Of a stretch of 58,579 nucleotides of DNA, positions 1 to 58,579 are shown one piece after another. Source of the DNA: Bacteroidota bacterium (GTDB taxonomy: Bacteria > Bacteroidota > Bacteroidia > J057). Position 1 is the stretch's first letter, and each line of letters starts with the position of its first letter. The stretch covers positions 1 through 58,579 of the forward strand of contig RFHT01000615.1 of assembly GCA_003696835.1 (NCBI GenBank), read 5' to 3'. The notes under the pieces are model-generated. The model ran no database searches, was not told the origin of the DNA, and saw nothing but the letters and a program-made list of their open reading frames with translations. The position numbers and the translations under genes were made by a program.

Positions 1-662
1 CCTCCCCACAAACGCCAGGCAGCCGTAAAGGCCAGCACTGCATGATAAGCCTCCCGCTTTGAATTCACAAACAGATTGGCCTCGCCCCACTGGCAGGAAA
101 CCTCCAGCAGCACCGGCCCGGCCTCTGCCCCTACTCCTACCAGCAGGCCGTAATCCCAGCGGCGGAATGAAAATGGATTTTCTTTCTCTCCCCACACCAT
201 GGCCTCCTCATAGGTCTGCTCCTCCCCCTGCACACCGCTGAGGGTAAAAGCCGATCTGCCCACCATGGCCACACTGCCCGATATTCCCGCTTTGGCATAC
301 AGCACTGCTCCCCCAAAGTCATGGTACAGCTTGGCGCTCAGGGGCACCTCCAGATACACAAAATGGGTGCGATTTTCCAGCATGCTCAGGTCCTGCTCAT
401 CCCAGGTAGCAATAATGGCGCCTTTGGTGGTGATCAGAGCGCGACCTTCTACTGAAAAGTGGGGAGATAGAATGCGTTCATATCCAAGGCCCACATGTAT
501 GCCTTGCTTACTGGTGTACTGCATGTTTTCGTTTTTGGCCTTGTCGTGATAATACATGTCCGTAATATTCACGCCTGCAATCAGGCGCAGCTGCTGGGCA
601 GGCAGGGGCGCCGCCCCTGCGCACATTGCCAGCAGGATCAGGAGATTGATCAGAGATTTCAT
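1..662 (-). CDS. outer-membrane beta-barrel protein, 3'-truncated by window edge
   Basis: The reading frame is open from an ATG at 660-662 down to the window edge (about 220 codons), so the C-terminus is missing. It begins with a hydrophobic signal ending in a PAQQ-type cleavage region. Alternating polar/hydrophobic strands with many aromatic residues follow, as in small Bacteroidota porin-like barrels (PF13568 type). It lies one base after the stop of the next upstream gene (664-1356). Both proteins contain an RRWDYGL motif near the same position, so they look like tandem paralogues, probably co-transcribed. The cargo or role cannot be told. Confidence 0.8.
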   Translation of the reverse strand, partial: MKSLINLLILLAMCAGAAPLPAQQLRLIAGVNITDMYYHDKAKNENMQYTSKQGIHVGLGYERILSPHFSVEGRALITTKGAIIATWDEQDLSMLENRTHFVYLEVPLSAKLYHDFGGAVLYAKAGISGSVAMVGRSAFTLSGVQGEEQTYEEAMVWGEKENPFSFRRWDYGLLVGVGAEAGPVLLEVSCQWGEANLFVNSKREAYHAVLAFTAAWRLWG

Positions 663-663
663 A

Positions 664-1356
664 TCAGTGAGTGAGTTGGTATGCTACAGAAAATGAAAAC
701 AACTGGTGGTTGACCCGGTCCTCTGTCAGCTCATCCGGCATGATATTGGCCAGTCCCTGCTGAAAACCAGCTTCGAGCTGAAATCGGCTCAACTGAAAGC
801 CAGCCCCGACCCTGAGCCCGTAGTCCCAGCGCCTGAGACGTATCAGGCCTTCGCGTTTGCCCCATTCCACATCAATTTTTTCCTCTATTTCCTCATCTTT
901 GCTGCTTATTTGCACCATGTAACTACCTTTGAGTCCCATAGCCAGATAAGGCCCTGCCGACAGATAGAGCCCATTCTGCCCGGCCCTCCAAATCCACAGT
1001 CTGCTCATCAGAGGCAGCTCTATATACAGCAGCCTCAGTTGGGAGCGCCATGTCTCTGCCTGCTGTCCCTGATCGTAAGAATGAACGTATTTGATGCCTT
1101 TCTCCGAAAGCAGTAGTTCGGGTGCAAAGGAATAAGGGCCGTTCTGGCCCAGATTCATCACCAGGCCTGCTTGCACACCCAAGAGGGAACTTTGATCTTC
1201 ATCCTCCTCCTGCATCTCCAGGCGGGCCAGGTTCATACCTGCTTTGAGCAGCAGTTGCTGGGCCTTTAGTTGCATGCCCGAAAATAGGATCAACAGCAAC
1301 AATACGCCCGTTTTTGTACCATTAGCTAAACACATCATAATAGGACTTTTTCTCAT
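664..1356 (-). CDS. outer-membrane beta-barrel protein (porin-like family)
   Basis: A 230-residue protein with an N-terminal signal (hydrophobic run at about 17-28, cleavage near LKAQQ), followed by about eight amphipathic beta strands and a terminal strand ending in an aromatic/hydrophobic residue pattern. It fits the outer-membrane beta-barrel PF13568-like family. It contains the sequence RRWDYGLRVGAG, matching the equivalent stretch in the downstream neighbour that ends at the window edge, so the pair probably arose by duplication. Spacing to the upstream SDR gene is 38 bases, compatible with one minus-strand transcription unit. Function beyond an envelope location is unknown. Confidence 0.8.
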   Translation of the reverse strand: MRKSPIMMCLANGTKTGVLLLLILFSGMQLKAQQLLLKAGMNLARLEMQEEDEDQSSLLGVQAGLVMNLGQNGPYSFAPELLLSEKGIKYVHSYDQGQQAETWRSQLRLLYIELPLMSRLWIWRAGQNGLYLSAGPYLAMGLKGSYMVQISSKDEEIEEKIDVEWGKREGLIRLRRWDYGLRVGAGFQLSRFQLEAGFQQGLANIMPDELTEDRVNHQLFSFSVAYQLTH

Positions 1357-1394
1357 AAGACGGAAAAAGTCGCTTGCATCTCATGTGGAACCCA

Positions 1395-2402
1395 TTAAGC
1401 TTGGTGCAGGATGTTCCTCCCCTCTCCCTCAAACCAGGCCATGGCAGTTTTAACGGCAACTTCCAGGGGAGTTTGGGGCAGGCCGAGTTCGTTGATGGCT
1501 TTTTGTGCGCTGTAGCATACGTCTTCGCAGGCGAGACGGGCCATGGGGTAGCTCACCTTGGGGGCCTTGCCGGTGAGTTGGCCCAGGAAGCTGCCCAGGC
1601 GACCGTAGGCAAGTACGGCGGGGCGGGGCATGGGCAGGCGGGGCGCTTTGACCCCCAGAGCCCCGGCCATGCGGCCGAAGGCCTCGCGGTAGCTGAGGTT
1701 TTCGTGGCCCAACAGGTAGCATTGCCCGGGGCGGCCGTGCTGCAGGGCGTTGACAATGGCCTCAACGGCATCGCCTACATAGAGGTAATTTTTGCTGCCA
1801 GGCGCATAGCCGGGCACCTGCTGGCGGTACAGCGCCAGCAGCATGCGGTTGGAACCCGGAGTGCTGTCGTAGGGCCCCAGCATAAAGGTGGGATTGACCA
1901 CCAGGGCAGGAAAACCGCTTTCCTTCCAGGCTTGCAGCACCAACTGCTGGGCTTCGTACTTAGTGTCCATGTACCCCAGCCCAAAGCGCCCGCAGCTGTA
2001 GGGCAAGCCTTCATGCCCGGGATGGCTCATACTTCCATAGCCGATGGAGTTGGCCGTACCTACGTGCACAAAGCGCTTCACCCCTGCAACTTGTGCTGCC
2101 TGCAGGCAATGGGCCGTTCCTTGCACGTTTACGGCCCGCTGGCGTGCCGAACGCAGCGGCCACAGCCCCACATCTGCCGCGGCATGTATCACATAGTCGC
2201 AGCCTTTCACAGCCCGCTGCCAGGCAGCAGGCTGACTGATGTCGCCCCGCACCAATTCCACAGGCAGGTGCCGAATGGTGGCCGCCTCCCGCTGAGGCTC
2301 TACCAGGGCGCGTACCTGATAGCCAGCTGCCAGCAACTGGCGCAGCAGGTTGCTGCCCAGAAAACCATCACTGCCCGTGAGAAAAACAGTGCCTTTCATC
2401 AT
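1395..2402 (-). CDS. NAD(P)-dependent epimerase/dehydratase family protein (extended SDR)
   Basis: A 335-residue extended short-chain dehydrogenase/reductase. The Rossmann nucleotide-binding motif GSDGFLG is at residues 10-16, HAAADVG at 73-79 follows the central strand, and the catalytic YxxxK pair is Y144/K148. The overall pattern resembles dihydroflavonol-4-reductase/3-beta-HSD-like SDRs that act on an alcohol or ketone of a small lipid or sugar. The exact substrate is not deducible. It starts three bases after the Hsp70 stop, so it is almost certainly translated from the same message, though a functional link to the chaperone is not evident. A second Met is available at residue 2. Confidence 0.88.
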   Translation of the reverse strand: MMKGTVFLTGSDGFLGSNLLRQLLAAGYQVRALVEPQREAATIRHLPVELVRGDISQPAAWQRAVKGCDYVIHAAADVGLWPLRSARQRAVNVQGTAHCLQAAQVAGVKRFVHVGTANSIGYGSMSHPGHEGLPYSCGRFGLGYMDTKYEAQQLVLQAWKESGFPALVVNPTFMLGPYDSTPGSNRMLLALYRQQVPGYAPGSKNYLYVGDAVEAIVNALQHGRPGQCYLLGHENLSYREAFGRMAGALGVKAPRLPMPRPAVLAYGRLGSFLGQLTGKAPKVSYPMARLACEDVCYSAQKAINELGLPQTPLEVAVKTAMAWFEGEGRNILHQA

Positions 2403-2405
2403 GGA

Positions 2406-4907
2406 TTATCCTATGCCTGTACCTCCGCTAAACTTTTGCTGCTCCTCTCTGGCCTGAGGCGGCAGCAGGTGCCAAAGCTGGTTGATACATATTCGCAGTT
2501 GGTCAAAATTGCGGTCTTCTATGGCCTTCCAGCCAGTATTTATGAGAGCGGCTGCGTCTTCGGGTCGCATAAAACGCCCCCGCCTGCCCTGGGCCAGGTC
2601 GGTAAAGAGCTCTACCAGGTATTTGGGGCTGCGCCACACCACACGCACATTCAACTCATTCAGGCGGTCGATCACGGCCTGTATTTTGAGCGAGCTGTTG
2701 CTGGCCAGGTAAAGTTTTTCCTGGGCCAGAATTTCACGAAAAGCTTGCTGGTCGGCCTCGGTAGCATCGTACTGGGCCAGCACGTACTCCACATTGCGCT
2801 TGGCCTGGAAGTATTTGTTTTTGACCTTAATGATGTGCTTATCGCGGGTCTGGGCATCCACCAGCTGAGCAATTTTGCGTTTGCGGTCTTCGATCTGGTA
2901 CTTTTCATCCGTGACATCATCCTCGGCCATTTGTTCACTTTTGTCCAGCAGTTCCAGCAATTCGTACTCCAGGTCCACCATTTTCTGGGCAGCTTCGTAA
3001 TTGCCCTGCATTTCGGCCTCGTAAATTTCTTCCCGTATGGTGTGCAGCATGGCTGTGAGCGATCCAATGAGGCGCTGCCTGCTGGTGTAACGTTTGGAGG
3101 GGGTAAACACATCGGCAAACTCCTGATCGGTCATCAGCAGGTAGGCCGTGATTTTGAGGTCGCGCGATTCGCTCATTTCCAGTACTATTTCCACATCGGA
3201 GCCCTTCACCAGGTCGCGCTCCAACTCTTTGCCCGATATTTGGATAAACCCAATGGGTTGGTTGGCAGCGGGCAGAGCATGGCCGGGGCCTTCCAGCACG
3301 TGTATCACCACGTAGTCGTCCGAGCCTTTGGCGATGGTGCGGGTGATCTGTTTGGTAAGGGTGCGTTTGAGGGGGAGCACGGAGTTTTTTTCAAACACCA
3401 CCTCCAGGCCGGTTTGCTGATTTTCCACATCATCTATCTCAATGCAGATGTCGTGCGGCAGGGGCTGGCCCACTACGCTGTAACGCCCCTGGGCAATGCC
3501 AATTTCGGGCAGGTCCAGCTCCAGGGGGTTGTTTTCGGCATCCAGTATGTGGAGGGTAAACAGGTTGTACTCGTCTTTGAGCAGGGGCAAATACTCCTGT
3601 ATTTGTTCGGGCAAGGCTTTGAGGCCGGTATCGAAGCCGCCGTCGTGGCGGGTAATGCGGTAATACAATTGGCTGAGATCGCCTTCGAATATGGCAGTAA
3701 AATATTCTTTTTCCTCCTGCGAGGCCTTCTGGTAGGCGGTTTTTACTTTCAGGGGCGGGGCTGCCTGAGAGGCGGTATTAGCGGTTTTGGAGCCTGACTT
3801 GTGCTTGCGGGCTTTGGTGCCCGCGTAAAAAGCAGCACCCACTGCCACAGCAGTGGTGGGGTCCACCTGGGTATTGACCCCAATGCCCAGACGGCGGGCT
3901 ACCTGCTCCCGTATGTAGGGAATGTAGGTGGAACCACCCACCATGAGTACAAATTTGAGGTCCTCTGCCTTCAGGGCATTGCGTTGCATGATGCTGCGCA
4001 TCATGTCGAGGGTTTTTTCCAGCATGGGTTCCAGCAAGACCTCCAGTTCTGAGCGCTTCAGGGACATTAATACCTCTACGGGCTCTCCCCGGTCGTCGGG
4101 GGTTTCAAACTCAATTTCGGTTTCCTCCGCCACCGAAAGCTGTATTTTGGCTTCTTCGGCCAGATGCAGCAGCTTGTGGTACAGGGCATTGTAGCGACCC
4201 GAGGCGCTCTTCATCTCTTTGAGCAGGGAGTGGAAGTGGCCGGCTGCTTCCAGGTAAGGCACGATGATTTCCTCCACCACTTTTCGGTCCAGGTCCATGC
4301 CGCCCAGGAAGTTGTCGCCTTCGTGGTCCAGCACCCGCATTTCGCCATCCCGTATATGTACCAGGGCCACATCGAAGGTGCCGCCTCCCAGGTCGTACAC
4401 CAGCCATTGCCCTTCCTCAAAAGAATCTGCTTCGTCCTTATTGGCATAAGCCAGGCTGGCGGCTATGGGCTCCTGCAGCAGCACTACTTCTTCGAAGCCG
4501 GCCAGGTGGCCCGCTTCCCGCGTGGCATTAGACTGCACCGTGTCAAAGGAAGCCGGAATGGTGATCACGGCTGCCTCCACCCGTTCACCCGTATGCACGA
4601 AGTTTTTCAGCTCCTTGAGTACATAAGCGGAGAGTTCTACCGGTGTTTTTACCAGGTCGGCGCCTTCAAAATAATAGGTCTCGTCTGTGCCCATTTTGCG
4701 CTTGAAGCCAGCCGCCACCTGATGCGGAGCACGCAGCAGATACTCCCGGGCCTTCTCCCCCACCAGCAGGCGGTCCTTGCGGAAGGCCACCACAGAAGGC
4801 AGGGTGTCTTTCTGGCCCAAGGGGTTTCTGAAAATGCTAACCTGCCCTTTGTCAAACCTGGCAATGGCAGAGTTGGTGGTGCCGAGGTCTATTCCAAAAT
4901 TGATCAT
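2406..4907 (-). CDS. Hsp70 family protein (DnaK-like ATPase with long non-canonical C-terminus)
   Basis: I chose the ATG at 4905-4907, one base after the upstream stop, because the Hsp70 N-terminus (MINFGIDLGTTNS) starts there. An upstream in-frame ATG would add 12 unrelated residues. The protein has 833 residues. The ATPase domain fills about 1-375, with phosphate-1 GIDLGTTNS (5-13), phosphate-2 DLGGGTFD (172-179) and a VGGSTYIP adenosine motif near 330. After a basic, Ser/Lys-rich linker the second half (about 400-833) is not a standard DnaK substrate-binding domain plus lid. It has a beta-rich part, a helical/coiled part rich in Glu/Lys, and a C-terminal helical region with a KAIEDRNFDQLR stretch. 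It is probably a specialised Hsp70, sitting with a GrpE-like and a J-like gene. Confidence 0.88.
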   Translation of the reverse strand: MINFGIDLGTTNSAIARFDKGQVSIFRNPLGQKDTLPSVVAFRKDRLLVGEKAREYLLRAPHQVAAGFKRKMGTDETYYFEGADLVKTPVELSAYVLKELKNFVHTGERVEAAVITIPASFDTVQSNATREAGHLAGFEEVVLLQEPIAASLAYANKDEADSFEEGQWLVYDLGGGTFDVALVHIRDGEMRVLDHEGDNFLGGMDLDRKVVEEIIVPYLEAAGHFHSLLKEMKSASGRYNALYHKLLHLAEEAKIQLSVAEETEIEFETPDDRGEPVEVLMSLKRSELEVLLEPMLEKTLDMMRSIMQRNALKAEDLKFVLMVGGSTYIPYIREQVARRLGIGVNTQVDPTTAVAVGAAFYAGTKARKHKSGSKTANTASQAAPPLKVKTAYQKASQEEKEYFTAIFEGDLSQLYYRITRHDGGFDTGLKALPEQIQEYLPLLKDEYNLFTLHILDAENNPLELDLPEIGIAQGRYSVVGQPLPHDICIEIDDVENQQTGLEVVFEKNSVLPLKRTLTKQITRTIAKGSDDYVVIHVLEGPGHALPAANQPIGFIQISGKELERDLVKGSDVEIVLEMSESRDLKITAYLLMTDQEFADVFTPSKRYTSRQRLIGSLTAMLHTIREEIYEAEMQGNYEAAQKMVDLEYELLELLDKSEQMAEDDVTDEKYQIEDRKRKIAQLVDAQTRDKHIIKVKNKYFQAKRNVEYVLAQYDATEADQQAFREILAQEKLYLASNSSLKIQAVIDRLNELNVRVVWRSPKYLVELFTDLAQGRRGRFMRPEDAAALINTGWKAIEDRNFDQLRICINQLWHLLPPQAREEQQKFSGGTGIG

Positions 4908-4908
4908 G

Positions 4909-5271
4909 TTATTTGCTATGCTTGTTTTTCTCCGACTGAACAATGACCACCGCCCGCTGCAGAATGTGGCTCAGGCCATTCATTTCTACCCGCACCAGGG
5001 GTTTAATTACCTCTGTTACCCGCAAATTCTCTGCCGACTCCCCCACGATGGTGGCCTCGCAGTCGGTACGGGTTTCGTCGTAGGGCTCGCCCAGGGGGCT
5101 GTGGTAGCTCAGCCCCATTTCTTTGAGGTAGCGCCTGATGCGCCCGATGTTGCGACTGAGCCTGTGGGCTGCTTCGCCTGCGTGGGCAAGTTTTTGCTCC
5201 ATGTCAAACAGCTGGTTCACCACGGGAATCAGTTGGCGGAGCTCTATGGATGGACTTGTCATACCATTCAT
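4909..5271 (-). CDS. small GrpE-like protein, putative nucleotide-exchange partner of the adjacent Hsp70
   Basis: A 120-residue protein whose TAA stop lies one base before the Hsp70 start, so the two are tightly coupled. The first half is helical (heptad-like, about 8-50). The second half has a short beta region with the pattern G-E-P-Y-D, then DCEAT, then RVTEVIKPLVR, ending QRAVVIV. Order and spacing recall the GrpE beta domain (FDP.. HEA.. VVQVLQKGY.. RPAMVVV). The protein is much shorter than canonical GrpE (about 190-200). The family assignment is inference from this pattern and from the operon partner. It could instead be an unrelated Hsp70-associated protein. Confidence 0.6.
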   Translation of the reverse strand: MNGMTSPSIELRQLIPVVNQLFDMEQKLAHAGEAAHRLSRNIGRIRRYLKEMGLSYHSPLGEPYDETRTDCEATIVGESAENLRVTEVIKPLVRVEMNGLSHILQRAVVIVQSEKNKHSK

Positions 5272-5404
5272 CTACTTTTTAAGGCTGAGAAAGTTACATG
5301 CAAGGGCAGTTGAAAAAAATAAAATTTCCATTTTTATAGCTCAGCGCCACAAAATAAAAAATTGCCCGTATAAGCAAACAGCGCAATAAACGATTGTTTC
5401 CCCG

Positions 5405-6136
5405 ATGAAATACCTCAATCCCTTTCATATACTGGGCATTACGCCCGAATCTCTTGAGCAGCATCCGACCCAGCAACTCAAACAGCTCCGCCAACAATTA
5501 CTGGCCGAGTTTGAACTGCACGACACAGCCACCCTGGAGTTGGCCGGCAGGGAGATCGACAAAGCCGGGCTGCTGTTTTTGCTTACAGAGCTGGAAGATG
5601 AAGCCCACCGTCCATATCATGCAACCATCTTTGAGCAGGAATCCTTGAGAAAGTTTCTGGAAGATGGCGAACTGGCCTGTTTCGATCAGCCCGAAGCCCT
5701 GGATTTTTTGCAGCAGGATGCTGCCCTGGCGGCCTTTGTGGCACCTCATTTTGCCCGCCAGTACAACACCCAGCTCTACCATGCAGTCAAACACCAAAAG
5801 GCTGAGCTGGTGAACAGGCTTACGGCTTTCCGGCTGCCATTTTCGCACAAATGGGTGGCCCAGTGCTACCAGGATGCCTACCGTTTCCTGGTATATCAGC
5901 TCAAGGACGCCCATAGCATGGACCGCAAAGTACAGGTGGTGAGCACCTACCGCGATATTTTGCTGCTGCTGCCGCCCTATTTCGATACGGTGCGCAATAT
6001 GTACAAGCCCTACCAGGAAGCGGCCGAATTTGCCGAGCTTACCGAAGGGGTAAGCGACAAACAGGTTCAGCGCATCATCTGGATAGGGGTAGGCATAGCC
6101 GCCACCCTGGCCCTGCTGATCTGGGGCCTCAATTAA
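5405..6136 (+). CDS. degenerate J-domain-like, C-terminally membrane-anchored protein
   Basis: A 243-residue protein divergent from the GrpE-like/Hsp70 operon (133-bp shared upstream region). Residues 4-80 resemble a J domain: helix I NPFHILGI, a basic helix II LKQLRQQLLAEF, and a helix III ending in LEDEAHRPYH, like the usual 'LSDPEKRxxYD'. The invariant HPD loop is replaced by LHD (ELHDT), so Hsp70 stimulation may be altered. The C-terminus has one transmembrane segment (about 224-242), which would place the N-terminal part in the cytoplasm. No zinc or substrate-binding DnaJ domains are present. Gene position supports a chaperone-partner role. The J-domain call itself is moderate. Confidence 0.65.
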   Translation: MKYLNPFHILGITPESLEQHPTQQLKQLRQQLLAEFELHDTATLELAGREIDKAGLLFLLTELEDEAHRPYHATIFEQESLRKFLEDGELACFDQPEALDFLQQDAALAAFVAPHFARQYNTQLYHAVKHQKAELVNRLTAFRLPFSHKWVAQCYQDAYRFLVYQLKDAHSMDRKVQVVSTYRDILLLLPPYFDTVRNMYKPYQEAAEFAELTEGVSDKQVQRIIWIGVGIAATLALLIWGLN

Positions 6137-6144
6137 TCACTCAA

Positions 6145-7773
6145 TTACCCGTTCGGATCAATGTCGGCTAAAAAGCGGGGCGGCCTGCGGTGGCCGCTGG
6201 CCTGCTCATAGGCATAAGCTATTTTGAGCAGGGTGGGCTCGCTGTAAGCCCTGCCAAAAAAGGAGATGCCCACCGGCAGCCCAAATACAAAACCTGCCGG
6301 AATGGTGATGTTGGGGTAGCCCGCCTGGGCTGCAGGCGAAGAACTGCCTCCTCCAAAATGGTCGCCATTCACCAGGTCAATGGGCCAGGCAGGCCCCCCT
6401 GTTGGGCCAATGATGGCATCCAGTTGGTGCTCGTTCATCACTTTGTCTATGCCTTCCTGCCTGCGCGAACGCTGCACTTTTTCCAGGGCTTCCAGATAGG
6501 CCTTGTCTTCCAGACCGCCTTTTTCCTGAGCCATGATGAGGATTTCCTGCCCAAAAAACTTCAGCTCTTCCTCTTTGTGGGCCTCGTTAAAGGCTATCAC
6601 CTCCTCCAGCGACTTCACCGGGGCCTCTGGTCCCAGGCTGGCCAGGTACTGGTTCAGGTCGTGTTTAAATTCGTACAACAACACCTCAAAGCCGGCCCGG
6701 CCCACGGAGGGGCTTACACTTTCGAGCTCAATGAGGGTGGCGCCGGCGTCCTTCATCAGCTGCATGGCATCCTCCATGAGGGCATCCACCCGCTCGTGGA
6801 AACCCATAAAGCTGCGACCCACACCTATGCGGGCGCCTTGCAGGCCATTTGGATCTAGAAACTGGGTATAGTCGGTGTGGGCTTTGCCCTGGCTCTGGCG
6901 TGTAAGGGGGTCCCTCGGGTCCACGCCTGTGATGGCGCCCAGCAGGGTGGCAGCATCGCGCAGGCTGCGGCACATGGGGCCAGCCGTGTCCTGACTGTGG
7001 GAAATGGGAATAATGCCCGAGCGGCCCCATAAGCCCACCGTAGGCTTGATACCCACTATGCCGTTGGCCGTGGAGGGGCATACCACCGAGCCGTTGGTTT
7101 CGGTGCCTATGGCCACTGCACAGAGGTTGGCCGAAACGGCCGCGCCCGAACCCGAGCTGGAGCCACAGGGGTTGCGGCTGATCACATAAGGATTGCGGGT
7201 TTGCCCGCCTCTGCCGCTCCAGCCACTGGAGGAACGGTTGGAGCGAAAATTGGCCCATTCGCTCAGGTTGGTTTTGCCCAGTATCAGGGCCCCGGCTTCG
7301 CGCAGCTTTTGGGCCACCCAGGAATCTTGTTTGGGGGTGGAGCCCAGCAGCGCAAGTGACCCCGCTGTGGTCATCATCTTGTCGGCTGTGTCAATGTTGT
7401 CTTTGATGAGTACGGGTATGCCGTGTAAGGGCCCCCTCAGCTTAGCTGCTTTGCGCTCCTGGTCCAGTTGGTCGGCTATGCTCAGGGCATCGGGGTTGAG
7501 TTCAATCACGGAGTTGATAGCCGGGCCCGAACGGTCGATTTCCTCTATACGGCCCAGGTAAAGTTCTGCGATCTTGCGGGCCGAATAGCGGCCTTCTTCC
7601 ATGGCCTGCTGCAGGTCTGCAACACTCATTTCGTCCAGCTCAAACTGGGGAATGGATGGGGGTTGATCGCCAGCTTGCTCAGCAGCCGGCTGCTGACATG
7701 CAGCAGAAAAGGGCGTGATACCCAGGGCTGCACCGCCCAGGGCACTCATCTGGAGAAAGTTTCTTCTTTTCAT
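6145..7773 (-). CDS. amidase-signature family lipoprotein (exported)
   Basis: Start taken at 7771-7773, where a twin-arginine signal begins (KRRNFLQM) and leads to a lipobox FSAAC (Cys26). A further upstream start would add 26 hydrophobic, unconvincing residues. The protein has 542 residues. It has the amidase-signature Ser-cisSer-Lys triad: Lys about 124 in PVLIKDNID, cis-Ser about 205 in the GSSSGSG loop, and nucleophile Ser about 229 in TETNGSV. Such enzymes hydrolyse amide bonds (peptide amides, aryl or acyl amides) by a Ser nucleophile. The twin-arginine lipoprotein signal suggests folding before export and anchoring in the cell envelope. It ends nine bases from the convergent J-like gene. 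Substrate unknown. Confidence 0.9.
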   Translation of the reverse strand: MKRRNFLQMSALGGAALGITPFSAACQQPAAEQAGDQPPSIPQFELDEMSVADLQQAMEEGRYSARKIAELYLGRIEEIDRSGPAINSVIELNPDALSIADQLDQERKAAKLRGPLHGIPVLIKDNIDTADKMMTTAGSLALLGSTPKQDSWVAQKLREAGALILGKTNLSEWANFRSNRSSSGWSGRGGQTRNPYVISRNPCGSSSGSGAAVSANLCAVAIGTETNGSVVCPSTANGIVGIKPTVGLWGRSGIIPISHSQDTAGPMCRSLRDAATLLGAITGVDPRDPLTRQSQGKAHTDYTQFLDPNGLQGARIGVGRSFMGFHERVDALMEDAMQLMKDAGATLIELESVSPSVGRAGFEVLLYEFKHDLNQYLASLGPEAPVKSLEEVIAFNEAHKEEELKFFGQEILIMAQEKGGLEDKAYLEALEKVQRSRRQEGIDKVMNEHQLDAIIGPTGGPAWPIDLVNGDHFGGGSSSPAAQAGYPNITIPAGFVFGLPVGISFFGRAYSEPTLLKIAYAYEQASGHRRPPRFLADIDPNG

Positions 7774-7831
7774 TGGGGTTGGAGTTGATGCGAAAAAAAA
7801 TAACATTCCGATAGGGGTGATGAATATAGCA

Positions 7832-7868
7832 AAAAAGCGGGCTGATGCCATGCCTCAGCCCGCTTTTT
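7832..7868 (-). terminator. Rho-independent terminator of the repeat-protein gene
   Basis: A 14-bp perfect inverted repeat (7832-7845 with 7855-7868) with a 9-base loop. On the minus strand the GC-rich stem is followed by a T run, giving a classic intrinsic terminator just after the stop at 7889. The opposite arm also ends in T's, so it could work in both directions. It separates the repeat-protein gene from the amidase gene. Confidence 0.85.
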
Positions 7869-7888
7869 CCTGCTTGTTGCACGTTATG

Positions 7889-9679
7889 CTATTTGATCAT
7901 GAAGTGAATCACCTCCGATTTGGATTCGTTCCCCAGGTGATCAGTGGCGCGAATCTCCAGGGTTTTGAAGCCTTTGCTGAGGTTTTTGATGGGGCCTGTG
8001 TATAATTTTTCAGCCCCACCGTCCAGAGAATAGTAAATCTGGTTGGTACCTACAGCTGCATCGGTAGCCGCCAGGTACAGCAGGTTGTGAGGCGAATATA
8101 CCGGCACTTCTTTGTTGATGTCGTCCAGCTTGGCTACGCCAATGTGGTTCATGCTGAAGTGGTGAAAAATTTCGGGACCCTCGTTGTCCACTACCAAAAA
8201 GAAATCGCCTTCTTTCTTGTTGTTTACCTGGTCCAGTGCATAATAATCCACCTCGTGATAGCCGTCCTTTTCAATGGTAAAGGGGGTTTCGAAGGTGCTT
8301 TCCTGCCCGTCGAGCTGATAGCCTATTTTTTGCACACCCGACTGATAATCACTGGCTTTGAGGCGCACCTGGGTTTCACTGGTAATGAAGAGGGTATCCC
8401 GCGTAGAAAATTGTGCGCCAATGAAATCATGGCTGATTTGCGGAGCGCTCAAATCGAGGTAAAGGTTGCCCACGGCCTCATCTGTTTGGTAAGCACCGAG
8501 GTTTTCGACCTTGTCTATGCCCCTGAAACGCAGCTGGTGAGTTCCCTGTTTGGCATTGAGCTGAAAAGGAGAATTATAGGTTAGTTGTGCTCCCTCATCG
8601 AGGCTGTAATAAATCTTGTCCACCCCGGCTTTGTTGTCGGTAGCCGACAGGGCAATTTTTGAGCGTTCGGAAATGTAGGTCTTCCCTCCTTTGGCGTACT
8701 GGTCACCCTGTATGCTGGCCGTAACCACCGGCGCAGTTTTATCCAGGTAAAACTTGATGGTTTTTTCCACTTCTTCATTCTTCACCTGGTCAATGGCTTT
8801 GTACTGTATGCTGTGTTCGCCGTCTTTGAGGTATCCTACCCAGATGTTTTTGGTGTAGGGCAGGAATTTTCCGTTGTCGATTTGCCAGGAAATTTGTTTC
8901 ACCCCTGAGAGTTTGTCAGTAGCCTTGAGGGCTACATTTACTTTGGGAGAGAAAATCTGGTCGAGCCGGGTACCGGTAATGGTATTTTCGGTTACAGGCG
9001 GGGTGAGATCGAGCACAAAGGTTTTGATTTTTTCCTTTTCAACGTTGCCCACCCGGTCCACCGAATAAAACCCATAGGTATAGGTTTGCTCAGTAGTGTA
9101 GGCCTGCTCTGCCTTATAGGGCGCGTAGTCGGCCCCATTTAGGGAGTGTAAGGTATTGTCCAGCCCCGACATTTCGTCTGTAGCCTCCAGGCGGGTGCGC
9201 AGCCCTTTTCCATAGTAGGTGGTACCACCAGTAACATGTACCGGCGCGCCCTCAAAGGTAATCCTGGTAACAGGCGCAATACCATCTACATATACTTCAA
9301 AAGCCACTTCGTGTTCAGGAATGGTATGTCCATAGTCCTGATGCTTGATGTAATGCACCCCATGTCCGTCGAAGTACATGGGATTGGCATGCGACTCCAT
9401 GGCCTTGGTTTTGACCGTTTTCAGGGGGTGCTGCTCTCCATTTGGACTGGACGAAATTTGTAAATAAACGGGCAGGTCCACCTGCCAGTAAATTTTGTTG
9501 TCTTTGTCCTGGAAAGTCTTTTTCTCATGCACAGGTTTTTTACCACCTGCTTTGGGTACAAGGGGATCTGTCATGCTTTTGGGGGCGTCTTCGGCTACTT
9601 TGTCCTGCCCGTAAAGCGGGGAGTAAAAGCAGATGCCGTAAAGGACCAAAAGGAACAGGAGATTGTGAACTTTTTTCAT
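7889..9679 (-). CDS. secreted protein with five Ig-like/OmpL47-type beta repeats
   Basis: A 596-residue protein with a signal peptide (hydrophobic 6-22, cleavage near LYGQ). After about 130 residues come five repeats of about 85-100 residues. Each opens with a D/L-x-(T/S)-x-P-x-(V/I) element and carries a central (A/S)(T/S)D..SG(V/L) turn, then Y-S-(L/I)-D-G and a closing AxDxVxN (for example ATDKLSG, ATDNKAG, ASDYQSG). This is the pattern of OmpL47-type beta-sandwich/cadherin-like domains. It is probably exported and surface- or periplasm-located, with a binding or structural role. No catalytic motif is seen. It is transcribed alone, with a terminator directly behind it. Confidence 0.8.
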   Translation of the reverse strand: MKKVHNLLFLLVLYGICFYSPLYGQDKVAEDAPKSMTDPLVPKAGGKKPVHEKKTFQDKDNKIYWQVDLPVYLQISSSPNGEQHPLKTVKTKAMESHANPMYFDGHGVHYIKHQDYGHTIPEHEVAFEVYVDGIAPVTRITFEGAPVHVTGGTTYYGKGLRTRLEATDEMSGLDNTLHSLNGADYAPYKAEQAYTTEQTYTYGFYSVDRVGNVEKEKIKTFVLDLTPPVTENTITGTRLDQIFSPKVNVALKATDKLSGVKQISWQIDNGKFLPYTKNIWVGYLKDGEHSIQYKAIDQVKNEEVEKTIKFYLDKTAPVVTASIQGDQYAKGGKTYISERSKIALSATDNKAGVDKIYYSLDEGAQLTYNSPFQLNAKQGTHQLRFRGIDKVENLGAYQTDEAVGNLYLDLSAPQISHDFIGAQFSTRDTLFITSETQVRLKASDYQSGVQKIGYQLDGQESTFETPFTIEKDGYHEVDYYALDQVNNKKEGDFFLVVDNEGPEIFHHFSMNHIGVAKLDDINKEVPVYSPHNLLYLAATDAAVGTNQIYYSLDGGAEKLYTGPIKNLSKGFKTLEIRATDHLGNESKSEVIHFMIK

Positions 9680-9881
9680 TGATCTTGCAATTTTTATTGC
9701 AATTTTATATATAATTCATAACTCATTTAATACCATTATTGCCAAATAACATACTTCGAACCAATGAGTGTAAGAAATGGGGTGATATGGTGCGGCAAAG
9801 TACAGGTAGCACACACACGGCGGGCGCTGAAGAAATTGAAAAAAAATAGCAGCCGCATTTCCTGACAAACAAAAACTTCTA

Positions 9882-9889
9882 TATATTTG
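9882..9889 (+). promoter_or_regulatory. Bacteroidota -7 element of tRNA-Met
   Basis: The sequence TATATTTG matches the Bacteroidota sigma-A -7 consensus TAnnTTTG and lies 24 bases before the tRNA 5' end. No clean -33 TTG is visible at the usual distance. Confidence 0.6.
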
Positions 9890-9913
9890 CATCGCTTTTG
9901 GCAAAAGCAAGCC

Positions 9914-9987
9914 GGCGCGGTAGCTCAGAAGGTTAGAGCGCAGGATTCATAACCCTGAGGTCGGGGGTTCAATTCCCCCCTGCGCCA
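9914..9987 (+). tRNA. tRNA-Met (anticodon CAT, elongator type)
   Basis: All four arms fold: a 7-bp acceptor stem (9914-9920 with 9980-9986, one G-T pair), D arm GCTC/GAGC, an anticodon arm with loop TTCATAA, and a T arm of five G-C pairs around TTCAATT. The discriminator is A and no CCA is encoded. The innermost anticodon-stem pair is A-C rather than Watson-Crick. The T-loop and full-length acceptor stem argue for elongator Met. A lysidine-modified tRNA-Ile(CAT) cannot be fully excluded. Confidence 0.93.
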
Positions 9988-9999
9988 CTACACAAATCA

Positions 10000-10034
10000 T
10001 CCCCTGGCGGCATAGCCGCCAGGGGATTGCTTTT
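10000..10034 (+). terminator. Rho-independent terminator after tRNA-Met
   Basis: A 12-bp perfect GC-rich stem (10000-10011 with 10015-10026) and 3-base loop, followed by TTGCTTTT. It lies 12 bases after the tRNA and closes the core-genome side before the accessory block. Confidence 0.85.
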
Positions 10035-10400
10035 AAAATGCCTGTGCCCTGCTACTGAGGTGATTTGTGCAGAGAAGCATGCCATTTATTTGCATCCATA
10101 TTGTATGCAAACATAAAACCCACCAAAGCTTTCGGGCCAACCCAATGATTGGCTCTGTTTCTCCCAATGGGCATATAGCGAAAGGCGCCTTTGTATCGTC
10201 AAAATAACCAGCATTGCATGGGCAAAATCCACAAGATATTTTTCGGAGCAGATTTGTCTCAAAAGCAAATTCGAATGAAAATGGTAAGATTGTGCAATCA
10301 TGAGATAAGTTTTACCCATATTAAAACGGCATATTCAGCTTTCTTTGAGCCAAGAGCATCCATTTGAATTAATTATCAACTATTTGCATACAGTAGCCCC
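10035..10400. promoter_or_regulatory. intergenic region upstream of the catabolic cluster, with TTTGCAT sites
   Basis: No convincing gene is seen here. An inverted repeat TTTGCAT-(9 bases)-ATGCAAA occupies 10089-10111. A third TTTGCAT half-site lies at 10383-10389, 11 bases before the first start codon. The repeated motif suggests operator sites for a transcription factor. The region is AT-rich like the genes after it. Confidence 0.4.
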
Positions 10401-11552
10401 ATGAAGGTTAAATCTATTGAAAGCTTTATTCTTTCAGACAAGTTGAAGGAGAGTTTTTACTTTTCTCAATGGGAATATTCTGAGCGACAAATTTGCATTG
10501 TAAAAATAACCAGCGATACTGGGCATGTTGGTTGGGGTGAAGGCTATGGTCCCGCAGGCTTGATTAGAGCTGGTATAACGCATCTCACTCCTTTTATCCT
10601 TGAACAAAACCCACTTGAGATTGAAACGATTTGGCAAATCATGTACCGCCGCACCTTAGATTTTGCAAGAAGGGGAATTCTCGTTTCTGCTATGAGTGCC
10701 ATAGATGTTGCACTTTGGGATTTAAAAGGCAAAATATTGGAACAACCCGTTCATTTATTATTAGGTGGAAAAAAACGGGACTGCATTATCCCTTATGCAA
10801 CAGGTATGTATTTCACCAATGGCGATAATTTAGGAGATATTTTGTCGGAAGAAGCAAAGCATTATGCTGAGCTGGGATTTAAAGCGATGAAAATGAAAGT
10901 GGGGCTTGGTATAGATGAGGATATCGAACATGTAAAAATGGTTCGGGAAGCGATTGGACCCGACATCAATTTGATGATTGATGCCAATCATGCCTACAAT
11001 TTGCGGGAGGCCGTACAACTCGCAAAAGCCGTTGAAACTTATAACATTTATTGGTTTGAGGAGCCTGTTTCTCCTGAATATTATGAGCAATATGCAGAAC
11101 TGAGAACAAAAACAACGATACCTATTGCCGGAGGGGAATGCGAATATCTTCGTTTTGGATTTCAGACCTTACTGAAGTCTAAATCTGTAGATATTGTACA
11201 GCCCGATATATGCGCTACAGGAGGACTTACAGAAGCTAAAAGAATTGCTGTTTTAGCTTCTGTTTATGGAGTTGAAATTGTTCCGCATACGTGGGGAACT
11301 GGCATTGCGATAGCCGCAGCTTCCCATTTTATTTTTAATTTGGATACCGTTCCAGGCCGTTTAAAAACGCCCAATTGCTATATGGAATACGACCGCACGG
11401 AAAATGGCTTGCGGGATGAGCTCACTTCTACTGATATGATATTTGAGGACGGGGAAATAAAAATTTCTGATGCCCCCGGTTTGGGATTTGACCTAAATGA
11501 AGATGCTTTACACAAATATGCATTAACAGATAAAAATGAAATTTGGACATAA
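10401..11552 (+). CDS. enolase-superfamily (mandelate racemase/muconate lactonizing) sugar-acid dehydratase or cycloisomerase
   Basis: A 383-residue protein with an enolase-type capping domain and barrel. Visible catalytic residues: KxK at K164/K166 (KAMKMKVG), metal ligands D194 (IDAN), E220 (WFEEP) and E246 (AGGE), D269, and H296 (PHTWG). This set abstracts the alpha proton of a sugar acid. The next genes are an aldehyde dehydrogenase (17-bp overlap) and a KDPG-type aldolase, matching the known anhydrogalactose route (dehydrogenase, anhydrogalactonate cycloisomerase, aldolase). It is therefore a candidate 3,6-anhydrogalactonate cycloisomerase. A galactonate-, fuconate- or other aldonate-dehydratase role is equally possible from sequence alone. 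Codon use is AT-rich compared with 1-9700. Confidence 0.88.
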   Translation: MKVKSIESFILSDKLKESFYFSQWEYSERQICIVKITSDTGHVGWGEGYGPAGLIRAGITHLTPFILEQNPLEIETIWQIMYRRTLDFARRGILVSAMSAIDVALWDLKGKILEQPVHLLLGGKKRDCIIPYATGMYFTNGDNLGDILSEEAKHYAELGFKAMKMKVGLGIDEDIEHVKMVREAIGPDINLMIDANHAYNLREAVQLAKAVETYNIYWFEEPVSPEYYEQYAELRTKTTIPIAGGECEYLRFGFQTLLKSKSVDIVQPDICATGGLTEAKRIAVLASVYGVEIVPHTWGTGIAIAAASHFIFNLDTVPGRLKTPNCYMEYDRTENGLRDELTSTDMIFEDGEIKISDAPGLGFDLNEDALHKYALTDKNEIWT

Positions 11553-12975
11553 AAAACTATACATCAATGGGCAGTTGAGAGAAGCTGCTAATGCCCAATC
11601 TTATGAGGTGGTTTGCCCGGCAAATGAGAAAACGATAGCGACCATCTCTTGGGCTGGCAAAGAAGATGCGATCTATGCACTTGCATCTGCAAAAGAGGGG
11701 TTTGAATACTGGTCAAATTTGCCATTAGGTGAGCGCATCGAATGGATTCATAAACTCAGAGATAAGCTTCTTGAAAACAGAGATTTGCTACGTAATGCAA
11801 TTATGTATGAGATGGGCAAGGTGTGGCAAGGTACAGAGGAAGACCTGACTAGCATTACCGATTCCCTTCAGTACTATACCGAGGAAATTAAAACCAAAGA
11901 AGATATACCTATTCAGGATAAAGAAGGAACCCATACACATTGGTTAGTACATCAGCCCCTGGGAGTGGTCGTAGCCTTTCTCGCCTATAATTTCCCTTTA
12001 TTAAACCTTGGTTTTAAACTGGGTCCAGCCCTCTCCGCTGGTTGTTCGATCATTATCAAACCTTCAGAATTCTCTCCCCTATCTGCATACCTCATTGGAG
12101 AGATCTGCGAGCAAATCGATTTTCCTAAAGGGGTGATCAATATCCTTTGCGGAGATGTCGCAGAGGTGGGCATTCCCCTTTGCGAAAGCAAAATTCCCAG
12201 GCTCATCACCACGATCGGATCTACCGAAACGGCGCAAAAACTCATTCAGCAAAGTAGCAAAACCTCCATCAAGAGGTATAGCATGGAATGCGGAGGAAAT
12301 GCCCCATTCATCGTCTTTGATGATGCAGATCTGAATTTGGCCATCGAACATGGGGCGGCGCTCAAAATTGGTAATACTGGCCAGATATGTGTCGCGCCCA
12401 ATAGATTTTTTATTCATGAATCTGTGATTCACGCTTTCACAGAGGGGATGGTCGAGAAATTTCAACAGGTAAAAATTGGTTTTGGAAAGGAAAATAAGCC
12501 CGATATGGGGCCTTTGGCCAATCGGCAGTCGGTGGAAAAAGTGCACCAAATTGTTAAACTAGCGATTAAACAAGGTGGCAAATTAATCTACGGTGGAGAA
12601 CCTATTGACCAGCCTGGCCATTACTTCCAGCCTACCGTTATTCGGTTGAATGACCCAGATGCAGAAGTACTTCAGCATGAAATTTTTGGCCCCGTGGCCA
12701 TGATTGTTCCCTTCTCTACCAAAGAGGAGGTCATTGATTATGCCAATCATACTCCTGCGGGTTTGGCCTCTTATGTCTATTCACAAGCTCAGGATACCCT
12801 GGATTATTTTGTTGAACACCTGGAATTTGGTGAAATTCATCTGAATGGGCTAAAGTTTGATATATATCTCCCGCATGGTGGAATAAAAAATAGTGGGATA
12901 GGAGTAGATTGTTCAACCTATGCACTCGATGATTACCTGATTAGAAAAAGGGTAACTTTAGCTTTGAATGAGTAG
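11536..12975 (+). CDS. NAD(P)-dependent aldehyde dehydrogenase
   Basis: A 479-residue member of the aldehyde dehydrogenase superfamily with oxyanion Asn N152 (YNFP), general base E251 (MECGGNAP) and nucleophile C285 (NTGQIC). It oxidises an aldehyde to the acid in the cytoplasm. No signal peptide is present. Its start lies inside the end of the cycloisomerase gene and its end overlaps the aldolase start (12968), so the three are translationally coupled. Context suggests oxidation of a sugar aldehyde, for example 3,6-anhydrogalactose to its aldonate. This is inference, because close relatives also act on lactaldehyde, succinate semialdehyde and glycolaldehyde. Confidence 0.92.
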   Translation: MKFGHKKLYINGQLREAANAQSYEVVCPANEKTIATISWAGKEDAIYALASAKEGFEYWSNLPLGERIEWIHKLRDKLLENRDLLRNAIMYEMGKVWQGTEEDLTSITDSLQYYTEEIKTKEDIPIQDKEGTHTHWLVHQPLGVVVAFLAYNFPLLNLGFKLGPALSAGCSIIIKPSEFSPLSAYLIGEICEQIDFPKGVINILCGDVAEVGIPLCESKIPRLITTIGSTETAQKLIQQSSKTSIKRYSMECGGNAPFIVFDDADLNLAIEHGAALKIGNTGQICVAPNRFFIHESVIHAFTEGMVEKFQQVKIGFGKENKPDMGPLANRQSVEKVHQIVKLAIKQGGKLIYGGEPIDQPGHYFQPTVIRLNDPDAEVLQHEIFGPVAMIVPFSTKEEVIDYANHTPAGLASYVYSQAQDTLDYFVEHLEFGEIHLNGLKFDIYLPHGGIKNSGIGVDCSTYALDDYLIRKRVTLALNE

Positions 12976-13711
12976 AAAATTAGCAAATAGGGAGTGTTTT
13001 TTTAAGCAAAAAGATATGGATCCCATTTCTCAAAGGGCTATGCCATCAGACCTCATCAAAAAAATAAACGAAGCAGGGGTAATTGCAGTATTAATTATTC
13101 ACAAACTCAAGCACGCGCTTCCACTTGCAAAAGCCCTTTTAAAAGGAGGTGTTAATACGATCGAGCTTACGCTTCGGACAGCAGTTGCGATTGATGCCGC
13201 ACGTCTCATCAAACAAGAAGTCCCAGAAATCACATTGGGGGTTGGAACTGTGATCACAACGGATCAAGTGAAAGCCGTTGTAGAGGTGGGTGCCGACTTT
13301 GCTGTTGCACCAGGGTGCAACCCCAGGATTATCTGGGAAGCTCAAAAACAGAATTTACCCTTTTCTCCAGGCATTATGACCCCAACGGATATAGAAATTG
13401 CGCTTGAACTGGGATGTAGGATTTTAAAATTCTTTCCTGCCCAGACCGCAGGAGGATTAGCACACCTCCAAAGCATGGCTGCTCCCTATCAGCATCTGGG
13501 CATCAAATTTATTCCTCTTGGGGGGGTCAACATGCAAAATGCGCGCACCTATCTCGAGTCTCCGCTTATCACAGCTATTGGTGGCTCTTGGATAGCCAGG
13601 CCTAGCCTTATCCAAAGTGAAAGCTGGGAGGAGATAGCCAAAAATGCTGCAGAGATAAGTACACTATCAAAGGAGATTGCAGTTTTTCAACGCGTGCCGA
13701 AGCATGGATGA
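12968..13711 (+). CDS. 2-keto-3-deoxy-6-phosphogluconate/galactonate-type aldolase
   Basis: A class I KDPG/KHG aldolase of 247 residues with general acid/base E66 (IELTLR), GVGTV at 91-95 and Schiff-base Lys K154 (ILKFFPA). It cleaves a 2-keto-3-deoxy-6-phospho sugar acid to pyruvate and glyceraldehyde 3-phosphate. I kept the ATG overlapping the previous stop. An ATG at 13016 would remove 16 unusual N-terminal residues and give a more typical length. It completes an oxidation, dehydration/ring-opening and cleavage series, but the kinase that would phosphorylate its substrate is not present in the window. Confidence 0.9.
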   Translation: MSRKLANRECFFKQKDMDPISQRAMPSDLIKKINEAGVIAVLIIHKLKHALPLAKALLKGGVNTIELTLRTAVAIDAARLIKQEVPEITLGVGTVITTDQVKAVVEVGADFAVAPGCNPRIIWEAQKQNLPFSPGIMTPTDIEIALELGCRILKFFPAQTAGGLAHLQSMAAPYQHLGIKFIPLGGVNMQNARTYLESPLITAIGGSWIARPSLIQSESWEEIAKNAAEISTLSKEIAVFQRVPKHG

Positions 13712-13955
13712 AGGGTTCTGCTTCAAACTCTTTCTTTTCATTTTGTACAAAGCACAACACGGTATGAATCCAGCAATACGAAATATTTCACTTATCCGCT
13801 CTATCAGGAAAGGGATAAAATAATGCACAAACAAGACCGGATAAGTTTCATCCATCCTCATTGTGATATTCCTTTTTGATTTACAGAAAAGAAAAATAAC
13901 TCAGATGAAAGGTCTATATGCCAAATTAGAGATGCCTAAACCAGCAGTAAGTAGG

Positions 13956-15425
13956 ATGAAATATCTATTTCATACTATTTTTCTTGCGCTACTATTCGGG
14001 CTAGGCTTTTGCTCCATCATTAGTTGCCAGCAAGTAAATGGCGAAAAAGTAGAGATTACCGATTCAAGCCTTTATCCGGCTTCTGACCCAGAGAATTCAG
14101 GAGGCTGGGTACTCAACGAAGCCCTCAGCGACGAATTTGAAGGAGTCGAACTGGACACCAATAAATGGTTCATAGAAGGACAAAACGGAGATTATTATAT
14201 CTGGAAAGGTCGCCCCCCTTCACAATTTGCTCCACATAATGTCATTGTTGAGGATGGCAAACTGAAAATAAGGACTCAATGGGAACCTGAGTACGAGTTC
14301 GTGAAGGAAAATTATGCAGACGGCAATAATAACGATGCCTATGGCATCTTCGAAGGCAAACCTTTACCCGTTACAACAGCAGGGGTCATTACTAAAAAGC
14401 GCTTTTTAAATGGCTATATGGAAGTTAAATCCAAAGCGGGAAATGCGGCTATTACATCGGCCTTTTGGGCCATTGGTTATGAGCAGGAATTAGATGTGTT
14501 TGAACAAATGGGAAACCCCAAAGTGGAAAAAGGGGATATTTGGGCGACAGGTTCAAAGACTACCATCCATGATTGGAGCCCGCCAGCCCAAAGACCCACC
14601 TGGACATGGGCATACAAAAACAACCAGTTGCCATTCCGCGTCGCGGATGATTTTCATATATACGGTGCCGAGTGGGGAGAAGATTATCTGAAAGTATTTA
14701 TGGATGGAGAACTAGTAGCCGAAGTTACACAAGATGAATTAGGGACCGATTGGGTGTTGAACAATCCTATGGAGATATGGCTAGACTCTGAGATATTCAA
14801 ATGGTTGGGGTTACCACACAAAGAAGAACTTCCCGTTGATTTTGAGGTGGAATACCTGCGGGTGTGGCAAAAACCTAATGATCATTTATTGGCGAGACAG
14901 TTTTTTGGATTCGAAGGCCCCATACTTTTCGAAGAGAATCCCCGCCCACTTACCTTATTGCCAGAAAGCTCTGTTCCCAACGATTATCAAAAATTTTGGC
15001 TGATTGATACAGCTTCGGCCCGGTATTTTTCAATTGTGAAAGGCCAGTATGCCAAAGGAGTAAATAGTCTGGCGTTTTCTGGCTTGGCAAAAAATGAGGA
15101 ATTACCTATCGACAAAGTAGTGGCCTTATCGCCTGAGGGGGCCCTCAACCTTCCTGCCGGAGAATTGACCCTTTCTCTAAAAGTATGGTTAGATCAAGGG
15201 CGGGCAGTAAAAAAATTACATTTGAGTTTAAAAGATGAAGATATTCACATCCCTGTTGATTTGGCTGGTTTGGAGAGGCGAAAATGGATAACCATAGAAA
15301 AACCTATTAGCAAAACAACTCCATCGACATCGACTGATCAATTAAAAATCGAAATTCGGAAGGAAGATTTTCCACCTATTAAAGCGGCAAAGTTTTATAT
15401 AGATGACATTGCGATTCGCAAATAA
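13956..15425 (+). CDS. glycoside hydrolase family 16 lipoprotein with C-terminal accessory domain
   Basis: Start chosen at 13956, where a lipoprotein signal begins (lipobox IISC, Cys24). An earlier in-frame start at 13863 would add 31 poorly hydrophobic residues. The mature 489-residue protein has a GH16 catalytic domain (about 55-315) with the motif ELDVFE, giving nucleophile E178, assisting D180 and acid/base E183. Residues about 320-489 form a separate beta-rich domain ending in a KFYIDDIAI strand, resembling a carbohydrate-binding jelly roll. GH16 enzymes of marine Bacteroidota include agarases, porphyranases, carrageenases and furcellaranases. The subfamily cannot be fixed by eye. The anchor suggests the cell surface. 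The 243-bp gap before it holds no other gene. Confidence 0.88.
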   Translation: MKYLFHTIFLALLFGLGFCSIISCQQVNGEKVEITDSSLYPASDPENSGGWVLNEALSDEFEGVELDTNKWFIEGQNGDYYIWKGRPPSQFAPHNVIVEDGKLKIRTQWEPEYEFVKENYADGNNNDAYGIFEGKPLPVTTAGVITKKRFLNGYMEVKSKAGNAAITSAFWAIGYEQELDVFEQMGNPKVEKGDIWATGSKTTIHDWSPPAQRPTWTWAYKNNQLPFRVADDFHIYGAEWGEDYLKVFMDGELVAEVTQDELGTDWVLNNPMEIWLDSEIFKWLGLPHKEELPVDFEVEYLRVWQKPNDHLLARQFFGFEGPILFEENPRPLTLLPESSVPNDYQKFWLIDTASARYFSIVKGQYAKGVNSLAFSGLAKNEELPIDKVVALSPEGALNLPAGELTLSLKVWLDQGRAVKKLHLSLKDEDIHIPVDLAGLERRKWITIEKPISKTTPSTSTDQLKIEIRKEDFPPIKAAKFYIDDIAIRK

Positions 15426-15430
15426 TAGCC

Positions 15431-15454
15431 GGGGCCCAGACGCTTATGGGCCCC
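15431..15454 (+). other. intercistronic hairpin between GH16 and sugar porter genes
   Basis: An 8-bp perfect GC stem (15431-15438 with 15447-15454) and 8-base loop, right after the GH16 stop. No T run follows, so it is more likely an mRNA-stabilising or partial attenuating hairpin than a strong terminator. Confidence 0.5.
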
Positions 15455-15551
15455 CTCACAAGTTTGGGATGAAAATCAAAGTTTGTCGAATTTTGCTCAC
15501 CCACTCCAAACTCAGCATTTACAATTCCACCCTCAACATGATCCACCTACT

Positions 15552-17114
15552 ATGAATACCTACCAAAGAAATGCCTTCACGTATGCCACCATTGTCGCAA
15601 TAGGAGGATTTGTATTTGGATTAGATGCAGCTTTGATTTCTGGAACCGTCAATTTCATTTCTCAAGAGTTTTCCCTTACAGACTGGGAACTGGGAACGGC
15701 TGTGAGTGCACCAGGTTTAGGCGTTTTGATTGCTTTGCCTTTTGCAGGTTATGCGAGTAATTTGCTGGGGCGAAAACGCACCCTGCAAATTATTGCAGCC
15801 CTATACCTCATTTCAGCCATTGCCTCGGCCCTGGCCCCAAATTATTTGATGCTTGTAGCAGCACGCTTCCTTGGAGGTTTGGCCTTTAGTTCGATCACTT
15901 TGGCTTCTATGTATATTGGTGAAATTGCCCCTTCAAAATGGCGGGGCCAACTGGTATCCATGACGCAGATCAATATCGTAATTGGTTTATCCGCCGCTTA
16001 TTTTATCAATTATCTCATTCTTCAGGCCACCAATTCAGGCGCTGCTTGGGTAGATTCTTTGGGTATCACCCAATATACCTGGCGCTGGATGCTGGGTTCG
16101 GAGATCTTGCCAGCTTTGATTTGGTTTGGGTTACTCTTTCTTATTCCCAGGAGTCCGTACTGGTTATTGTATAAAAATAAAACAAAAGAAGCGCAACGTA
16201 CACTTCGGAAAATCATTCCCGAACAAGCAATCTCTCAAAAAATTGAAGAAATTCAGATCAGCCTTCAAGAAAGTACCGAAGACCGTTCTGTTTCAAGCCA
16301 ATTAACAGAAATTTTCAGCAAACCGATGCGTATGATTTTGATTATTGCTGTCACGATTGCCATTGCCCAACAATCAACAGGGATCAATGCCATTCTATTT
16401 TATGCGCCTACGGTCATTGAACAAATAGGCATTGGAACCAATGCCGCATTTCAACAAGCTGTATGGATAGGCTTAACCAGTGTGGTATTTACCCTTTTAT
16501 CTCTACTATTGGTTGATAAGATTGGCAGGCGTTCTATGATCTTATGGGGAATGGTATGGATCATTATCAGTTTATCGGTTTGCTCATGGGGTTTTAAGCA
16601 AGCTCGCTACACCCTTTCACAAGCTGCTATTGCGGAATTGACAGAAGTTCCGAATGTAGAGCGATTAAAAGATTTGCTTGGGGTCGAATATCAAAGCGAT
16701 ACGGAGTTTAAAAAAGCATTGATCGACGTCCTGGGAGAAGAAGACGCCCGAAATTTTTCAAGCTTATTATTACAAAAAGCGGCAAAGATGAATGCCTTAT
16801 TGATTCTCATAGGTATTTTGAGCTTCATCGCGGCATTTCATTTTTCTGTTGGGCCTATTATGTGGGTATTATTTTCTGAGATATTTCCTATATCTCTGAG
16901 GGGGATTGCCATCCCATTTTTTGCTCTCATCACCAGCTTCACCAGCTATTTGGTTCAACAATTTTTTCCCTGGCAACTCTCTACTATGGGTGGAAGTGCC
17001 ATTTTCCTCTTCTATGCCATTACCGTCGCAATAGGTTTCATCATTCTGTATCGCTACTTACCAGAAACCAAAAATATGTCCATTGAGGAAATCCAAGCAG
17101 CTCTCAGAGCTTGA
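15552..17114 (+). CDS. MFS sugar transporter (sugar porter family)
   Basis: Start at 15552 chosen because the first transmembrane helix follows at the usual distance; an upstream frame of 23 polar residues is unlikely. The protein has 520 residues and about 12 transmembrane helices. It carries the sugar porter signatures GRKRT after helix 2, PRSPYWL before the central loop, QQSTGINAI in helix 7 and PETK near the C-terminus. An extra soluble loop of about 65 residues (LTEVPNVERLKD onward) lies between helices 9 and 10, seen in many Bacteroidota sugar porters. It is probably the inner-membrane importer for the monosaccharide handled by the preceding enzymes. Confidence 0.9.
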   Translation: MNTYQRNAFTYATIVAIGGFVFGLDAALISGTVNFISQEFSLTDWELGTAVSAPGLGVLIALPFAGYASNLLGRKRTLQIIAALYLISAIASALAPNYLMLVAARFLGGLAFSSITLASMYIGEIAPSKWRGQLVSMTQINIVIGLSAAYFINYLILQATNSGAAWVDSLGITQYTWRWMLGSEILPALIWFGLLFLIPRSPYWLLYKNKTKEAQRTLRKIIPEQAISQKIEEIQISLQESTEDRSVSSQLTEIFSKPMRMILIIAVTIAIAQQSTGINAILFYAPTVIEQIGIGTNAAFQQAVWIGLTSVVFTLLSLLLVDKIGRRSMILWGMVWIIISLSVCSWGFKQARYTLSQAAIAELTEVPNVERLKDLLGVEYQSDTEFKKALIDVLGEEDARNFSSLLLQKAAKMNALLILIGILSFIAAFHFSVGPIMWVLFSEIFPISLRGIAIPFFALITSFTSYLVQQFFPWQLSTMGGSAIFLFYAITVAIGFIILYRYLPETKNMSIEEIQAALRA

Positions 17115-17200
17115 TGGGAAGCATTAAATTCATCTTAATGTTGTTTTACCTGGCAGGTCTTGTCCCCTGGCAGGGATCTCCTCTTCCAATTTTTTATCAA

Positions 17201-17520
17201 ACTTATACTTTACGGACTTGCGGCACGTACATGCACTTTGAGCACAAAGCCGGGGAAAAGCGCTACATGGATTATAGCAGCAAAAAACTTTAGGCGGTGG
17301 ATTCAAGGTGTGGGGCACTAGTGGAAGTAGAAGTGTTTGTGGCCAGCCAGTTGACTTATACCGAAGCCAGTAGGAGCTAAGCAAATATGAAACCCTGCTG
17401 AATGAAAGCCTTGTCAACCTGGCCTTACACCATGGTACAACCATACTACCCAAGCGCAATTGCAACCCCATACGAACTCAAAGGCGTTGCCTGGACCAAG
17501 GCTCAAAAGAACTGCCATGA
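17201..17520 (+). pseudogene. decayed IS21-family istA transposase fragment
   Basis: Translated pieces match the IstA catalytic region. MHFEHKAGEKRYMDYSSKKL begins at 17231. After an in-frame TAG (17291-17293) the same frame continues as VEVEVFVASQLTYTEAS. A shifted frame then gives LVNLALHHGTTILPKR (about 17406-17456), and another shift gives KALPGPRLK. Intact IstA has these as ..HFEHKAGEK-Y-D-GKKL.., ..VEVFVA..LTY-EA.. and ..A-HYGTTILP.. in that order. The protein is therefore truncated, internally deleted, frameshifted and stopped. No istB or terminal repeats are recognised. The remaining 17521-17799 shows no gene. Confidence 0.7.
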
Positions 17521-17799
17521 TAAAACAACCACAACCAAAGGTAAATTTCTAAGTTCTAAAAGGCCATTTGCATTATGCAAACCGAAGTCCGATTCAGGCA
17601 GAAAACCGGGAATAGATCTGCAGAAATGCCTCAGAAGCAGGCAATTTGATTCAAACCATCAGAAATAAAAGCTAATAAAAATCTAAACAAAAACTTGACA
17701 AACAACATTTTGAACCTAATTCCACCTTCACTTTTCAAATCTTTTTTGCATATTTAAGCTTAGTAATCAGCTCCTTACGAGGATTCACTAACTAAGCAG

Positions 17800-19437
17800 A
17801 TGCCCAAACCTACTAGACAAACTTTCCGCACCACCTCGACAGTGCTCCTGTTATTACACCTCTTTTGTTTAGGGGCAAATGCTGATTCCATACATACACC
17901 TGTCCATCTGTTAACGATTGAGGAAGCGAAGGAATTGAGATTTCATAATCCTGACAGTGCCTTGAACATGCTGGAATATTTACATTCCAGGGCTGTTGAG
18001 GAGTGCGATACAGTAGCCATGATTGTTGCACTTAGAGCATTAGCCGAAGTACATGGCCATCAGGCCCATTATAAGACATCTTACGACAAATTATGGACAG
18101 CCCTGCTGCTGGCAGATGCCGGAAGTTTGGAAAATCTCAAGGCGGATATCTACCGTGCCATTGGGCGCTATTACAGCTTTTACAACCGAAAAGAAAATGC
18201 CCTGAAATTTTTGGGCTTATCTCTGGATATCAAAAAAAAGCTGATTCAAAATGGCGAATTGAACCGGGCGCGTCTTGCTCAAGACTACTATTCCATGTGT
18301 TCCACTTTCCGGGAACTCAATGAGCCGGATCAGGGGTGGAAATACCTCGATAGTGGGTATCAATACTACGATTCAGCTTTTTCTAAAGTTCCCATGTCTT
18401 ATTTGAAGTTTGAGCATGCGATTCTTCTAACCCATGATCAACAATTCTCTGAGGCACTCAGCATGTTTCTGGAAATCGAAGCCTGGTTTCTCGAACATCA
18501 GCCCTCTTATCTGGTGTTGTTTTATTATTACCTGGGAAATGCCTACCAGCAAACGGCCCGGTTCACTGATAGTGAAGTTTGTTACCTGAAGTCACTCGAT
18601 ATTTCCCAAAAATATCACAGCCATATCGACTTTACTCCGCTGGTCCATGAGCAACTGTCTCATCTGTATATGGAAATGGGAAATTTGCCACGGGCCTATG
18701 CACATCTGAAAAAGGCCAAAGAGCTGGACCAAATCTTTTTTGACAGCCGTAGCGCAAATAACCGCCCCCTACTGGAAATTCAGGATGAGTTTCGAATGGA
18801 AAAGGAACGTCAGGAAAAAATACTGCAGGAGCAAAGAATGGCTCGTCTTGAACAGGAAGATAAAATCCACCTTTTGCAAAGGACTATTTTAGCCGGATTC
18901 CTGCTGTTTCTGTTAATAATCGGATTCATATACTTTCGATATGTCAAATCCAAGCACCAGGCAGAAAAGCGACTGATACGGCAAAAACGCGAAATGGAAG
19001 GTCAGCAGGCGCAGGAGCTGGTAGAATTAAAGAATAAAGAATTGGCAGCTTCTGCCCTGAAACTCATTGAGAAAGAGGCATTTATTGATACAGTGAAGGA
19101 ACGACTCATTCAGCAAAGAAAACAACCCAACCTTCAGGAAATCAACCGTATTGTTTATTCAATTTCCAATCGTAAAGCAGTTGACTGGAAAGAATTTGAA
19201 ACGAGGTTTGTAGCTGTTAACAAGCGCTTTTATGTACGGCTCAAACAGCAATTTCCGCAGCTAACGCAGGGAGACCTGAAGCTATGTGCGCTGATCAAGC
19301 TGAATTTATCCAGTAAGGAAATGGCTAAGCTTTTGAATGTAAGGGTAGAAAGCGTGCATACCACGCGTTTTCGTCTGCGAAAAAAGCTGGGACTCAGCAG
19401 AGATGTGAATTTGAAAGAATTCATTGCACGTATTTAG
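17800..19437 (+). CDS. membrane-bound TPR regulator with C-terminal LuxR-like HTH
   Basis: A 545-residue protein with a signal-like N-terminus (about 12-28) and a periplasmic region of about 330 residues made of tetratricopeptide-type helical repeats. One transmembrane helix (about 367-387) and a coiled-coil linker follow. The C-terminal winged/LuxR-like helix-turn-helix (about 490-545) has LTQGDLKLCALIKL, SSKEMAKLL and VHTTRFRLRKKLG. This layout puts ligand or protein sensing outside and DNA binding inside on one chain, a Bacteroidota regulator type often found beside polysaccharide loci. It is the first gene after the istA scar and probably controls this locus. Confidence 0.8.
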   Translation: MPKPTRQTFRTTSTVLLLLHLFCLGANADSIHTPVHLLTIEEAKELRFHNPDSALNMLEYLHSRAVEECDTVAMIVALRALAEVHGHQAHYKTSYDKLWTALLLADAGSLENLKADIYRAIGRYYSFYNRKENALKFLGLSLDIKKKLIQNGELNRARLAQDYYSMCSTFRELNEPDQGWKYLDSGYQYYDSAFSKVPMSYLKFEHAILLTHDQQFSEALSMFLEIEAWFLEHQPSYLVLFYYYLGNAYQQTARFTDSEVCYLKSLDISQKYHSHIDFTPLVHEQLSHLYMEMGNLPRAYAHLKKAKELDQIFFDSRSANNRPLLEIQDEFRMEKERQEKILQEQRMARLEQEDKIHLLQRTILAGFLLFLLIIGFIYFRYVKSKHQAEKRLIRQKREMEGQQAQELVELKNKELAASALKLIEKEAFIDTVKERLIQQRKQPNLQEINRIVYSISNRKAVDWKEFETRFVAVNKRFYVRLKQQFPQLTQGDLKLCALIKLNLSSKEMAKLLNVRVESVHTTRFRLRKKLGLSRDVNLKEFIARI

Positions 19438-19462
19438 GAGATTATTTCATTCATTATTCGTT

Positions 19463-20320
19463 ATGAAACTGGTTTTAAAAAACACAGCAGGCATCTCTAA
19501 TGCCCGATTGAACATTGTCCGAAAGGAAGTACCCTGCCTGGATGCTTCCTGGCACTATCATGCTCAATATGAGCTGATTTATCTGCCGCAGAGCAGTGGA
19601 ATTCGATTTGTCGGAGATAACGTTTCTCAATTCGAACCCGGTGATCTGGTATTAATAGGACCTTACCTACCCCATTTATGGCGAAACGATATCGCTGCCT
19701 CTACAGCAGAAAATCCTCCCAAAATCAATACCATCATCATTAAATTCACTGATGACTTTATCGGAACCAACACCTTCGCCTACCCTGAATTTGCTGGCAT
19801 TCAGCAACTGCTGGAACAATCCAAATTTGGAATTTCTTTTGGTAAATGTACGCGTAAAAAGCTTCACCAGCTATTGTGCAATATCGTAAATTTTTCTGCT
19901 GCCGAACAATCCATTCGGCTTCTTGGGTTATTACATCAACTCTCCAAATCCAATGATCAACAACAACTTTCCACCACAGATATGCGGCAGTACGCCAGCG
20001 AGCATTCTCAGCGAATTGATGCAGTCATTAAATTCATCTCTGATAATTATGCCAACTATATCAGCCTGGAAGATGTAGCGGAGGTAGCCTGCCTGACGCC
20101 CAATTCATTTTGCCGCTTTTTTAAAAAAATGACCAACAAATCCTTTGTGCGGTTTTTGAATGAAGTTCGAATCCGGAATGCCTCCCGCCTGCTGGTACAA
20201 CAAAACCTGCAGGTTTCAGACATCTGCTACATGGTGGGTTATCAATCTATTACGAATTTCAACCGACAATTCAAGCAGATTATGGGGATGACGCCTATTT
20301 CGTACCGGCAGTCAGTCTGA
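19463..20320 (+). CDS. AraC family transcriptional regulator with cupin sensor domain
   Basis: Start at 19463 gives a normal N-terminus 25 bases after the previous stop. The protein has 285 residues. An N-terminal cupin-like sensor (SWHYHAQYEL.., then FEPGDLVLIGPYLPHLWRN) is followed by a two-HTH AraC domain over the last 100 residues (SLEDVAEVACLTPNSFCRFFKK and VSDICYMVGYQSITNFNRQFK, ending MTPISYRQ). Such proteins bind a sugar or small ligand and activate catabolic operons. It forms a pair with the TPR-HTH regulator and directly precedes the sulfatase/SusCD genes. Confidence 0.9.
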   Translation: MKLVLKNTAGISNARLNIVRKEVPCLDASWHYHAQYELIYLPQSSGIRFVGDNVSQFEPGDLVLIGPYLPHLWRNDIAASTAENPPKINTIIIKFTDDFIGTNTFAYPEFAGIQQLLEQSKFGISFGKCTRKKLHQLLCNIVNFSAAEQSIRLLGLLHQLSKSNDQQQLSTTDMRQYASEHSQRIDAVIKFISDNYANYISLEDVAEVACLTPNSFCRFFKKMTNKSFVRFLNEVRIRNASRLLVQQNLQVSDICYMVGYQSITNFNRQFKQIMGMTPISYRQSV

Positions 20321-20421
20321 AAAGGTAAAATCCTGCTATAATCAGCTAATTTACAGGTATTCAGCTCAAGGAGTATATCATTTATTTGTCCAAATTTTAA
20401 TCATTACCTTTTTCATAGCTC

Positions 20422-21828
20422 ATGAAACATTTTACGTTTTTTCTATTGATCAGTCTGCTGCTACCCTTCATGCATGCCCAGCAGCGCCCCAATATCGTTC
20501 TGCTGTTTGCTGATGATGCCGGCTACGCTGATTTTGGCTTTCAGGGTAGCAAGGTAATGAAAACCCCTAACCTGGATAAACTGGCTCAGAAAGGCATACG
20601 CTTTAGCCAGGCATACGTATCTGATCCCACCTGCGGCCCTTCCCGGGCCGGCCTCATGACGGGACGCTATCAGCAACGCTTTGGATACGAAGAAAACAAT
20701 GTGCCGGGCTATATGAGCGCCGTGTCGGCAGCAGACGGACCCGAAATGGGCTTGCCCACGGAAGAAAAAACCATAGCAGATTATTTGAAATCTTTAGGCT
20801 ACCGGACGGCCATTTTTGGCAAATGGCACCTGGGAGGAGCAGATCGCTTTCACCCCACCAAACGGGGATTTGATGAATTTTATGGCTTTCGGGGCGGAGC
20901 CAGAAGCTATTTTGCCTATGAGCGGGAGCCCCAGGAGCCCCTCAACAAACTCGAGCGCAACTTTGGACAATATGAGGAGTCTGGAACCTATCTGACTGAT
21001 GCCCTGGGCAGGGAAGCGGCTTCCTTTATCGAGCGCAATCAACATCAGCCCTTTTTTGCCTTTGTGTCTTTCAATGCGGTGCACACGCCTATGGATGCTA
21101 CCGAGGCCGATTTAAATCAATTTCCCCAACTCAGCGGAAACCGCCGGAAAGTCGCTGCCATGACCCTCGCCCTTGACAGGGCCTGTGGCCAAATCCTGGA
21201 TAAACTGACTGAACTGGGGCTAGAAGAAAATACCCTGATCGTATTTACCAATGATAACGGAGGACCCACAGACAAAAATGCATCGAGCAATTACCCCCTG
21301 AGCGGAACCAAATCCAATCATCTGGAAGGGGGGATAAGGGTGCCTTTCCTCATGGCATGGCCCGGAAAACTTCCTGCCAATTCGGTCTATCATCATCCCA
21401 TCATTACCCTGGATCTGCTTCCTACTTTTTTTGAAGCTGCAGGTGGTAGTGCCGATTCATTGCTACAACTCGATGGGGTAAACTTGCTGCCCTATGTACA
21501 AGGCAAAAAGCAGGAACGGCCGCACCAACGCTTGTACTGGAAAAAAGACGTACGGGCGGTGGTGCGGGCAGGCGACTGGAAATTACTGCGCTATAGCGAC
21601 CGGCCCGCTGAGTTGTACAACCTAGAGGAAGACCCCCGCGAACTCAACAATCTGGCCGCCGTGTACCCGGAACGGGTGCGAAAAATGTTTAAGATGATCT
21701 ATCAGTGGGAATCTACCCTGGAACGGCCACGTTGGCTGCTACACCAAAGGTATGAAAAAGTTGACATCGACCGGATGGATGCCTACAGAGACCAGTCGCA
21801 GTTTTTTCAGGAGGAGCGAAACAAATAA
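20422..21828 (+). CDS. S1 family sulfatase (formylglycine-dependent)
   Basis: A 468-residue type I sulfatase with a signal peptide (about 1-20). Metal ligands D31/D32 (FADDAGY) and the formylglycine motif C71-G-P-S-R75 are present, along with a GKWHLG Lys/His pair and the FTNDNGG metal loop. It hydrolyses sulfate esters after Cys is converted to formylglycine. No maturase (FGE/anSME) gene is in the window. The FGYEENN and [15 protein letters not shown] segments resemble S1_16/S1_19/S1_20-type exo-sulfatases of marine Bacteroidota. The subfamily is not certain. A role in desulfating a galactan is inferred from neighbours. Export to the periplasm or surface is expected. Confidence 0.93.
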
Positions 21829-22284
21829 TGAGGCAACCCTCTGGAAGCTGGTCATACTGTTGCTCTTTCTGCTGTTGCTAATTTTTTCCATTTCCAACTG
21901 TGCTTTCCATGTCAATGGATTCTATTACCGCTTCGCTGGTTGAAACGGTCTCCATGATGGCACCTGTGATTGGCCGCCTAGCAGTCTCGCCCGAAATTTC
22001 GGCAGCCTTGATTGCAATGGGGCTCCAGGGTTTATTGAGTCTGAGGATCATATCTCCAATAAGGTAAAATAGTGCCATAAACGGGTAATTTTCATACATC
22101 TTGGAGGGGTACATATTCTTTATTATTGACTTGTTGAATTTTGCCTAGTTCTGGCCTATGAAACTCACAAGGCTTTATGAGAGCTTCAAAATACTCAACA
22201 TTTAGCATGCAAGCCCCTTTTTGTTTTCTTCAGGGCATTTTTGGCAATCAGCTAGTTTTTTTCACACTCAAATCTCATTACTAC
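21829..22284 (+). other. intergenic region before SusC
   Basis: The space between the sulfatase and SusC genes. It holds no clear plus-strand gene. A minus-strand frame at 21878-22114 is listed separately. AT-rich stretches at about 22110-22160 and 22215-22265 could hold the SusC promoter, but no good TAnnTTTG copy was found. Confidence 0.4.
21878..22114 (-). CDS. possible small protein antisense to the SusC leader region
   Basis: A 78-codon open frame opposite to all neighbouring genes. The product has a hydrophobic stretch (about 13-28) and a regular, non-repetitive C-terminal half (AAEISGETARRPITGAI). I do not recognise it. It could be a real small protein, a remnant of an older gene, or chance. 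Position upstream of SusC also allows an antisense-RNA interpretation. Confidence 0.25.
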   Translation of the reverse strand: MYPSKMYENYPFMALFYLIGDMILRLNKPWSPIAIKAAEISGETARRPITGAIMETVSTSEAVIESIDMESTVGNGKN

Positions 22285-25200
22285 ATGAAACAATTCTTAC
22301 AAATTCCGAAACAGTGGTGGCTGTTTACCTTATTGGTAGTCAGCTTTGGGTTTGCCCACGGCCAGGTTACTGTTTCGGGCCAGGTAACCAGTGCCAGCGA
22401 CAATACGCCTCTTGTGGGGGTAAGTGTGGTGCTAAAAGGTACGCAAACGGGCACCCTTACTAATGATGAGGGAAAGTTTTCTATCAATGTTCCCAACTCC
22501 AATTCAGTGCTGATGTTTTCCTACATCGGATACGAGCGCAAAGAAGTGGTGGTAGGCAACCAAAACACCCTCAACATCAGCTTGAATCCTTCCGAAACTT
22601 TTCTGGACGAGGTGGTGGTAATTGGTTATGGAACCGTGAAGAAGAGCGATCTTACGGGGGCAGTAGCTACCGTGAGTCCCAAATCATTCGAAAACCAACC
22701 CCTCACCCGTGTGGAAGATGCCCTTCAGGGAAGAGCTGCCGGGGTAATTGTGGCCAAAGCCAATGGTCAGCCCGGCTCCAATTTCAAAGTGCGCATACGG
22801 GGGGTCAACTCCATCACGGGTAATAACAGCCCACTGGTGGTAGTAGATGGTATTCAGGGCATAGACCTAAGCACCATCAACCCCGGTGACATCGAGTCGA
22901 TTGATGTGTTGAAAGACGCCTCTGCTACGGCAATCTACGGTATTAGAGGCTCCAACGGTGTAATCATGGTTACGACCAAAAAGGGTAGCGGGCAGGGAAA
23001 AATCAATGTCGATTATTTTGCGACCCTCTCCCAAGTACCGCGCTTTCTGCCTACCCTGGCTGATCATCCGGCTGATTTTGCCAGACTGGAGAATATTAGA
23101 AGAATCAATGTGGGGGGTAACCCCACCTTTACCGATGCAGAGATTGCCCAACTCGAAGCGAATGGTGGCACCAACTACCAGAAGGAAATTTTCCAAACCG
23201 CATACGGACATAACCTGCAATTATCAGCCAGTGGGTCCGAAGGCAGGATCAATTATTATATTTCTGGTATTTACCGGGATCAGGAAGGCATTGTGATCAA
23301 TACCAATTACAAACAGCTCTCTCTCCGGTCCAACCTGGAAGCGCAGGTAAATGACAAAATAAAAATAGGCCTGAATGTCTTTGCCAACCGCGGGGAAACG
23401 CTTAACGATTTTTCCTTTGCCGGCAATGTTCAGGGAAGCCTGGTGGCCAAAGCCCTGACCTGGGATCCCACTACGCCTGTTTTTAACGAAAAAGGCGAAT
23501 ACAATCTCCGGTCCATTAAAGGCATCGCTTCTTTGAATGACAATCCGGTACGCACCCTGATGCTTAGCGATGCCAGAAACATCAATGAGCAACTCAACAC
23601 TGCGCTGAATGCCGAGTGGAGCATCACACCCGATCTCACCTACAGCCTGATTGCGGGTGCCCAAATGAACAATTTTAATTCCAAAATATACGATGTAGAG
23701 GTAGGGGACGACTTCCTGCCCCATACAGCCTTTCGCAACAACAAATGGACTTTCTACCAGATCAGTAACGTGCTGACCTGGCAGAAGGAATTTGGGCTTC
23801 AAAATCTCAAACTGACCGGCGTTCAGGAATACTCCAATGGAAAAAGTGACATAAACGGCTGGAACGCCAATGACCTTAGCCTTCCCAGGGGCTTTTACTT
23901 TGCCGAACTCGCACCCAATGCAGGGCAGACCGTTAACAACAACTTCTCTGAAAGAGAACTATCTTCCCTTATGTTGCGGGCCGAGTATGTTTTTGACAAT
24001 AAGCTATTTGTAACAGCTACTGGACGATATGACGGAACTTCCGTCTTCAGAAAAGACCAGAGATGGGGGTTCTTTCCCTCCCTGGCTGTAGCATACAGCC
24101 TCAACAGCCTGGTAGAGGATTCTGACTTTCTCAGCAGCCTGAAACTTAGAGCAGGTTGGGGACAGGTGGGAAGCCAGAACGTAGGGCCTTACAGTACCTT
24201 CGGAAGGTTGGGCTTTAATTCCTTTGCGTTTGATTTCTCTTCGGCTTCTCCCGGTACCGTGATTACCAGTTTCGAAAATGCAGACCTTACCTGGGAAACC
24301 ACTACCCAAACCAATGTTGGAGTGGATCTGGGGATTCTGAGGGGAAGAGGAACCGCCACCCTCGAATTCTTTACCAAGAAGACAACAGACCTCTTGCTGG
24401 CCACTCCGGTTCCGGGTACTTTTGGAGGTGGGATCATCAACCGCAATGTCGGTGAGGTACAAAACATAGGGGTTGATCTCAGCCTGGGATATACGGTGAT
24501 TCAATCTGATAATTTGGTTTGGGACTTTATCTTTACCAGTTCTTATGTCAAAAATGAAGTAACCAAACTGTACAATGATCTGGAAGAAATCCAGGGACTG
24601 TACACCTCGCCAGGAGGCCAAAGCCGGGTTTTGAACATTATCCAGGCGGGGCAACCACTCGGCCAGTTTCAGGGAGCCACCTTTCTCGGCACCTGGAAGT
24701 CATCTGAAGCAGAGCAGGCACAACAATTCGGCAAAAAGCCGGGGGATGCCAAATACCTAAGAGATGAAAATGGAGAGATCGTTTTTGGCGCCATAGGCAA
24801 TGGTACGCCCAAATTTGTCTGGGGATTCAACAACACCATTTCCTTTATGAACTTTGAGCTGAATATTTTCTTCCAGGGCATGCATGGTTTTGATGTATAT
24901 AACATCCAGCAGGCCATGATTACCGGTGGAGCAGGTGATTCCAGAAGTTTTATGGCAGTGGATCAGATAAACCAATGGACACCCACCAACGAAACGGATA
25001 TTCCGGCCACGGTTCAGTTCTACAATTCGTCCCGCTATATCGAAAAAGGCGACTTCATTCGCTTGAGCAACATCAACCTGGGATATACCTTTAACGATCT
25101 GGGCCTTTCCAATGCCATGTATGTAAAAATCTATGCCAGTGGGCAGAATGTATTTCTGATCACAGAATACAGCGGCTATGATCCGGAACTCTCTTCCCGT

Positions 25201-25299
25201 AAAGGAAACCAGGGGATTGAGGACGTCGCACCCGGAATCAATATAGGCGCCTACCCCAACCCGCGCACCTTTTCACTGGGCGTAAAACTGGGGTTTTGA
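22285..25299 (+). CDS. SusC/RagA family TonB-dependent outer-membrane transporter
   Basis: Start at 22285 (MKQFLQ), where the signal peptide begins. Earlier in-frame starts add unrelated sequence. The protein has 1004 residues. After the signal (about 1-26) come a carboxypeptidase-D-regulatory-like domain (VSGQVTSASDNTPLVGVSV to FSYIGYERKEVVV), the SusC hallmark DEVVVIGYGTVKKSDLTGAV, and a plug with GAVATV..LQGRAAGV..IRGVNSI and IYGIRGSNGVIMVTTKKG. A 22-strand barrel ends in an aromatic final residue (LGF). It imports oligosaccharides together with the SusD lipoprotein encoded next, using TonB energy. Confidence 0.97.
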   Translation: MKQFLQIPKQWWLFTLLVVSFGFAHGQVTVSGQVTSASDNTPLVGVSVVLKGTQTGTLTNDEGKFSINVPNSNSVLMFSYIGYERKEVVVGNQNTLNISLNPSETFLDEVVVIGYGTVKKSDLTGAVATVSPKSFENQPLTRVEDALQGRAAGVIVAKANGQPGSNFKVRIRGVNSITGNNSPLVVVDGIQGIDLSTINPGDIESIDVLKDASATAIYGIRGSNGVIMVTTKKGSGQGKINVDYFATLSQVPRFLPTLADHPADFARLENIRRINVGGNPTFTDAEIAQLEANGGTNYQKEIFQTAYGHNLQLSASGSEGRINYYISGIYRDQEGIVINTNYKQLSLRSNLEAQVNDKIKIGLNVFANRGETLNDFSFAGNVQGSLVAKALTWDPTTPVFNEKGEYNLRSIKGIASLNDNPVRTLMLSDARNINEQLNTALNAEWSITPDLTYSLIAGAQMNNFNSKIYDVEVGDDFLPHTAFRNNKWTFYQISNVLTWQKEFGLQNLKLTGVQEYSNGKSDINGWNANDLSLPRGFYFAELAPNAGQTVNNNFSERELSSLMLRAEYVFDNKLFVTATGRYDGTSVFRKDQRWGFFPSLAVAYSLNSLVEDSDFLSSLKLRAGWGQVGSQNVGPYSTFGRLGFNSFAFDFSSASPGTVITSFENADLTWETTTQTNVGVDLGILRGRGTATLEFFTKKTTDLLLATPVPGTFGGGIINRNVGEVQNIGVDLSLGYTVIQSDNLVWDFIFTSSYVKNEVTKLYNDLEEIQGLYTSPGGQSRVLNIIQAGQPLGQFQGATFLGTWKSSEAEQAQQFGKKPGDAKYLRDENGEIVFGAIGNGTPKFVWGFNNTISFMNFELNIFFQGMHGFDVYNIQQAMITGGAGDSRSFMAVDQINQWTPTNETDIPATVQFYNSSRYIEKGDFIRLSNINLGYTFNDLGLSNAMYVKIYASGQNVFLITEYSGYDPELSSRKGNQGIEDVAPGINIGAYPNPRTFSLGVKLGF

Positions 25300-25360
25300 G
25301 ATGAATGAGGCGAGAAGTCAGAAGCAATCTCCCATTAACCATCAAACAACCATTATCAAA

Positions 25361-26968
25361 ATGAATACAAATCGTAAATCTATACGTTTCAGGGCCTGGC
25401 CCATCATGCTGCTTGCCACCGTGCTGAGCATGGCCCTGCCGGCTTGTGAACAATTCGATCTGAATGAAGACCCAGGCAAATCGCAGTTGGCAGTTTTACC
25501 TTATCAGAGCCTTTCAGAACTGGAGTTGGCTGTAACGGGTACCTACAACCGGCTGCACCGGGCCCTGTGGATGACCACCGCTTTCGTAAGCGCATGGGGC
25601 GGCGACGACCTGACCACTCACCGGGCCAGCAATAAGGCAGACTTTCGAGAATATGACCAGCGGCTGGTCACCCCGGGCAATGCCCGAACCAGGGGTACCT
25701 GGAACGGCCTCTACCAAGCCATTCGCGCTGCAAACACGGTACTGGTCAATGCGGCTGAAACGGACCTGCCCGACCGACAAGCCCAGGATCAACTCGTAGG
25801 TGAAGCCTATTTTATACGGGGATTTGCCTTCCATCATTTGGCCAGGGTACACGAAAGAATCCCCTTGGTGCTGGACATCGTGCCGAACTTTGAAATCGGC
25901 CTGGCCTCCCGGCAGGAAGTGTTTCAGCAAATTGAAAGTGATTACCTCAAGGCGGAATCCATGTTGCCGGTTTCCAGTACTCTGGGGGCCACCCGTCCCA
26001 ATAAAGGAACTGCCAGAGCCTTTCTCGCACGGCTTTATATGGATTGGGCCGGCTATCCGCTGAATGACAATTCCAAATATGCCCAGGCAGCTTCCAGTGC
26101 CAAACAGGTAATAGACAATGCCGCGAATCATGGCTTTGCCCTCGTTCCTGATATGAGAACGCTCTATACCCTCGCAGGCTCTCAAAACACAGAAGGCGTA
26201 TTTACCCTTGCTCACTGCCAGCCCTGTGGCCTTGCAAATCGAAAAACCGGAAAGCTGGGCCTTCCGGGAGACTTTGGAGGCTGGCAAGAATCATTCGCCG
26301 AAATCAGGTTTTTTGAAGATATGCCCGATAATTACCGAAAAGAAATTACCTACCATACGGAAATACCTCTGGATGCCAATGGAAGAGTGACCCCGGATGT
26401 GGCCAATGCGGTCAGTTTTATTCCCTGGACCGAATTTAAAGATCAGCAGAACCCCGTTTTCCAGAAAATTACCGGCCCCTTTGAAGACAATATTTTCAAT
26501 GGGTTCCAAAATTCCCGCTCAGATTATCTGATGCGTTATGCAGAGGTATTACTCACCTATGCCGAAGCTGCCGGAAGATCGGGCTCTGTAACGGCAGATG
26601 CCTGGGAAGCCCTGAATAAGGTTCGGCGAAGAGCCGAAGGCCTACCTGTCGATCAGCCTGCTCCCGGCGTTGACCTGAGTTCTGGGGATATTGCCGAGCT
26701 GGCCTATACGGAAAGAAAATGGGAATTTGCGGGTGAGTACCTTCGGTGGTATGATCTGGTGCGCATGGAAAGGGTGGAACAGGCCCTGGGCGGTTCGGCC
26801 CGAGACCCGAGAGTGTCCATAGGCACTGCTTTTGATGCCAACGGCAATCCTACGCCTATGCCGCTGACAAAACCCTCCAACCCCATTCTGGGGTCGCTGA
26901 GTCCCGACAACTATTTCCATCCCATTCCCCCGGACGAAGTGGCTCAATTGCCCAATTTGGGAAAGTAA
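25361..26968 (+). CDS. SusD/RagB family surface glycan-binding lipoprotein
   Basis: Start at 25361 (MNTNRKS) gives a lipoprotein signal with lipobox LPAC; an upstream start would place 20 polar residues before it. The mature protein of about 535 residues is alpha-helical with TPR-like elements. It shows SusD features: LAVTGTYNRLH, the W-N-G-L-Y-Q-A-I-R-AAN stretch, EAYFIRGFAFHHLAR, and C-terminal EVLLTYAEAAGRSG, RRRAEGLP and ERKWEFAGEYLRWYDLVR. It forms the lid of the SusC transporter. The gap to SusC is 61 bases. A strong terminator follows at 27003, so susC-susD end a transcript. Confidence 0.97.
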   Translation: MNTNRKSIRFRAWPIMLLATVLSMALPACEQFDLNEDPGKSQLAVLPYQSLSELELAVTGTYNRLHRALWMTTAFVSAWGGDDLTTHRASNKADFREYDQRLVTPGNARTRGTWNGLYQAIRAANTVLVNAAETDLPDRQAQDQLVGEAYFIRGFAFHHLARVHERIPLVLDIVPNFEIGLASRQEVFQQIESDYLKAESMLPVSSTLGATRPNKGTARAFLARLYMDWAGYPLNDNSKYAQAASSAKQVIDNAANHGFALVPDMRTLYTLAGSQNTEGVFTLAHCQPCGLANRKTGKLGLPGDFGGWQESFAEIRFFEDMPDNYRKEITYHTEIPLDANGRVTPDVANAVSFIPWTEFKDQQNPVFQKITGPFEDNIFNGFQNSRSDYLMRYAEVLLTYAEAAGRSGSVTADAWEALNKVRRRAEGLPVDQPAPGVDLSSGDIAELAYTERKWEFAGEYLRWYDLVRMERVEQALGGSARDPRVSIGTAFDANGNPTPMPLTKPSNPILGSLSPDNYFHPIPPDEVAQLPNLGK

Positions 26969-27002
26969 AGGAAACATAGTAAGTTTAGTTTCACATATCA
27001 GA

Positions 27003-27035
27003 CCGCAGAGCCCGAAAGGGCTTTGCGGCACTTTT
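27003..27035 (+). terminator. Rho-independent terminator after SusD
   Basis: An 11-bp stem (27003-27013 with 27018-27028, one G-T pair) closed by a GAAA tetraloop and followed by CACTTTT. It separates SusCD from the next transcription unit. Confidence 0.85.
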
Positions 27036-27112
27036 AAACGCAAAGACCTCACAGGTTTAAGCAGCAGCGCGTCTGAAAAATCGAGGAACTCTTCAAGAAA
27101 AAATCGCTGGCT

Positions 27113-27120
27113 TATATTTG
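27113..27120 (+). promoter_or_regulatory. -7 promoter element of the VCBS-repeat gene
   Basis: TATATTTG (TAnnTTTG consensus) lies 17 bases before the ATG at 27138 and after the SusD terminator, so the last three genes of the locus probably have their own promoter. No obvious -33 TTG is visible. Confidence 0.55.
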
Positions 27121-27137
27121 CTAAAACCCCAAATTCT

Positions 27138-30100
27138 ATGTGGATTCGAAGTCGATGGAACATTCTGGTTAGTTGTTTTTTGTTCACGGCCTTGCTATAT
27201 GCATGTGGTGAAAATTTGGAGGAAACCTCCACCAGCTCACAAAAGCTGTTTACAAAAGTGTCAGCCGAACAATCGGGTATTCACTTTCAAAATACCATTG
27301 AAGAAACAGAAGAAAGCAATTATTACCAGTATATGTACACCTATATCGGGGGGGGAGTAGCTACCGCAGATTTTAACCGCGATGGCCTGGAGGATCTCTT
27401 TTTTATTTCCAATTCCTTCGACAACCAATTGTACCTCAACCGGGGTAACTTTACCTTTGAGGAAGTCTCCCAACAGGCGGGAATTGTGAAACGTCCGGGT
27501 TTCGATACCGGCGTTTCCGTCGCAGATGTCAATCAGGATGGCTGGCCGGATATCTATATTTGCCGCGGAGGCTGGATCGACCGGGACAAGCGCTTTGCCA
27601 ATATGCTCTACATCCATCAGGGCGTAAATGATGCCGGCGAAATTTCGTTTGTGGAACAGGCAGCCGAATACGGGCTCGCAGATGACAACCGGGGTATTCA
27701 GGCCACCTTTTTCGACTACGACAAAGATGGAGACCTGGATGTGTACATTGCCAATAGCCCCGACTTTGAAGACCGGGCCTCAGACATATTGCCGATGAAG
27801 TCCATTCCAACCGACCCCAAAACGATTACGCAGAAGGGGAGTGACAAACTCTATCGCAATGAAGGCTCCGGACGGTTTACGGATGTGTCCGAAGCCGCTG
27901 GCATTTTACCCGATATCGGCTTTGGCCTCAACCCTCAGGTGGGGGATTTTAATCAGGATGGATGGCTCGACCTCTACGTTTGCAATGATTTCAGAATCCC
28001 GGATTTTCTGTATATCAACAATGGGGATGGCACATTCCGGGAAGCACGGGACGAAATGCTGAAGCACATGTCATTCAACAGTATGGGAAGCGATGTAGGG
28101 GATATCAACAACGATGGCCTGATGGACATCTTTACCCTGGACATGAACCCGGAAGATTACGTTCGCTCCAAAACCACCATGGGCATGACGCCTGTGCATC
28201 GCTTTGAAGAAATGGTGGCCAAAGGCTATCACTACAACTATATGCACAATATGTTGCAGCTCAACAACGGCAACAGTACCTTCAGCGAAATTGCACAAAT
28301 GGCGGGTGTGGCCAATACAGACTGGAGTTGGGCTTCTCTGCTGGCCGATTTCGACCTGGATGGATACAACGACCTTTTCATTACGAATGGGGTTTTCAGA
28401 GATGTGATTGACCGGGATGCAAACAATAAAATTCTTCAAATTCTCAGAACGAATAATCGAAAACCAACCAAAGCGGATTTTCTGGCATTTACCAAAATGC
28501 TGCCTCAACAAAAGCTCAATAATTACTTCTTCCGCAACAAAGGTGATCTCACATTTGAAGATGTGTCAACCCAATGGACTGATTCCGTTCCCACCTTTTC
28601 CAATGGCGCTGTTTATGCGGACCTGGACAATGATGGAGACCTCGATGTGGTGGTTAATAATATCAACAGCCCGGCTGAGGTATTTCAAAACCAGGCTTCA
28701 GATAATCATTCGGGAAACTATTTGCAAATAGAACTCCTCGGCCCTCCCAAAAATATACAGGGAATAGGAACTGTGGTCAAACTTTACCAGCATGACGGAA
28801 GCATACAGATACGCCAAATGATCCAAAGCAGGGGGTTTCTTTCTGCAGTATCGGGAAGGTTACATTTCGGACTGGGCATGGCTGAGCGGATCGATTCTCT
28901 TGAAACGATCTGGCCCGATGGAAAAAAACAAATCCTTACCCAGGTTGCTGCCAATCAACCGCTGAAAATCGACTACCGGGCGGCAAGCCTTCCCCCCAAA
29001 AAGGCAAAGCCCGAATCCAAGCCCCTCTTCAAGAAGGTATCCATTGATATTGTCCATATAGATCCCGCTTACAACGATTATCAAAAACAGGTACTATTGC
29101 CACATAAACTGTCTCAAACAGGGCCGGGCTTTGCAAAGGGGGATGTCAATGGCGATGGAAAGGAGGACATTTATTTAGGCGGTGGACATACACAGGCAGG
29201 GCAATTGTTGCTGGCAAATGCACAAGGAACATTTTCGCTTCATACCGTTTCTGCTTTCGAAAGGGATCGCCAGAAAGAAGATGTGGGAGCCTGTTTTGTT
29301 GATATCGATAATGATGGTGACCTGGATTTGTATGTGGTGAGCGGAAGCTACGAATTTGATATGAACTCAAAATTACTGGTGGATCGACTTTACCTAAACG
29401 ATGGAACAGGTCATTTTTCAAAATCCACCGGACTCATTCCTGAGGTACCGATTGCAGGTTCAGTGGCCATACCTGCCGACTTTGATCAGGATGGAGATAT
29501 AGACCTCTTTGTAGGCGGTAGAGTTATTCCGGGCAATTATCCCTATCCTCCTGAAAGTATGCTACTGCGCAATGAAGGGGGTAAATTTTCCATCGCGACG
29601 CCCGATATAGCACCGGAACTGACTCATATCGGCATGGTAACGGATGCAACCTGGGCAGATATAGACGGCGACCAGGACCTGGATTTGGTTTTAACTGGTG
29701 AATGGATGGGCATTGAGGTATTCGTGAATGAAAACGGACAATTGGCCCGGCACGAATCCTACGCCGGCCTCGCTGCTCAGGTGGGATGGTGGAATGCACT
29801 AACAATTGCCGATGTGGATGATGATGGTGATCAGGATATTGTGGCCGGCAATTTGGGACTGAACTACAAATTTCACGCTTCGCCTGAAAAACCCTTTCAT
29901 ATATATACACATGACTTTGATTACAACGGTACCACAGATATCATTTTAGCCAAATACTACAAAAATACAGAGGTACCCGTAAGGGGAAAAACCTGTGCTA
30001 CTCAGCAAATTCCACATTTGGCTCAGAAGATTACCTCATTCCATGACTTTGCCAGCCGGGACCTCGAAGGAATTCTGGGGCCTGCCGTCAAATCAGCCCT

Positions 30101-30512
30101 GCATTACAAAGCTGTGGAATTCAGAAGCGGAATTTTCATGCATGAAGAGGGGGGTAATTTTCAGTTCAGACCTTTCGACAATCATATACAACAATCTCCC
30201 ATCAACAGCATTGTGTATGCCGATACGGATGGTGATGGCATCAAGGACCTGCTCATGGCTGGCAACAACTATATGCCGGAAATCGAAACCACCAGAGCAG
30301 ATGCCGGAATAGGAGCCTTTCTCAAAGGAGTCGGAAAGGGGCATTTTAAAGCAGTTTCTCACCACCAGTCCGGTTTTTTTGCCCATGATGATGTCAGAGG
30401 TTTGTTGCTATTGAAGCGAGAAGGGGATTTCAGTATCTGGGTCATCAATAATAATGGGCAACATGCGCTTTTTGTGCCTGCTACCTCCCCCCTGAATATC
30501 GCTCAGCGATAA
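27138..30512 (+). CDS. VCBS/FG-GAP repeat and ASPIC/UnbV domain lipoprotein (CRTAC-like)
   Basis: An 1124-residue protein with a lipoprotein signal (lipobox LYAC). It contains about fourteen Ca-binding-type loops of form D-x-(N/D)-x-D-G-x-x-D, such as ADFNRDGLEDLFF, ADVNQDGWPDIYI, FDYDKDGDLDVYI, VDIDNDGDLDLYV and ADVDDDGDQDIVA. They are arranged as two FG-GAP/integrin-like propellers separated by an ASPIC/UnbV domain (about 530-600, GTVVKLYQHDGS to TIWPDGKKQ). Such proteins are recurrent in Bacteroidota polysaccharide loci, and no enzymatic activity is established for them. It is probably surface-exposed. Its place after SusD suggests a glycan-binding or docking role. Confidence 0.92.
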   Translation: MWIRSRWNILVSCFLFTALLYACGENLEETSTSSQKLFTKVSAEQSGIHFQNTIEETEESNYYQYMYTYIGGGVATADFNRDGLEDLFFISNSFDNQLYLNRGNFTFEEVSQQAGIVKRPGFDTGVSVADVNQDGWPDIYICRGGWIDRDKRFANMLYIHQGVNDAGEISFVEQAAEYGLADDNRGIQATFFDYDKDGDLDVYIANSPDFEDRASDILPMKSIPTDPKTITQKGSDKLYRNEGSGRFTDVSEAAGILPDIGFGLNPQVGDFNQDGWLDLYVCNDFRIPDFLYINNGDGTFREARDEMLKHMSFNSMGSDVGDINNDGLMDIFTLDMNPEDYVRSKTTMGMTPVHRFEEMVAKGYHYNYMHNMLQLNNGNSTFSEIAQMAGVANTDWSWASLLADFDLDGYNDLFITNGVFRDVIDRDANNKILQILRTNNRKPTKADFLAFTKMLPQQKLNNYFFRNKGDLTFEDVSTQWTDSVPTFSNGAVYADLDNDGDLDVVVNNINSPAEVFQNQASDNHSGNYLQIELLGPPKNIQGIGTVVKLYQHDGSIQIRQMIQSRGFLSAVSGRLHFGLGMAERIDSLETIWPDGKKQILTQVAANQPLKIDYRAASLPPKKAKPESKPLFKKVSIDIVHIDPAYNDYQKQVLLPHKLSQTGPGFAKGDVNGDGKEDIYLGGGHTQAGQLLLANAQGTFSLHTVSAFERDRQKEDVGACFVDIDNDGDLDLYVVSGSYEFDMNSKLLVDRLYLNDGTGHFSKSTGLIPEVPIAGSVAIPADFDQDGDIDLFVGGRVIPGNYPYPPESMLLRNEGGKFSIATPDIAPELTHIGMVTDATWADIDGDQDLDLVLTGEWMGIEVFVNENGQLARHESYAGLAAQVGWWNALTIADVDDDGDQDIVAGNLGLNYKFHASPEKPFHIYTHDFDYNGTTDIILAKYYKNTEVPVRGKTCATQQIPHLAQKITSFHDFASRDLEGILGPAVKSALHYKAVEFRSGIFMHEEGGNFQFRPFDNHIQQSPINSIVYADTDGDGIKDLLMAGNNYMPEIETTRADAGIGAFLKGVGKGHFKAVSHHQSGFFAHDDVRGLLLLKREGDFSIWVINNNGQHALFVPATSPLNIAQR

Positions 30513-30615
30513 ACAATGGTTAAAATCCTGTAACAACAGGATAATTTCCAACAATCCCAGAAAGCCCCATTCCTGTTTATTTACATTCACAGCAATTGGG
30601 TTTATTCAACCTATT

Positions 30616-32643
30616 ATGAAAAAGCTATTTTGGGTAATACATTTTTTACTTATGGTTCTCATTTCCAAAGCTCAACACCAGGGCATTATCAACAACGCCT
30701 CCAGCCCGCATGTACGTCTGAAAAGCATTAACCTGGGCGACTGCCGCTGGACAGAAGGCTTCTGGGCCCAAAGGTTCAAAGTGGCCGAACAGGCGATGGT
30801 ACCCTATATGGGAGAGGTACTATGTGGGGAGGTTGGCCATGCACTAAACAATTTTAAAATTGCCGCCGGCCTCAAAGAAGGCCAGCACCAGGGCATGCAC
30901 TGGCATGATGGTGATTTCTACAAATGGCTGGAAGCCGCCATGTACATTTATGCGCAAAACGGAGACAAAAAATTGCTGAAGGAAATCGATGGATACATCG
31001 ACATCATTGGGCAGGCACAGCAAGCAGATGGCTATCTGCAAACCCAGGTACAGCTCCGGGACCATATCGACCGCTACGAAAACCGCAGGTTTCATGAAAT
31101 GTACAATACCGGGCATTTACTAACCAGCGCCTGTATTCACCATCGTGTTACAGGCCAACGCAATTTCCTGGACATCGCCATCAAACATGCAGATCTGCTC
31201 TACACCATCTTTTATCCCGAGACCAAACATTACGGACGATTTGGATTTAATCAAACCCAGATCATGGGCTTAGTCGAATTGTACCGAACCACCCAGGACC
31301 GGAAATACCTGGAGTTGGCAGAGCGCTTTATCAACCGGCGGGGGAAATACAAAGTGGAAGACCATCCTACTACCAAGGGCTATCCAATCGGTGATATGGT
31401 GCAGGAACGTACGCCCCTCAGAAAATCACATGAGGCTGTAGGCCACGCAGTACTGGCTTTGTACTACTATGCAGGAGCTGCCGATGTGTACGCCGAAACG
31501 GGGGAAAAAGCCCTGATAGATGCCCTGGACAGGCTTTGGGAAAATGTAACCCACAAAAAAATGTATATAACCGGAGCGGTCGGTCAGGCACATTACGGCG
31601 TTTCTACCAATCTCGACATGATTCAGGAGGGATTTATCGACGATTATATGATGCCCAATCTGACGGCTTATAACGAGACCTGTGCCAATGTATGTAATGC
31701 CATGTTTAATTATCGCATGCTCACCATTAAAGGAGAAGCCAAACATGCCGACGTTATGGAACGCGTGCTCTACAATAGTGCGCTCTCAGGCATCAGCCTG
31801 GAAGGCAAAGATTATTTTTATGCCAATCCGTTGCGGATGATTCACAATACCCGCGATTATCATGCGCATGCCAATATAACCGAAACGCCTAAGCGGGAGC
31901 CCTATTTATCCTGTTTTTGTTGTCCGCCCAACCTGGTGCGTACCATCGCCAAACTCTCCGGCTGGGCCTATGGGCTATCGGATAACGGACTTTCTGTCAA
32001 CCTTTATGGCGGAAACAGCCTAAACTCCCGGCTTTTGGACGGTTCAGTCATCAAACTCACCCAGGAAACGCAATACCCCTGGGAAGGCTCCGTCACGATC
32101 AAGATGCTGGAATGCAAAGAGGAAGCTTTCGATATGATGCTGCGCATTCCTGAATGGGCAACCGGCACGGAGATTCGGATAAACGGAAAGAAAGCGCAGG
32201 TGGAAGCAGTTCCAGGTACGTTTGCCACCATCAGCCGGCAATGGAAAGCAGGGGATGTCATTTCTCTCAACATGCCCCTGGAAGCTACTTTGGTAGAAGG
32301 CCATCCCCGAATAGAAGAAATTCGCAACCAGGTGGCCATTCAGCGAGGCCCGCTCATTTATTGCATAGAAACCCCTGATCTGCCGGAAAATACCGATATT
32401 CTGGATGTGTATATTTCGGGAAATACCCCCTTGAAAGCTACCTATCGGCCTGACTTTTTGGGAGGGCTTACTACTATTGAAGGAAAAGTGCTGTTACGCC
32501 AGGATCAAAAGGAAGGTATGTACCGAAGCATACGCAAACCTGAGCTGAAGCCCTACCATACCCGCTTTGTTCCCTACTATGCCTGGAGTAACCGGGGGCT
32601 GGCAGAAATGACGGTCTTTATGCCAGTCGTATGGGAAGAATGA
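30616..32643 (+). CDS. glycoside hydrolase family 127 protein (DUF1680)
   Basis: A 675-residue exported protein (signal about 1-19). It has an alpha/alpha barrel and the GH127 zinc site: E354 and C356 (NETCANVC), C435 and C436 (FCCPPN). In characterised GH127 these four ligands hold Zn and one Cys is the nucleophile, so the enzyme looks active. Beta-sandwich domains follow (about 460-675). GH127 includes beta-L-arabinofuranosidases and, in marine carrageenan loci, 3,6-anhydro-D-galactosidases. Given the sulfatases, GH16 and the anhydro-sugar enzymes nearby, the latter is my preferred guess. It starts 103 bases after the VCBS gene and 28 bases before the second sulfatase. Confidence 0.92.
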   Translation: MKKLFWVIHFLLMVLISKAQHQGIINNASSPHVRLKSINLGDCRWTEGFWAQRFKVAEQAMVPYMGEVLCGEVGHALNNFKIAAGLKEGQHQGMHWHDGDFYKWLEAAMYIYAQNGDKKLLKEIDGYIDIIGQAQQADGYLQTQVQLRDHIDRYENRRFHEMYNTGHLLTSACIHHRVTGQRNFLDIAIKHADLLYTIFYPETKHYGRFGFNQTQIMGLVELYRTTQDRKYLELAERFINRRGKYKVEDHPTTKGYPIGDMVQERTPLRKSHEAVGHAVLALYYYAGAADVYAETGEKALIDALDRLWENVTHKKMYITGAVGQAHYGVSTNLDMIQEGFIDDYMMPNLTAYNETCANVCNAMFNYRMLTIKGEAKHADVMERVLYNSALSGISLEGKDYFYANPLRMIHNTRDYHAHANITETPKREPYLSCFCCPPNLVRTIAKLSGWAYGLSDNGLSVNLYGGNSLNSRLLDGSVIKLTQETQYPWEGSVTIKMLECKEEAFDMMLRIPEWATGTEIRINGKKAQVEAVPGTFATISRQWKAGDVISLNMPLEATLVEGHPRIEEIRNQVAIQRGPLIYCIETPDLPENTDILDVYISGNTPLKATYRPDFLGGLTTIEGKVLLRQDQKEGMYRSIRKPELKPYHTRFVPYYAWSNRGLAEMTVFMPVVWEE

Positions 32644-32671
32644 GTCTTTATTTCAACATTACCCTCTAATC

Positions 32672-34300
32672 ATGCAAAATTATTTGCTTATTGTGGCCAT
32701 ATTCGCAGGCTTGTGTGCCTGTAAGCCGCCTGAACCGAAGGCCGAAAAACTCAATATCCTTTTTATTGCCATCGACGACCTTCGCCCCGAACTGGGCTCT
32801 TATGGCTCGGAAATAGCCGTTACGCCTCATCTGGACAAATTGGCCAGTGAGGGGCTGCAGTTTAACCGCGCCTACTGCCAGCAGGCCATTTGCAGCCCTT
32901 CCCGCGCCAGCCTCATGACCGGTGCACGCCCCGAGACCATTAACATTATCGAGAATTACACCTATTTCCGCGACCTCAATCCCGATATCGTAACCCTGCC
33001 CCAGCACTTCCGGGCCAATGGCTACGAAACTGCCTACTGTGGCAAAGTGTTCCACGGCAGGTTTACAGATGACTCGCTTTCCTGGAGTAGAAAAGCGGCT
33101 CAGATAACAACGCCCAAACCCAATTTTCCAGGTGGCTATGCCCTGCCTGAAAATCAGCGGATTTATCAGGAAAATAAAGAGGCAATGAAAGCCATATACG
33201 GGGATGTATATGGCCTGGGTATGGGGCCAGCTTACGAAAAAGCGGATGTTCCCGACCAAAGCTATATCGACGGATATAACACTGATCTGGCCATTGCCAC
33301 CATGCAGGAAATGGCCAAAGGAGACAAACCCTTTTTCCTGGGCTTTGGATTTCACCATCCGCATCTCAACTGGCTTACCCCAAAGAAATACTGGGATATG
33401 TACGATCCGGAGGAGATTCCGCTCACTACACAGCCTGATCCCCCAAAAAACGGAGCCGCGATGGGCTTACATGCTTCATTTGAATTGCGGGTTCGCCACG
33501 GTATCCCCAAAAGCGGCCCTATTGAACCCCAACTCGCACGTACCCTCAGACACGCCTATCTCGCCAGCGTGAGCTATGTCGATGCTCAGATTGGGCGTAT
33601 GATTGAAGCCCTGGAAGCCGCAGGCATACGTGATCATACTGTAATTATCGTTTGGAGCGATCATGGGTGGCACCTGGGGGAAATGGGCGTATGGGGTAAA
33701 GCCACCAATTATGAAATAGCAACACGTGTTCCGCTGATAATCTGGACCCCCGATATGCCGGACCAAAACCGGGGAGTGGCGACAGATGCACTGGTAGAAC
33801 TGGTAGATATGTATCCGACGCTTTGTAAACTTGCCGGATTGGAGTTACCCACCCATTTGGAGGGCCATAGCTTTGCCCCCCTGCTTTATGATCCTCATCA
33901 AAAGTGGAAAACTGCTGCTTTTAGCCAGTATCCCAACCCGGCTTTGCGAGAATGGGCGGCAAATCCGCTTTCGCCGGAGATGCGAAAAACCTATTTTGGT
34001 CCGCTAATCCGGGATGTTGAAGCGCGAATAATGGATCAGCAGCAGGAAAAATGGGATCGGGAACTGTTTGAACAACACCTGATGGGCTACAGCATGCGCA
34101 CTGACCGCTACCGTCTGGTAGTATGGAAGGATCGGAGAAAACCCCATCAAAAACCGCTCTATGTCGAGCTGTATGATCACCATGTTGATCCTGCGGAAAC
34201 GAATAACGTCGCCGGGATAAATCCAGCTTTGGTAAGTAAATTGTTGGATCAACTGGAAGCAGGCTGGGAAGGAGCCTTGCCGAAGCCGCACCTTGACTGA
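32672..34300 (+). CDS. S1 family sulfatase lipoprotein (iduronate-2-sulfatase-like)
   Basis: A 542-residue sulfatase with lipobox LCAC (Cys17), metal ligands D35/D36 (AIDDLRPELGSYG), formylglycine motif C74-S-P-S-R78 (ICSPSRASLMTG), GKVFHG and SDHGWHLGEMG. The DDLRPELG start and RPETINI..YTYFRDLNPDIVTLPQHF segment are typical of the iduronate-2-sulfatase-like S1_7 group, which in marine Bacteroidota includes carrageenan sulfatases. The substrate is inference. It is the last gene of the block and is followed by a terminator-like inverted repeat before ssrA. Confidence 0.93.
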   Translation: MQNYLLIVAIFAGLCACKPPEPKAEKLNILFIAIDDLRPELGSYGSEIAVTPHLDKLASEGLQFNRAYCQQAICSPSRASLMTGARPETINIIENYTYFRDLNPDIVTLPQHFRANGYETAYCGKVFHGRFTDDSLSWSRKAAQITTPKPNFPGGYALPENQRIYQENKEAMKAIYGDVYGLGMGPAYEKADVPDQSYIDGYNTDLAIATMQEMAKGDKPFFLGFGFHHPHLNWLTPKKYWDMYDPEEIPLTTQPDPPKNGAAMGLHASFELRVRHGIPKSGPIEPQLARTLRHAYLASVSYVDAQIGRMIEALEAAGIRDHTVIIVWSDHGWHLGEMGVWGKATNYEIATRVPLIIWTPDMPDQNRGVATDALVELVDMYPTLCKLAGLELPTHLEGHSFAPLLYDPHQKWKTAAFSQYPNPALREWAANPLSPEMRKTYFGPLIRDVEARIMDQQQEKWDRELFEQHLMGYSMRTDRYRLVVWKDRRKPHQKPLYVELYDHHVDPAETNNVAGINPALVSKLLDQLEAGWEGALPKPHLD

Positions 34301-34448
34301 AATAGACATGATCTCTACTACACCCTCCAGAAGATGGTATGAAAAATTGCAGGCGTACCCGGGCAAGGTGAAATTGGAAAAAATCAGGAATGCAGGTCCC
34401 TCTTAAGTCCCCAGAAAGAAGTAAAACTTCCCGTTTTTCACCAAGCAA

Positions 34449-34486
34449 AAAACCCCTCATATCATAGGCGCTATATGAGGGGTTTT
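34449..34486. terminator. bidirectional terminator between sulfatase and ssrA
   Basis: A 14-bp perfect stem (34449-34462 with 34473-34486) with a 10-base loop. It starts with AAAA and ends with TTTT, so it can stop both the plus-strand sulfatase transcript and the minus-strand tmRNA transcript. Confidence 0.88.
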
Positions 34487-34504
34487 GCTACAAATTTCGG
34501 ATAG

Positions 34505-34873
34505 TGGAGACGGAGGGAGTTGAACCCTCGTCCGGAGAAGGCAGCCATACGGCTTTCTACATGCTTAGTTGCCCATTATTTTCAGTTGGCTGCCCGGGCA
34601 ACGGGGCCTTGCCAACTGAGGTTGCCACTGATCTTAGACCGTGTTCGTGGCGGTCCACGGCCGCAGGCTGTCTGTGTTTGATGTGCCTCCCTGATGAAGA
34701 CCCGACAGCCAGAGGCCTTCGGGAGACATCTCGCTACTTAATCTAATTAAGCAGCAAGCGCGTAAGAATTTTCGCCATTTATTGTTCGCTAAAGAGGATT
34801 TGAGTGGTTCCTTAGCAACCCACTGCATGCTTATTCCGCATCTCTACCAACCCGTCGATGCCGTGTCGTCCCC
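34505..34873 (-). ncRNA. ssrA: transfer-messenger RNA (tmRNA)
   Basis: The 5' end (34873 downward) reads GGGGACGACACGGCATCGACGGG, the standard tmRNA start. The 3' end folds as a tRNA-like T arm (GGGTTCAACTCCC) and pairs with the 5' end as a 7-bp acceptor stem with one G-T. CCA is not encoded. The tag frame at 34747-34776 gives GENSYALAA followed by TAA, the expected Bacteroidota type ending in ALAA. It rescues stalled ribosomes together with SmpB, whose gene is not in the window. Confidence 0.96.
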
Positions 34874-34877
34874 ATGT

Positions 34878-34885
34878 CAAAGATA
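34878..34885 (-). promoter_or_regulatory. -7 promoter element of ssrA
   Basis: On the minus strand TATCTTTG (TAnnTTTG) ends four bases before the tmRNA 5' end, exactly where a Bacteroidota -7 element should be. Confidence 0.75.
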
Positions 34886-34917
34886 CAGGCGCAAGGTACT
34901 GCTGTACATTGCGCCTG
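34886..34917 (-). terminator. hairpin between DUF1573 gene and ssrA
   Basis: A 9-bp perfect stem (34886-34894 with 34909-34917), extended inside by a GTAC/GTAC pairing. It lies between the DUF1573 stop and the ssrA promoter. No T run follows on the minus strand, so it is a possible weak terminator. Confidence 0.5.
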
Positions 34918-34953
34918 TGAATATACGGCAACTTTTTGAAAAAGTTATCTTTT

Positions 34954-36090
34954 TTATTCATGGTTGATGCCGGTACCGGGCTTGGCAGCCGGGCCCAGGT
35001 CATTGGCATGGAAAGGATCGCTCTCCACTTCCACAGCAAAGCGCAGCACCGTGGTGGGGTTGTCCGGATCATTGGTCTTTACAGTAATGGACTTGCTCTG
35101 ACGCCCGCGGCGGCCGCGCGAATCGAAGGTAGCCACAATTTCCGAGGCCTGCCCGGGCTTGATCACCTTGTCCTTGGGAGCTGTGGCCGTACAGCCGCAG
35201 CTGGCTTTTACCGATTCTATGATCAGGTCTTGCTTACCGGTATTGGTAAAGGGGAAGGCATAACTCACTTTTTCGCCTTCCAGCACCTTACCACCTTCAT
35301 AAGAAGTGGTGGCAAATTCGATATTGGGCAGAGCGGCTTTCTCTTCAGCACTCAACACTTTGTGAATGTTGCCAGTAATGCGCAGTACTTTTGCAGCATC
35401 TTCCTGCTCAGTGGTATAAAGCTTGATTTGCTCATCAAATGTGCCCCCTTCTTTGAAAGCCCTGCCCAGAACGCTCACCGTGATGGTAGCCGTTTGGCCG
35501 GGGGTAAGGGAGGTACGGTCAATATCCACCCTGAACATGGGGCCTACTTCAAAGCGGTCGGTAAAATCAATCTTGATGGGACTGATATTTTTCACCTGAA
35601 AAACCTGCTTGATCTCCTTATCGGAGTCCATGGTGCCAATGTTGGTGCTGAGCTTGTCAAAAGCCAGGCCTCCTACCACTTCTTTGTACGAAATGGCTGG
35701 CACAGCGGGCTCGGTAGGCTCCACCTTGCCCCGTATGTACAGCACTACCGGCTTTTTGTCGGGATGATAGGTAACCGTCACCGACTTGGTAAAGGGGCCT
35801 ACCCGGTTGGTGTTGTACTTCACACTGATTTCTCCCTCTGCGCCGGGCTTTACAGAGTCGCGCGTCCAGGATGGTGTGGTACAACCGCAGGAAGCTTTTA
35901 CCTGCGTCAGTTGCAAAATTTCTTTGGAGGTATTGGTAAACTTAAACACAAACTCGGCGGGATCACCCTGCTTGATGGTGCCAAAGTCGTGGGTCATCTC
36001 GTTGAATTTTACATCCGGGTTCTCCTGAGCGTAGGTAAAGAAAAATAAGCTGGTAAAGAGCAGCAATAATGAAAGTGTTCTGTATTTCAT
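34954..36090 (-). CDS. secreted protein with repeated DUF1573 domains
   Basis: Start at 36088-36090 (MKYRTLS), where a signal peptide begins. An upstream in-frame ATG lies before the likely promoter. The protein has 378 residues. The first DUF1573 domain (about 25-125) has THDFGTIKQGD, FKFTNTSKE and VKASCGCTTP. A second complete copy at the C-terminus (about 265-360) has FPFTNTGKQDLIIESVKASCGCTA. A middle domain (about 140-250) is similar but lacks the Cys-Gly-Cys. DUF1573 is an Ig-like (ASH/MSP-type) beta-sandwich common in Bacteroidota secreted proteins, with no assigned function. It is monocistronic between a promoter and a hairpin. Confidence 0.9.
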   Translation of the reverse strand: MKYRTLSLLLLFTSLFFFTYAQENPDVKFNEMTHDFGTIKQGDPAEFVFKFTNTSKEILQLTQVKASCGCTTPSWTRDSVKPGAEGEISVKYNTNRVGPFTKSVTVTYHPDKKPVVLYIRGKVEPTEPAVPAISYKEVVGGLAFDKLSTNIGTMDSDKEIKQVFQVKNISPIKIDFTDRFEVGPMFRVDIDRTSLTPGQTATITVSVLGRAFKEGGTFDEQIKLYTTEQEDAAKVLRITGNIHKVLSAEEKAALPNIEFATTSYEGGKVLEGEKVSYAFPFTNTGKQDLIIESVKASCGCTATAPKDKVIKPGQASEIVATFDSRGRRGRQSKSITVKTNDPDNPTTVLRFAVEVESDPFHANDLGPAAKPGTGINHE

Positions 36091-36119
36091 GACGATAACA
36101 TTTTTTTGATCCACTGGCC

Positions 36120-36127
36120 CAAATATA
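36120..36127 (-). promoter_or_regulatory. -7 promoter element of DUF1573 gene
   Basis: TATATTTG on the minus strand, 29 bases before the ATG at 36090. A second TAnnTTTG copy (TATGTTTG) lies at 36154-36161. Either could serve. Confidence 0.55.
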
Positions 36128-36202
36128 GCAAGAATTTTTGATAAAAAGCGGTACAAACATATATTTCAGCCTAACAACTTTTCATAACAAAGACATAAGC
36201 CA

Positions 36203-37814
36203 CTAGGGAAAACAAAGGTGCAGCAGTACGCCCTGCTGCAAACTGTCTTTCTGTACATGCCGCCCGGCCCTGCCCAAACTGCGTACCAGTCCGCTATCGG
36301 GCTTGCGGGTATAAAGCAGCAAACACCACTGCCTGCTGAATTGCAGAGAGTCCAGTTTCGCAAGCTCCTCCGCAGCCAGACTGGCAGCCCCCACCCATTC
36401 TCCCAGACGCATAGGAGGGTCGGCTACAAACACCAGGGGTTTTTCCTCCTGCTTTATACTTTTTAGCCGGGCATATAGGGTTTTTACATCCTGATGGGCA
36501 AAGGTAGCGGGCCCGGCATGCTGCACATACAGCTAGTACCTCAGCAACATAAAATAGGCCCCCGCTATCAGCAATGTTCCATAGATAAAGTACCTCATCC
36601 CCCTTCTCAGGCCGCTTATTTCTGCATGCTTCATTTCCCCGTAAAAAGCCAACAGGTAACAACTCAACAATATCATGAGCATGGCCGGTGCATAATACCG
36701 GCTTTCCATCACATAGGTCCAGAAAGCCAAGTCTCCCCATTGCTCGGGCGGTACCCGCAGGGACAAATATGCCAGCATCAGCACATTGGCTCCTATCACC
36801 ACACAACTTGCCAGCAACCACGCCCCTGCAGCATGTTGACGGTATGCAGGCCTACTCCAAATAACAGCGTAATAAATAATTACCATAATCAAAATCAGGG
36901 AAAACAAACAGGCTGCTGCCACAAACAGTTTCCCCACTAAAGGATATTCCTTCAGCAAAGCCTGCTGGTGGATAAAGCCGTAATAGAAAAAGGTTTTGAG
37001 GGGGAAGGCATCCATAGCCAGCAGGTGCTCCGGGAAAAAGCCTTTGCTCACTTCGGCCAGGTAATTGGCTTTTCCCTGCTGCCAGGCCTGAAAAGCCATT
37101 AACCCGCCCAGAAGAGGATAGAGCAGCAGTGCAGTCTGGGCCGCCAGCTTCCAGTAAATGCGTTGTTTGCGCAGGTATGCACACATCGCCAGCAAAAAAG
37201 GAGGCAGCACCGCCACCCCCAGGTAGGCATAGCGCATACCAACAGTCAGCCACATACAAGCTGCCAGTAGCAGGAGCTGCCAGTAGCAGGAGCTGCCAGT
37301 ACGCCTGCTGCTGAGGTTGGTGCATACACCTGAGCACCATATACATGCCCCAGGCGAAAAAGGCCCAGGCTAGCAGACCGCTGCTGGTGAGGTAGTGAAA
37401 GGGTGCAGGCGAAACCGCCATAAACAACAGATAAATGGCATAAGCCTGTTTCTGCCGGGGCCCGAATACATACCTGAACCACTGATGGGTAGCCAGAAAG
37501 AATATCACTATGGCGATCACGTCCAGGGCCCAGGCTGCCCACAGCCAGTCATGCAGCAGCAAATAAAAGGGAATGAGCAGCAGGGAATAAAGGGGAGTAA
37601 ATCCATGCAGGGGTCTGTACTGGATACGGGTTGGGTTAGCAGGGTCGGCTCCGGCCAGGCTGAGGCCGTGTCCCTGCAGCAGGTTGGCCGCTGCGGCAAT
37701 CTGGAGCTGGGTATCGAGGTAGAAATTGCGGAAATGATAGCGATGCTCCACGCGCAGCAATATGCACAAAGCCAGCAAGAGATACATGCCGTACTTTTGC
37801 AGAAAAGCCTTCAT
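36203..37814 (-). pseudogene. glycosyltransferase-like multi-spanning membrane protein, broken by frameshift and in-frame stop
   Basis: Three pieces read as one gene. The N-terminal piece (from 37814) encodes membrane helices with DTQLQIAAAANLLQGHG, typical of GT39/ArnT-like lipid-sugar glycosyltransferases. At 37259-37301 a 16-bp tandem repeat shifts the frame. Removing one 16-bp unit joins AYWQLLLLAA to the downstream frame (CMWLTVGMRYAYLG), which carries at least five more membrane helices and ends at a TAG at 36533-36535. The same frame then continues to 36203 as a soluble tail (KPLVFVADPPMRLGEW). Either lesion alone would truncate the protein. It starts in a 4-bp overlap with the OstA-like gene, so they were one operon. 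Confidence 0.75.
37259..37301. repeat. 16-bp tandem repeat (2.7 copies) inside the glycosyltransferase-like gene
   Basis: Unit AGCTGCCAGTAGCAGG at 37259-37274 and 37275-37290, then 11 more bases of the unit at 37291-37301. Because 16 is not a multiple of three, gain or loss of one unit changes the reading frame. Confidence 0.95.
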
Positions 37815-39547
37815 TTGCTGCCCTCTTTTGTATCGTCGGTGCCCTGACCGGGCAACCTGGGCATGGTCTGGGGAATGGAATTAGGTGCTTCCGAATCAGG
37901 CAAGGTAGTGGGCGGTAGCTCAGGGGGGCCGTTTTGCCCATGAAAAAGCGGCCTGAAACTGCCCCCTGATGTGGGCTGTGGCCGCAGGGGCCGCTCGGCT
38001 ATGCGCCAGCGCATGCCATCGAGCTGAAACTCCTGAAACAACACTTCATGTATGGGATGGTATTTGCCCTCCGGATCTGCGTTGAAGCGGATTTTTCTCA
38101 CTTCATTGTCCACCAGGCTAATGATCATCTCCTGGGCAATGCATTCATTCATTCCTTCGTAATGGCCTTCGTCATTTTTGTTGTAATAAATGCTCTCGCT
38201 ATTGCCGATCACGTGCAGGCGGGCCAGTTGGTTGTCCCTGAATTTGGCACGCATTTCCTTGCCCTTAATCTGGTTGTAGCCCACGGTATCCTCCTCTCCC
38301 ACCATGAAGCTATTGCGCCCCACCCACATGGAGTCGGCTTTACTTGCTTTCATCCAGATGCGCACGGTATCGCCTGTAAGTTGGTTCATATCCGACCACA
38401 ACACTGGGTCGGCATACAGTATCATCATGGAATCGGTAAAAAAGTACACCATGGAGTCGGCCTTTCCCTGCATTTCATTCATGTAAAAGCTCAGGTGGTG
38501 ATAAGCCCTGAATATGCGATTGTCATTGCTGTCCTTGCGGGAATAAAGGGTATCGGCAAACATGTAGAGGGTGTCGTCGTCCATGTATTGGATGGCCACG
38601 GCTCCCTGCGTCACCACGCTTTCGTTGGTTTGGCGGTTGAATGTGCCATAATTGCCCCGAATTTCCAGGGAAGAATCTTCCTGCTGGATGAAAATATTGC
38701 CCAGGGCCAGCCCAAAGTTGGTGGAGTCGGTATAAAACAGGCTGTCGGCTGTAAGGATGTAGGTAGAATCCTTGACCACCGAACGCTCAAACAGCTCGAT
38801 TTTTTTGTAGCGCGAATCGTAGGTACCTCTGGTGGCCAGAATTTCGCCGTCGTCGCTTACAATGATGGTGGGCGACATAAAATAAGCAATTTTCAGCTCA
38901 GTATGATAGCCCAGGGTATCCGTTGCCAGGGTATAGTCGGGGCTTTTGAGGTCCACATTTTCGCGAAAATAGGCCTTGTGCTCATCGGGATAGTAGTAGC
39001 CCGTCATGCTGGTGAGGGTGTCCTGTTCATTTTTGATCTGGCCGCCGTCCTCGTATTTACCGTAGCGCTCGAGACGGTAATACACCAGGCGGTCGGTGGT
39101 AAGTACTACCTCGTGGTCGGTAAGCACGATATCGTCATAGACGTAGGCGACCTTTTCGTTGCCGTCGTAATCCATGCGGTTGGCCAGCAGCACCACACTG
39201 TCTGGCATCTCTACCTTCACATGCCCAAAAGCTTTGAGCTGATTGGACTGTTCGAAGTGATAGGCGCTATCGCAATAGAAATAAGTAGAATCCTGCAAAA
39301 TGCGCACATTGCCAATCAGTTTTTGCACCGATTCATCATTCATTTTTTCGATGCTGAGGTAATTGGCATGAAGGATATGGATGCGTTTGGAGGCGGCTTC
39401 TTTCTCTCCCTCGGTTTGATAAACCGGCCTGGGTCCAGGTTTTTGCCCGGGCTGTTGGGCCTTCAGGCAGGCACAGCCTGCCAGCAACAGCGCAGGCAGC
39501 AGCCAGGCCTTTCTTACAGAGAATATATTATGCAGCAATTTTTCCAC
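37811..39547 (-). CDS. OstA-like protein (LptA/LptD N-domain family), LPS transport type
   Basis: A 578-residue exported protein. Its signal has a possible lipobox LAGC, and the KAQQPGQ region follows. Repeated beta-strand units of the OstA/LptA jelly-roll type are visible over about 50-430: QKLIGNVRILQDSTYFYCDSA, KAFGHVKVEMPDSVVLLANR, VAYVYDDIVLTDHEVVLTTD, YFRENVDLKSPDYTLATDT. The family bridges periplasm to outer membrane for lipopolysaccharide. The Pro-rich C-terminal tail (SGGSFRPLFHG onward) is low complexity. It overlaps the glycosyltransferase-like gene by four bases. LPS or lipid-linked glycan assembly is a reasonable shared theme. Confidence 0.85.
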   Translation of the reverse strand: MEKLLHNIFSVRKAWLLPALLLAGCACLKAQQPGQKPGPRPVYQTEGEKEAASKRIHILHANYLSIEKMNDESVQKLIGNVRILQDSTYFYCDSAYHFEQSNQLKAFGHVKVEMPDSVVLLANRMDYDGNEKVAYVYDDIVLTDHEVVLTTDRLVYYRLERYGKYEDGGQIKNEQDTLTSMTGYYYPDEHKAYFRENVDLKSPDYTLATDTLGYHTELKIAYFMSPTIIVSDDGEILATRGTYDSRYKKIELFERSVVKDSTYILTADSLFYTDSTNFGLALGNIFIQQEDSSLEIRGNYGTFNRQTNESVVTQGAVAIQYMDDDTLYMFADTLYSRKDSNDNRIFRAYHHLSFYMNEMQGKADSMVYFFTDSMMILYADPVLWSDMNQLTGDTVRIWMKASKADSMWVGRNSFMVGEEDTVGYNQIKGKEMRAKFRDNQLARLHVIGNSESIYYNKNDEGHYEGMNECIAQEMIISLVDNEVRKIRFNADPEGKYHPIHEVLFQEFQLDGMRWRIAERPLRPQPTSGGSFRPLFHGQNGPPELPPTTLPDSEAPNSIPQTMPRLPGQGTDDTKEGSK

Positions 39548-39593
39548 TATGGGCGCTCATTTGGTACAAAAGTAACGAAATTGCTCCAATTGG

Positions 39594-39627
39594 TTGTATG
39601 CCATCCCACAAAAGCAGCGTATATTTG
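39594..39627 (+). promoter_or_regulatory. promoter of the molybdopterin oxidoreductase gene
   Basis: A -33 TTG (39594-39596) and -7 TATATTTG (39620-39627) with 23 bases between them. It lies 23 bases before the ATG at 39651 and so supports that start over upstream ones. Confidence 0.65.
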
Positions 39628-39650
39628 GCATTCTCAATGTGTTCAACCCC

Positions 39651-41855
39651 ATGTCAACAGAAACGAAATACACCTTTTGCCGCATCTGCGAGGCCCTTTG
39701 CGGCCTGGAGATCGGCCTGGAGAATGGCCGCATTACCCGCATTCAACCCGATAAACAACATGTTGCTACCAACGGTTTTGGTTGTATTAAGGGCCTGCGG
39801 CAGCAGGAAATGTACGAATCACCCGACCGGCTGAAGTGGCCCATGAAGCGTTCTGCCAAGGGGTTTGAAGCAGTAAACTGGGAAGCAGCTCTTTCCGATA
39901 TTGGGCAAAAGGTAAGGCAAATCATGCGGGAAAGCGGGCCGGATGCCATCGCCATGTACGTGGGTACAGCGGCAGGTTTTGGGGTGCTGCACCCCATATT
40001 TGCACAGGGGTTTATGACGGGCATAGGCTCCAAAAGCATGTATGCCTCTGCCACGCAGGACTGCAGCAACAAATTTGCCGTATCCCGCCTCATGTATGGA
40101 TTTCCCTTTACCCTGCCCTACCCCGACATTGCGCACACCCAGTGCCTCATTGTGGTGGGAGCCAATCCGGTCATATCCAAATGGAGCTTTCTGCAGGTAC
40201 CCAATCCCGCCAAACAACTCAAAGCCATTGAAAAGCGGGGAGGAAAATTGTATTTCGTCGATCCCCGAAAAACCGAGTCGGCCAAGGTAGCGGGCGAGCA
40301 CGTCTTTATACGTCCCAATACAGATGTATTCTTTTACCTTTCTTTTTTGCACGAGCTCATCCAATGCGGCGGAGTAGATGCACAGCGGCTGCCGGCCTTT
40401 GCTGAAGGCTGGGAAGCAGTAGCTGCGCTGGCGGCCGCCTGGCCTGCCGAAAAAACCGAGGCAGTAACCCACATACCGGCAGCCAAATTGCGCGAAATGG
40501 TGCATGCATACCAGCAGGCCGAAGGCGCAGCGCTGTACTGCTCCACTGGTGTGAACATGGGCAGTCATGGTTCTCTGGCTTACTGGCTGCAGGAGGTGAT
40601 CAATGCTGTTTCGGGCAACCTGGACCGGCAGGGGGGCACCCTGGTGGGGAAAGGCATCATAGATTTTCCCAGCTTTGGCCACAAAAACGGCGTTCTCATG
40701 CGGGAGGATCGCTCCCGAATTGGCAATTTTGGCTCCGTAAACGACGCTTTTCCCGGCGGCATACTGGCCGACGAAATCCTGACGCCCGGCGACAAGCAAA
40801 TCAGGGCCCTCTTTGTAACGGGGGGCAACCCCCTGCTCACCATGGCCAATGCCGGCCGTCTCAGGCAGGCATTCAGTCAGCTCGAGCTGCTGGTGGTACT
40901 GGACATACTGCCTGGTGAAACGGCAGCTATGGCACACTACATGCTGCCCTGTACCAGCCCCCTGCAGCGGCCGGATCTGCCCTTTATTTTCCCCCTTATG
41001 CTGGGTCTTCAAAGCAAGCCCTACCTACAGGCTACCAAAGCCGTTATTCCCCCCGAGGCAGGCCAACGCGATGAAGCCAGTATTTACCTCGACCTGTGCA
41101 GGTATAGCGGGGTGCCGCTTTTTGGCTCGCGCATGGCCCAATGGATGCTGCAGAGCATGATGTGGCTCAATAGCTTGGGCAAAAAAGGCCCTGCCCGCCT
41201 TCCACAGACATTGCTGCTCAACCTGTTGCTCAAAGTGTGCAGGCAAAAAAGCTTTGGCCAGCTGCTCAAGCATCCACATGGGCTGCTGAGGCCTCCCAAC
41301 CAGCCAGGCAGCTTCCTGCAGAAACGCATACTCACCGAAAGTGGCAAGCTGCAACTGGCGCCATTGCCCCTGATGGAAGAAGCCGAAAAACTTCCCCGCT
41401 CTTTTGAGCGGGAGTTGCAGCAAAAGGATGAACTCAAGCTCATCACCCGCAGAGCCGTTACCACTCACAATTCCTGGACCCACAATCACCCCGAATTTCT
41501 CAAACGTGGAGGCAGTACCAACTACCTTTACATGCACCCCCGGGATGCTCATGCCCGTGGCCTGGAGGAGGGCCAACTGGCCGATGTGTGTACAGATACG
41601 GCACAAGTGCGCGTGCCAGTGAAATTTCATTCGGAGCTTATGCCCGGTACAGTAGCCCTGCCTCACGGCTGGGGCCACCAGCACAGCCTGCTGAGCGTAG
41701 CCGGCCGCGCCACAGGCGTAAATGTCAATTTACTGGCTGCTGATGGACCCGATCAGATAGAAGCTGTTTCGGGTATGGCACACCTCACGGGTTTTGTGGT
41801 AAAGGTGAGCCCCGCCCCCGGCCCTCTGAATACCAAGAGCTGGTCGGGTGTATAA
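39651..41855 (+). CDS. molybdopterin-dependent oxidoreductase with N-terminal 4Fe-4S site
   Basis: Start at 39651 (MSTETKYTFC), downstream of a clear promoter. The protein has 734 residues. C10, C13, C17 and C45 form the 4Fe-4S site (CRICEALC..C). Molybdopterin-guanine-dinucleotide domains follow (SATQDCSNKFAVSRLMYGFPF, VVGANPVISKW, YFVDPRKTESA, CSTGVNMGSHGSLAYWLQEV, LFVTGGNPLLT), and the C-terminal beta domain has YLYMHPRDAHARGL and LPHGWGHQ. A Gln-Asp-Cys (QDC) at the site where DMSO-reductase-family members carry the Mo-ligating residue makes Cys ligation plausible. No signal peptide and no partner subunits are nearby. Substrate unknown. Confidence 0.9.
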   Translation: MSTETKYTFCRICEALCGLEIGLENGRITRIQPDKQHVATNGFGCIKGLRQQEMYESPDRLKWPMKRSAKGFEAVNWEAALSDIGQKVRQIMRESGPDAIAMYVGTAAGFGVLHPIFAQGFMTGIGSKSMYASATQDCSNKFAVSRLMYGFPFTLPYPDIAHTQCLIVVGANPVISKWSFLQVPNPAKQLKAIEKRGGKLYFVDPRKTESAKVAGEHVFIRPNTDVFFYLSFLHELIQCGGVDAQRLPAFAEGWEAVAALAAAWPAEKTEAVTHIPAAKLREMVHAYQQAEGAALYCSTGVNMGSHGSLAYWLQEVINAVSGNLDRQGGTLVGKGIIDFPSFGHKNGVLMREDRSRIGNFGSVNDAFPGGILADEILTPGDKQIRALFVTGGNPLLTMANAGRLRQAFSQLELLVVLDILPGETAAMAHYMLPCTSPLQRPDLPFIFPLMLGLQSKPYLQATKAVIPPEAGQRDEASIYLDLCRYSGVPLFGSRMAQWMLQSMMWLNSLGKKGPARLPQTLLLNLLLKVCRQKSFGQLLKHPHGLLRPPNQPGSFLQKRILTESGKLQLAPLPLMEEAEKLPRSFERELQQKDELKLITRRAVTTHNSWTHNHPEFLKRGGSTNYLYMHPRDAHARGLEEGQLADVCTDTAQVRVPVKFHSELMPGTVALPHGWGHQHSLLSVAGRATGVNVNLLAADGPDQIEAVSGMAHLTGFVVKVSPAPGPLNTKSWSGV

Positions 41856-41937
41856 ATGCTTCGGAAAATTGAATGTGCGCTTTTCACATCTTATTTGTTT
41901 AATAGCAAAAAATTACGGACTTTAGGAATCCATTGGG

Positions 41938-41966
41938 GTAAACACTTTGCTCCCAGAGGTGTTTAC
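41938..41966. promoter_or_regulatory. inverted repeat, candidate operator
   Basis: GTAAACAC (41938-41945) and its exact complement GTGTTTAC (41959-41966), separated by 13 bases. It is located 14 bases before a TAACTTTG -7-like element (41981-41988) and 27 bases before the ATG at 41994. Confidence 0.4.
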
Positions 41967-41993
41967 ATATTAGGTAGAAATAACTTTGTTTAT

Positions 41994-42290
41994 ATGGATC
42001 AGTACATGGTCGTTTTTTATTTGCCGCCCGTTCTCAATCAGGAGTTTATGGCTTTGATTCCTGCGCAGCGGAAAAAAGTCAATGAATTGATGCGAAGTGG
42101 CACCATCATCAGCTACACCCTGGCCAAAGACCGCTCAATGAAATGGGCCATTGTTGCCGCCCATTCGGAAGAGGAAGTAGAAAACATCATGGAAACACTG
42201 CCACTTACGCCTTTCACAGAAATGGAAATTCACGAACTGTTTTTTCACAACAGCCTGGTGAACGACCTGCCGGTCATATCCATGAATTAG
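41994..42290 (+). CDS. muconolactone delta-isomerase-like small protein
   Basis: Start at 41994 (MDQYMVVFYLPP). An in-frame ATG directly after the previous stop would add 46 residues that look non-coding and span an inverted repeat. The protein has 98 residues with a ferredoxin-like alpha/beta fold. The pattern is FYLPPVLNQEFMALIPAQRKKV, MRSGTIISYTLAKDRSMKWAI, SEEEVENIMETLPL, MEIHEL. It resembles the muconolactone isomerase family (PF02426), which also contains many members that are not true isomerases. There is no other aromatic-degradation gene nearby. Confidence 0.75.
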   Translation: MDQYMVVFYLPPVLNQEFMALIPAQRKKVNELMRSGTIISYTLAKDRSMKWAIVAAHSEEEVENIMETLPLTPFTEMEIHELFFHNSLVNDLPVISMN

Positions 42291-42310
42291 GCTTAAGCCA
42301 GTAGCCAGTA

Positions 42311-42334
42311 CCTTAAATCGGTAACCGATAAAGG
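42311..42334. terminator. possible terminator between convergent genes
   Basis: An imperfect palindrome (CCTTaAATCGG / CCGATaAAGG) centred near 42323, in the 57-bp gap between convergent genes. Weak. Confidence 0.3.
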
Positions 42335-42347
42335 TTTAAAAAGGGGG

Positions 42348-43334
42348 CTACCACTGATGGTGAACCTGGGCACGGAAGTAACGCTCGTAAATGGCCCTTA
42401 CAGCTTGCATTTGTTCGGCAGTGAGTGGCGGCAGCTCCGCCGCAGCCACATTATCCACTACCTGCTCTACCCGGCTGGCGCCGGGAATGACACAGCTCAC
42501 TTCTTCAAACATCAGAATCCATTTCAGGGCATACAGGTGCAGCTTGTTCTCAGCATGCAAAGCTTTTTTGAGGGCCTCTACTGCTTCCAGTCCCTGCTCA
42601 TAATCCACGCCACTGAAGGTTTCGCCCTTGTCAAAGGCTTCGCCCTTGCGGTTAAAGTGCCGGTGGTCGCCTGCCGCGAAGTGGGTATGTCGGCTATATT
42701 TGCCACTTAACAACCCACTGGCCAGGGGCACCCTGGCCAGAATGCCCACATTGGCGGCTTTGGCCGCAACAAAAAATGCCTCGGCAGGCTTGTGTCTGAA
42801 CATGTTGAAAATAATCTGCACACTGGCCAGCCCAGGGTATTGCAGTGCCCTCATGGCTTCTGATACCTTTTCCACACTCACCCCAAAATGACGTATTTTT
42901 CCTTCCTGCTTCAATTGTTCCAACACCCCAAAAACTTCTTCCCGCTCATACACAGCTGTAGGGGGGCAATGCAACTGAATGAGGTCCAGTTTTTCCAGGC
43001 CGGAATTCTGCAGGCTCTGGTCCACAAAATGGCGGATGTTCTGCTCATTGTACCCCTCGGCAGTGTGGGGGTTCAGTTGACGGCCACATTTGGTGGCCAC
43101 ATACACTTCTTCGGGGCGCTGACGCACCACCTTGCCCACCACACTCTCGCTCAGGCCCTGGCTGTACACATCGGCAGTATCAATAAAGTTGATGCCCAGA
43201 TCGATGGCTTTGTGCAGGATCTGCTCAGCCGATGCCTGGTTGAAGGGGCTGCCCCAGCGGCCGCCCACCTGCCAGGTACCCAGTGAGATCTCGGAGATGC
43301 GCCAACCGGTTTTTCCAAGTGTTCGGTAATTCAT
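42348..43334 (-). CDS. aldo/keto reductase
   Basis: A 328-residue cytoplasmic aldo/keto reductase barrel. The catalytic tetrad is visible as D52 and Y57 (FIDTADVYSQG), K82 (VATKCG) and H122 (LIQLHCPP). It ends with IPGASRVEQVVDNVAA, the NADPH-binding loop. It is a member of the large YhdN/Tas-like group that reduces aldehydes and ketones. The natural substrate is not deducible. It is third in the minus-strand order aroC, large LamG protein, this gene, with 37 bases from its neighbour, so it is probably in the same transcript. Confidence 0.92.
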   Translation of the reverse strand: MNYRTLGKTGWRISEISLGTWQVGGRWGSPFNQASAEQILHKAIDLGINFIDTADVYSQGLSESVVGKVVRQRPEEVYVATKCGRQLNPHTAEGYNEQNIRHFVDQSLQNSGLEKLDLIQLHCPPTAVYEREEVFGVLEQLKQEGKIRHFGVSVEKVSEAMRALQYPGLASVQIIFNMFRHKPAEAFFVAAKAANVGILARVPLASGLLSGKYSRHTHFAAGDHRHFNRKGEAFDKGETFSGVDYEQGLEAVEALKKALHAENKLHLYALKWILMFEEVSCVIPGASRVEQVVDNVAAAELPPLTAEQMQAVRAIYERYFRAQVHHQW

Positions 43335-43371
43335 GTCAAATCTGAGGGTTTGGAGTTAACGGTATCTGTTT

Positions 43372-46266
43372 TTACTGTTTAACAATTTTAATCTGATCCA
43401 ATTCCAGGGCAGTATTTACAAAAGAAAGCTCCAGAAGGTGGGCCTGGCCGCCTTCGTCTTCAAAGCGGAGGGGAAGCTGGGAGCACTGACTCAGCTTGTA
43501 CCAGCGCCAGTTTTTGTCGCGTATGCAGGTGAGGTAGCCCACCTGCCTGCGGTCCACTGCCACTTTTACCCCTGTGGGCTTGCCCGAAACCGAACGGGCC
43601 CTGATGTAGAGGGAGTAGGTGGCATTGCCTGCCTCCGCTCTGGGCTCAAAGGTGTACTGCAAATGTGCCCTGCGGCGCTTGATGGAACTCACATAGGTGA
43701 CAAAATTGGTATAATCACCTCTAGGGGCATTTGGGGCTACCTCGGTATGCATACTGGCATTGTAGGCAAAATCATATACTTCGGCTTCGAAGCTAAAGTC
43801 TTTGGACCACCACCAGGGGTGGCCGGTCTCGTGCCAGCCATCGAGCTGGTAAAAAACGGGCTCGCGCCCCATGCTTTCGTCATACACATATACACTTCCC
43901 TGCCTGCGCACCCAAAAGGTAAGTACACGCCCGTTAAACTCCACCCGGGCCCGGGTAGAATCAGGCACCACGCCCTTGAGGTTGCTGTTGGGTTGAATCG
44001 TGGCGGCCAACACATAACGGGACTTATTGGCATGCTTGCGTATGCTCAGGGGTACCCTGGGGTCGCCGGCCCAATACTCCAGTATAGGCATACCCGATTC
44101 ATCTGTAAGCAGATTTCCCTCCAGCAGTTCCTCCTCATACCTGCTGGCGATGGCCTGGGCATAAGCAGGCATCACGGCCTGCCAGGTATAGTGGTGGGGG
44201 TCGGGAAAAATGGTTTCGTTATTGCCCACATTAAAAAATCCGGTATAAAAAAACTCTGCTCCCATGACGTTCAACACCTTGAGCAGCCCCAGCCACTGGG
44301 AAGGCCGAATGTTTTTCTCCGGATCTTTGTCCCAGCCTGCGGCCACAAAAGGCGAAAACAGCCGGTCGCCTGCCAATATTTCCTTTTTCCTGCTTTGCAC
44401 AATCCAGTCCAGCCCCCGGAAAGCCCCCTTCCACGAACGCCAGTTGTCGGGCCACCTGGGGTAAAAATCCGGCGTAGCATAGTACTGCCCCCGTATGGGG
44501 GTATGAATCTTGCGTGCTTCTGTCCATTCAAAGCGGTCGATGGGCCCGCCGTCCACCCCATACCAGGTGAAAAGGGTCTGCTTCAACTCCGGCAGGCTCA
44601 TAAACTGGTCGCGATAGGCTTTTCTGAGGCGGGTTTTTTGTACGGCCTGGTAAAGGTCCCAATCAGATGCTCCCGGAGCAGTTCGGGTGGCAATTTCGGG
44701 GGGGGTATCGTCCTCCTTTTCCCGCTCATACTCCAGCTTGGCCCTCAGCAGGCGGGGGTCTTTTTTCAGCACCTCCTCCCTGTAAGGCCAGGGGGGTACT
44801 TCCCCATTTTCATTGATGAGCTGCACAGGCCGGTGAAGACGGGAGAGAATTTTCTGAAGGTAATGCCTTTGGGCCATGCCGTCTTTGATGATCAACTCCT
44901 CTGGAGCAGCCGGGCTGATGGCCGAAGGCATCCTTACGCTTCGCCCATCCCGGGTGAGGAATTCTCCCGAGCTGCTTTTGAGGTAGTAAAAATCTGGCAG
45001 GTTGTTGCGCACAATATAGGGCCGATGGTCTGCTTCACCTATATCTGTGAGATGAATTTGAGGCCAGAAGGTGGTCATCCCCAAAGGCAGGTCGGGATAT
45101 CGGTTTGCCAGGTCGATCCAGGCAGAGAAAAAACCCCGTTCCAGGTCTTGCTGATCCCGGGCAATTTTGGTGTTTTGGATCACCAGCATGTAATTCCAGT
45201 TGAGGGCCAGCTCTTTTTGTATGGCTACGGAGGCATCAATGGCCCGTCGGGGATCTGAACGGTACAGCATCAGCCCTCCAAAGTAGCGCATACCCATCCA
45301 GTTGAAATTGGGCATAAGGCTGTGGCCGGCTTTATATCTCGGCAGGGGAAAAGCAGCCAGTTGGTTAACAGGTGATGCCTTTACCTGCGGGTGTCCGGGC
45401 GCAAACTCTCTCGGGTCTATACCTGAAGGGCGATCATCCGGTGGGTTTCCCTGGTCCAGGTCTATGCCGCTTTGCCAGTCGGTATCGGTAGGCAGTTCAA
45501 AGGTATATGCCCGTCCGTTGCGCATTTGAAAATAATGCAGTTGGTGCAAGGCAGGCGGAACAAAACGGTCGAAAATGACAATTTCGTCCAAATCCCCTAC
45601 AAAATTGGCCTTAAAAGCGGGTGTGTGGCTAAAATAAAGGGTTTTCTGGCAGGGAGTCTGTGCACAAATCTTGCCGGTATAAGGCAGCTGTTTGGAAAAT
45701 CCATCGGGCAACTCCCCGTCCACCCACAATTCCTTGACTCCCTTGCGGGCATCAAACTTGATCACAACGTGGTGCCAGTTGCCATCAAAGTAATAACCAA
45801 AGTTGCGCTTGCCCAGCCCGTCAAAAGGAATCCGCATGTCATCGGTATGCACCTGCCCGTTTTCGTCCATCACTTTGGTGATAAATTGCCAGCCCTCCTG
45901 ATAAATGGTGGTAAACAAGCTGTAATCGGAGAAGTAAAACAGGCGGTTGAAGCGGTTGTAATCATACTGGGGGAAGCGAAACATGAATTCAATGGTAAGG
46001 GCTTCAGTTGTATGAATGGGCAATCTGAGTAAGTCGGACTGCGTTTTGTCCAGTCTGAGATATTCCCCTACCCTGCCCTCCGTCTGCTTGTGCAGCAGCT
46101 TACCACTGCTGATAATCTTTTTCCCCCCTGCAGCATCTTCTGTCCAGGAATTGCCTTCAAAGGTCCAGTGGGCAAGGGGCCGTATGCTTTGTGCGCAAAG
46201 TTGGGGCACAGCAGGCCATACAAGCACCATGACCAAAAGGCATAATGCTGGGGTGAGTCGATTCAT
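43372..46266 (-). CDS. large secreted protein with N-terminal LamG-like domain, unassigned central region
   Basis: A 964-residue protein with a signal peptide (about 1-26). Residues about 30-245 form a LamG/concanavalin-like sandwich (HWTFEGNSWTED, ALTIEFMFRFPQ, WHHVVIKFDARKG, GDLDEIVIFDRF). A region of about 500 residues follows, rich in Trp, Tyr and Arg and spaced like a (beta/alpha) barrel hydrolase (FNWMGMRYFGGLMLYRSD, LPLGMTTFWPQIHLTD, FTWYGVDGGPIDRFEWTEAR, FFYTGFFNVGNNETIF). Then comes a beta-sandwich (RARVEFNGRVLTFWV) and a C-terminal carbohydrate-binding-like domain. I do not recognise the central family. It could be an undescribed glycoside hydrolase. It starts 10 bases after the aroC stop. 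Confidence 0.75.
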   Translation of the reverse strand: MNRLTPALCLLVMVLVWPAVPQLCAQSIRPLAHWTFEGNSWTEDAAGGKKIISSGKLLHKQTEGRVGEYLRLDKTQSDLLRLPIHTTEALTIEFMFRFPQYDYNRFNRLFYFSDYSLFTTIYQEGWQFITKVMDENGQVHTDDMRIPFDGLGKRNFGYYFDGNWHHVVIKFDARKGVKELWVDGELPDGFSKQLPYTGKICAQTPCQKTLYFSHTPAFKANFVGDLDEIVIFDRFVPPALHQLHYFQMRNGRAYTFELPTDTDWQSGIDLDQGNPPDDRPSGIDPREFAPGHPQVKASPVNQLAAFPLPRYKAGHSLMPNFNWMGMRYFGGLMLYRSDPRRAIDASVAIQKELALNWNYMLVIQNTKIARDQQDLERGFFSAWIDLANRYPDLPLGMTTFWPQIHLTDIGEADHRPYIVRNNLPDFYYLKSSSGEFLTRDGRSVRMPSAISPAAPEELIIKDGMAQRHYLQKILSRLHRPVQLINENGEVPPWPYREEVLKKDPRLLRAKLEYEREKEDDTPPEIATRTAPGASDWDLYQAVQKTRLRKAYRDQFMSLPELKQTLFTWYGVDGGPIDRFEWTEARKIHTPIRGQYYATPDFYPRWPDNWRSWKGAFRGLDWIVQSRKKEILAGDRLFSPFVAAGWDKDPEKNIRPSQWLGLLKVLNVMGAEFFYTGFFNVGNNETIFPDPHHYTWQAVMPAYAQAIASRYEEELLEGNLLTDESGMPILEYWAGDPRVPLSIRKHANKSRYVLAATIQPNSNLKGVVPDSTRARVEFNGRVLTFWVRRQGSVYVYDESMGREPVFYQLDGWHETGHPWWWSKDFSFEAEVYDFAYNASMHTEVAPNAPRGDYTNFVTYVSSIKRRRAHLQYTFEPRAEAGNATYSLYIRARSVSGKPTGVKVAVDRRQVGYLTCIRDKNWRWYKLSQCSQLPLRFEDEGGQAHLLELSFVNTALELDQIKIVKQ

Positions 46267-46276
46267 AAAATTGTGC

Positions 46277-47359
46277 TTAATTGATGGTTCTGGCTTTTTG
46301 CAACAACATAAAATCTGCTAGTACAATGGCCGCCATGGCTTCCACTATGGGCACCGCGCGGGGAACCACACAGGGGTCATGCCGGCCCTTTCCTTTCAGG
46401 ACGACGGGATTACCAGCTTCGTCAACACTGGGCTGATCCTGCATAATGGTGGCGGTGGGCTTAAAGGCCACACGCATGTACAGGGGCTCGCCATTGCTGA
46501 TGCCTCCCTGTATTCCACCTGAGTAATTCGTTTGCGTTCTCACCCGTTCTCCCTCCATATAAAAGAGGTCATTGTGCTCCGAGCCCCGCATGAAGGTGCC
46601 CGAAAATCCCGATCCAACCTCAAATCCCTTCACGGCATTGATGCTCATCATGGCCGAAGCCAAAGCAGCTTCCAGCTTGTTGTATATGGGCTCGCCCAGG
46701 CCAGGCGGTACAGCTGTGGCTTTGCAGGCAATGACTCCTCCTACCGAATCGCCTTCTTTGCGTATCTGGTCAATGAAATGATACATTTTTTCGGCCGTAG
46801 GCGGGTGGGGGCATTTTACCGCAAAGGCATAATCAGTGGTCAGTTCAAAGGAGGTGGGTTCTGTTTCCAGCTGTATATGATGAATTTGCTGTACCCAGGC
46901 ATGAATTTGAATATCCGAAATCTGCCTCAGTAACAACTTAGCTACTGCCCCACCTATTACCCTGGCAGCTGTTTCCCTGGCCGAGGAACGCCCGCCTCCC
47001 CGGTGGTCCCGTATGCCGTACTTCACCTGGTAGGTGTAGTCGGCGTGTGAAGGCCGGTAGGCCTGGGCCAGGTGGTCGTAATCCCTGGAGCGCACATTGC
47101 GGTTGGGAATCCAAAAGGCCAGGGGCGTGCCCGTAGTGAGGTCATCCACATGCCCGGAAAGCAGCTCAAAGGTGTCGGGCTCTTTGCGCTGGGTCGTAAT
47201 GCGGCTCTGGCCGGGGCGTCTGCGGTCCAGCTCTTGCTGTATAAAGGCTCTGTCCAATTTGATGCCGGCAGGGCAGCCATCAATCACCACGCCAATTCCC
47301 TCGCCATGCGACTCGCCAAAGGTTGTAATCCGGTATAAGGTTCCAAATGAATTAGACAT
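46277..47359 (-). CDS. aroC: chorismate synthase
   Basis: A 360-residue chorismate synthase converting 5-enolpyruvylshikimate 3-phosphate to chorismate with reduced FMN, the last common step of aromatic amino acid synthesis. Family signatures are clear: [18 protein letters not shown] near the start, [12 protein letters not shown], the [20 protein letters not shown] block, and [19 protein letters not shown] near the C-terminus. The length is normal. The start [10 protein letters not shown] matches family N-termini. The -7 element is only five bases upstream, so the message may be nearly leaderless. It is first in an operon with the LamG protein and aldo/keto reductase, an unusual partnership. 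Confidence 0.98.
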
Positions 47360-47363
47360 AGAG

Positions 47364-47398
47364 CAAAGTTAGAACAATTTCAGGTATATCATCACAAA
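47364..47398 (-). promoter_or_regulatory. promoter of aroC operon
   Basis: -33 TTTG at 47395-47398 and -7 TAACTTTG at 47364-47371 on the minus strand with 23 bases between. The -7 element ends five bases before the aroC ATG. Confidence 0.6.
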
Positions 47399-47517
47399 AA
47401 AGTGATTGCTCCTCAGCCATTAGTCTGTTCTACTCCCTCAAAGGTAACCTTTGCTTGAATCGCCATAATTTTTCATTTTTACACCTGCTATTATTTATTC
47501 ACCCAAACCTACTGCCC

Positions 47518-48795
47518 GTGAAACCCGCTACTACTCCCCCCGCCTCTGCCCTGGAGCGCCAAAAGGAAATATACATACTGGGCGCAGCCGGCCATAAGCC
47601 CCACATACCGGTTGATTTTGACCAACTGGAAGCCAGCGCCCGCGCAAAAATGAGCCGGGAAGCCTTTGCCTACGTAGCCGGCGGGGCCGGTGAAGGTCAA
47701 AGCATCATCCATAATCGCCGGGGATTTCATAGCTGGAAGATCGTGCCCCGTATGCTACGCAATGTGGAAGTACGAGACACTTCGGTAGAACTCTTTGGCC
47801 GAAGGCTACCGGCGCCCCTGCTGCTGGCTCCCGTGGGGGTGCTGGACCTCGCCCACAGGCAGGCCGACCTGGCCGTAGCAAGGGCAGCTGCCGCACTGGG
47901 TATTCCCATGATTTTTTCCAATCAGGCCTCGGTGCCCATGGAGGCCTGTGCCGGGGTGATGGCCGATCAGCCCAGATGGTTTCAGCTGTACTGGAGCAAA
48001 TCCAACGAGCTGGTGGAAAGCCTGGTGCAGCGGGCCGAAAATTGCGGGTGTGAAGCCATAGTCGTTACCCTGGATACCACCCTGCTGGGCTGGCGCACCC
48101 AGGACCTGGACCTGGCCTACCTGCCCTTTTTACAAGGTAAAGGCATTGCCCAGTACGTGAGTGACCCGATATTTCAGCAGTTGGTGGACCAGCCGCCTAC
48201 CGAAGCGCCTCCTGAGCGGAAAATCACCCTAAAAGCCATCCAAACACTCCTTCAACTACTGCGGAATTACCCGGGAAGCTTTTGGCAAAACCTGCGTTCG
48301 GGCAGGCCCCTGCGCGCAGTGCGAACGTTTGTAAATATGTATTCCCGCCCTTCTCTGAACTGGGAAGACCTGCCTTTTCTGCGGGAACGTACCCGCTTGC
48401 CCATCTTACTCAAGGGCATTTTGCAGGCTGACGATGCCCGCAAAGCTCTGGACTACGGCATCAATGGCCTCATTGTATCTAACCACGGTGGCAGGCAGAT
48501 AGACGGCAGCATCAGCAGCATAGAGGCCCTGCCCGCCATTGCCGAAGCAGTAAACGGTCAGATTCCCATACTGCTGGACAGTGGAGTACGCGGTGGAGCC
48601 GATATGTTTAAAGCCCTGGCATTGGGTGCCACAGCCGTATGCATTGGGCGTCCTTATGTATATGCCCTGGCCCTGGCGGGCGAAAAGGGGGTGCGCGAAC
48701 TGCTCAGAAACTACCTGGCCGACTTCGAGTTGACCATGGGCCTTTCAGGCTGTAAATCCGTGGCAGAGATCAAACGGGAAATGCTCCTTCCCTGA
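47518..48795 (+). CDS. FMN-dependent alpha-hydroxy-acid dehydrogenase/oxidase
   Basis: The best start seems to be GTG at 47518. A TTG at 47455 gives a hydrophobic extension that does not fit the family, and no good ATG exists near the start. The protein has 425 residues. It is an FMN barrel with the family order AFAYVAGGAGEG, PLLLAPVGVLDLAH, WFQLYWSK, VVTLDTTLLGWR, LPILLKGILQADDA, catalytic His in SNHGGRQIDG, and phosphate loop LDSGVRGGADMFKALALGA. It oxidises an L-2-hydroxy acid such as lactate or glycolate to the keto acid. Lactate 2-monooxygenase-like members are the closest by pattern. It appears cytoplasmic and is divergent from aroC. Confidence 0.9.
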   Translation: MKPATTPPASALERQKEIYILGAAGHKPHIPVDFDQLEASARAKMSREAFAYVAGGAGEGQSIIHNRRGFHSWKIVPRMLRNVEVRDTSVELFGRRLPAPLLLAPVGVLDLAHRQADLAVARAAAALGIPMIFSNQASVPMEACAGVMADQPRWFQLYWSKSNELVESLVQRAENCGCEAIVVTLDTTLLGWRTQDLDLAYLPFLQGKGIAQYVSDPIFQQLVDQPPTEAPPERKITLKAIQTLLQLLRNYPGSFWQNLRSGRPLRAVRTFVNMYSRPSLNWEDLPFLRERTRLPILLKGILQADDARKALDYGINGLIVSNHGGRQIDGSISSIEALPAIAEAVNGQIPILLDSGVRGGADMFKALALGATAVCIGRPYVYALALAGEKGVRELLRNYLADFELTMGLSGCKSVAEIKREMLLP

Positions 48796-48807
48796 GGCAT
48801 TTCCCGT
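48774..48807. terminator. hairpin spanning the stop of the hydroxy-acid dehydrogenase gene
   Basis: An 11-bp perfect inverted repeat (48774-48784 with 48797-48807) with a 12-base loop that includes the stop codon. It lies between convergent genes. There is no strong T run, so the terminator call is tentative. Confidence 0.5.
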
Positions 48808-48815
48808 ATAGGCCA

Positions 48816-49904
48816 TCAACTTTCCAGTTTTAATACAGCAAACTTGCCTTTGTTCCAGCCGTGTACCAGCAGGTAGAGGTGCTGGCTGCCGTCCTCTTGT
48901 GTAATGAGGTGAGGCCACACCTGGTGAATGTTGGTCAGCACGGGAATGTCCAGATCGCCGGGGATGATGGTAGATACCACTTTTTCGCCTGTATGGGCAT
49001 ACACCGGGGCAGATTTTTGGGTAGAATCAATGGGAGAAAGGCCATTGAAGAAGAAGTGCTCTACTTTGTAGGACACATTGCACACCAGGGTGCCCGGGGG
49101 TATGTCCGGCATCAGCTCTACAAATTCGCCCGCCTTGGTAAACTTTACAATTTGCTGGGCAGCACGGTTGGCCACCAGCAGGTATCCGTCATGGGCATAG
49201 ATGCCATGTGCAGTCTGGAACTGCCCGGGTTGGTCACCCTTTCCTCCCCAGGCCAGGCTACCCCAATCCCATTTGCCGTCTTTTTCTTCTATGGTGAGTA
49301 CGAAATCGCCCTTTGAATATCCATGCGTTGCATAAATGATGCCGTCCAGATAGGTAACATCGGTTACCCCAAAGTTACTATCCTCTGAAGCAAAAAACTC
49401 GTTGGCCGGGGCAAAGTTAAACTCCTTTCCAGTGGGTTTATTGATTTCGCTGAGCACATTGCCCTGCAGGTCCAGTACCATGACCCGTTTGCCTTCCTGG
49501 GCTACAGCCAGGCGTTTTTCCCCATTATGCACAAAAAACACGATGCCATGAATATTGTCTTTCAGACGCTCATCCGTACCTATGCGGGTCCACTGGAGGA
49601 GGTCGGGGCTGATGGCACACAGTCCGTAGCCGGGGATACCGGTATAAACTATGCCCGTTTCGGGGTCTTCATTGAAGCCTCCGTGCATGTCTTTTTCAAA
49701 TTCCCGGGCATCTTCGGGAAAGGCAGCCGTTAGTTCCTGATCCCAGGAGAAAATAAAATCGCCCTGGCCCGTAACCAGTTTGGCCTGGTTTCCTTCCGGT
49801 CCGGAATCATGGGAGTGGCCGTGGCCGTCTTGCTCTGCGCCTGCACAGGCAACAAAAAAAAGGCATACGGCAAAAAGAAGCCTGATAGAAACGCTGGTTG
49901 TCAT
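48816..49904 (-). CDS. lipoprotein with propeller-like repeats and His-rich N-terminus
   Basis: A 362-residue protein with a lipoprotein signal (lipobox FVAC, Cys20), followed by a short acidic/His stretch GHGHSHDSG that could bind metal. The rest is beta-rich, with repeating units such as KRVMVLDLQGNVLSEI, FGVTDVTYLDGIIYATHGY, GQFQTAHGIYAHDGYLLVANRAAQQIVKFTKAGEFVEL and LTNIHQVWPHLITQEDGSQHLYLLVHG. These resemble NHL/six-bladed propeller blades. No catalytic residues are recognised. It is monocistronic and convergent with the hydroxy-acid dehydrogenase gene. Confidence 0.7.
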   Translation of the reverse strand: MTTSVSIRLLFAVCLFFVACAGAEQDGHGHSHDSGPEGNQAKLVTGQGDFIFSWDQELTAAFPEDAREFEKDMHGGFNEDPETGIVYTGIPGYGLCAISPDLLQWTRIGTDERLKDNIHGIVFFVHNGEKRLAVAQEGKRVMVLDLQGNVLSEINKPTGKEFNFAPANEFFASEDSNFGVTDVTYLDGIIYATHGYSKGDFVLTIEEKDGKWDWGSLAWGGKGDQPGQFQTAHGIYAHDGYLLVANRAAQQIVKFTKAGEFVELMPDIPPGTLVCNVSYKVEHFFFNGLSPIDSTQKSAPVYAHTGEKVVSTIIPGDLDIPVLTNIHQVWPHLITQEDGSQHLYLLVHGWNKGKFAVLKLES

Positions 49905-50227
49905 GTTTACTTGATGGTTTGTTTAGGTTGAATTTGAATACAGCTCCCAAAAGTGGGAACAAAGGTTTTACAAGAATAATCATAAGCGCTTAGAATTTCA
50001 AAATGGGGCCTATTTTCTCGTTTTGGGAAAAAAAGCCCCATTCCACAGACAAGCGCGCTTCCCTGGCAGTACGCCTTGCATCACAGCTATGAGCAGGCCT
50101 TCACGCCTGACATGAATGCAAGCACGAATGTACATTCATGCGCCGAAACAGGCTGTTACGGCCTCTTTTTTGTCGCTTTTGTGCCCGGCCAACAGGCTTT
50201 AATGAAGTTTAACCAAATTAACATCTC
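49905..50227. promoter_or_regulatory. divergent intergenic region with a 12-bp palindrome
   Basis: A 323-bp region between divergent genes, with no gene seen. A perfect palindrome GAATGTACATTC sits at 50126-50137, about 90 bases before the start at 50228, and is a candidate operator for the barrel/zinc-ribbon/channel operon. Confidence 0.35.
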
Positions 50228-51010
50228 ATGAAAATGCAATCTTTTTACCCTCACCCAAACAGCCGAAAGCTCCACTTCGCTGCGGGCTTTGTGCTGTTCT
50301 TTCTCATGTTTAGCGGACTCTATGCCCAGAAAAATTCCTTTTTCGTGGGAGCAACTGCCGGGACGAATTTTTCCAAATTCAAATACACCGTGGACCTGGC
50401 AGAGCTGTACTCCGTTTCCAAGCCCCTGGCTGGCCTGAACGGAGGCTTTACCGCAGGGCTTCAGCTCAGGAACTTCACCTTGAGCAGCGGGCTGCATTAC
50501 CTTCAAAAAGGCGGCCATTACGAAACCGATAACTTTATCGATGCTGATGGCACCGGTTTTTTCTCAGCCGACGAGCGCCTGCATTTCCTTTCCATTCCCC
50601 TCCTGCTCGGATACCGTCAACCCCTGACCAGTAACTTTGGGGTTTCCCTCTCCATGGGGCCCTCTTTCAACATAGGCCTGGGCGGAAAAATCACGGAGTC
50701 ACTGGAGTATTATGGCAGAGAAGAGGTATCCACAGAGCATTATACCGTTCGCTTTGGAAGTGGAGTAAATGACGATTACCGCAAGATGCAGCTGGGCTTT
50801 CAGTTTTCGCCCGGGCTGTATGTGGATCTCAACGAACGCAGCAAACTCACCCTGGGCCTCACCTGGGACAGCGGCATGCAGGATTCCTTTAATCCCCGCT
50901 ACAAACAGGCCAATGCCTTTTTCGACGACTACAAAGGCAGGCAGAAAAACCGCTCAACCATCATCACCATAGGGTACGAATTTCACTTTTCCTTTGAAGA
51001 CAAATATTAA
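50228..51010 (+). CDS. outer-membrane beta-barrel protein (porin-like family)
   Basis: A 260-residue protein with a signal peptide (hydrophobic about 18-32, cleavage near LYAQ). It has an eight-strand-like barrel: FFVGATAGTNFSKF, LNGGFTAGLQLRNFTLSSGLHY, FLSIPLLLGYRQPL, FGVSLSMGPSFNIGLGG, LGFQFSPGLYVDLN, and terminal IITIGYEFHFSFED. It is the PF13568 type common in Bacteroidota. It is the first gene of a four-gene operon (3-base gap to the zinc-ribbon gene) that also contains an ExbB/MotA-type channel, so it may be the outer-membrane end of that system. Confidence 0.85.
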   Translation: MKMQSFYPHPNSRKLHFAAGFVLFFLMFSGLYAQKNSFFVGATAGTNFSKFKYTVDLAELYSVSKPLAGLNGGFTAGLQLRNFTLSSGLHYLQKGGHYETDNFIDADGTGFFSADERLHFLSIPLLLGYRQPLTSNFGVSLSMGPSFNIGLGGKITESLEYYGREEVSTEHYTVRFGSGVNDDYRKMQLGFQFSPGLYVDLNERSKLTLGLTWDSGMQDSFNPRYKQANAFFDDYKGRQKNRSTIITIGYEFHFSFEDKY

Positions 51011-51013
51011 GTT

Positions 51014-51322
51014 ATGTTGATCTGTAACAATTGCTTTAGTGAAAATGCCGATGGCACCCTCCGCTGCCATCAGTGCAACATGGAAGGAAACTTCACCTAT
51101 CAGATTGCGGAGGGGAATCCCCTGGAAGCAGTAGCCCTGGAAAAAAAACCGTTTCAGTGTGTCAACTGCGGCTGTGAAACCCCCGGGCAGGAAGCAAAAT
51201 GCGTGCATTGTCATTTTCCGCTACAAAGCCCCACCCGCAACATGCAAAATGGAAACACTTTTATACCCGGGAATGCTCCGGATGTGAGCAGCGGAATTCC
51301 CAGGTATTCACCTAACCCATAA
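51014..51322 (+). CDS. double zinc-ribbon protein
   Basis: A 102-residue cytoplasmic protein with two CxxC...CxxC zinc ribbons: C4/C7 with C18/C21, and CVNC with CVHC around residues 49-70. A short Pro/Asn-rich tail follows. No enzymatic domain is seen. It is three bases behind the barrel gene and four bases before the TolR/MotB-like gene, so it belongs to one message with them. Zinc ribbons of this type often serve as protein- or nucleic-acid-binding modules. Its role beside a proton channel is not known. Confidence 0.8.
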   Translation: MLICNNCFSENADGTLRCHQCNMEGNFTYQIAEGNPLEAVALEKKPFQCVNCGCETPGQEAKCVHCHFPLQSPTRNMQNGNTFIPGNAPDVSSGIPRYSPNP

Positions 51323-51326
51323 TCCC

Positions 51327-52199
51327 ATGGCAAGGAGAAAAACTCAACTATTCAATCTCTCTTTTCTCGACCTGATTACAGGTGCATTGGGGGCCGTCAT
51401 TTTTCTGTTCATCATTACCCCCAAAGGTGGCAGTTCCGCTCCGGATGCCAAACAGCTGGTGATGTATATGGACACCGCCCGCATGAAGGTGTTTGGCGAT
51501 TTGCCCGACAGCCTCAGGTCCAAAAGAGCCGGAGACACCCTGTTTACCGTACTGGTGGATTACCGTCAATTCCCCCAGGCAGAAAAACCGGGACCTATCC
51601 CCCAAACCGCTATTGAGGCGCCGGTCCGCCCGGCACCTACGGCGGCTGCGCCCTCTGGCCCCAGGCCCGAAACAGCGAGCAAGGTAGCTGAAAAGCCCGG
51701 GCAGGCCTCAGAAAAGCCCGTGAAGGTAAGTGAGCACCAGCCTGAGTCCACGCCAGTTTTCAAAGGCGATGCTCCTTCGGTGCCCTGCAAAGTCTCATTT
51801 GAGGTGAGTTGGGCCAATCAAAGCGACAACGTAGATTTTTTTGTGTGTAAAGGCAATGTATGTGTGTATGGCGGTAACAAAAAACACCGCTCCATCGGGC
51901 AGTGGGACAGCGGTAAGTCGAGAAACCGCCTCTTTGGGAACGACCTGCGCACCACCCAGGAAGCCGTGCGCCAGTTTGACCGCATCATCCCGGGCGAATA
52001 CCTGCTGTATGCACAGCTTAAGGAAAGCAAAAGTGGAAACAAAACGGTCAGGCTGAAGGGCCTGATATACACCAAAGGGAAGGCCGGAAAGCAAAGAGGT
52101 GAACACTTTACTAAAACCATTTCGATTGGCAAATCCAGGGTATTGCTGGGAAAGGTCCTCCTCAGGGCCGATGGCAGCTACCAATTCATTCAACAATAA
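51327..52199 (+). CDS. single-TM TolR/MotB-like anchor protein with Pro/Ala linker and C-terminal beta domain
   Basis: A 290-residue protein. A short basic N-terminus is followed by one transmembrane helix (about 8-32, LSFLDLITGALGAVIFLFII) that resembles the helix of TolR/MotB-type partners, including a conserved-looking Asp (D15) inside it. A Pro/Ala/Lys/Glu-rich linker spans about 85-150. The C-terminal domain (about 155-290) is beta-rich (CKVSFEVSWANQSDNVDFFVC.., GEYLLYAQLKESKSG, KSRVLLGKVLLRADG). No OmpA peptidoglycan-binding motif is visible. It is followed by an ExbB/TolQ-type gene, so both likely form an energised inner-membrane complex with a novel periplasmic domain. Confidence 0.7.
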   Translation: MARRKTQLFNLSFLDLITGALGAVIFLFIITPKGGSSAPDAKQLVMYMDTARMKVFGDLPDSLRSKRAGDTLFTVLVDYRQFPQAEKPGPIPQTAIEAPVRPAPTAAAPSGPRPETASKVAEKPGQASEKPVKVSEHQPESTPVFKGDAPSVPCKVSFEVSWANQSDNVDFFVCKGNVCVYGGNKKHRSIGQWDSGKSRNRLFGNDLRTTQEAVRQFDRIIPGEYLLYAQLKESKSGNKTVRLKGLIYTKGKAGKQRGEHFTKTISIGKSRVLLGKVLLRADGSYQFIQQ

Positions 52200-52219
52200 C
52201 CTTACAAAACATAGAGAAT

Positions 52220-52978
52220 ATGTTCAAGACAAAATTACTCCAACTCGTATTCAGCATACTGGCCGCCGTATCGCTATGGCTGGTGCTGATCCTGCTCGGC
52301 CAGTTATTTGAGTCTGTAACTGGCCTCCACCGCTTCTTTGAGGCTCTGGGTGGGTCCACACAGGGCTACATTCAGGCCGTTATTTACGTACTGTTTTTTT
52401 ACAGCTTTTTTGAGCTGTACGAAAAAAAGCGCTCCATCAGATCTGAATTCAATGGCTTTGAGCAACAACTGCTTCCCGAAAGAGACCAGTTGGTGCTTTC
52501 GCCCGAAGAGGTGGCCAAGATTAAGCTCAGGGTAATCAGCCTGGAAAAGGCAGGCAAAGGCTCACTGGTATCCGATTTTATCAAAAAAGCCTGTACCCAG
52601 TACCGCAACGACCAGTCTATACCCGATACCCTTCAGGTTTTCCATGCACAAGTGGAAAACAGCAAGGAAGAACAGGAAGGCAAACTGGAGATAGTGAGGT
52701 ACTTGCTGGGGGCCATTATTTCGCTGGGTTTTATCGGCACCCTCATGGGCCTGTCCACTTCCATCGGCATGGCTCACCTGGCCAAAACGGCTGAAGGCAT
52801 GCCCGAAATTACCCGCCACCTCAATGTGGCCTTTGACACTACCCTGGTGGCCTTGCTGGCCGGCCTGGTGCTCAACTTCCTCTACCACCGATATTTGCAG
52901 GACCTCGACACCTTTTATTCACGCTCCAAATCCTACGTGATCGACAACCTCATCAGCAGGATTTATTCCACTGCCTGA
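52220..52978 (+). CDS. MotA/TolQ/ExbB proton channel family protein
   Basis: A 252-residue inner-membrane protein. Transmembrane helices are at about 8-28 and 50-68, and two more near 155-175 and 205-225. The family core is clear: LGAIISLGFIGTLMGLSTSIGMAHL, then ITRHLNVAFDTTLVALLAGLVLNFLYHRYL. The region between helices 2 and 3 is a long cytoplasmic helical insert. It conducts ions with a TolR/MotB partner. The immediate upstream gene is the likely partner. No separate ExbD or TonB is present, so this is not an ordinary ExbBD-TonB cluster. A strong terminator ends the operon. Confidence 0.9.
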   Translation: MFKTKLLQLVFSILAAVSLWLVLILLGQLFESVTGLHRFFEALGGSTQGYIQAVIYVLFFYSFFELYEKKRSIRSEFNGFEQQLLPERDQLVLSPEEVAKIKLRVISLEKAGKGSLVSDFIKKACTQYRNDQSIPDTLQVFHAQVENSKEEQEGKLEIVRYLLGAIISLGFIGTLMGLSTSIGMAHLAKTAEGMPEITRHLNVAFDTTLVALLAGLVLNFLYHRYLQDLDTFYSRSKSYVIDNLISRIYSTA

Positions 52979-53012
52979 TGAACGAGTTTGCACCTGCATG
53001 CACCATAAGTAG

Positions 53013-53044
53013 CGGCCGGCTCTATTCAGCCGGCCGTTTTCTTT
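53013..53044 (+). terminator. Rho-independent terminator of the channel operon
   Basis: A 9-bp GC stem (53013-53021 with 53028-53036) with a 6-base loop, followed by TTTTCTTT. It lies 35 bases after the channel gene. Confidence 0.9.
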
Positions 53045-53082
53045 ATCTGGAACACAGAAAAAGGCACCTCCGCTGCGCTCCG

Positions 53083-53119
53083 ACCTGCCACCTGCATCAT
53101 GGTACCTGCCACCTGCATC
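53083..53119. repeat. 16-bp direct repeat
   Basis: ACCTGCCACCTGCATC occurs at 53083-53098 and again at 53104-53119. The second copy touches the stop codon of the following minus-strand gene. A related CACCTGCATG is at 52991. Confidence 0.8.
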
Positions 53120-53974
53120 CTACCGAAAACTCGGGCACTTCACCTGGTCGATGATAAAACTCAGGGTGATATTGGTAAATACATACCAGTCGTCGTTTTC
53201 GGGATTGCCACGCATGGAGCCGGCTGGATTACCCAGGGGATAAGCAGCCAGGTCGGTTCGGCTGGATAACAAGGCAGCTGTGGGATTCTGGGCCGCGAGG
53301 TCTTCCTGGTTGGGGTAATAGGTACTCACATCGTCCAGGTGGTCGGTCCAGGTTTTGCGCAGGCCCGACTCCAGCTCAATGTTCCACTGCCTGCCCAGTG
53401 CATAACGCAGGCCGAAACCCACCGGCACACTGATTTGGGCCAGGTTATAGGGATCGGGGTAGCGGTTGTCGGGATCGGGCAAGTACTGCCCTTCGGTGCC
53501 CAGGGGCTGCAGTTCGATCCACTCGCCATTGAGCCGGGCTTTGGGGTTAAAGGTAAAAATACCGATGCCGGCAAAGCCGTAGGGCGTCAGTTTGGGCCGG
53601 TAGGCATAGGCCCGGTCGGTGGGGATAAAGTCAAACACCAGTTGGGCGCTCATTTCAGTGATGGGCGATTTAAAGCTGAGGTTGCGCCTCACCTTGCCGG
53701 GACGGGAACTGCTGGCATCTGAGGCCTGCACCCAACCGTGCTGAAGGCTGAGCCTGGCACTAAAAATGGAATTGAAGTGGTAAGCAGCCATCAGGCCAAA
53801 GCCAGGCCGTGCAGCCAGCAAAGTAGATAGGTGGTCGTCGCTGAGGTCGCCCTGATAATTGGTGGCTCCTACAGAAACACCAACCCGCAGATACCCCTCC
53901 CGGAGCTGAGCCTTGACATGTGAGCAAATACTGAGCAAAAGCAGCGTGAGAAATAAATAAATGTTCCGCTTCAT
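53120..53974 (-). CDS. DUF6089 family outer-membrane beta-barrel protein
   Basis: Start at 53972-53974 (MKRNIYLF), where the signal peptide begins; an upstream ATG would add 20 residues. The protein has 284 residues with the DUF6089 pattern: YLRVGVSVGATNYQGDLSD, ARPGFGLMAAYHFNSIFSARLSLQHG, MSAQLVFDFIP, LTPYGFAGIGIFTFNPKARLNGEWIELQPLGTEGQ, ISVPVGFGLRYALGRQWNIELESGLR and a C-terminal NITLSFII. It is an envelope barrel widespread in Bacteroidota and of unknown cargo. It is transcribed toward the channel operon, with a terminator in between. Confidence 0.9.
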   Translation of the reverse strand: MKRNIYLFLTLLLLSICSHVKAQLREGYLRVGVSVGATNYQGDLSDDHLSTLLAARPGFGLMAAYHFNSIFSARLSLQHGWVQASDASSSRPGKVRRNLSFKSPITEMSAQLVFDFIPTDRAYAYRPKLTPYGFAGIGIFTFNPKARLNGEWIELQPLGTEGQYLPDPDNRYPDPYNLAQISVPVGFGLRYALGRQWNIELESGLRKTWTDHLDDVSTYYPNQEDLAAQNPTAALLSSRTDLAAYPLGNPAGSMRGNPENDDWYVFTNITLSFIIDQVKCPSFR

Positions 53975-54156
53975 TTGAAAGTAAAAGTGTAAGATTTCAG
54001 TTTTGTTAAGAAAACGATTCCAAACACCATTCATTATGTAGCAACGAAGCCGGACCTATGGGGAACAGCAGATTGCCTACAATGAAATGCTTGTTGAACG
54101 CGTCAGTAGAGTTGTTTCAAATAGAAAAAGGGTTGGTGAGGCTGATAAGTTTATCG

Positions 54157-54570
54157 TTAACGGAACATGGATTTGATACTCCCCCAGGTGCGTTGTATAG
54201 AGGTAGGGGTATGAGCAAGGGGAATGCTGAAGAATTTATAGATTTGCTGGTCCTTAAAAATATGTAACTCATATTGAATCACCCGCCCGTTGTTTTTAAA
54301 GATGCCATCGTCTAGATATTTGTATTTGAGGGTACCATTAACGGGTATGCTGGCGACAAATTTGAGGGTAGGATCATCATTAAACTTGCGGTACAGCTGA
54401 AATTCGGTAATGCCCTGCTCGTCCTTCACTTCCCATTCGACCAGAATGTCTGCCCCATCCGAGCTGATGGTAAAATGCTTCAGCAGCACTTCCTGGGCAA
54501 AAAGCGGGCCTGTGAAATGGAAAAGCCCCAAACTCAGCAACAAAAAGAGATATGAAAGGTGCTTCATCAT
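54157..54570 (-). CDS. small exported beta-rich protein
   Basis: Start at 54568-54570 (MMKHLSY) or the Met after it. A signal peptide (about 2-22, cleavage near LFAQ) follows. An earlier ATG at 54678 is unlikely. The protein has 137 residues. The mature part resembles one fibronectin-III-like sandwich: LKHFTISSDGADILVEWEVKDEQGITEFQLYRKF, then YKYLDDGIF and VIQYELHIF. This pattern is seen in Bacteroidota exported proteins. It has no enzymatic motif. It is divergent from the OmpA-domain gene. Confidence 0.75.
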   Translation of the reverse strand: MMKHLSYLFLLLSLGLFHFTGPLFAQEVLLKHFTISSDGADILVEWEVKDEQGITEFQLYRKFNDDPTLKFVASIPVNGTLKYKYLDDGIFKNNGRVIQYELHIFKDQQIYKFFSIPLAHTPTSIQRTWGSIKSMFR

Positions 54571-54744
54571 TATGCAAAAGCTCTGAGTAAAAATAGGGTT
54601 TTGTTTTGAAACGCCCAAAAAACAAAGATACCAATTCCCCGGATATATTAGACCATTTTCAGCGGGAATTTTGAGCAAAATTGCAATTCCCGCTTCAGTA
54701 TAACAAGGATTTTATACCTTTATTATAACAAACGAATAAATAGT

Positions 54745-56688
54745 ATGTATTTTCAAAAGTGGATATTAGTTTTTATTGTGCTGGGCTTTTCATGCAAACT
54801 TCAGGCACAAATTGCCTATTGGCATGCTTATTTTGGAGGTTCGGGTTATGATGTTGGAAAGCGGCTCATCCTCCGGCCCGACGGCTCGCTGGTTGTGGCG
54901 GGAGAGATTTACTCTACTGATGGAATAGGCAGCGAAAACCACAGCAGCTACGGCGACGTACTGGCGCTGAAATATTCCACCCAGGGGGTGGTGTTCTGGA
55001 AGGTTACCCTGGGAGGCAGCGGAATGGAAACCCTCTCCGACTTTATAGAAACCAGCGATGGAGGGTATGTACTCATTGGTACGACCAATTCTTCTGACGG
55101 CGACATCACACAGGCCTATGGCCAGATGGATATATGGGTGGTCAAGCTCGACGACCTGGGCAATGTACTTTGGAGCCGCACCTACGGTGGCCGAGGCAAC
55201 GACCAGGGCAAGGCCATCATTGAAACCCAGGATGGGGGCTACCTCATCGGGGGCTCCTCGGGCTCGCTCGATGGCAGCATGGAATCCCGGCATCACGGCG
55301 GGCTCGACAGCTGGGTGGCCAAACTCAGCCAGCAGGGTGAGCTCATCTGGGAAAAACACTTCGGGGGCAGTTCCAGTGAAACCGTAAAACGAATTCATGA
55401 ATACAAAGCAGGGGAATACATGGTGGTACATGCCACCAACTCCACAGATGGGGACGTGGCCACCTCCCTGGGAAAAAACGACGTATGGATCACCCTCATA
55501 GGGGAATACGGCAATATTCACTGGCAAAATACCTACGGGGGCTCGGCCAATGACGACGTGCACGGCAGTTTTATGGATGCCAATGGAGATGTGGTATTTG
55601 CAGGTACCACCTTTTCGGCCAACCATCACATAGACTTCAACCGTGGTAAAGGGGATTTCTGGCTGATGAAAATAAGTGCCAAAGGCGACCTGCTCTGGAG
55701 CCAAACTTACGGAGGAACCAAGGCCGACGGCGCCAATGACGTATTTCCCACTCATGACGGCGGTTATGTAGCCTGTGGGGTGGTGCGGTCCAGAGACATG
55801 GATATACAGCTGAACAATGGCTATTACGATGCCTGGGTGATCAAAGTAGATGCCATCGGAAACAGAATATGGAGCCGGACTTTTGGCTTTGAAGGCAAAG
55901 ACATTTTCAACTCCATTATAGAGCTGGAAAAGGGGGGCTTTCTGGCCATGGGCTTTTCCGAGCAAATACCGGAAGGCACCCAGTTGCCGGGCCACAAGGG
56001 TAGCTCAGATATGTGGATATGCAACATCAGCGACCCCAAACGGGCGGGGGTACATCCCTACATTACGCCGCCTGCCCTGATGGGAAGAGTGGTGGATAAA
56101 CGAAGCGGCAAACCCCTGCGGGCACACATTACCCTTACCGACAACCTCAGCCTGGACTCCCTGGCCAGTACCTATTCACATCCCGCTACGGGCAGCTTTA
56201 TCATGCTGCTGCCCACGCACGGGCTCAGTAGCATCAATGTGCTGGCCAAAGGCTATATGTTTTATGGAGAGGACATCCGCATGGACACGGTTATCTCCAA
56301 AACCTCCATAGAAAAGGAAATACAGCTGGAACCCATTGCCATTGGCAGCAAGCTCATTTTGCGCAATATTTATTTCAATTCGGGTGAATGGGAATTGTTG
56401 TATTCCTCTTATGCAGAGCTCGAACGCCTGCTGGCATTTCTCAAACTCAACCCCAGGGTGGCCATTGAAATCAGCGGCCATACCGACGATACCGGCAACC
56501 GGCAGCAGAAGGAAGAGCTTTCCCTGCTGCGGGCCAATGCGGTAAAAGAATACCTCATGAGCAGGGGCATAGCCGAATACCGGCTGCAGGTAAAGGGCTT
56601 TGGCATGCACCGGCCCATTGCCAGTAATGCCACCGAAGCAGGCAGGCGCAAAAACAGGCGGGTGGAATTTGAAATTATCCGCATGTAA
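54745..56688 (+). CDS. OmpA-family protein with N-terminal propeller-like repeats
   Basis: A 647-residue protein with a signal (about 1-22). Residues about 25-430 hold about seven units of 55-60 residues of form W-x-x-x-(F/Y)-G-G-(S/T)..D....(DGGY-(V/L)..G)..S.DGD......D-x-W-(V/L)-x-K(L/V), as in a beta-propeller of surface-adhesin type. A small carboxypeptidase-D-regulatory-like domain (about 445-520, GRVVDKRSGKPLRAHITL) follows. The OmpA C-terminal domain (about 535-647) has ISGHTDDTGN, LSLLRANAVKEYL, VKGFGMHRPIASNATEAGR and NRRVEF, and binds peptidoglycan. It probably links the cell wall to a surface propeller. Confidence 0.9.
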   Translation: MYFQKWILVFIVLGFSCKLQAQIAYWHAYFGGSGYDVGKRLILRPDGSLVVAGEIYSTDGIGSENHSSYGDVLALKYSTQGVVFWKVTLGGSGMETLSDFIETSDGGYVLIGTTNSSDGDITQAYGQMDIWVVKLDDLGNVLWSRTYGGRGNDQGKAIIETQDGGYLIGGSSGSLDGSMESRHHGGLDSWVAKLSQQGELIWEKHFGGSSSETVKRIHEYKAGEYMVVHATNSTDGDVATSLGKNDVWITLIGEYGNIHWQNTYGGSANDDVHGSFMDANGDVVFAGTTFSANHHIDFNRGKGDFWLMKISAKGDLLWSQTYGGTKADGANDVFPTHDGGYVACGVVRSRDMDIQLNNGYYDAWVIKVDAIGNRIWSRTFGFEGKDIFNSIIELEKGGFLAMGFSEQIPEGTQLPGHKGSSDMWICNISDPKRAGVHPYITPPALMGRVVDKRSGKPLRAHITLTDNLSLDSLASTYSHPATGSFIMLLPTHGLSSINVLAKGYMFYGEDIRMDTVISKTSIEKEIQLEPIAIGSKLILRNIYFNSGEWELLYSSYAELERLLAFLKLNPRVAIEISGHTDDTGNRQQKEELSLLRANAVKEYLMSRGIAEYRLQVKGFGMHRPIASNATEAGRRKNRRVEFEIIRM

Positions 56689-56692
56689 GCCT

Positions 56693-57625
56693 TCAATCCG
56701 CAGGCACCCGCACCTGAAGGGCAGCGGGCAATATGCGAATCTCCGCCGGCGTAAAGCCCAGTAACTCCCCGTCGGCCTCTACGGGCACCTGGGGGCGGGC
56801 ATCTACCATCAGGGAAGCGCCCCGAAAGTGCTCAATTTTTCTGTGCCGGTATAGCCTGCCATTGTACAGTTTGGGTAGGTTGAGCAGCACCTCCCAGGGG
56901 CTGATGGCACGGATGAGGGTAATATCAAAGTTGCCGTCGTCGGGGATGGAAAGGGGGGCAATGTGCATTCCTCCCCCTACATACCTTCCTATGGCCACAT
57001 TAAGACAAAAAACCTTGCCCGACCAGGGACGTTCCAGCCCTTTGAGCTGCAATTCCGCTGGTGGAAAGCTAAACATGGAGCTCAGCACCTTCCACAGATA
57101 GTAGATGCTTCCTCCAAGGCCCGTCCTGGCTTTGTTTTGGGTACGGCGCACCACGTAGGCATCATAAGCCAGGCCCGCTACATTGCTGAAATAGCGGGTA
57201 CAAGGGTGGCCGTCCCGCTGGTACCCAATCAGGCCCGCATCCTGAAAGATATTTTTTCCCTCCACCAACAACTTCACAGCCCGCCGGTAATGACGGGGAA
57301 TGCCGTGCATTTTTACCCAATCGCTGCCCGTACCTGCCGGAATGACGGCGAGTAAGATCCTGCGGCTGCTCACTGCTGTTTGTCCGCATATTCCATTCAC
57401 CACTTCGTGGATGGTCCCGTCGCCTCCTATGACCAGCAGTTTGCGGTAACCCTGTTCAATGGCCTGGCGGGCCAGCCGGGTGGCATCTCCTGCATCCTGG
57501 GTAAACATACGCTGGAACACCAGCCCATAGTCCCGCAGCTGTGCCTCAATTTTGGGCCAGAGCTTTTTGCTACGACCGCCTCCGGAAACGGGATTGATGA
57601 TGACAAAATAGGCCGACTCATGCAT
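56693..57625 (-). CDS. diacylglycerol kinase family lipid kinase (YegS-like)
   Basis: Start at 57623-57625 (MHESAYF). An earlier ATG at 57706 would add 27 residues. The protein has 310 residues. The DAGK catalytic core has NPVSGGGRS (11-19) and the ATP-binding GGDGT (67-71), then GICGQ, VIPAGTGSDW, and a C-terminal YegS-type fold with PLSIPDDGNFDITLI and VEADGELLG. It phosphorylates diacylglycerol, sphingosine-like or other lipids. It ends five bases from the convergent OmpA gene. Substrate unknown. Confidence 0.93.
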   Translation of the reverse strand: MHESAYFVIINPVSGGGRSKKLWPKIEAQLRDYGLVFQRMFTQDAGDATRLARQAIEQGYRKLLVIGGDGTIHEVVNGICGQTAVSSRRILLAVIPAGTGSDWVKMHGIPRHYRRAVKLLVEGKNIFQDAGLIGYQRDGHPCTRYFSNVAGLAYDAYVVRRTQNKARTGLGGSIYYLWKVLSSMFSFPPAELQLKGLERPWSGKVFCLNVAIGRYVGGGMHIAPLSIPDDGNFDITLIRAISPWEVLLNLPKLYNGRLYRHRKIEHFRGASLMVDARPQVPVEADGELLGFTPAEIRILPAALQVRVPAD

Positions 57626-57708
57626 CTTATCCAGGATTTGGGTTTTCAGCAAGTTACGATTAATCCCAAAATAAAATGATTGTGCCCTGATTTGCGTTAC
57701 AATCAAAT

Positions 57709-58167
57709 ATGAGAAAAATTTTTATAATCGGAGGCCTGATTGCTCTTGTGTGTCTGGGAAGTGCCTGTAACCAGAATGCCCTCAAACGACAGAATGCCAT
57801 TTTGCTGCAACGGCTGGACAGCCTGGAGACGGAAGTACAACATCTCAGGAGCATACATGCCAGTTATGCCGAAGAAAGCGGCGAAGAACTGGATGTGGGT
57901 TTTGAGGTGCAAATTGGGGCTTTCAGGGAGTTTGACCTTGGGCAGTACGCCGATGAGCTCGTGCGCCTGCGCGGCACCAACGAATATGGGTTAAACAAGT
58001 ACGTGCTGGGTCGTTTTCACCGCTTTGAAGATGCCGAGCGTTTCCTGAACGATGTGCGCAAAATGGGTGTAAAGGATGCCTTTATAGCCGGGGTGGTAAA
58101 TGGCCAGCGCACCACAGTGGCTGAAGCAAAAGCTGCCGCAAAAAACTATTACGGCAGCGAATTTTAA
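57709..58167 (+). CDS. SPOR-domain lipoprotein
   Basis: A 152-residue lipoprotein (lipobox GSAC, Cys20). A short coiled coil (about 25-50, LQRLDSLETEVQHL) leads to a SPOR-like domain (about 60-140): FEVQIGAFREFD, NKYVLGRFHRFEDAERFLNDVRKMGVKDAFIAGVV. SPOR domains bind denuded glycan strands at the division site, and in Bacteroidota they are common in envelope lipoproteins. It starts 83 bases from the divergent lipid-kinase start. Confidence 0.85.
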   Translation: MRKIFIIGGLIALVCLGSACNQNALKRQNAILLQRLDSLETEVQHLRSIHASYAEESGEELDVGFEVQIGAFREFDLGQYADELVRLRGTNEYGLNKYVLGRFHRFEDAERFLNDVRKMGVKDAFIAGVVNGQRTTVAEAKAAAKNYYGSEF

Positions 58168-58190
58168 GTTAATCTCACCTCCAGCTCATC

Positions 58191-58579
58191 TTATTCCTGG
58201 TCCAGCAAATTTTGCCTCAATGTTTTCAGTTCTGAAAGCAAAGGCTCAATTTCTTTGCGAATTTTTCGCTTTTGCATATATACCCCCAACACCATGACCA
58301 GTAACAGGGCTGCCGTGAGGCCATAATGAATAAGCATGCGCACAGGGGTAGCGAGCTCAGCAATCAGGTGAAGGTACACCAAATTTACGCCCAGAGCCAG
58401 GGTGAGGATATATACCGGAACAAACACATAAGCTACCTTTTTCCTGTACTCCAGTTTTTTGATCGCCCTTGCCAGAAAGACAACACTGCTGAGCTGAAAG
58501 GCCCGGCCCCTCCATTGCAAAACCATTGCCCAGAAAAATCCCAGGGCCACCAACATATCTACAAACAATATGAGGGTGC
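58191..58579 (-). CDS. partial integral membrane protein with coiled-coil tail
   Basis: The frame is open to the window edge, so the N-terminus may be missing. A TTG at 58566-58568 is a poor start, and in-frame codons continue upstream (TLILFVDML). About 125 residues are visible, with three to four hydrophobic helices (LVALGFFWAMVL, VAYVFVPVYILTLALGVNLVYL, GLTAALLLVMVLGVYM). A charged tail rich in Lys/Glu and Leu follows (KIRKEIEPLLSELKTLRQNLL). Not recognised. It is convergent with the SPOR gene. Confidence 0.6.
   Translation of the reverse strand, partial: TLILFVDMLVALGFFWAMVLQWRGRAFQLSSVVFLARAIKKLEYRKKVAYVFVPVYILTLALGVNLVYLHLIAELATPVRMLIHYGLTAALLLVMVLGVYMQKRKIRKEIEPLLSELKTLRQNLLDQE

Follow-up and report, generated by a model that had tools for sequence, protein, structure and literature searches.

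A core system of carrageenan catabolism, dauABCD-dagA-cgsB-cgrA-cgtAB, has been described from Zobellia, and in the same work dauC was reported to be missing in some species, for which a non-phosphorylative route was suggested (PMC5698469). In Zobellia galactanivorans, ZGAL_3145-3159 encode DauA, DauB, a GH127 enzyme, two types of sulfatase and an AraC regulator for the catabolism of 3,6-anhydro-D-galactose, and the cgtA/cgtB pair is ZGAL_3580/3581. A further described system, the CarPUL of Pseudoalteromonas fuliginea PS47 (PMC6923384), has an S1_19 exo-4S-kappa sulfatase, DauA and a beta-carrageenan-acting GH16. Among single enzymes, Cgbk16A of Wenyingzhuangia fucanilytica (PMC8371452, PDB 9INT) is a GH16_13 beta-kappa-carrageenase. 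Here we compare with these a gene block from a Bacteroidota bacterium, located in a window of 58,579 nucleotides (the whole stretch of DNA analyzed) that is identical with contig C807; the assembly totals 6.19 Mb in 842 contigs and is 89% complete. The block at 10401-34300 holds 13 genes, all on the plus strand and all intact, and Pfam searches bore out every gene call. The genes and their predicted functions are as follows.

10401..11552, plus strand: dauB, 3,6-anhydro-D-galactonate cycloisomerase (MR_MLE, enolase superfamily); closest structure 5OLC
11536..12975, plus strand: dauA, 3,6-anhydro-D-galactose dehydrogenase (Aldedh/ALDH); closest structures 6PNU/6POP
12968..13711, plus strand: Eda-type aldolase (KDPG/KDPGal; KDPG/KHG family); last ~16 residues read through a kdgK relic
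13905..15425, plus strand: GH16 endo-carrageenase lipoprotein, GH16_13-like, beta/kappa type, from structure matches and motifs (PMC6952198, PMC8371452)
14898..15422, plus strand: C-terminal beta-sandwich domain of the GH16 protein, CBM4/16-like (AlphaFold, Foldseek)
15483..17114, plus strand: MFS sugar porter (Pfam); 59-70% identical to MFS genes of carrageenan-type loci
17800..19437, plus strand: TPR-HTH regulator (Pfam); C-terminus weakly similar to the BT3442 family
19424..20320, plus strand: AraC-family regulator, CgrA-like (Pfam); 58-65% identical to the AraC proteins encoded in many related loci
20422..21828, plus strand: S1_19-type sulfatase, exo-galactose-4-sulfate; 6PRM, E 7e-200; FGly motif CGPSR
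22177..25299, plus strand: SusC-like TonB-dependent transporter, putative CgtA role (Pfam); 50% identical to Cytophagales locus L025
25301..26968, plus strand: SusD-like lipoprotein, putative CgtB role (Pfam); 54% identical to L025
27138..30512, plus strand: FG-GAP/ASPIC lipoprotein, candidate surface glycan-binding protein; 56% identical to a gene next to SusCD in L025
30616..32643, plus strand: GH127, putative alpha-1,3-(3,6-anhydro)-D-galactosidase (DagA); homologues in carrageenan-type loci; best structure 5MQO
32672..34300, plus strand: second S1 sulfatase, a CgsB/S1_7-like lipoprotein; homologues in carrageenan-type loci; FGly motif CSPSR

The families named in a preliminary description made from the letters alone (GH16, GH127, two sulfatases, SusC/SusD, an ASPIC lipoprotein, a sugar porter, two regulators and a trio of aldehyde dehydrogenase, enolase and aldolase) were all recovered by Pfam. 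Its reading of both sulfatases as formylglycine enzymes agrees with the FGly motifs in the translations, and the GH127 active site that it called intact is indeed seen as the Cys/Glu site NETCANVC and SCFCCPPN. That description could fit the gene order to no nameable layout; the order is rearranged, but the content is that of the core carrageenan system (PMC5698469). Counterparts of dauA, dauB, dagA (GH127), cgsB and cgrA (AraC) are present in the window, a SusC/SusD pair may correspond to cgtA/cgtB, and an aldolase of Eda type may take the place of dauD; with these, and minus dauC, the core system would lie in one block that includes SusCD. Because species without dauC are reported in PMC5698469 itself, its absence is no bar to membership in the wider system. 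Compared with ZGAL_3145-3159, the window has SusCD inside the block, a linked GH16, the FG-GAP/ASPIC lipoprotein, the TPR-HTH regulator and relics of lost genes; it lacks DgoK/DgoA and has the Eda-type aldolase instead, and no GH129-like gene or S1_17 sulfatase was recognized in it. The PS47 CarPUL shares the S1_19 exo-4S-kappa sulfatase, DauA and a beta-carrageenan-acting GH16 with the window, whereas it has GH167 and no GH127, and SusD is not expected outside Bacteroidota. The carrageenan locus of a relative in the same family (L116 of genome G002) is similar in dauB (82-83%), GH16 (65%), GH127 (66%), the S1_19-type sulfatase (72%), MFS (70%) and AraC (62%), but differs in a DauA of another class (51%), the presence of kdgK, a second short GH16 and a different SusC. 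We consider it very probable that the block is a carrageenan utilization locus of the kappa family, most likely for hybrid beta/kappa-carrageenan (furcellaran-type), that is, a one-block carrageenan system brought into a family probably close to Saprospirales. The type of system is already known; the unusual feature is the history of lost genes and exchanged modules that it preserves, chiefly an apparently deleted kinase and two mutually exclusive kinase/aldolase pairs.

The identity of the anhydrosugar is indicated by the two oxidizing and isomerizing enzymes. DauB of Zobellia (5OLC) is the closest solved relative of the dauB product, aligned without gaps at E 4e-145, and the scores were 487 bits against this enzyme versus 152 bits against the L-anhydrogalactonate cycloisomerase 5XD7. 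The dauB product keeps the catalytic K/D/E/E/H residues named in PMC5698469, and an FSQW lid motif is common to it and DauB and absent from the galactarolactone cycloisomerase 4GGB. Likewise, the closest structure to dauA (6PNU/6POP, E 8e-141) is DauA of Pseudoalteromonas, and identities of 66-77% were found to DauA of the Pseudozobellia, Arenibacter and Echinicola loci. The anhydrogalactose-containing galactan proposed in the preliminary description can thereby be narrowed to one with D-anhydrogalactose, namely carrageenan rather than agar or porphyran. An agar or porphyran locus, with the GH16 as agarase or porphyranase and the trio degrading 3,6-anhydro-L-galactose, would share the ExxxW motif of GH16 with agarases and porphyranases, would explain porphyranase A among the structural relatives of the GH16, and would also end in a KDG kinase and an Entner-Doudoroff aldolase; however, this is highly improbable, since the L-specific cycloisomerase is a far more distant relative of the enolase than D-specific DauB is, a kappa-carrageenan enzyme comes closest to the S1_19-type sulfatase, the block has GH127 and not GH117, and neither 5-dehydrogenases nor GH117/GH50/GH86 were recognized in it. 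Several of the loci whose DauB is most similar have neither a recognized GH127 nor a recognized S1_19-type sulfatase within 10 kb, so DauB alone is no proof of carrageenan.

The GH16 protein, whose reading frame was called at 13863-15425 with a better start at 13905, also points to the carrageenan reading. The preliminary description had named a laminarinase or lichenase type as evidence against a galactan; the nearest relative is instead the beta-kappa-carrageenase 9IJC/9INT, 46% identical, with the next match 110 bits lower. The translation shows the ExDxxE triad as ELDVFE and the ExxxW motif as SEIFKW, as in furcellaranases. ExxxW has been reported in GH16 enzymes that hold unsulfated galactose at -1, and kappa-carrageenases use Trp and Arg at this position (PMC6952198). 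The catalytic domain thus shares 46% identity and both motifs with Cgbk16A, whereas in the GH16 tree the window protein falls in its own supported clade of five (97/97) beside 9IJC, the characterized GH16_13 enzyme. All five clade proteins come from carrageenan-type loci and carry an extra C-terminal domain of ~180 residues, which was predicted as a nine-strand beta-sandwich (AlphaFold from four sequences only, moderate confidence, pLDDT 68.6). Since the best Foldseek matches of the predicted domain were CBM4, CBM16 and CBM61, it is likely to be a carbohydrate-binding module. Given this separate clade, the exact linkage preference of the enzyme may differ from that of the characterized one. 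No member of the CBM-tailed clade among those found here is characterized.

The sulfatases and GH127 bear further on the type of carrageenan; the numbers S1_19 and S1_7 are taken from homologues, not from SulfAtlas. The first sulfatase is nearest to 6PRM, an exo-4S-kappa-carrageenan S1_19 sulfatase, by >330 bits over the next different sulfatase (E 7e-200), and sulfatases specific for ulvan, fucoidan or GAGs, which the preliminary description had named as contrary evidence, are not what it resembles. The second is 60-70% identical to sulfatases of carrageenan-type loci (70% to Pseudozobellia), and its nearest structure is 6HHM. Among the matches of the S1_19-type gene was 6B0J, and S1_19 enzymes include iota-acting ones; nevertheless, iota-carrageenan as the main substrate is very unlikely, given the >330-bit preference for the exo-kappa enzyme and the lack of any recognized S1_17-type (CgsC) 2-O-sulfatase in the block, which favors kappa/beta over iota; this typing covered the sulfatases of the block, and the genome has 27 further sulfatase matches. 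GH127 is 64-70% identical to GH127 of carrageenan-type loci, and the named loci with genes matched by GH127 and the second sulfatase are from Pseudozobellia, Echinicola, Algoriphagus, Kriegella, Algibacter and other genera; no viral copies of GH127 were found. Loci for ulvan and rhamnogalacturonan-II likewise contain S1_7-type sulfatases and GH127, and the nearest structures, 6HHM for the second sulfatase and 5MQO for GH127, would suit a fucoidan, ulvan, GAG or pectin locus in which the family names are coincidental, but five enzymes point independently to carrageenan, and such a locus is hardly conceivable.

In the window and in the Cytophagales locus L025, the FG-GAP/ASPIC gene follows SusC/SusD (50/54/56% identity), and a different contig of this genome encodes a paralogue with 40% identity close to sulfatases; the lipoprotein may serve in surface glycan binding. 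GH2 genes, candidates for beta-galactosidase, were found on contigs C28, C545 and C343, none linked to the block; as the block has no linked beta-galactosidase, this activity must come from elsewhere, and the beta-galactosidase of Zobellia is likewise distal (PMC5698469). From gene content, homology, motifs, relics and composition, which were seen directly, we infer the reactions, their localization and the order of steps as follows. The lipid-anchored GH16 with its CBM-like tail would cut the beta-1,4 bond after unsulfated galactose, and SusC/SusD would import the oligosaccharides, aided by the FG-GAP/ASPIC lipoprotein. The S1_19-type and S1_7-like sulfatases would then take off galactose-4-sulfate, GH127 would free 3,6-anhydro-D-galactose and a beta-galactosidase encoded elsewhere would release galactose, whereupon the MFS porter may carry the monosaccharide into the cytoplasm. 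There, DauA would oxidize anhydrogalactose, and DauB would form 2-keto-3-deoxygalactonate by isomerization of the product; after phosphorylation of this compound by a kinase from outside the block, the Eda-type aldolase would split it into pyruvate and glyceraldehyde-3-phosphate. Presumably, a deletion in place removed the linked kinase, and the gaps have kept fragments of dauB, of a permease and, probably, of eda.

The aldolase keeps all catalytic and phosphate-site residues, and conservation of the phosphate-site positions favors a phosphorylated substrate. It is ~30% identical to the Zobellia-type DgoA, the dauD counterpart. Leu at the Eda-161 position (E. coli Eda as reference), which all 21 Eda-type proteins have, was considered as proof of galacto-specificity but rejected as not decisive, the Zobellia-type DgoA of locus L063 having Thr in the matching PTGG motif. 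Among 61 loci around dauB homologues, not all of them proven carrageenan loci, a PfkB-type KdgK with an Eda-type aldolase was present in 21 and DgoK with a DgoA-type aldolase in 12, and within the fetched flanks no locus (0/61) had both pairs. Two Maribacter loci have neither; in one of these, a Pfam check showed an HpcH-type aldolase at this position. Both the class of DauA and that of the kinase/aldolase pair must have changed at least 5 times on the dauB tree, which indicates that parts of the locus have been exchanged.

Neither a DgoK nor a PfkB kinase gene was found in the window, only a relic of kdgK.

13657..13725, plus strand: kdgK (PfkB sugar kinase) 3'-end relic, out of frame with the aldolase and overlapping its end

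In relatives, kdgK directly follows eda, and exactly there the window retains ~23 last codons, KYTIKGDCSFSTRAEAWMKGSAS aligned to KHSIKGDFNFSTRAEVEALMGGSAS, with up to 68% identity over 25 amino acids to the C-termini of kdgK; for most orthologues, 0/1000 shuffles matched. The best reading of this alignment would be an in-place deletion of the linked kinase, which left the aldolase with a foreign tail of ~16 residues. No such relic was found behind the kinase-less eda of Dyadobacter (L023). Elsewhere in the genome, contig C215 carries a DgoK gene of native composition and C143 a KdgK and aldolase pair; either DgoK of C215 or KdgK of C143 could supply the kinase in trans. It is plausible, although no better than evenly balanced, that in a large share of such Bacteroidota loci KdgK and the Eda-type aldolase are a non-homologous replacement of DgoK/DgoA, so that a missing dauC would mean a swapped kinase and not a non-phosphorylating route, and that the window represents a further stage, in which the linked kinase is deleted and a resident kinase acts in trans. 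The two mutually exclusive pairs offer a different, testable answer to the absence of dauC.

Three further relics lie in the gaps of the block and at its left edge; the four relics and the lower GC of the block had been overlooked in the preliminary description.

10129..10230, plus strand: dauB 5'-end relic (second copy), LSGQPNDWLCFSQWAYSERRLCIVKITS; tblastn E 2e-7, HMM 21.2 bits
17562..17666, plus strand: probable 3'-end relic of a second eda, with a stop inside; tblastn E 0.003, 10.3 bits
21839..22046, plus strand: GntP-type permease relic, N- and C-terminal stubs with the middle deleted; 29.0 and 8.7 bits, E 1e-7

Controls were the best of 300 shuffled sets, scored with the profile of the relic's own family. 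Scores of 21.2 bits for the dauB relic and of 29.0 and 8.7 bits for the GntP stubs, which share one strand and keep the expected order, compare with controls of at most 7.0 bits; the eda relic reached 10.3 versus 5.4 bits and the kdgK relic 9.9 versus 5.3 bits. Shuffles scored with the profiles of other families gave up to 13 bits, so the eda relic is only probable, and the kdgK relic is supported by its position. For twelve other families, including rhaT, GH2, dgoK, dgoA, GH127, sulfatases, AraC, MFS, dauA, hpcH and susC, no relic exceeded the controls in the gaps. The dauB and eda relics both have their best match in Maribacter algarum, which would fit the suggestion that an older module was replaced by the present one. 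A single sequence thus records locus evolution, in which modules appear to have been exchanged and fossils of replaced genes remain.

The block sits between the 3' ends of two RNA genes.

9914..9988, plus strand: tRNA-Met, left border, 3' end toward the block (ARAGORN)
34504..34873, minus strand: tmRNA, right border (ARAGORN, Rfam tmRNA)

Insertion of an island at tRNA-Met or tmRNA was considered and rejected, there being no copies of either 3' end, no integrase recognized in the block and no empty site, and the fetched relatives showing no synteny of the neighboring genes; no insertion mechanism was found for the block. The amidase to the left has a homologue in other genomes of the host family (70% in G001), and the DUF1573 gene to the right adjoins tmRNA in several of them, showing that both flanks are host DNA. 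Instead of gene loss and transfer, a mis-assembled contig might account for the relics and low GC in so fragmented and incomplete an assembly, in which neither a junction repeat nor an empty site was seen; this is nonetheless decidedly unlikely, since the relics show base substitutions, one stop inside and a gap of 6 nt, unlike sharp chimaera joins, homologues of each flank occur within the family, and all genes of the block are intact. Horizontal acquisition of the block, and its rearrangement, are probable. Its base composition is foreign: 76 2-kb windows taken from 16 other contigs of the genome average 54.5% GC, whereas the 2-kb windows of the block have 41-51%, 8 of the 12 lying under the minimum of that set. 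At third positions, GC is 33-46% in the genes up to AraC and 50-56% in those beyond it, against 57-72% for the flanks, as if the block were made of two segments of different origin. In the relative G002, the carrageenan locus does not differ in GC from its host. Among named records, the dauB of the window clusters with Saprospirales loci on the dauB tree, which makes a host close to Saprospirales probable.

The genome to which the window belongs carries, on another contig (C215), an orphan gene for a kinase of the DgoK type, that is, the type of DauC (2-keto-3-deoxygalactonate kinase), which has native GC content and matches the carrageenan-type DauC at 34–36%.

C215 (L140), 5549-6517: orphan DgoK kinase gene, at the end of the contig

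Among the relatives, a Maribacter locus (L016) provides a third aldolase solution, besides the Eda and DgoA types; of the equivalent places in L016 and L020, the typing covers that in L016.

L016, 12616-13374: HpcH/HpaI-type aldolase, downstream of dauA
L013 (Saprospirales), 14438-17674: GH2 beta-galactosidase, immediately after kdgK

Unlike L013, the window has no GH2 beta-galactosidase gene. Nearby ORFs in the Draconibacterium, Maribacter, and Flavobacterium loci match the L013 gene in size.

DauB (cycloisomerase) homologues at 56–66% occur in L118–L119, L055, and L064, where no DauA-type aldehyde dehydrogenase lies beside them within the fetched flanks; they may act on a different anhydro-sugar or be partnered by a different dehydrogenase. 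The L118 block is ordered AraC-SusC-SusD-ASPIC-dauB-sulfatase.

A further FG-GAP/ASPIC protein (40%) is encoded, together with two sulfatase genes, on contig C296 (L152) of the window's genome, possibly an additional PUL.

Window, 34504-34873: tmRNA, adjoining a DUF1573 gene

This adjacency is kept throughout the family, whereas the opposite flank of the tmRNA differs from genome to genome.

Follow-up and report, generated by a model that had tools for sequence, protein, structure and literature searches.

Gene content of the locus

The window, the whole 58,579-nucleotide stretch of DNA analyzed here, comes from a Saprospirales bacterium. Four open reading frames lie head to tail on its + strand at 50228-52978, where the original prediction had placed them, and are separated by gaps of 3, 4, and 20 nt. 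The gene immediately upstream (48816-49904) is divergent, and a strong terminator-like hairpin with a GC-rich stem and a T-rich tail is found on the + strand 3' of the channel stop (53011-53038; folding z = -5.2). Therefore, the unit consists of exactly these four genes. Beyond it, a DUF6089/OMP_b-brl barrel gene (53120-54034, - strand) faces the operon, a placement that is not conserved in relatives. A repeat protein with a C-terminal OmpA domain (54745-56688; PF00691, E 1.2e-20) is encoded two genes downstream of the operon; among the other loci, it has just one distant relative, near L011.

The first gene of the unit (50228-51010, + strand) encodes an outer-membrane beta-barrel protein of 260 aa with a signal peptide, which matched PF13568 in Pfam (E 3.7e-14). 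Weaker paralogues of the barrel occur elsewhere in the genomes, as expected of a general family. The second gene (51014-51322, + strand) encodes a small double zinc-ribbon protein of 102 aa with two Cx2C pairs, twice over. Its eight cysteines (C4, C7, C18, C21, C49, C52, C63, and C66) were invariant in an alignment of 18 sequences, and its Pfam match to DZR was sub-threshold (E 0.012). Since it has neither a signal peptide nor a membrane helix, this protein is best seen as a cytoplasmic adaptor. The invariant cysteines, the PF13568 match, and the abutting genes agree with the prediction that a double zinc ribbon and an outer-membrane barrel share one message.

The channel protein

The last gene (52220-52978, + strand) encodes a MotA/TolQ/ExbB-family channel of 252 aa, in agreement with the ExbB/MotA-type channel that had been predicted. 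It matched PF01618 at E 2.3e-8, with 34.3 bits against a gathering cut-off of 22.9. The AlphaFold model (pLDDT 86) matched many ExbB/TolQ chains in Foldseek with a probability of 1.00 and TM scores of 0.45-0.6, the best E value being 4e-3 (none below 0.001). Hydropathy and the model indicate that the channel probably has four membrane helices, and its cytoplasmic helices would lie at residues 95-155. Thr174 and Thr208 occupy the positions of the family's pore threonines in the alignment and were invariant in eleven diverse members, among which Asp206 was near-invariant.

In a tree, a branch of 4.2 changes per column separated the window group from E. coli ExbB and TolQ and from the two ExbB proteins that the window genome also encodes; the placement of MotA in this tree is not reliable. 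The best PDB sequence match of a wide channel profile was MotA (E 2e-4). Canonical ExbB-ExbD sets are present elsewhere in the window genome and, therefore, the four-gene unit is an extra system. No separate ExbD/TolR gene lies beside the channel in the window or in the loci of its relatives, which leaves the anchor as the only candidate axle.

The anchor protein and its beta domain

The third gene (51327-52199, + strand) encodes this putative motor anchor, or axle, a protein of 290 aa. A short N-terminus is followed by a single hydrophobic helix at residues 13-31, a conserved juxtamembrane stretch at about 40-84, a linker at about 85-150 with 14 Pro and 11 Ala in 66 residues, and a beta-sandwich at about 150-290. 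The predicted single helix and Pro/Ala linker are thus both present. AlphaFold gave a mean pLDDT of about 90 or more over most of the sandwich. Confidence was below 50 for the helix region and linker and, therefore, the place of the anchor in the ring is proposed by analogy.

The helix (51363-51419, + strand) is of the trans-pore type and carries Asp15. Of the 20 rows in the anchor alignment, 19 have this Asp; the remaining row is a secreted second copy. In an alignment of ten anchors, some of them with a vWA end domain, F9, S12, D15, G22, and P32 were invariant throughout. Because the helices share these residues, the alignment points to one axle that carries several end domains, either DUF2135-like or vWA.

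No Pfam match was obtained for the window anchor or in a set of 20 anchors, and PDB sequence and plasmid searches with the anchor returned no match. A vWA domain was absent from the window anchor and its Saprospirales family and present in the L035/L055 relative. In hhalign, the probability of a match to an ExbD/TolR profile was 0.1%. An ExbD/TolR or OmpA-type identity, which the prediction had denied, was ruled out by these Pfam, PDB sequence, and hhalign results and by the fold matches listed, among which neither type appeared. The term 'TolR-like', also used in the prediction, holds for the Asp-bearing helix and fails for the rest of the anchor. Foldseek was not usable for identifying the anchor, as its only matches were antibodies and, weakly, Ig-like/adhesin sandwiches, of which SdrG was the best (E 0.011).

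The sandwich (51774-52196, + strand) had been described as a new-looking beta domain, and this did not stand up. It aligned to a set of five DUF2135-type sequences in hhalign with a probability of 90% (E 1.5e-6), although Pfam was negative for PF09906. The intermediate anchors of G223, G267, and Rhizobium matched the same set at 98% (E 8e-15), and one of the five sequences is itself a Pfam match to PF09906 (3e-16). Because of these matches and the Pfam-confirmed member of the set, the sandwich is, as judged by profile alignment, a divergent DUF2135-like domain rather than a wholly new one. DUF2135/YfaP-like (PF09906) domains and the anchor have in common a beta-sandwich core, a W..xxx..DVD[LF] motif, and a G-Y strand. 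In contrast, a conserved RLFGNDLRTNQEAVRQFD stretch in the Saprospirales anchors was not seen in the DUF2135 set.

Conservation of the four-gene unit

With the channel as query, genome contigs yielded 22 loci. All but three are from Saprospiraceae or close groups; the three are MAGs with names of the Phaeodactylibacter/Lewinella/Bacteroidota type only and belong to the same taxonomic order. The order barrel, zinc ribbon, anchor, channel was kept in 19 of the 22, and G405 adds one more, so that it recurs in 20 loci other than the window. The carriers include cultivated species, among them Membranihabitans maritimus (L018) and Flavilitoribacter nigricans (L004). L017, L020, and L022 are cut at a contig end and are not among the 19. 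Wherever the upstream side was present in Saprospirales (20/20 loci), the barrel and zinc ribbon were at the same position. The genes of the unit therefore do not scatter in relatives, while the flanking genes differ among the 20 loci, except in the close kin L006-L008, which have common flanks. Median gaps across the loci were 6, 37.5, and 45.5 nt. Since spacing varies and reaches 319 nt between the zinc-ribbon and anchor genes, the tight gene coupling of the window is not universal.

Within Saprospirales, channel and anchor co-occurred in 2 of 22 genomes and were both absent from the other 20. Pairwise distances of anchor and channel were correlated (r = 0.95), as were those of the barrel with either (about 0.9), in a mirror-tree comparison. 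These correlations count little because they were not set against control genes, and shared descent gives correlated distances too. A subfamily profile found the channel in 6 of 396 sampled genomes of the phylum at E < 1e-70 and nothing else better than 1e-10; the subfamily is therefore discrete and uncommon. The window genome was alone among these six in having the barrel/zinc-ribbon layout. The four-gene order, which the prediction had proposed to look for across Bacteroidota, is thus a Saprospirales feature and was not found elsewhere among the sampled genomes of the phylum. PHROGs and NCBIfam searches gave nothing useful.

Related pairs among kinase, PP2C, and FHA genes

Outside Saprospirales, channel and anchor pairs were found in G223, G267, G271, G393, and G215, all of the same phylum, and on a Rhizobium leguminosarum plasmid. 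These loci have the same type of channel and the same Asp helix, their anchors end in a DUF2135-like or vWA domain, and they have no barrel. All six pairs have FHA and PP2C genes around them. Every locus but G215 also has Ser/Thr kinase genes near the pair; the G215 contig starts within a Sel1-repeat gene resembling the tail of the G271 kinase. In L020, a divergent Saprospiraceae locus, genes for two kinases and an FHA protein come after the pair. The PP2C, FHA, and kinase identities were Pfam-tested in L020, L041, L053, and L054; those in G271, G393, and G215 were read by eye and by likeness to the tested ones. None of the 20 Saprospirales four-gene loci had a kinase, phosphatase, or FHA gene clustered with the unit within about 10 kb.

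In G267, a zinc ribbon-FHA (ZnR-FHA) protein is encoded in the same cluster as the pair. The window zinc ribbon may be homologous to the ZnR-FHA proteins, with an E value of only 0.05, and of 0.001 in one very small set. The simplest reading of the related loci is that the Saprospirales operon would belong, as one branch, to a class of 5:2-type motors linked to kinase/FHA genes. It looks as if the barrel and zinc-ribbon genes stand in Saprospirales where signaling genes stand in the related loci.

Several other arrangements were seen in these searches. L020 encodes a second anchor-like beta domain (906-1787) between anchor and channel; this copy has no Asp helix but a signal peptide instead. 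Fusions of FHA with a trypsin-like domain occur in the kinase-linked clusters L053, L054 (6979-8547), L055, L056, and L078 and were Pfam-tested in L053 and L054. The window genome has a ZnR-FHA protein and kinases on a second contig (C809), and these are homologues of the ones that adjoin the G267 pair. A reading in which the genome has the motor's kinase module at this second locus was set aside, as G405, which carries the operon, gave only TonB_C-type matches to the C809 kinase protein. One of the C809 genes (L085, 3329-5164) encodes a single protein that combines a Ser/Thr kinase, a Pro-rich linker, and a TonB C-terminal domain (Pkinase 2.7e-38, TonB_C 1.1e-13); it is clustered with the ZnR-FHA protein and a second kinase frame and was not found in G405.

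Proposed mechanism and alternatives

In the window bacterium and some twenty relatives, the products of the four genes probably form a small ion-driven motor, the moving part of which has an unusual end domain outside the inner membrane. Its design is probably related to, and distinct from, those of the Tol, Ton, flagellar, and Zorya motors. With modest confidence, we read the unit as an ion-driven membrane motor of 5:2 type with two components, an ExbB-like ring and an anchor dimer inside it, together with two accessory proteins. By analogy, the channel protein would form the ring and the anchor helix would sit within the pore, where Asp15 would carry an ion past a ring of threonines. Because of the known chemistry of the channel family, the Asp is expected to take up and release ions against the threonine ring while the channel ring and the axle rotate against one another. 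The stroke or rotation would then pass via the Pro/Ala linker to the periplasmic DUF2135-like sandwich. With more than 60 Pro/Ala-rich residues and the juxtamembrane stretch, the linker could in principle reach far into the periplasm.

The sandwich would be the working end and act on the envelope, with the co-encoded barrel or nearby peptidoglycan as its most likely target. As the one envelope protein that is always co-encoded in Saprospirales, the barrel would be its likeliest partner in the outer membrane. Since related loci outside Saprospirales are without it, the barrel may be optional or merely co-transcribed. The zinc-ribbon adaptor would dock on the cytoplasmic part of the ring, in the place of the kinase/FHA proteins of the related loci, and the whole could then span the envelope. 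The pair without a barrel in those relatives would also fit a functional unit of anchor and channel only, with the barrel and zinc ribbon as bystanders in the transcript. However, both accessory genes hold the same place in 20/20 loci while the flanks change, and we consider this reading improbable.

Another possible explanation is that the proteins sense rather than transmit force. The state of the periplasm or outer membrane would move the sandwich and thereby gate ions or change the ring, and the cytoplasmic zinc-ribbon protein, or kinase/FHA proteins in the relatives, would read out the state of the ring. This would suit the six outside loci and L020, in each of which two or more of the three gene types (Ser/Thr kinase, PP2C, FHA) accompany the pair, and the ZnR-FHA protein that adjoins the pair in G267. 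The 20 four-gene loci have no such gene clustered with the unit within about 10 kb, however, and known members of the channel family generate force; a sensor is, in our judgment, unlikely. Far less probable is an anti-phage system of the Zorya kind. The channel gave weak ZorA matches in PADLOC (best E 7.5e-4), and distant channel relatives lie on cyanobacterial plasmids beside type III-B CRISPR and restriction-type genes. None of the four proteins matched ZorB, ZorC, ZorD, or ZorE, though, and a Zorya identity was rejected on that ground. In addition, the unit is without an effector gene, no defense genes recur in the flanks of the 20 loci, and its spread in Saprospirales looks vertical. The cyanobacterial plasmid proteins themselves (L042, 8785-11364; L043, 8860-11460) belong to the MotA/TolQ/ExbB family, are about 470 aa long, and have two small hypothetical genes after them. 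Their neighbors are type III-B CRISPR genes or a set with an N-6 DNA methylase and a helicase, and they are candidate defense motors.

More tentatively than the motor reading itself, we suggest a class of ion-driven envelope motors in several phyla, wired to Ser/Thr kinase, PP2C, and FHA proteins and built on one Asp-helix axle whose end domain, DUF2135-like or vWA, can be exchanged. In its Saprospirales branch, a barrel and a zinc-ribbon adaptor would replace the signaling genes and give a four-protein machine from cytoplasm to outer membrane. If the linkage is true of the wider class, phosphorylation could switch such motors on or off. Tol-Pal has been reported as hard to find in Bacteroidota (PMC12204202). 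This compact set, with its different axle end and co-encoded barrel, would be a small system for turning ion flow into outer-membrane work in that phylum.

Comparison with known motors

To our knowledge, the well-studied motors of the superfamily all have ExbD/TolR, MotB, ZorB, or GldM as the axle. ExbB-ExbD and TolQ-TolR share with the window pair the channel family and fold and an Asp-bearing single helix in the partner. Their partner is ExbD/TolR (PF02472), to which the window anchor has no profile similarity, and a very long branch separates the canonical channels from the window channel. The original prediction that the layout differs from Tol-Pal, Exb-TonB, Mot, and Zorya agrees with our results, as the partner genes or domains of each are absent from the unit. 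Tol-Pal and Ton motors have TolA/TonB, TolB, and Pal beside them, whereas none of these was found in the unit when neighbors were checked in the window and the 20 loci. The MotA-MotB stator resembles the window pair in the PDB profile match to MotA and in the likely four hydrophobic helices. However, it has an OmpA-type peptidoglycan-binding domain, which the window anchor lacks by Pfam and among the fold matches listed, and flagellar genes, which the window unit lacks. ZorAB is likewise a two-part motor of the same superfamily, but comes with ZorB and ZorC/D or ZorE, while the window unit matches ZorA only, and weakly. GldL-GldM is a Bacteroidota envelope motor with a large periplasmic part; it differs from the window unit in gene content and protein sizes, a distinction made by description, not sequence.

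A close likeness is to TPH-vWA. TolQ-like genes have been found paired with vWA proteins that bear an ExbD-like trans-pore Asp helix, without tolR/exbD, and TPH-vWA was described as a dimeric partner that may rotate within the pentamer (PMC12204202, Mol Biol Evol 2025). The pairing of a TolQ-like channel with an Asp-helix vWA protein is therefore already known. That paper makes no mention of kinases, phosphatases, or zinc proteins, and the searched part of a 2025 survey of MotAB relatives (PMC12505986) has no matching family. Nothing further was found on ExbB/TolQ joined with PP2C, FHA, or Saprospiraceae in a literature search that covered few subscription papers. The literature searched contained no anchor of the DUF2135-like type, no barrel/zinc-ribbon operon, and no link to kinases. 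The vWA anchors of L055, L056, and L078 are likened to the TPH-vWA family by description, not sequence. TPH-vWA and the window pair have in common the Asp trans-pore helix, the tight pairing with a TolQ-like gene, and no adjacent tolR/exbD. They differ in the end domain, which is vWA there and a DUF2135-like sandwich here, and in gene content, with a pair of anchors there and a single anchor with barrel and zinc-ribbon genes here.
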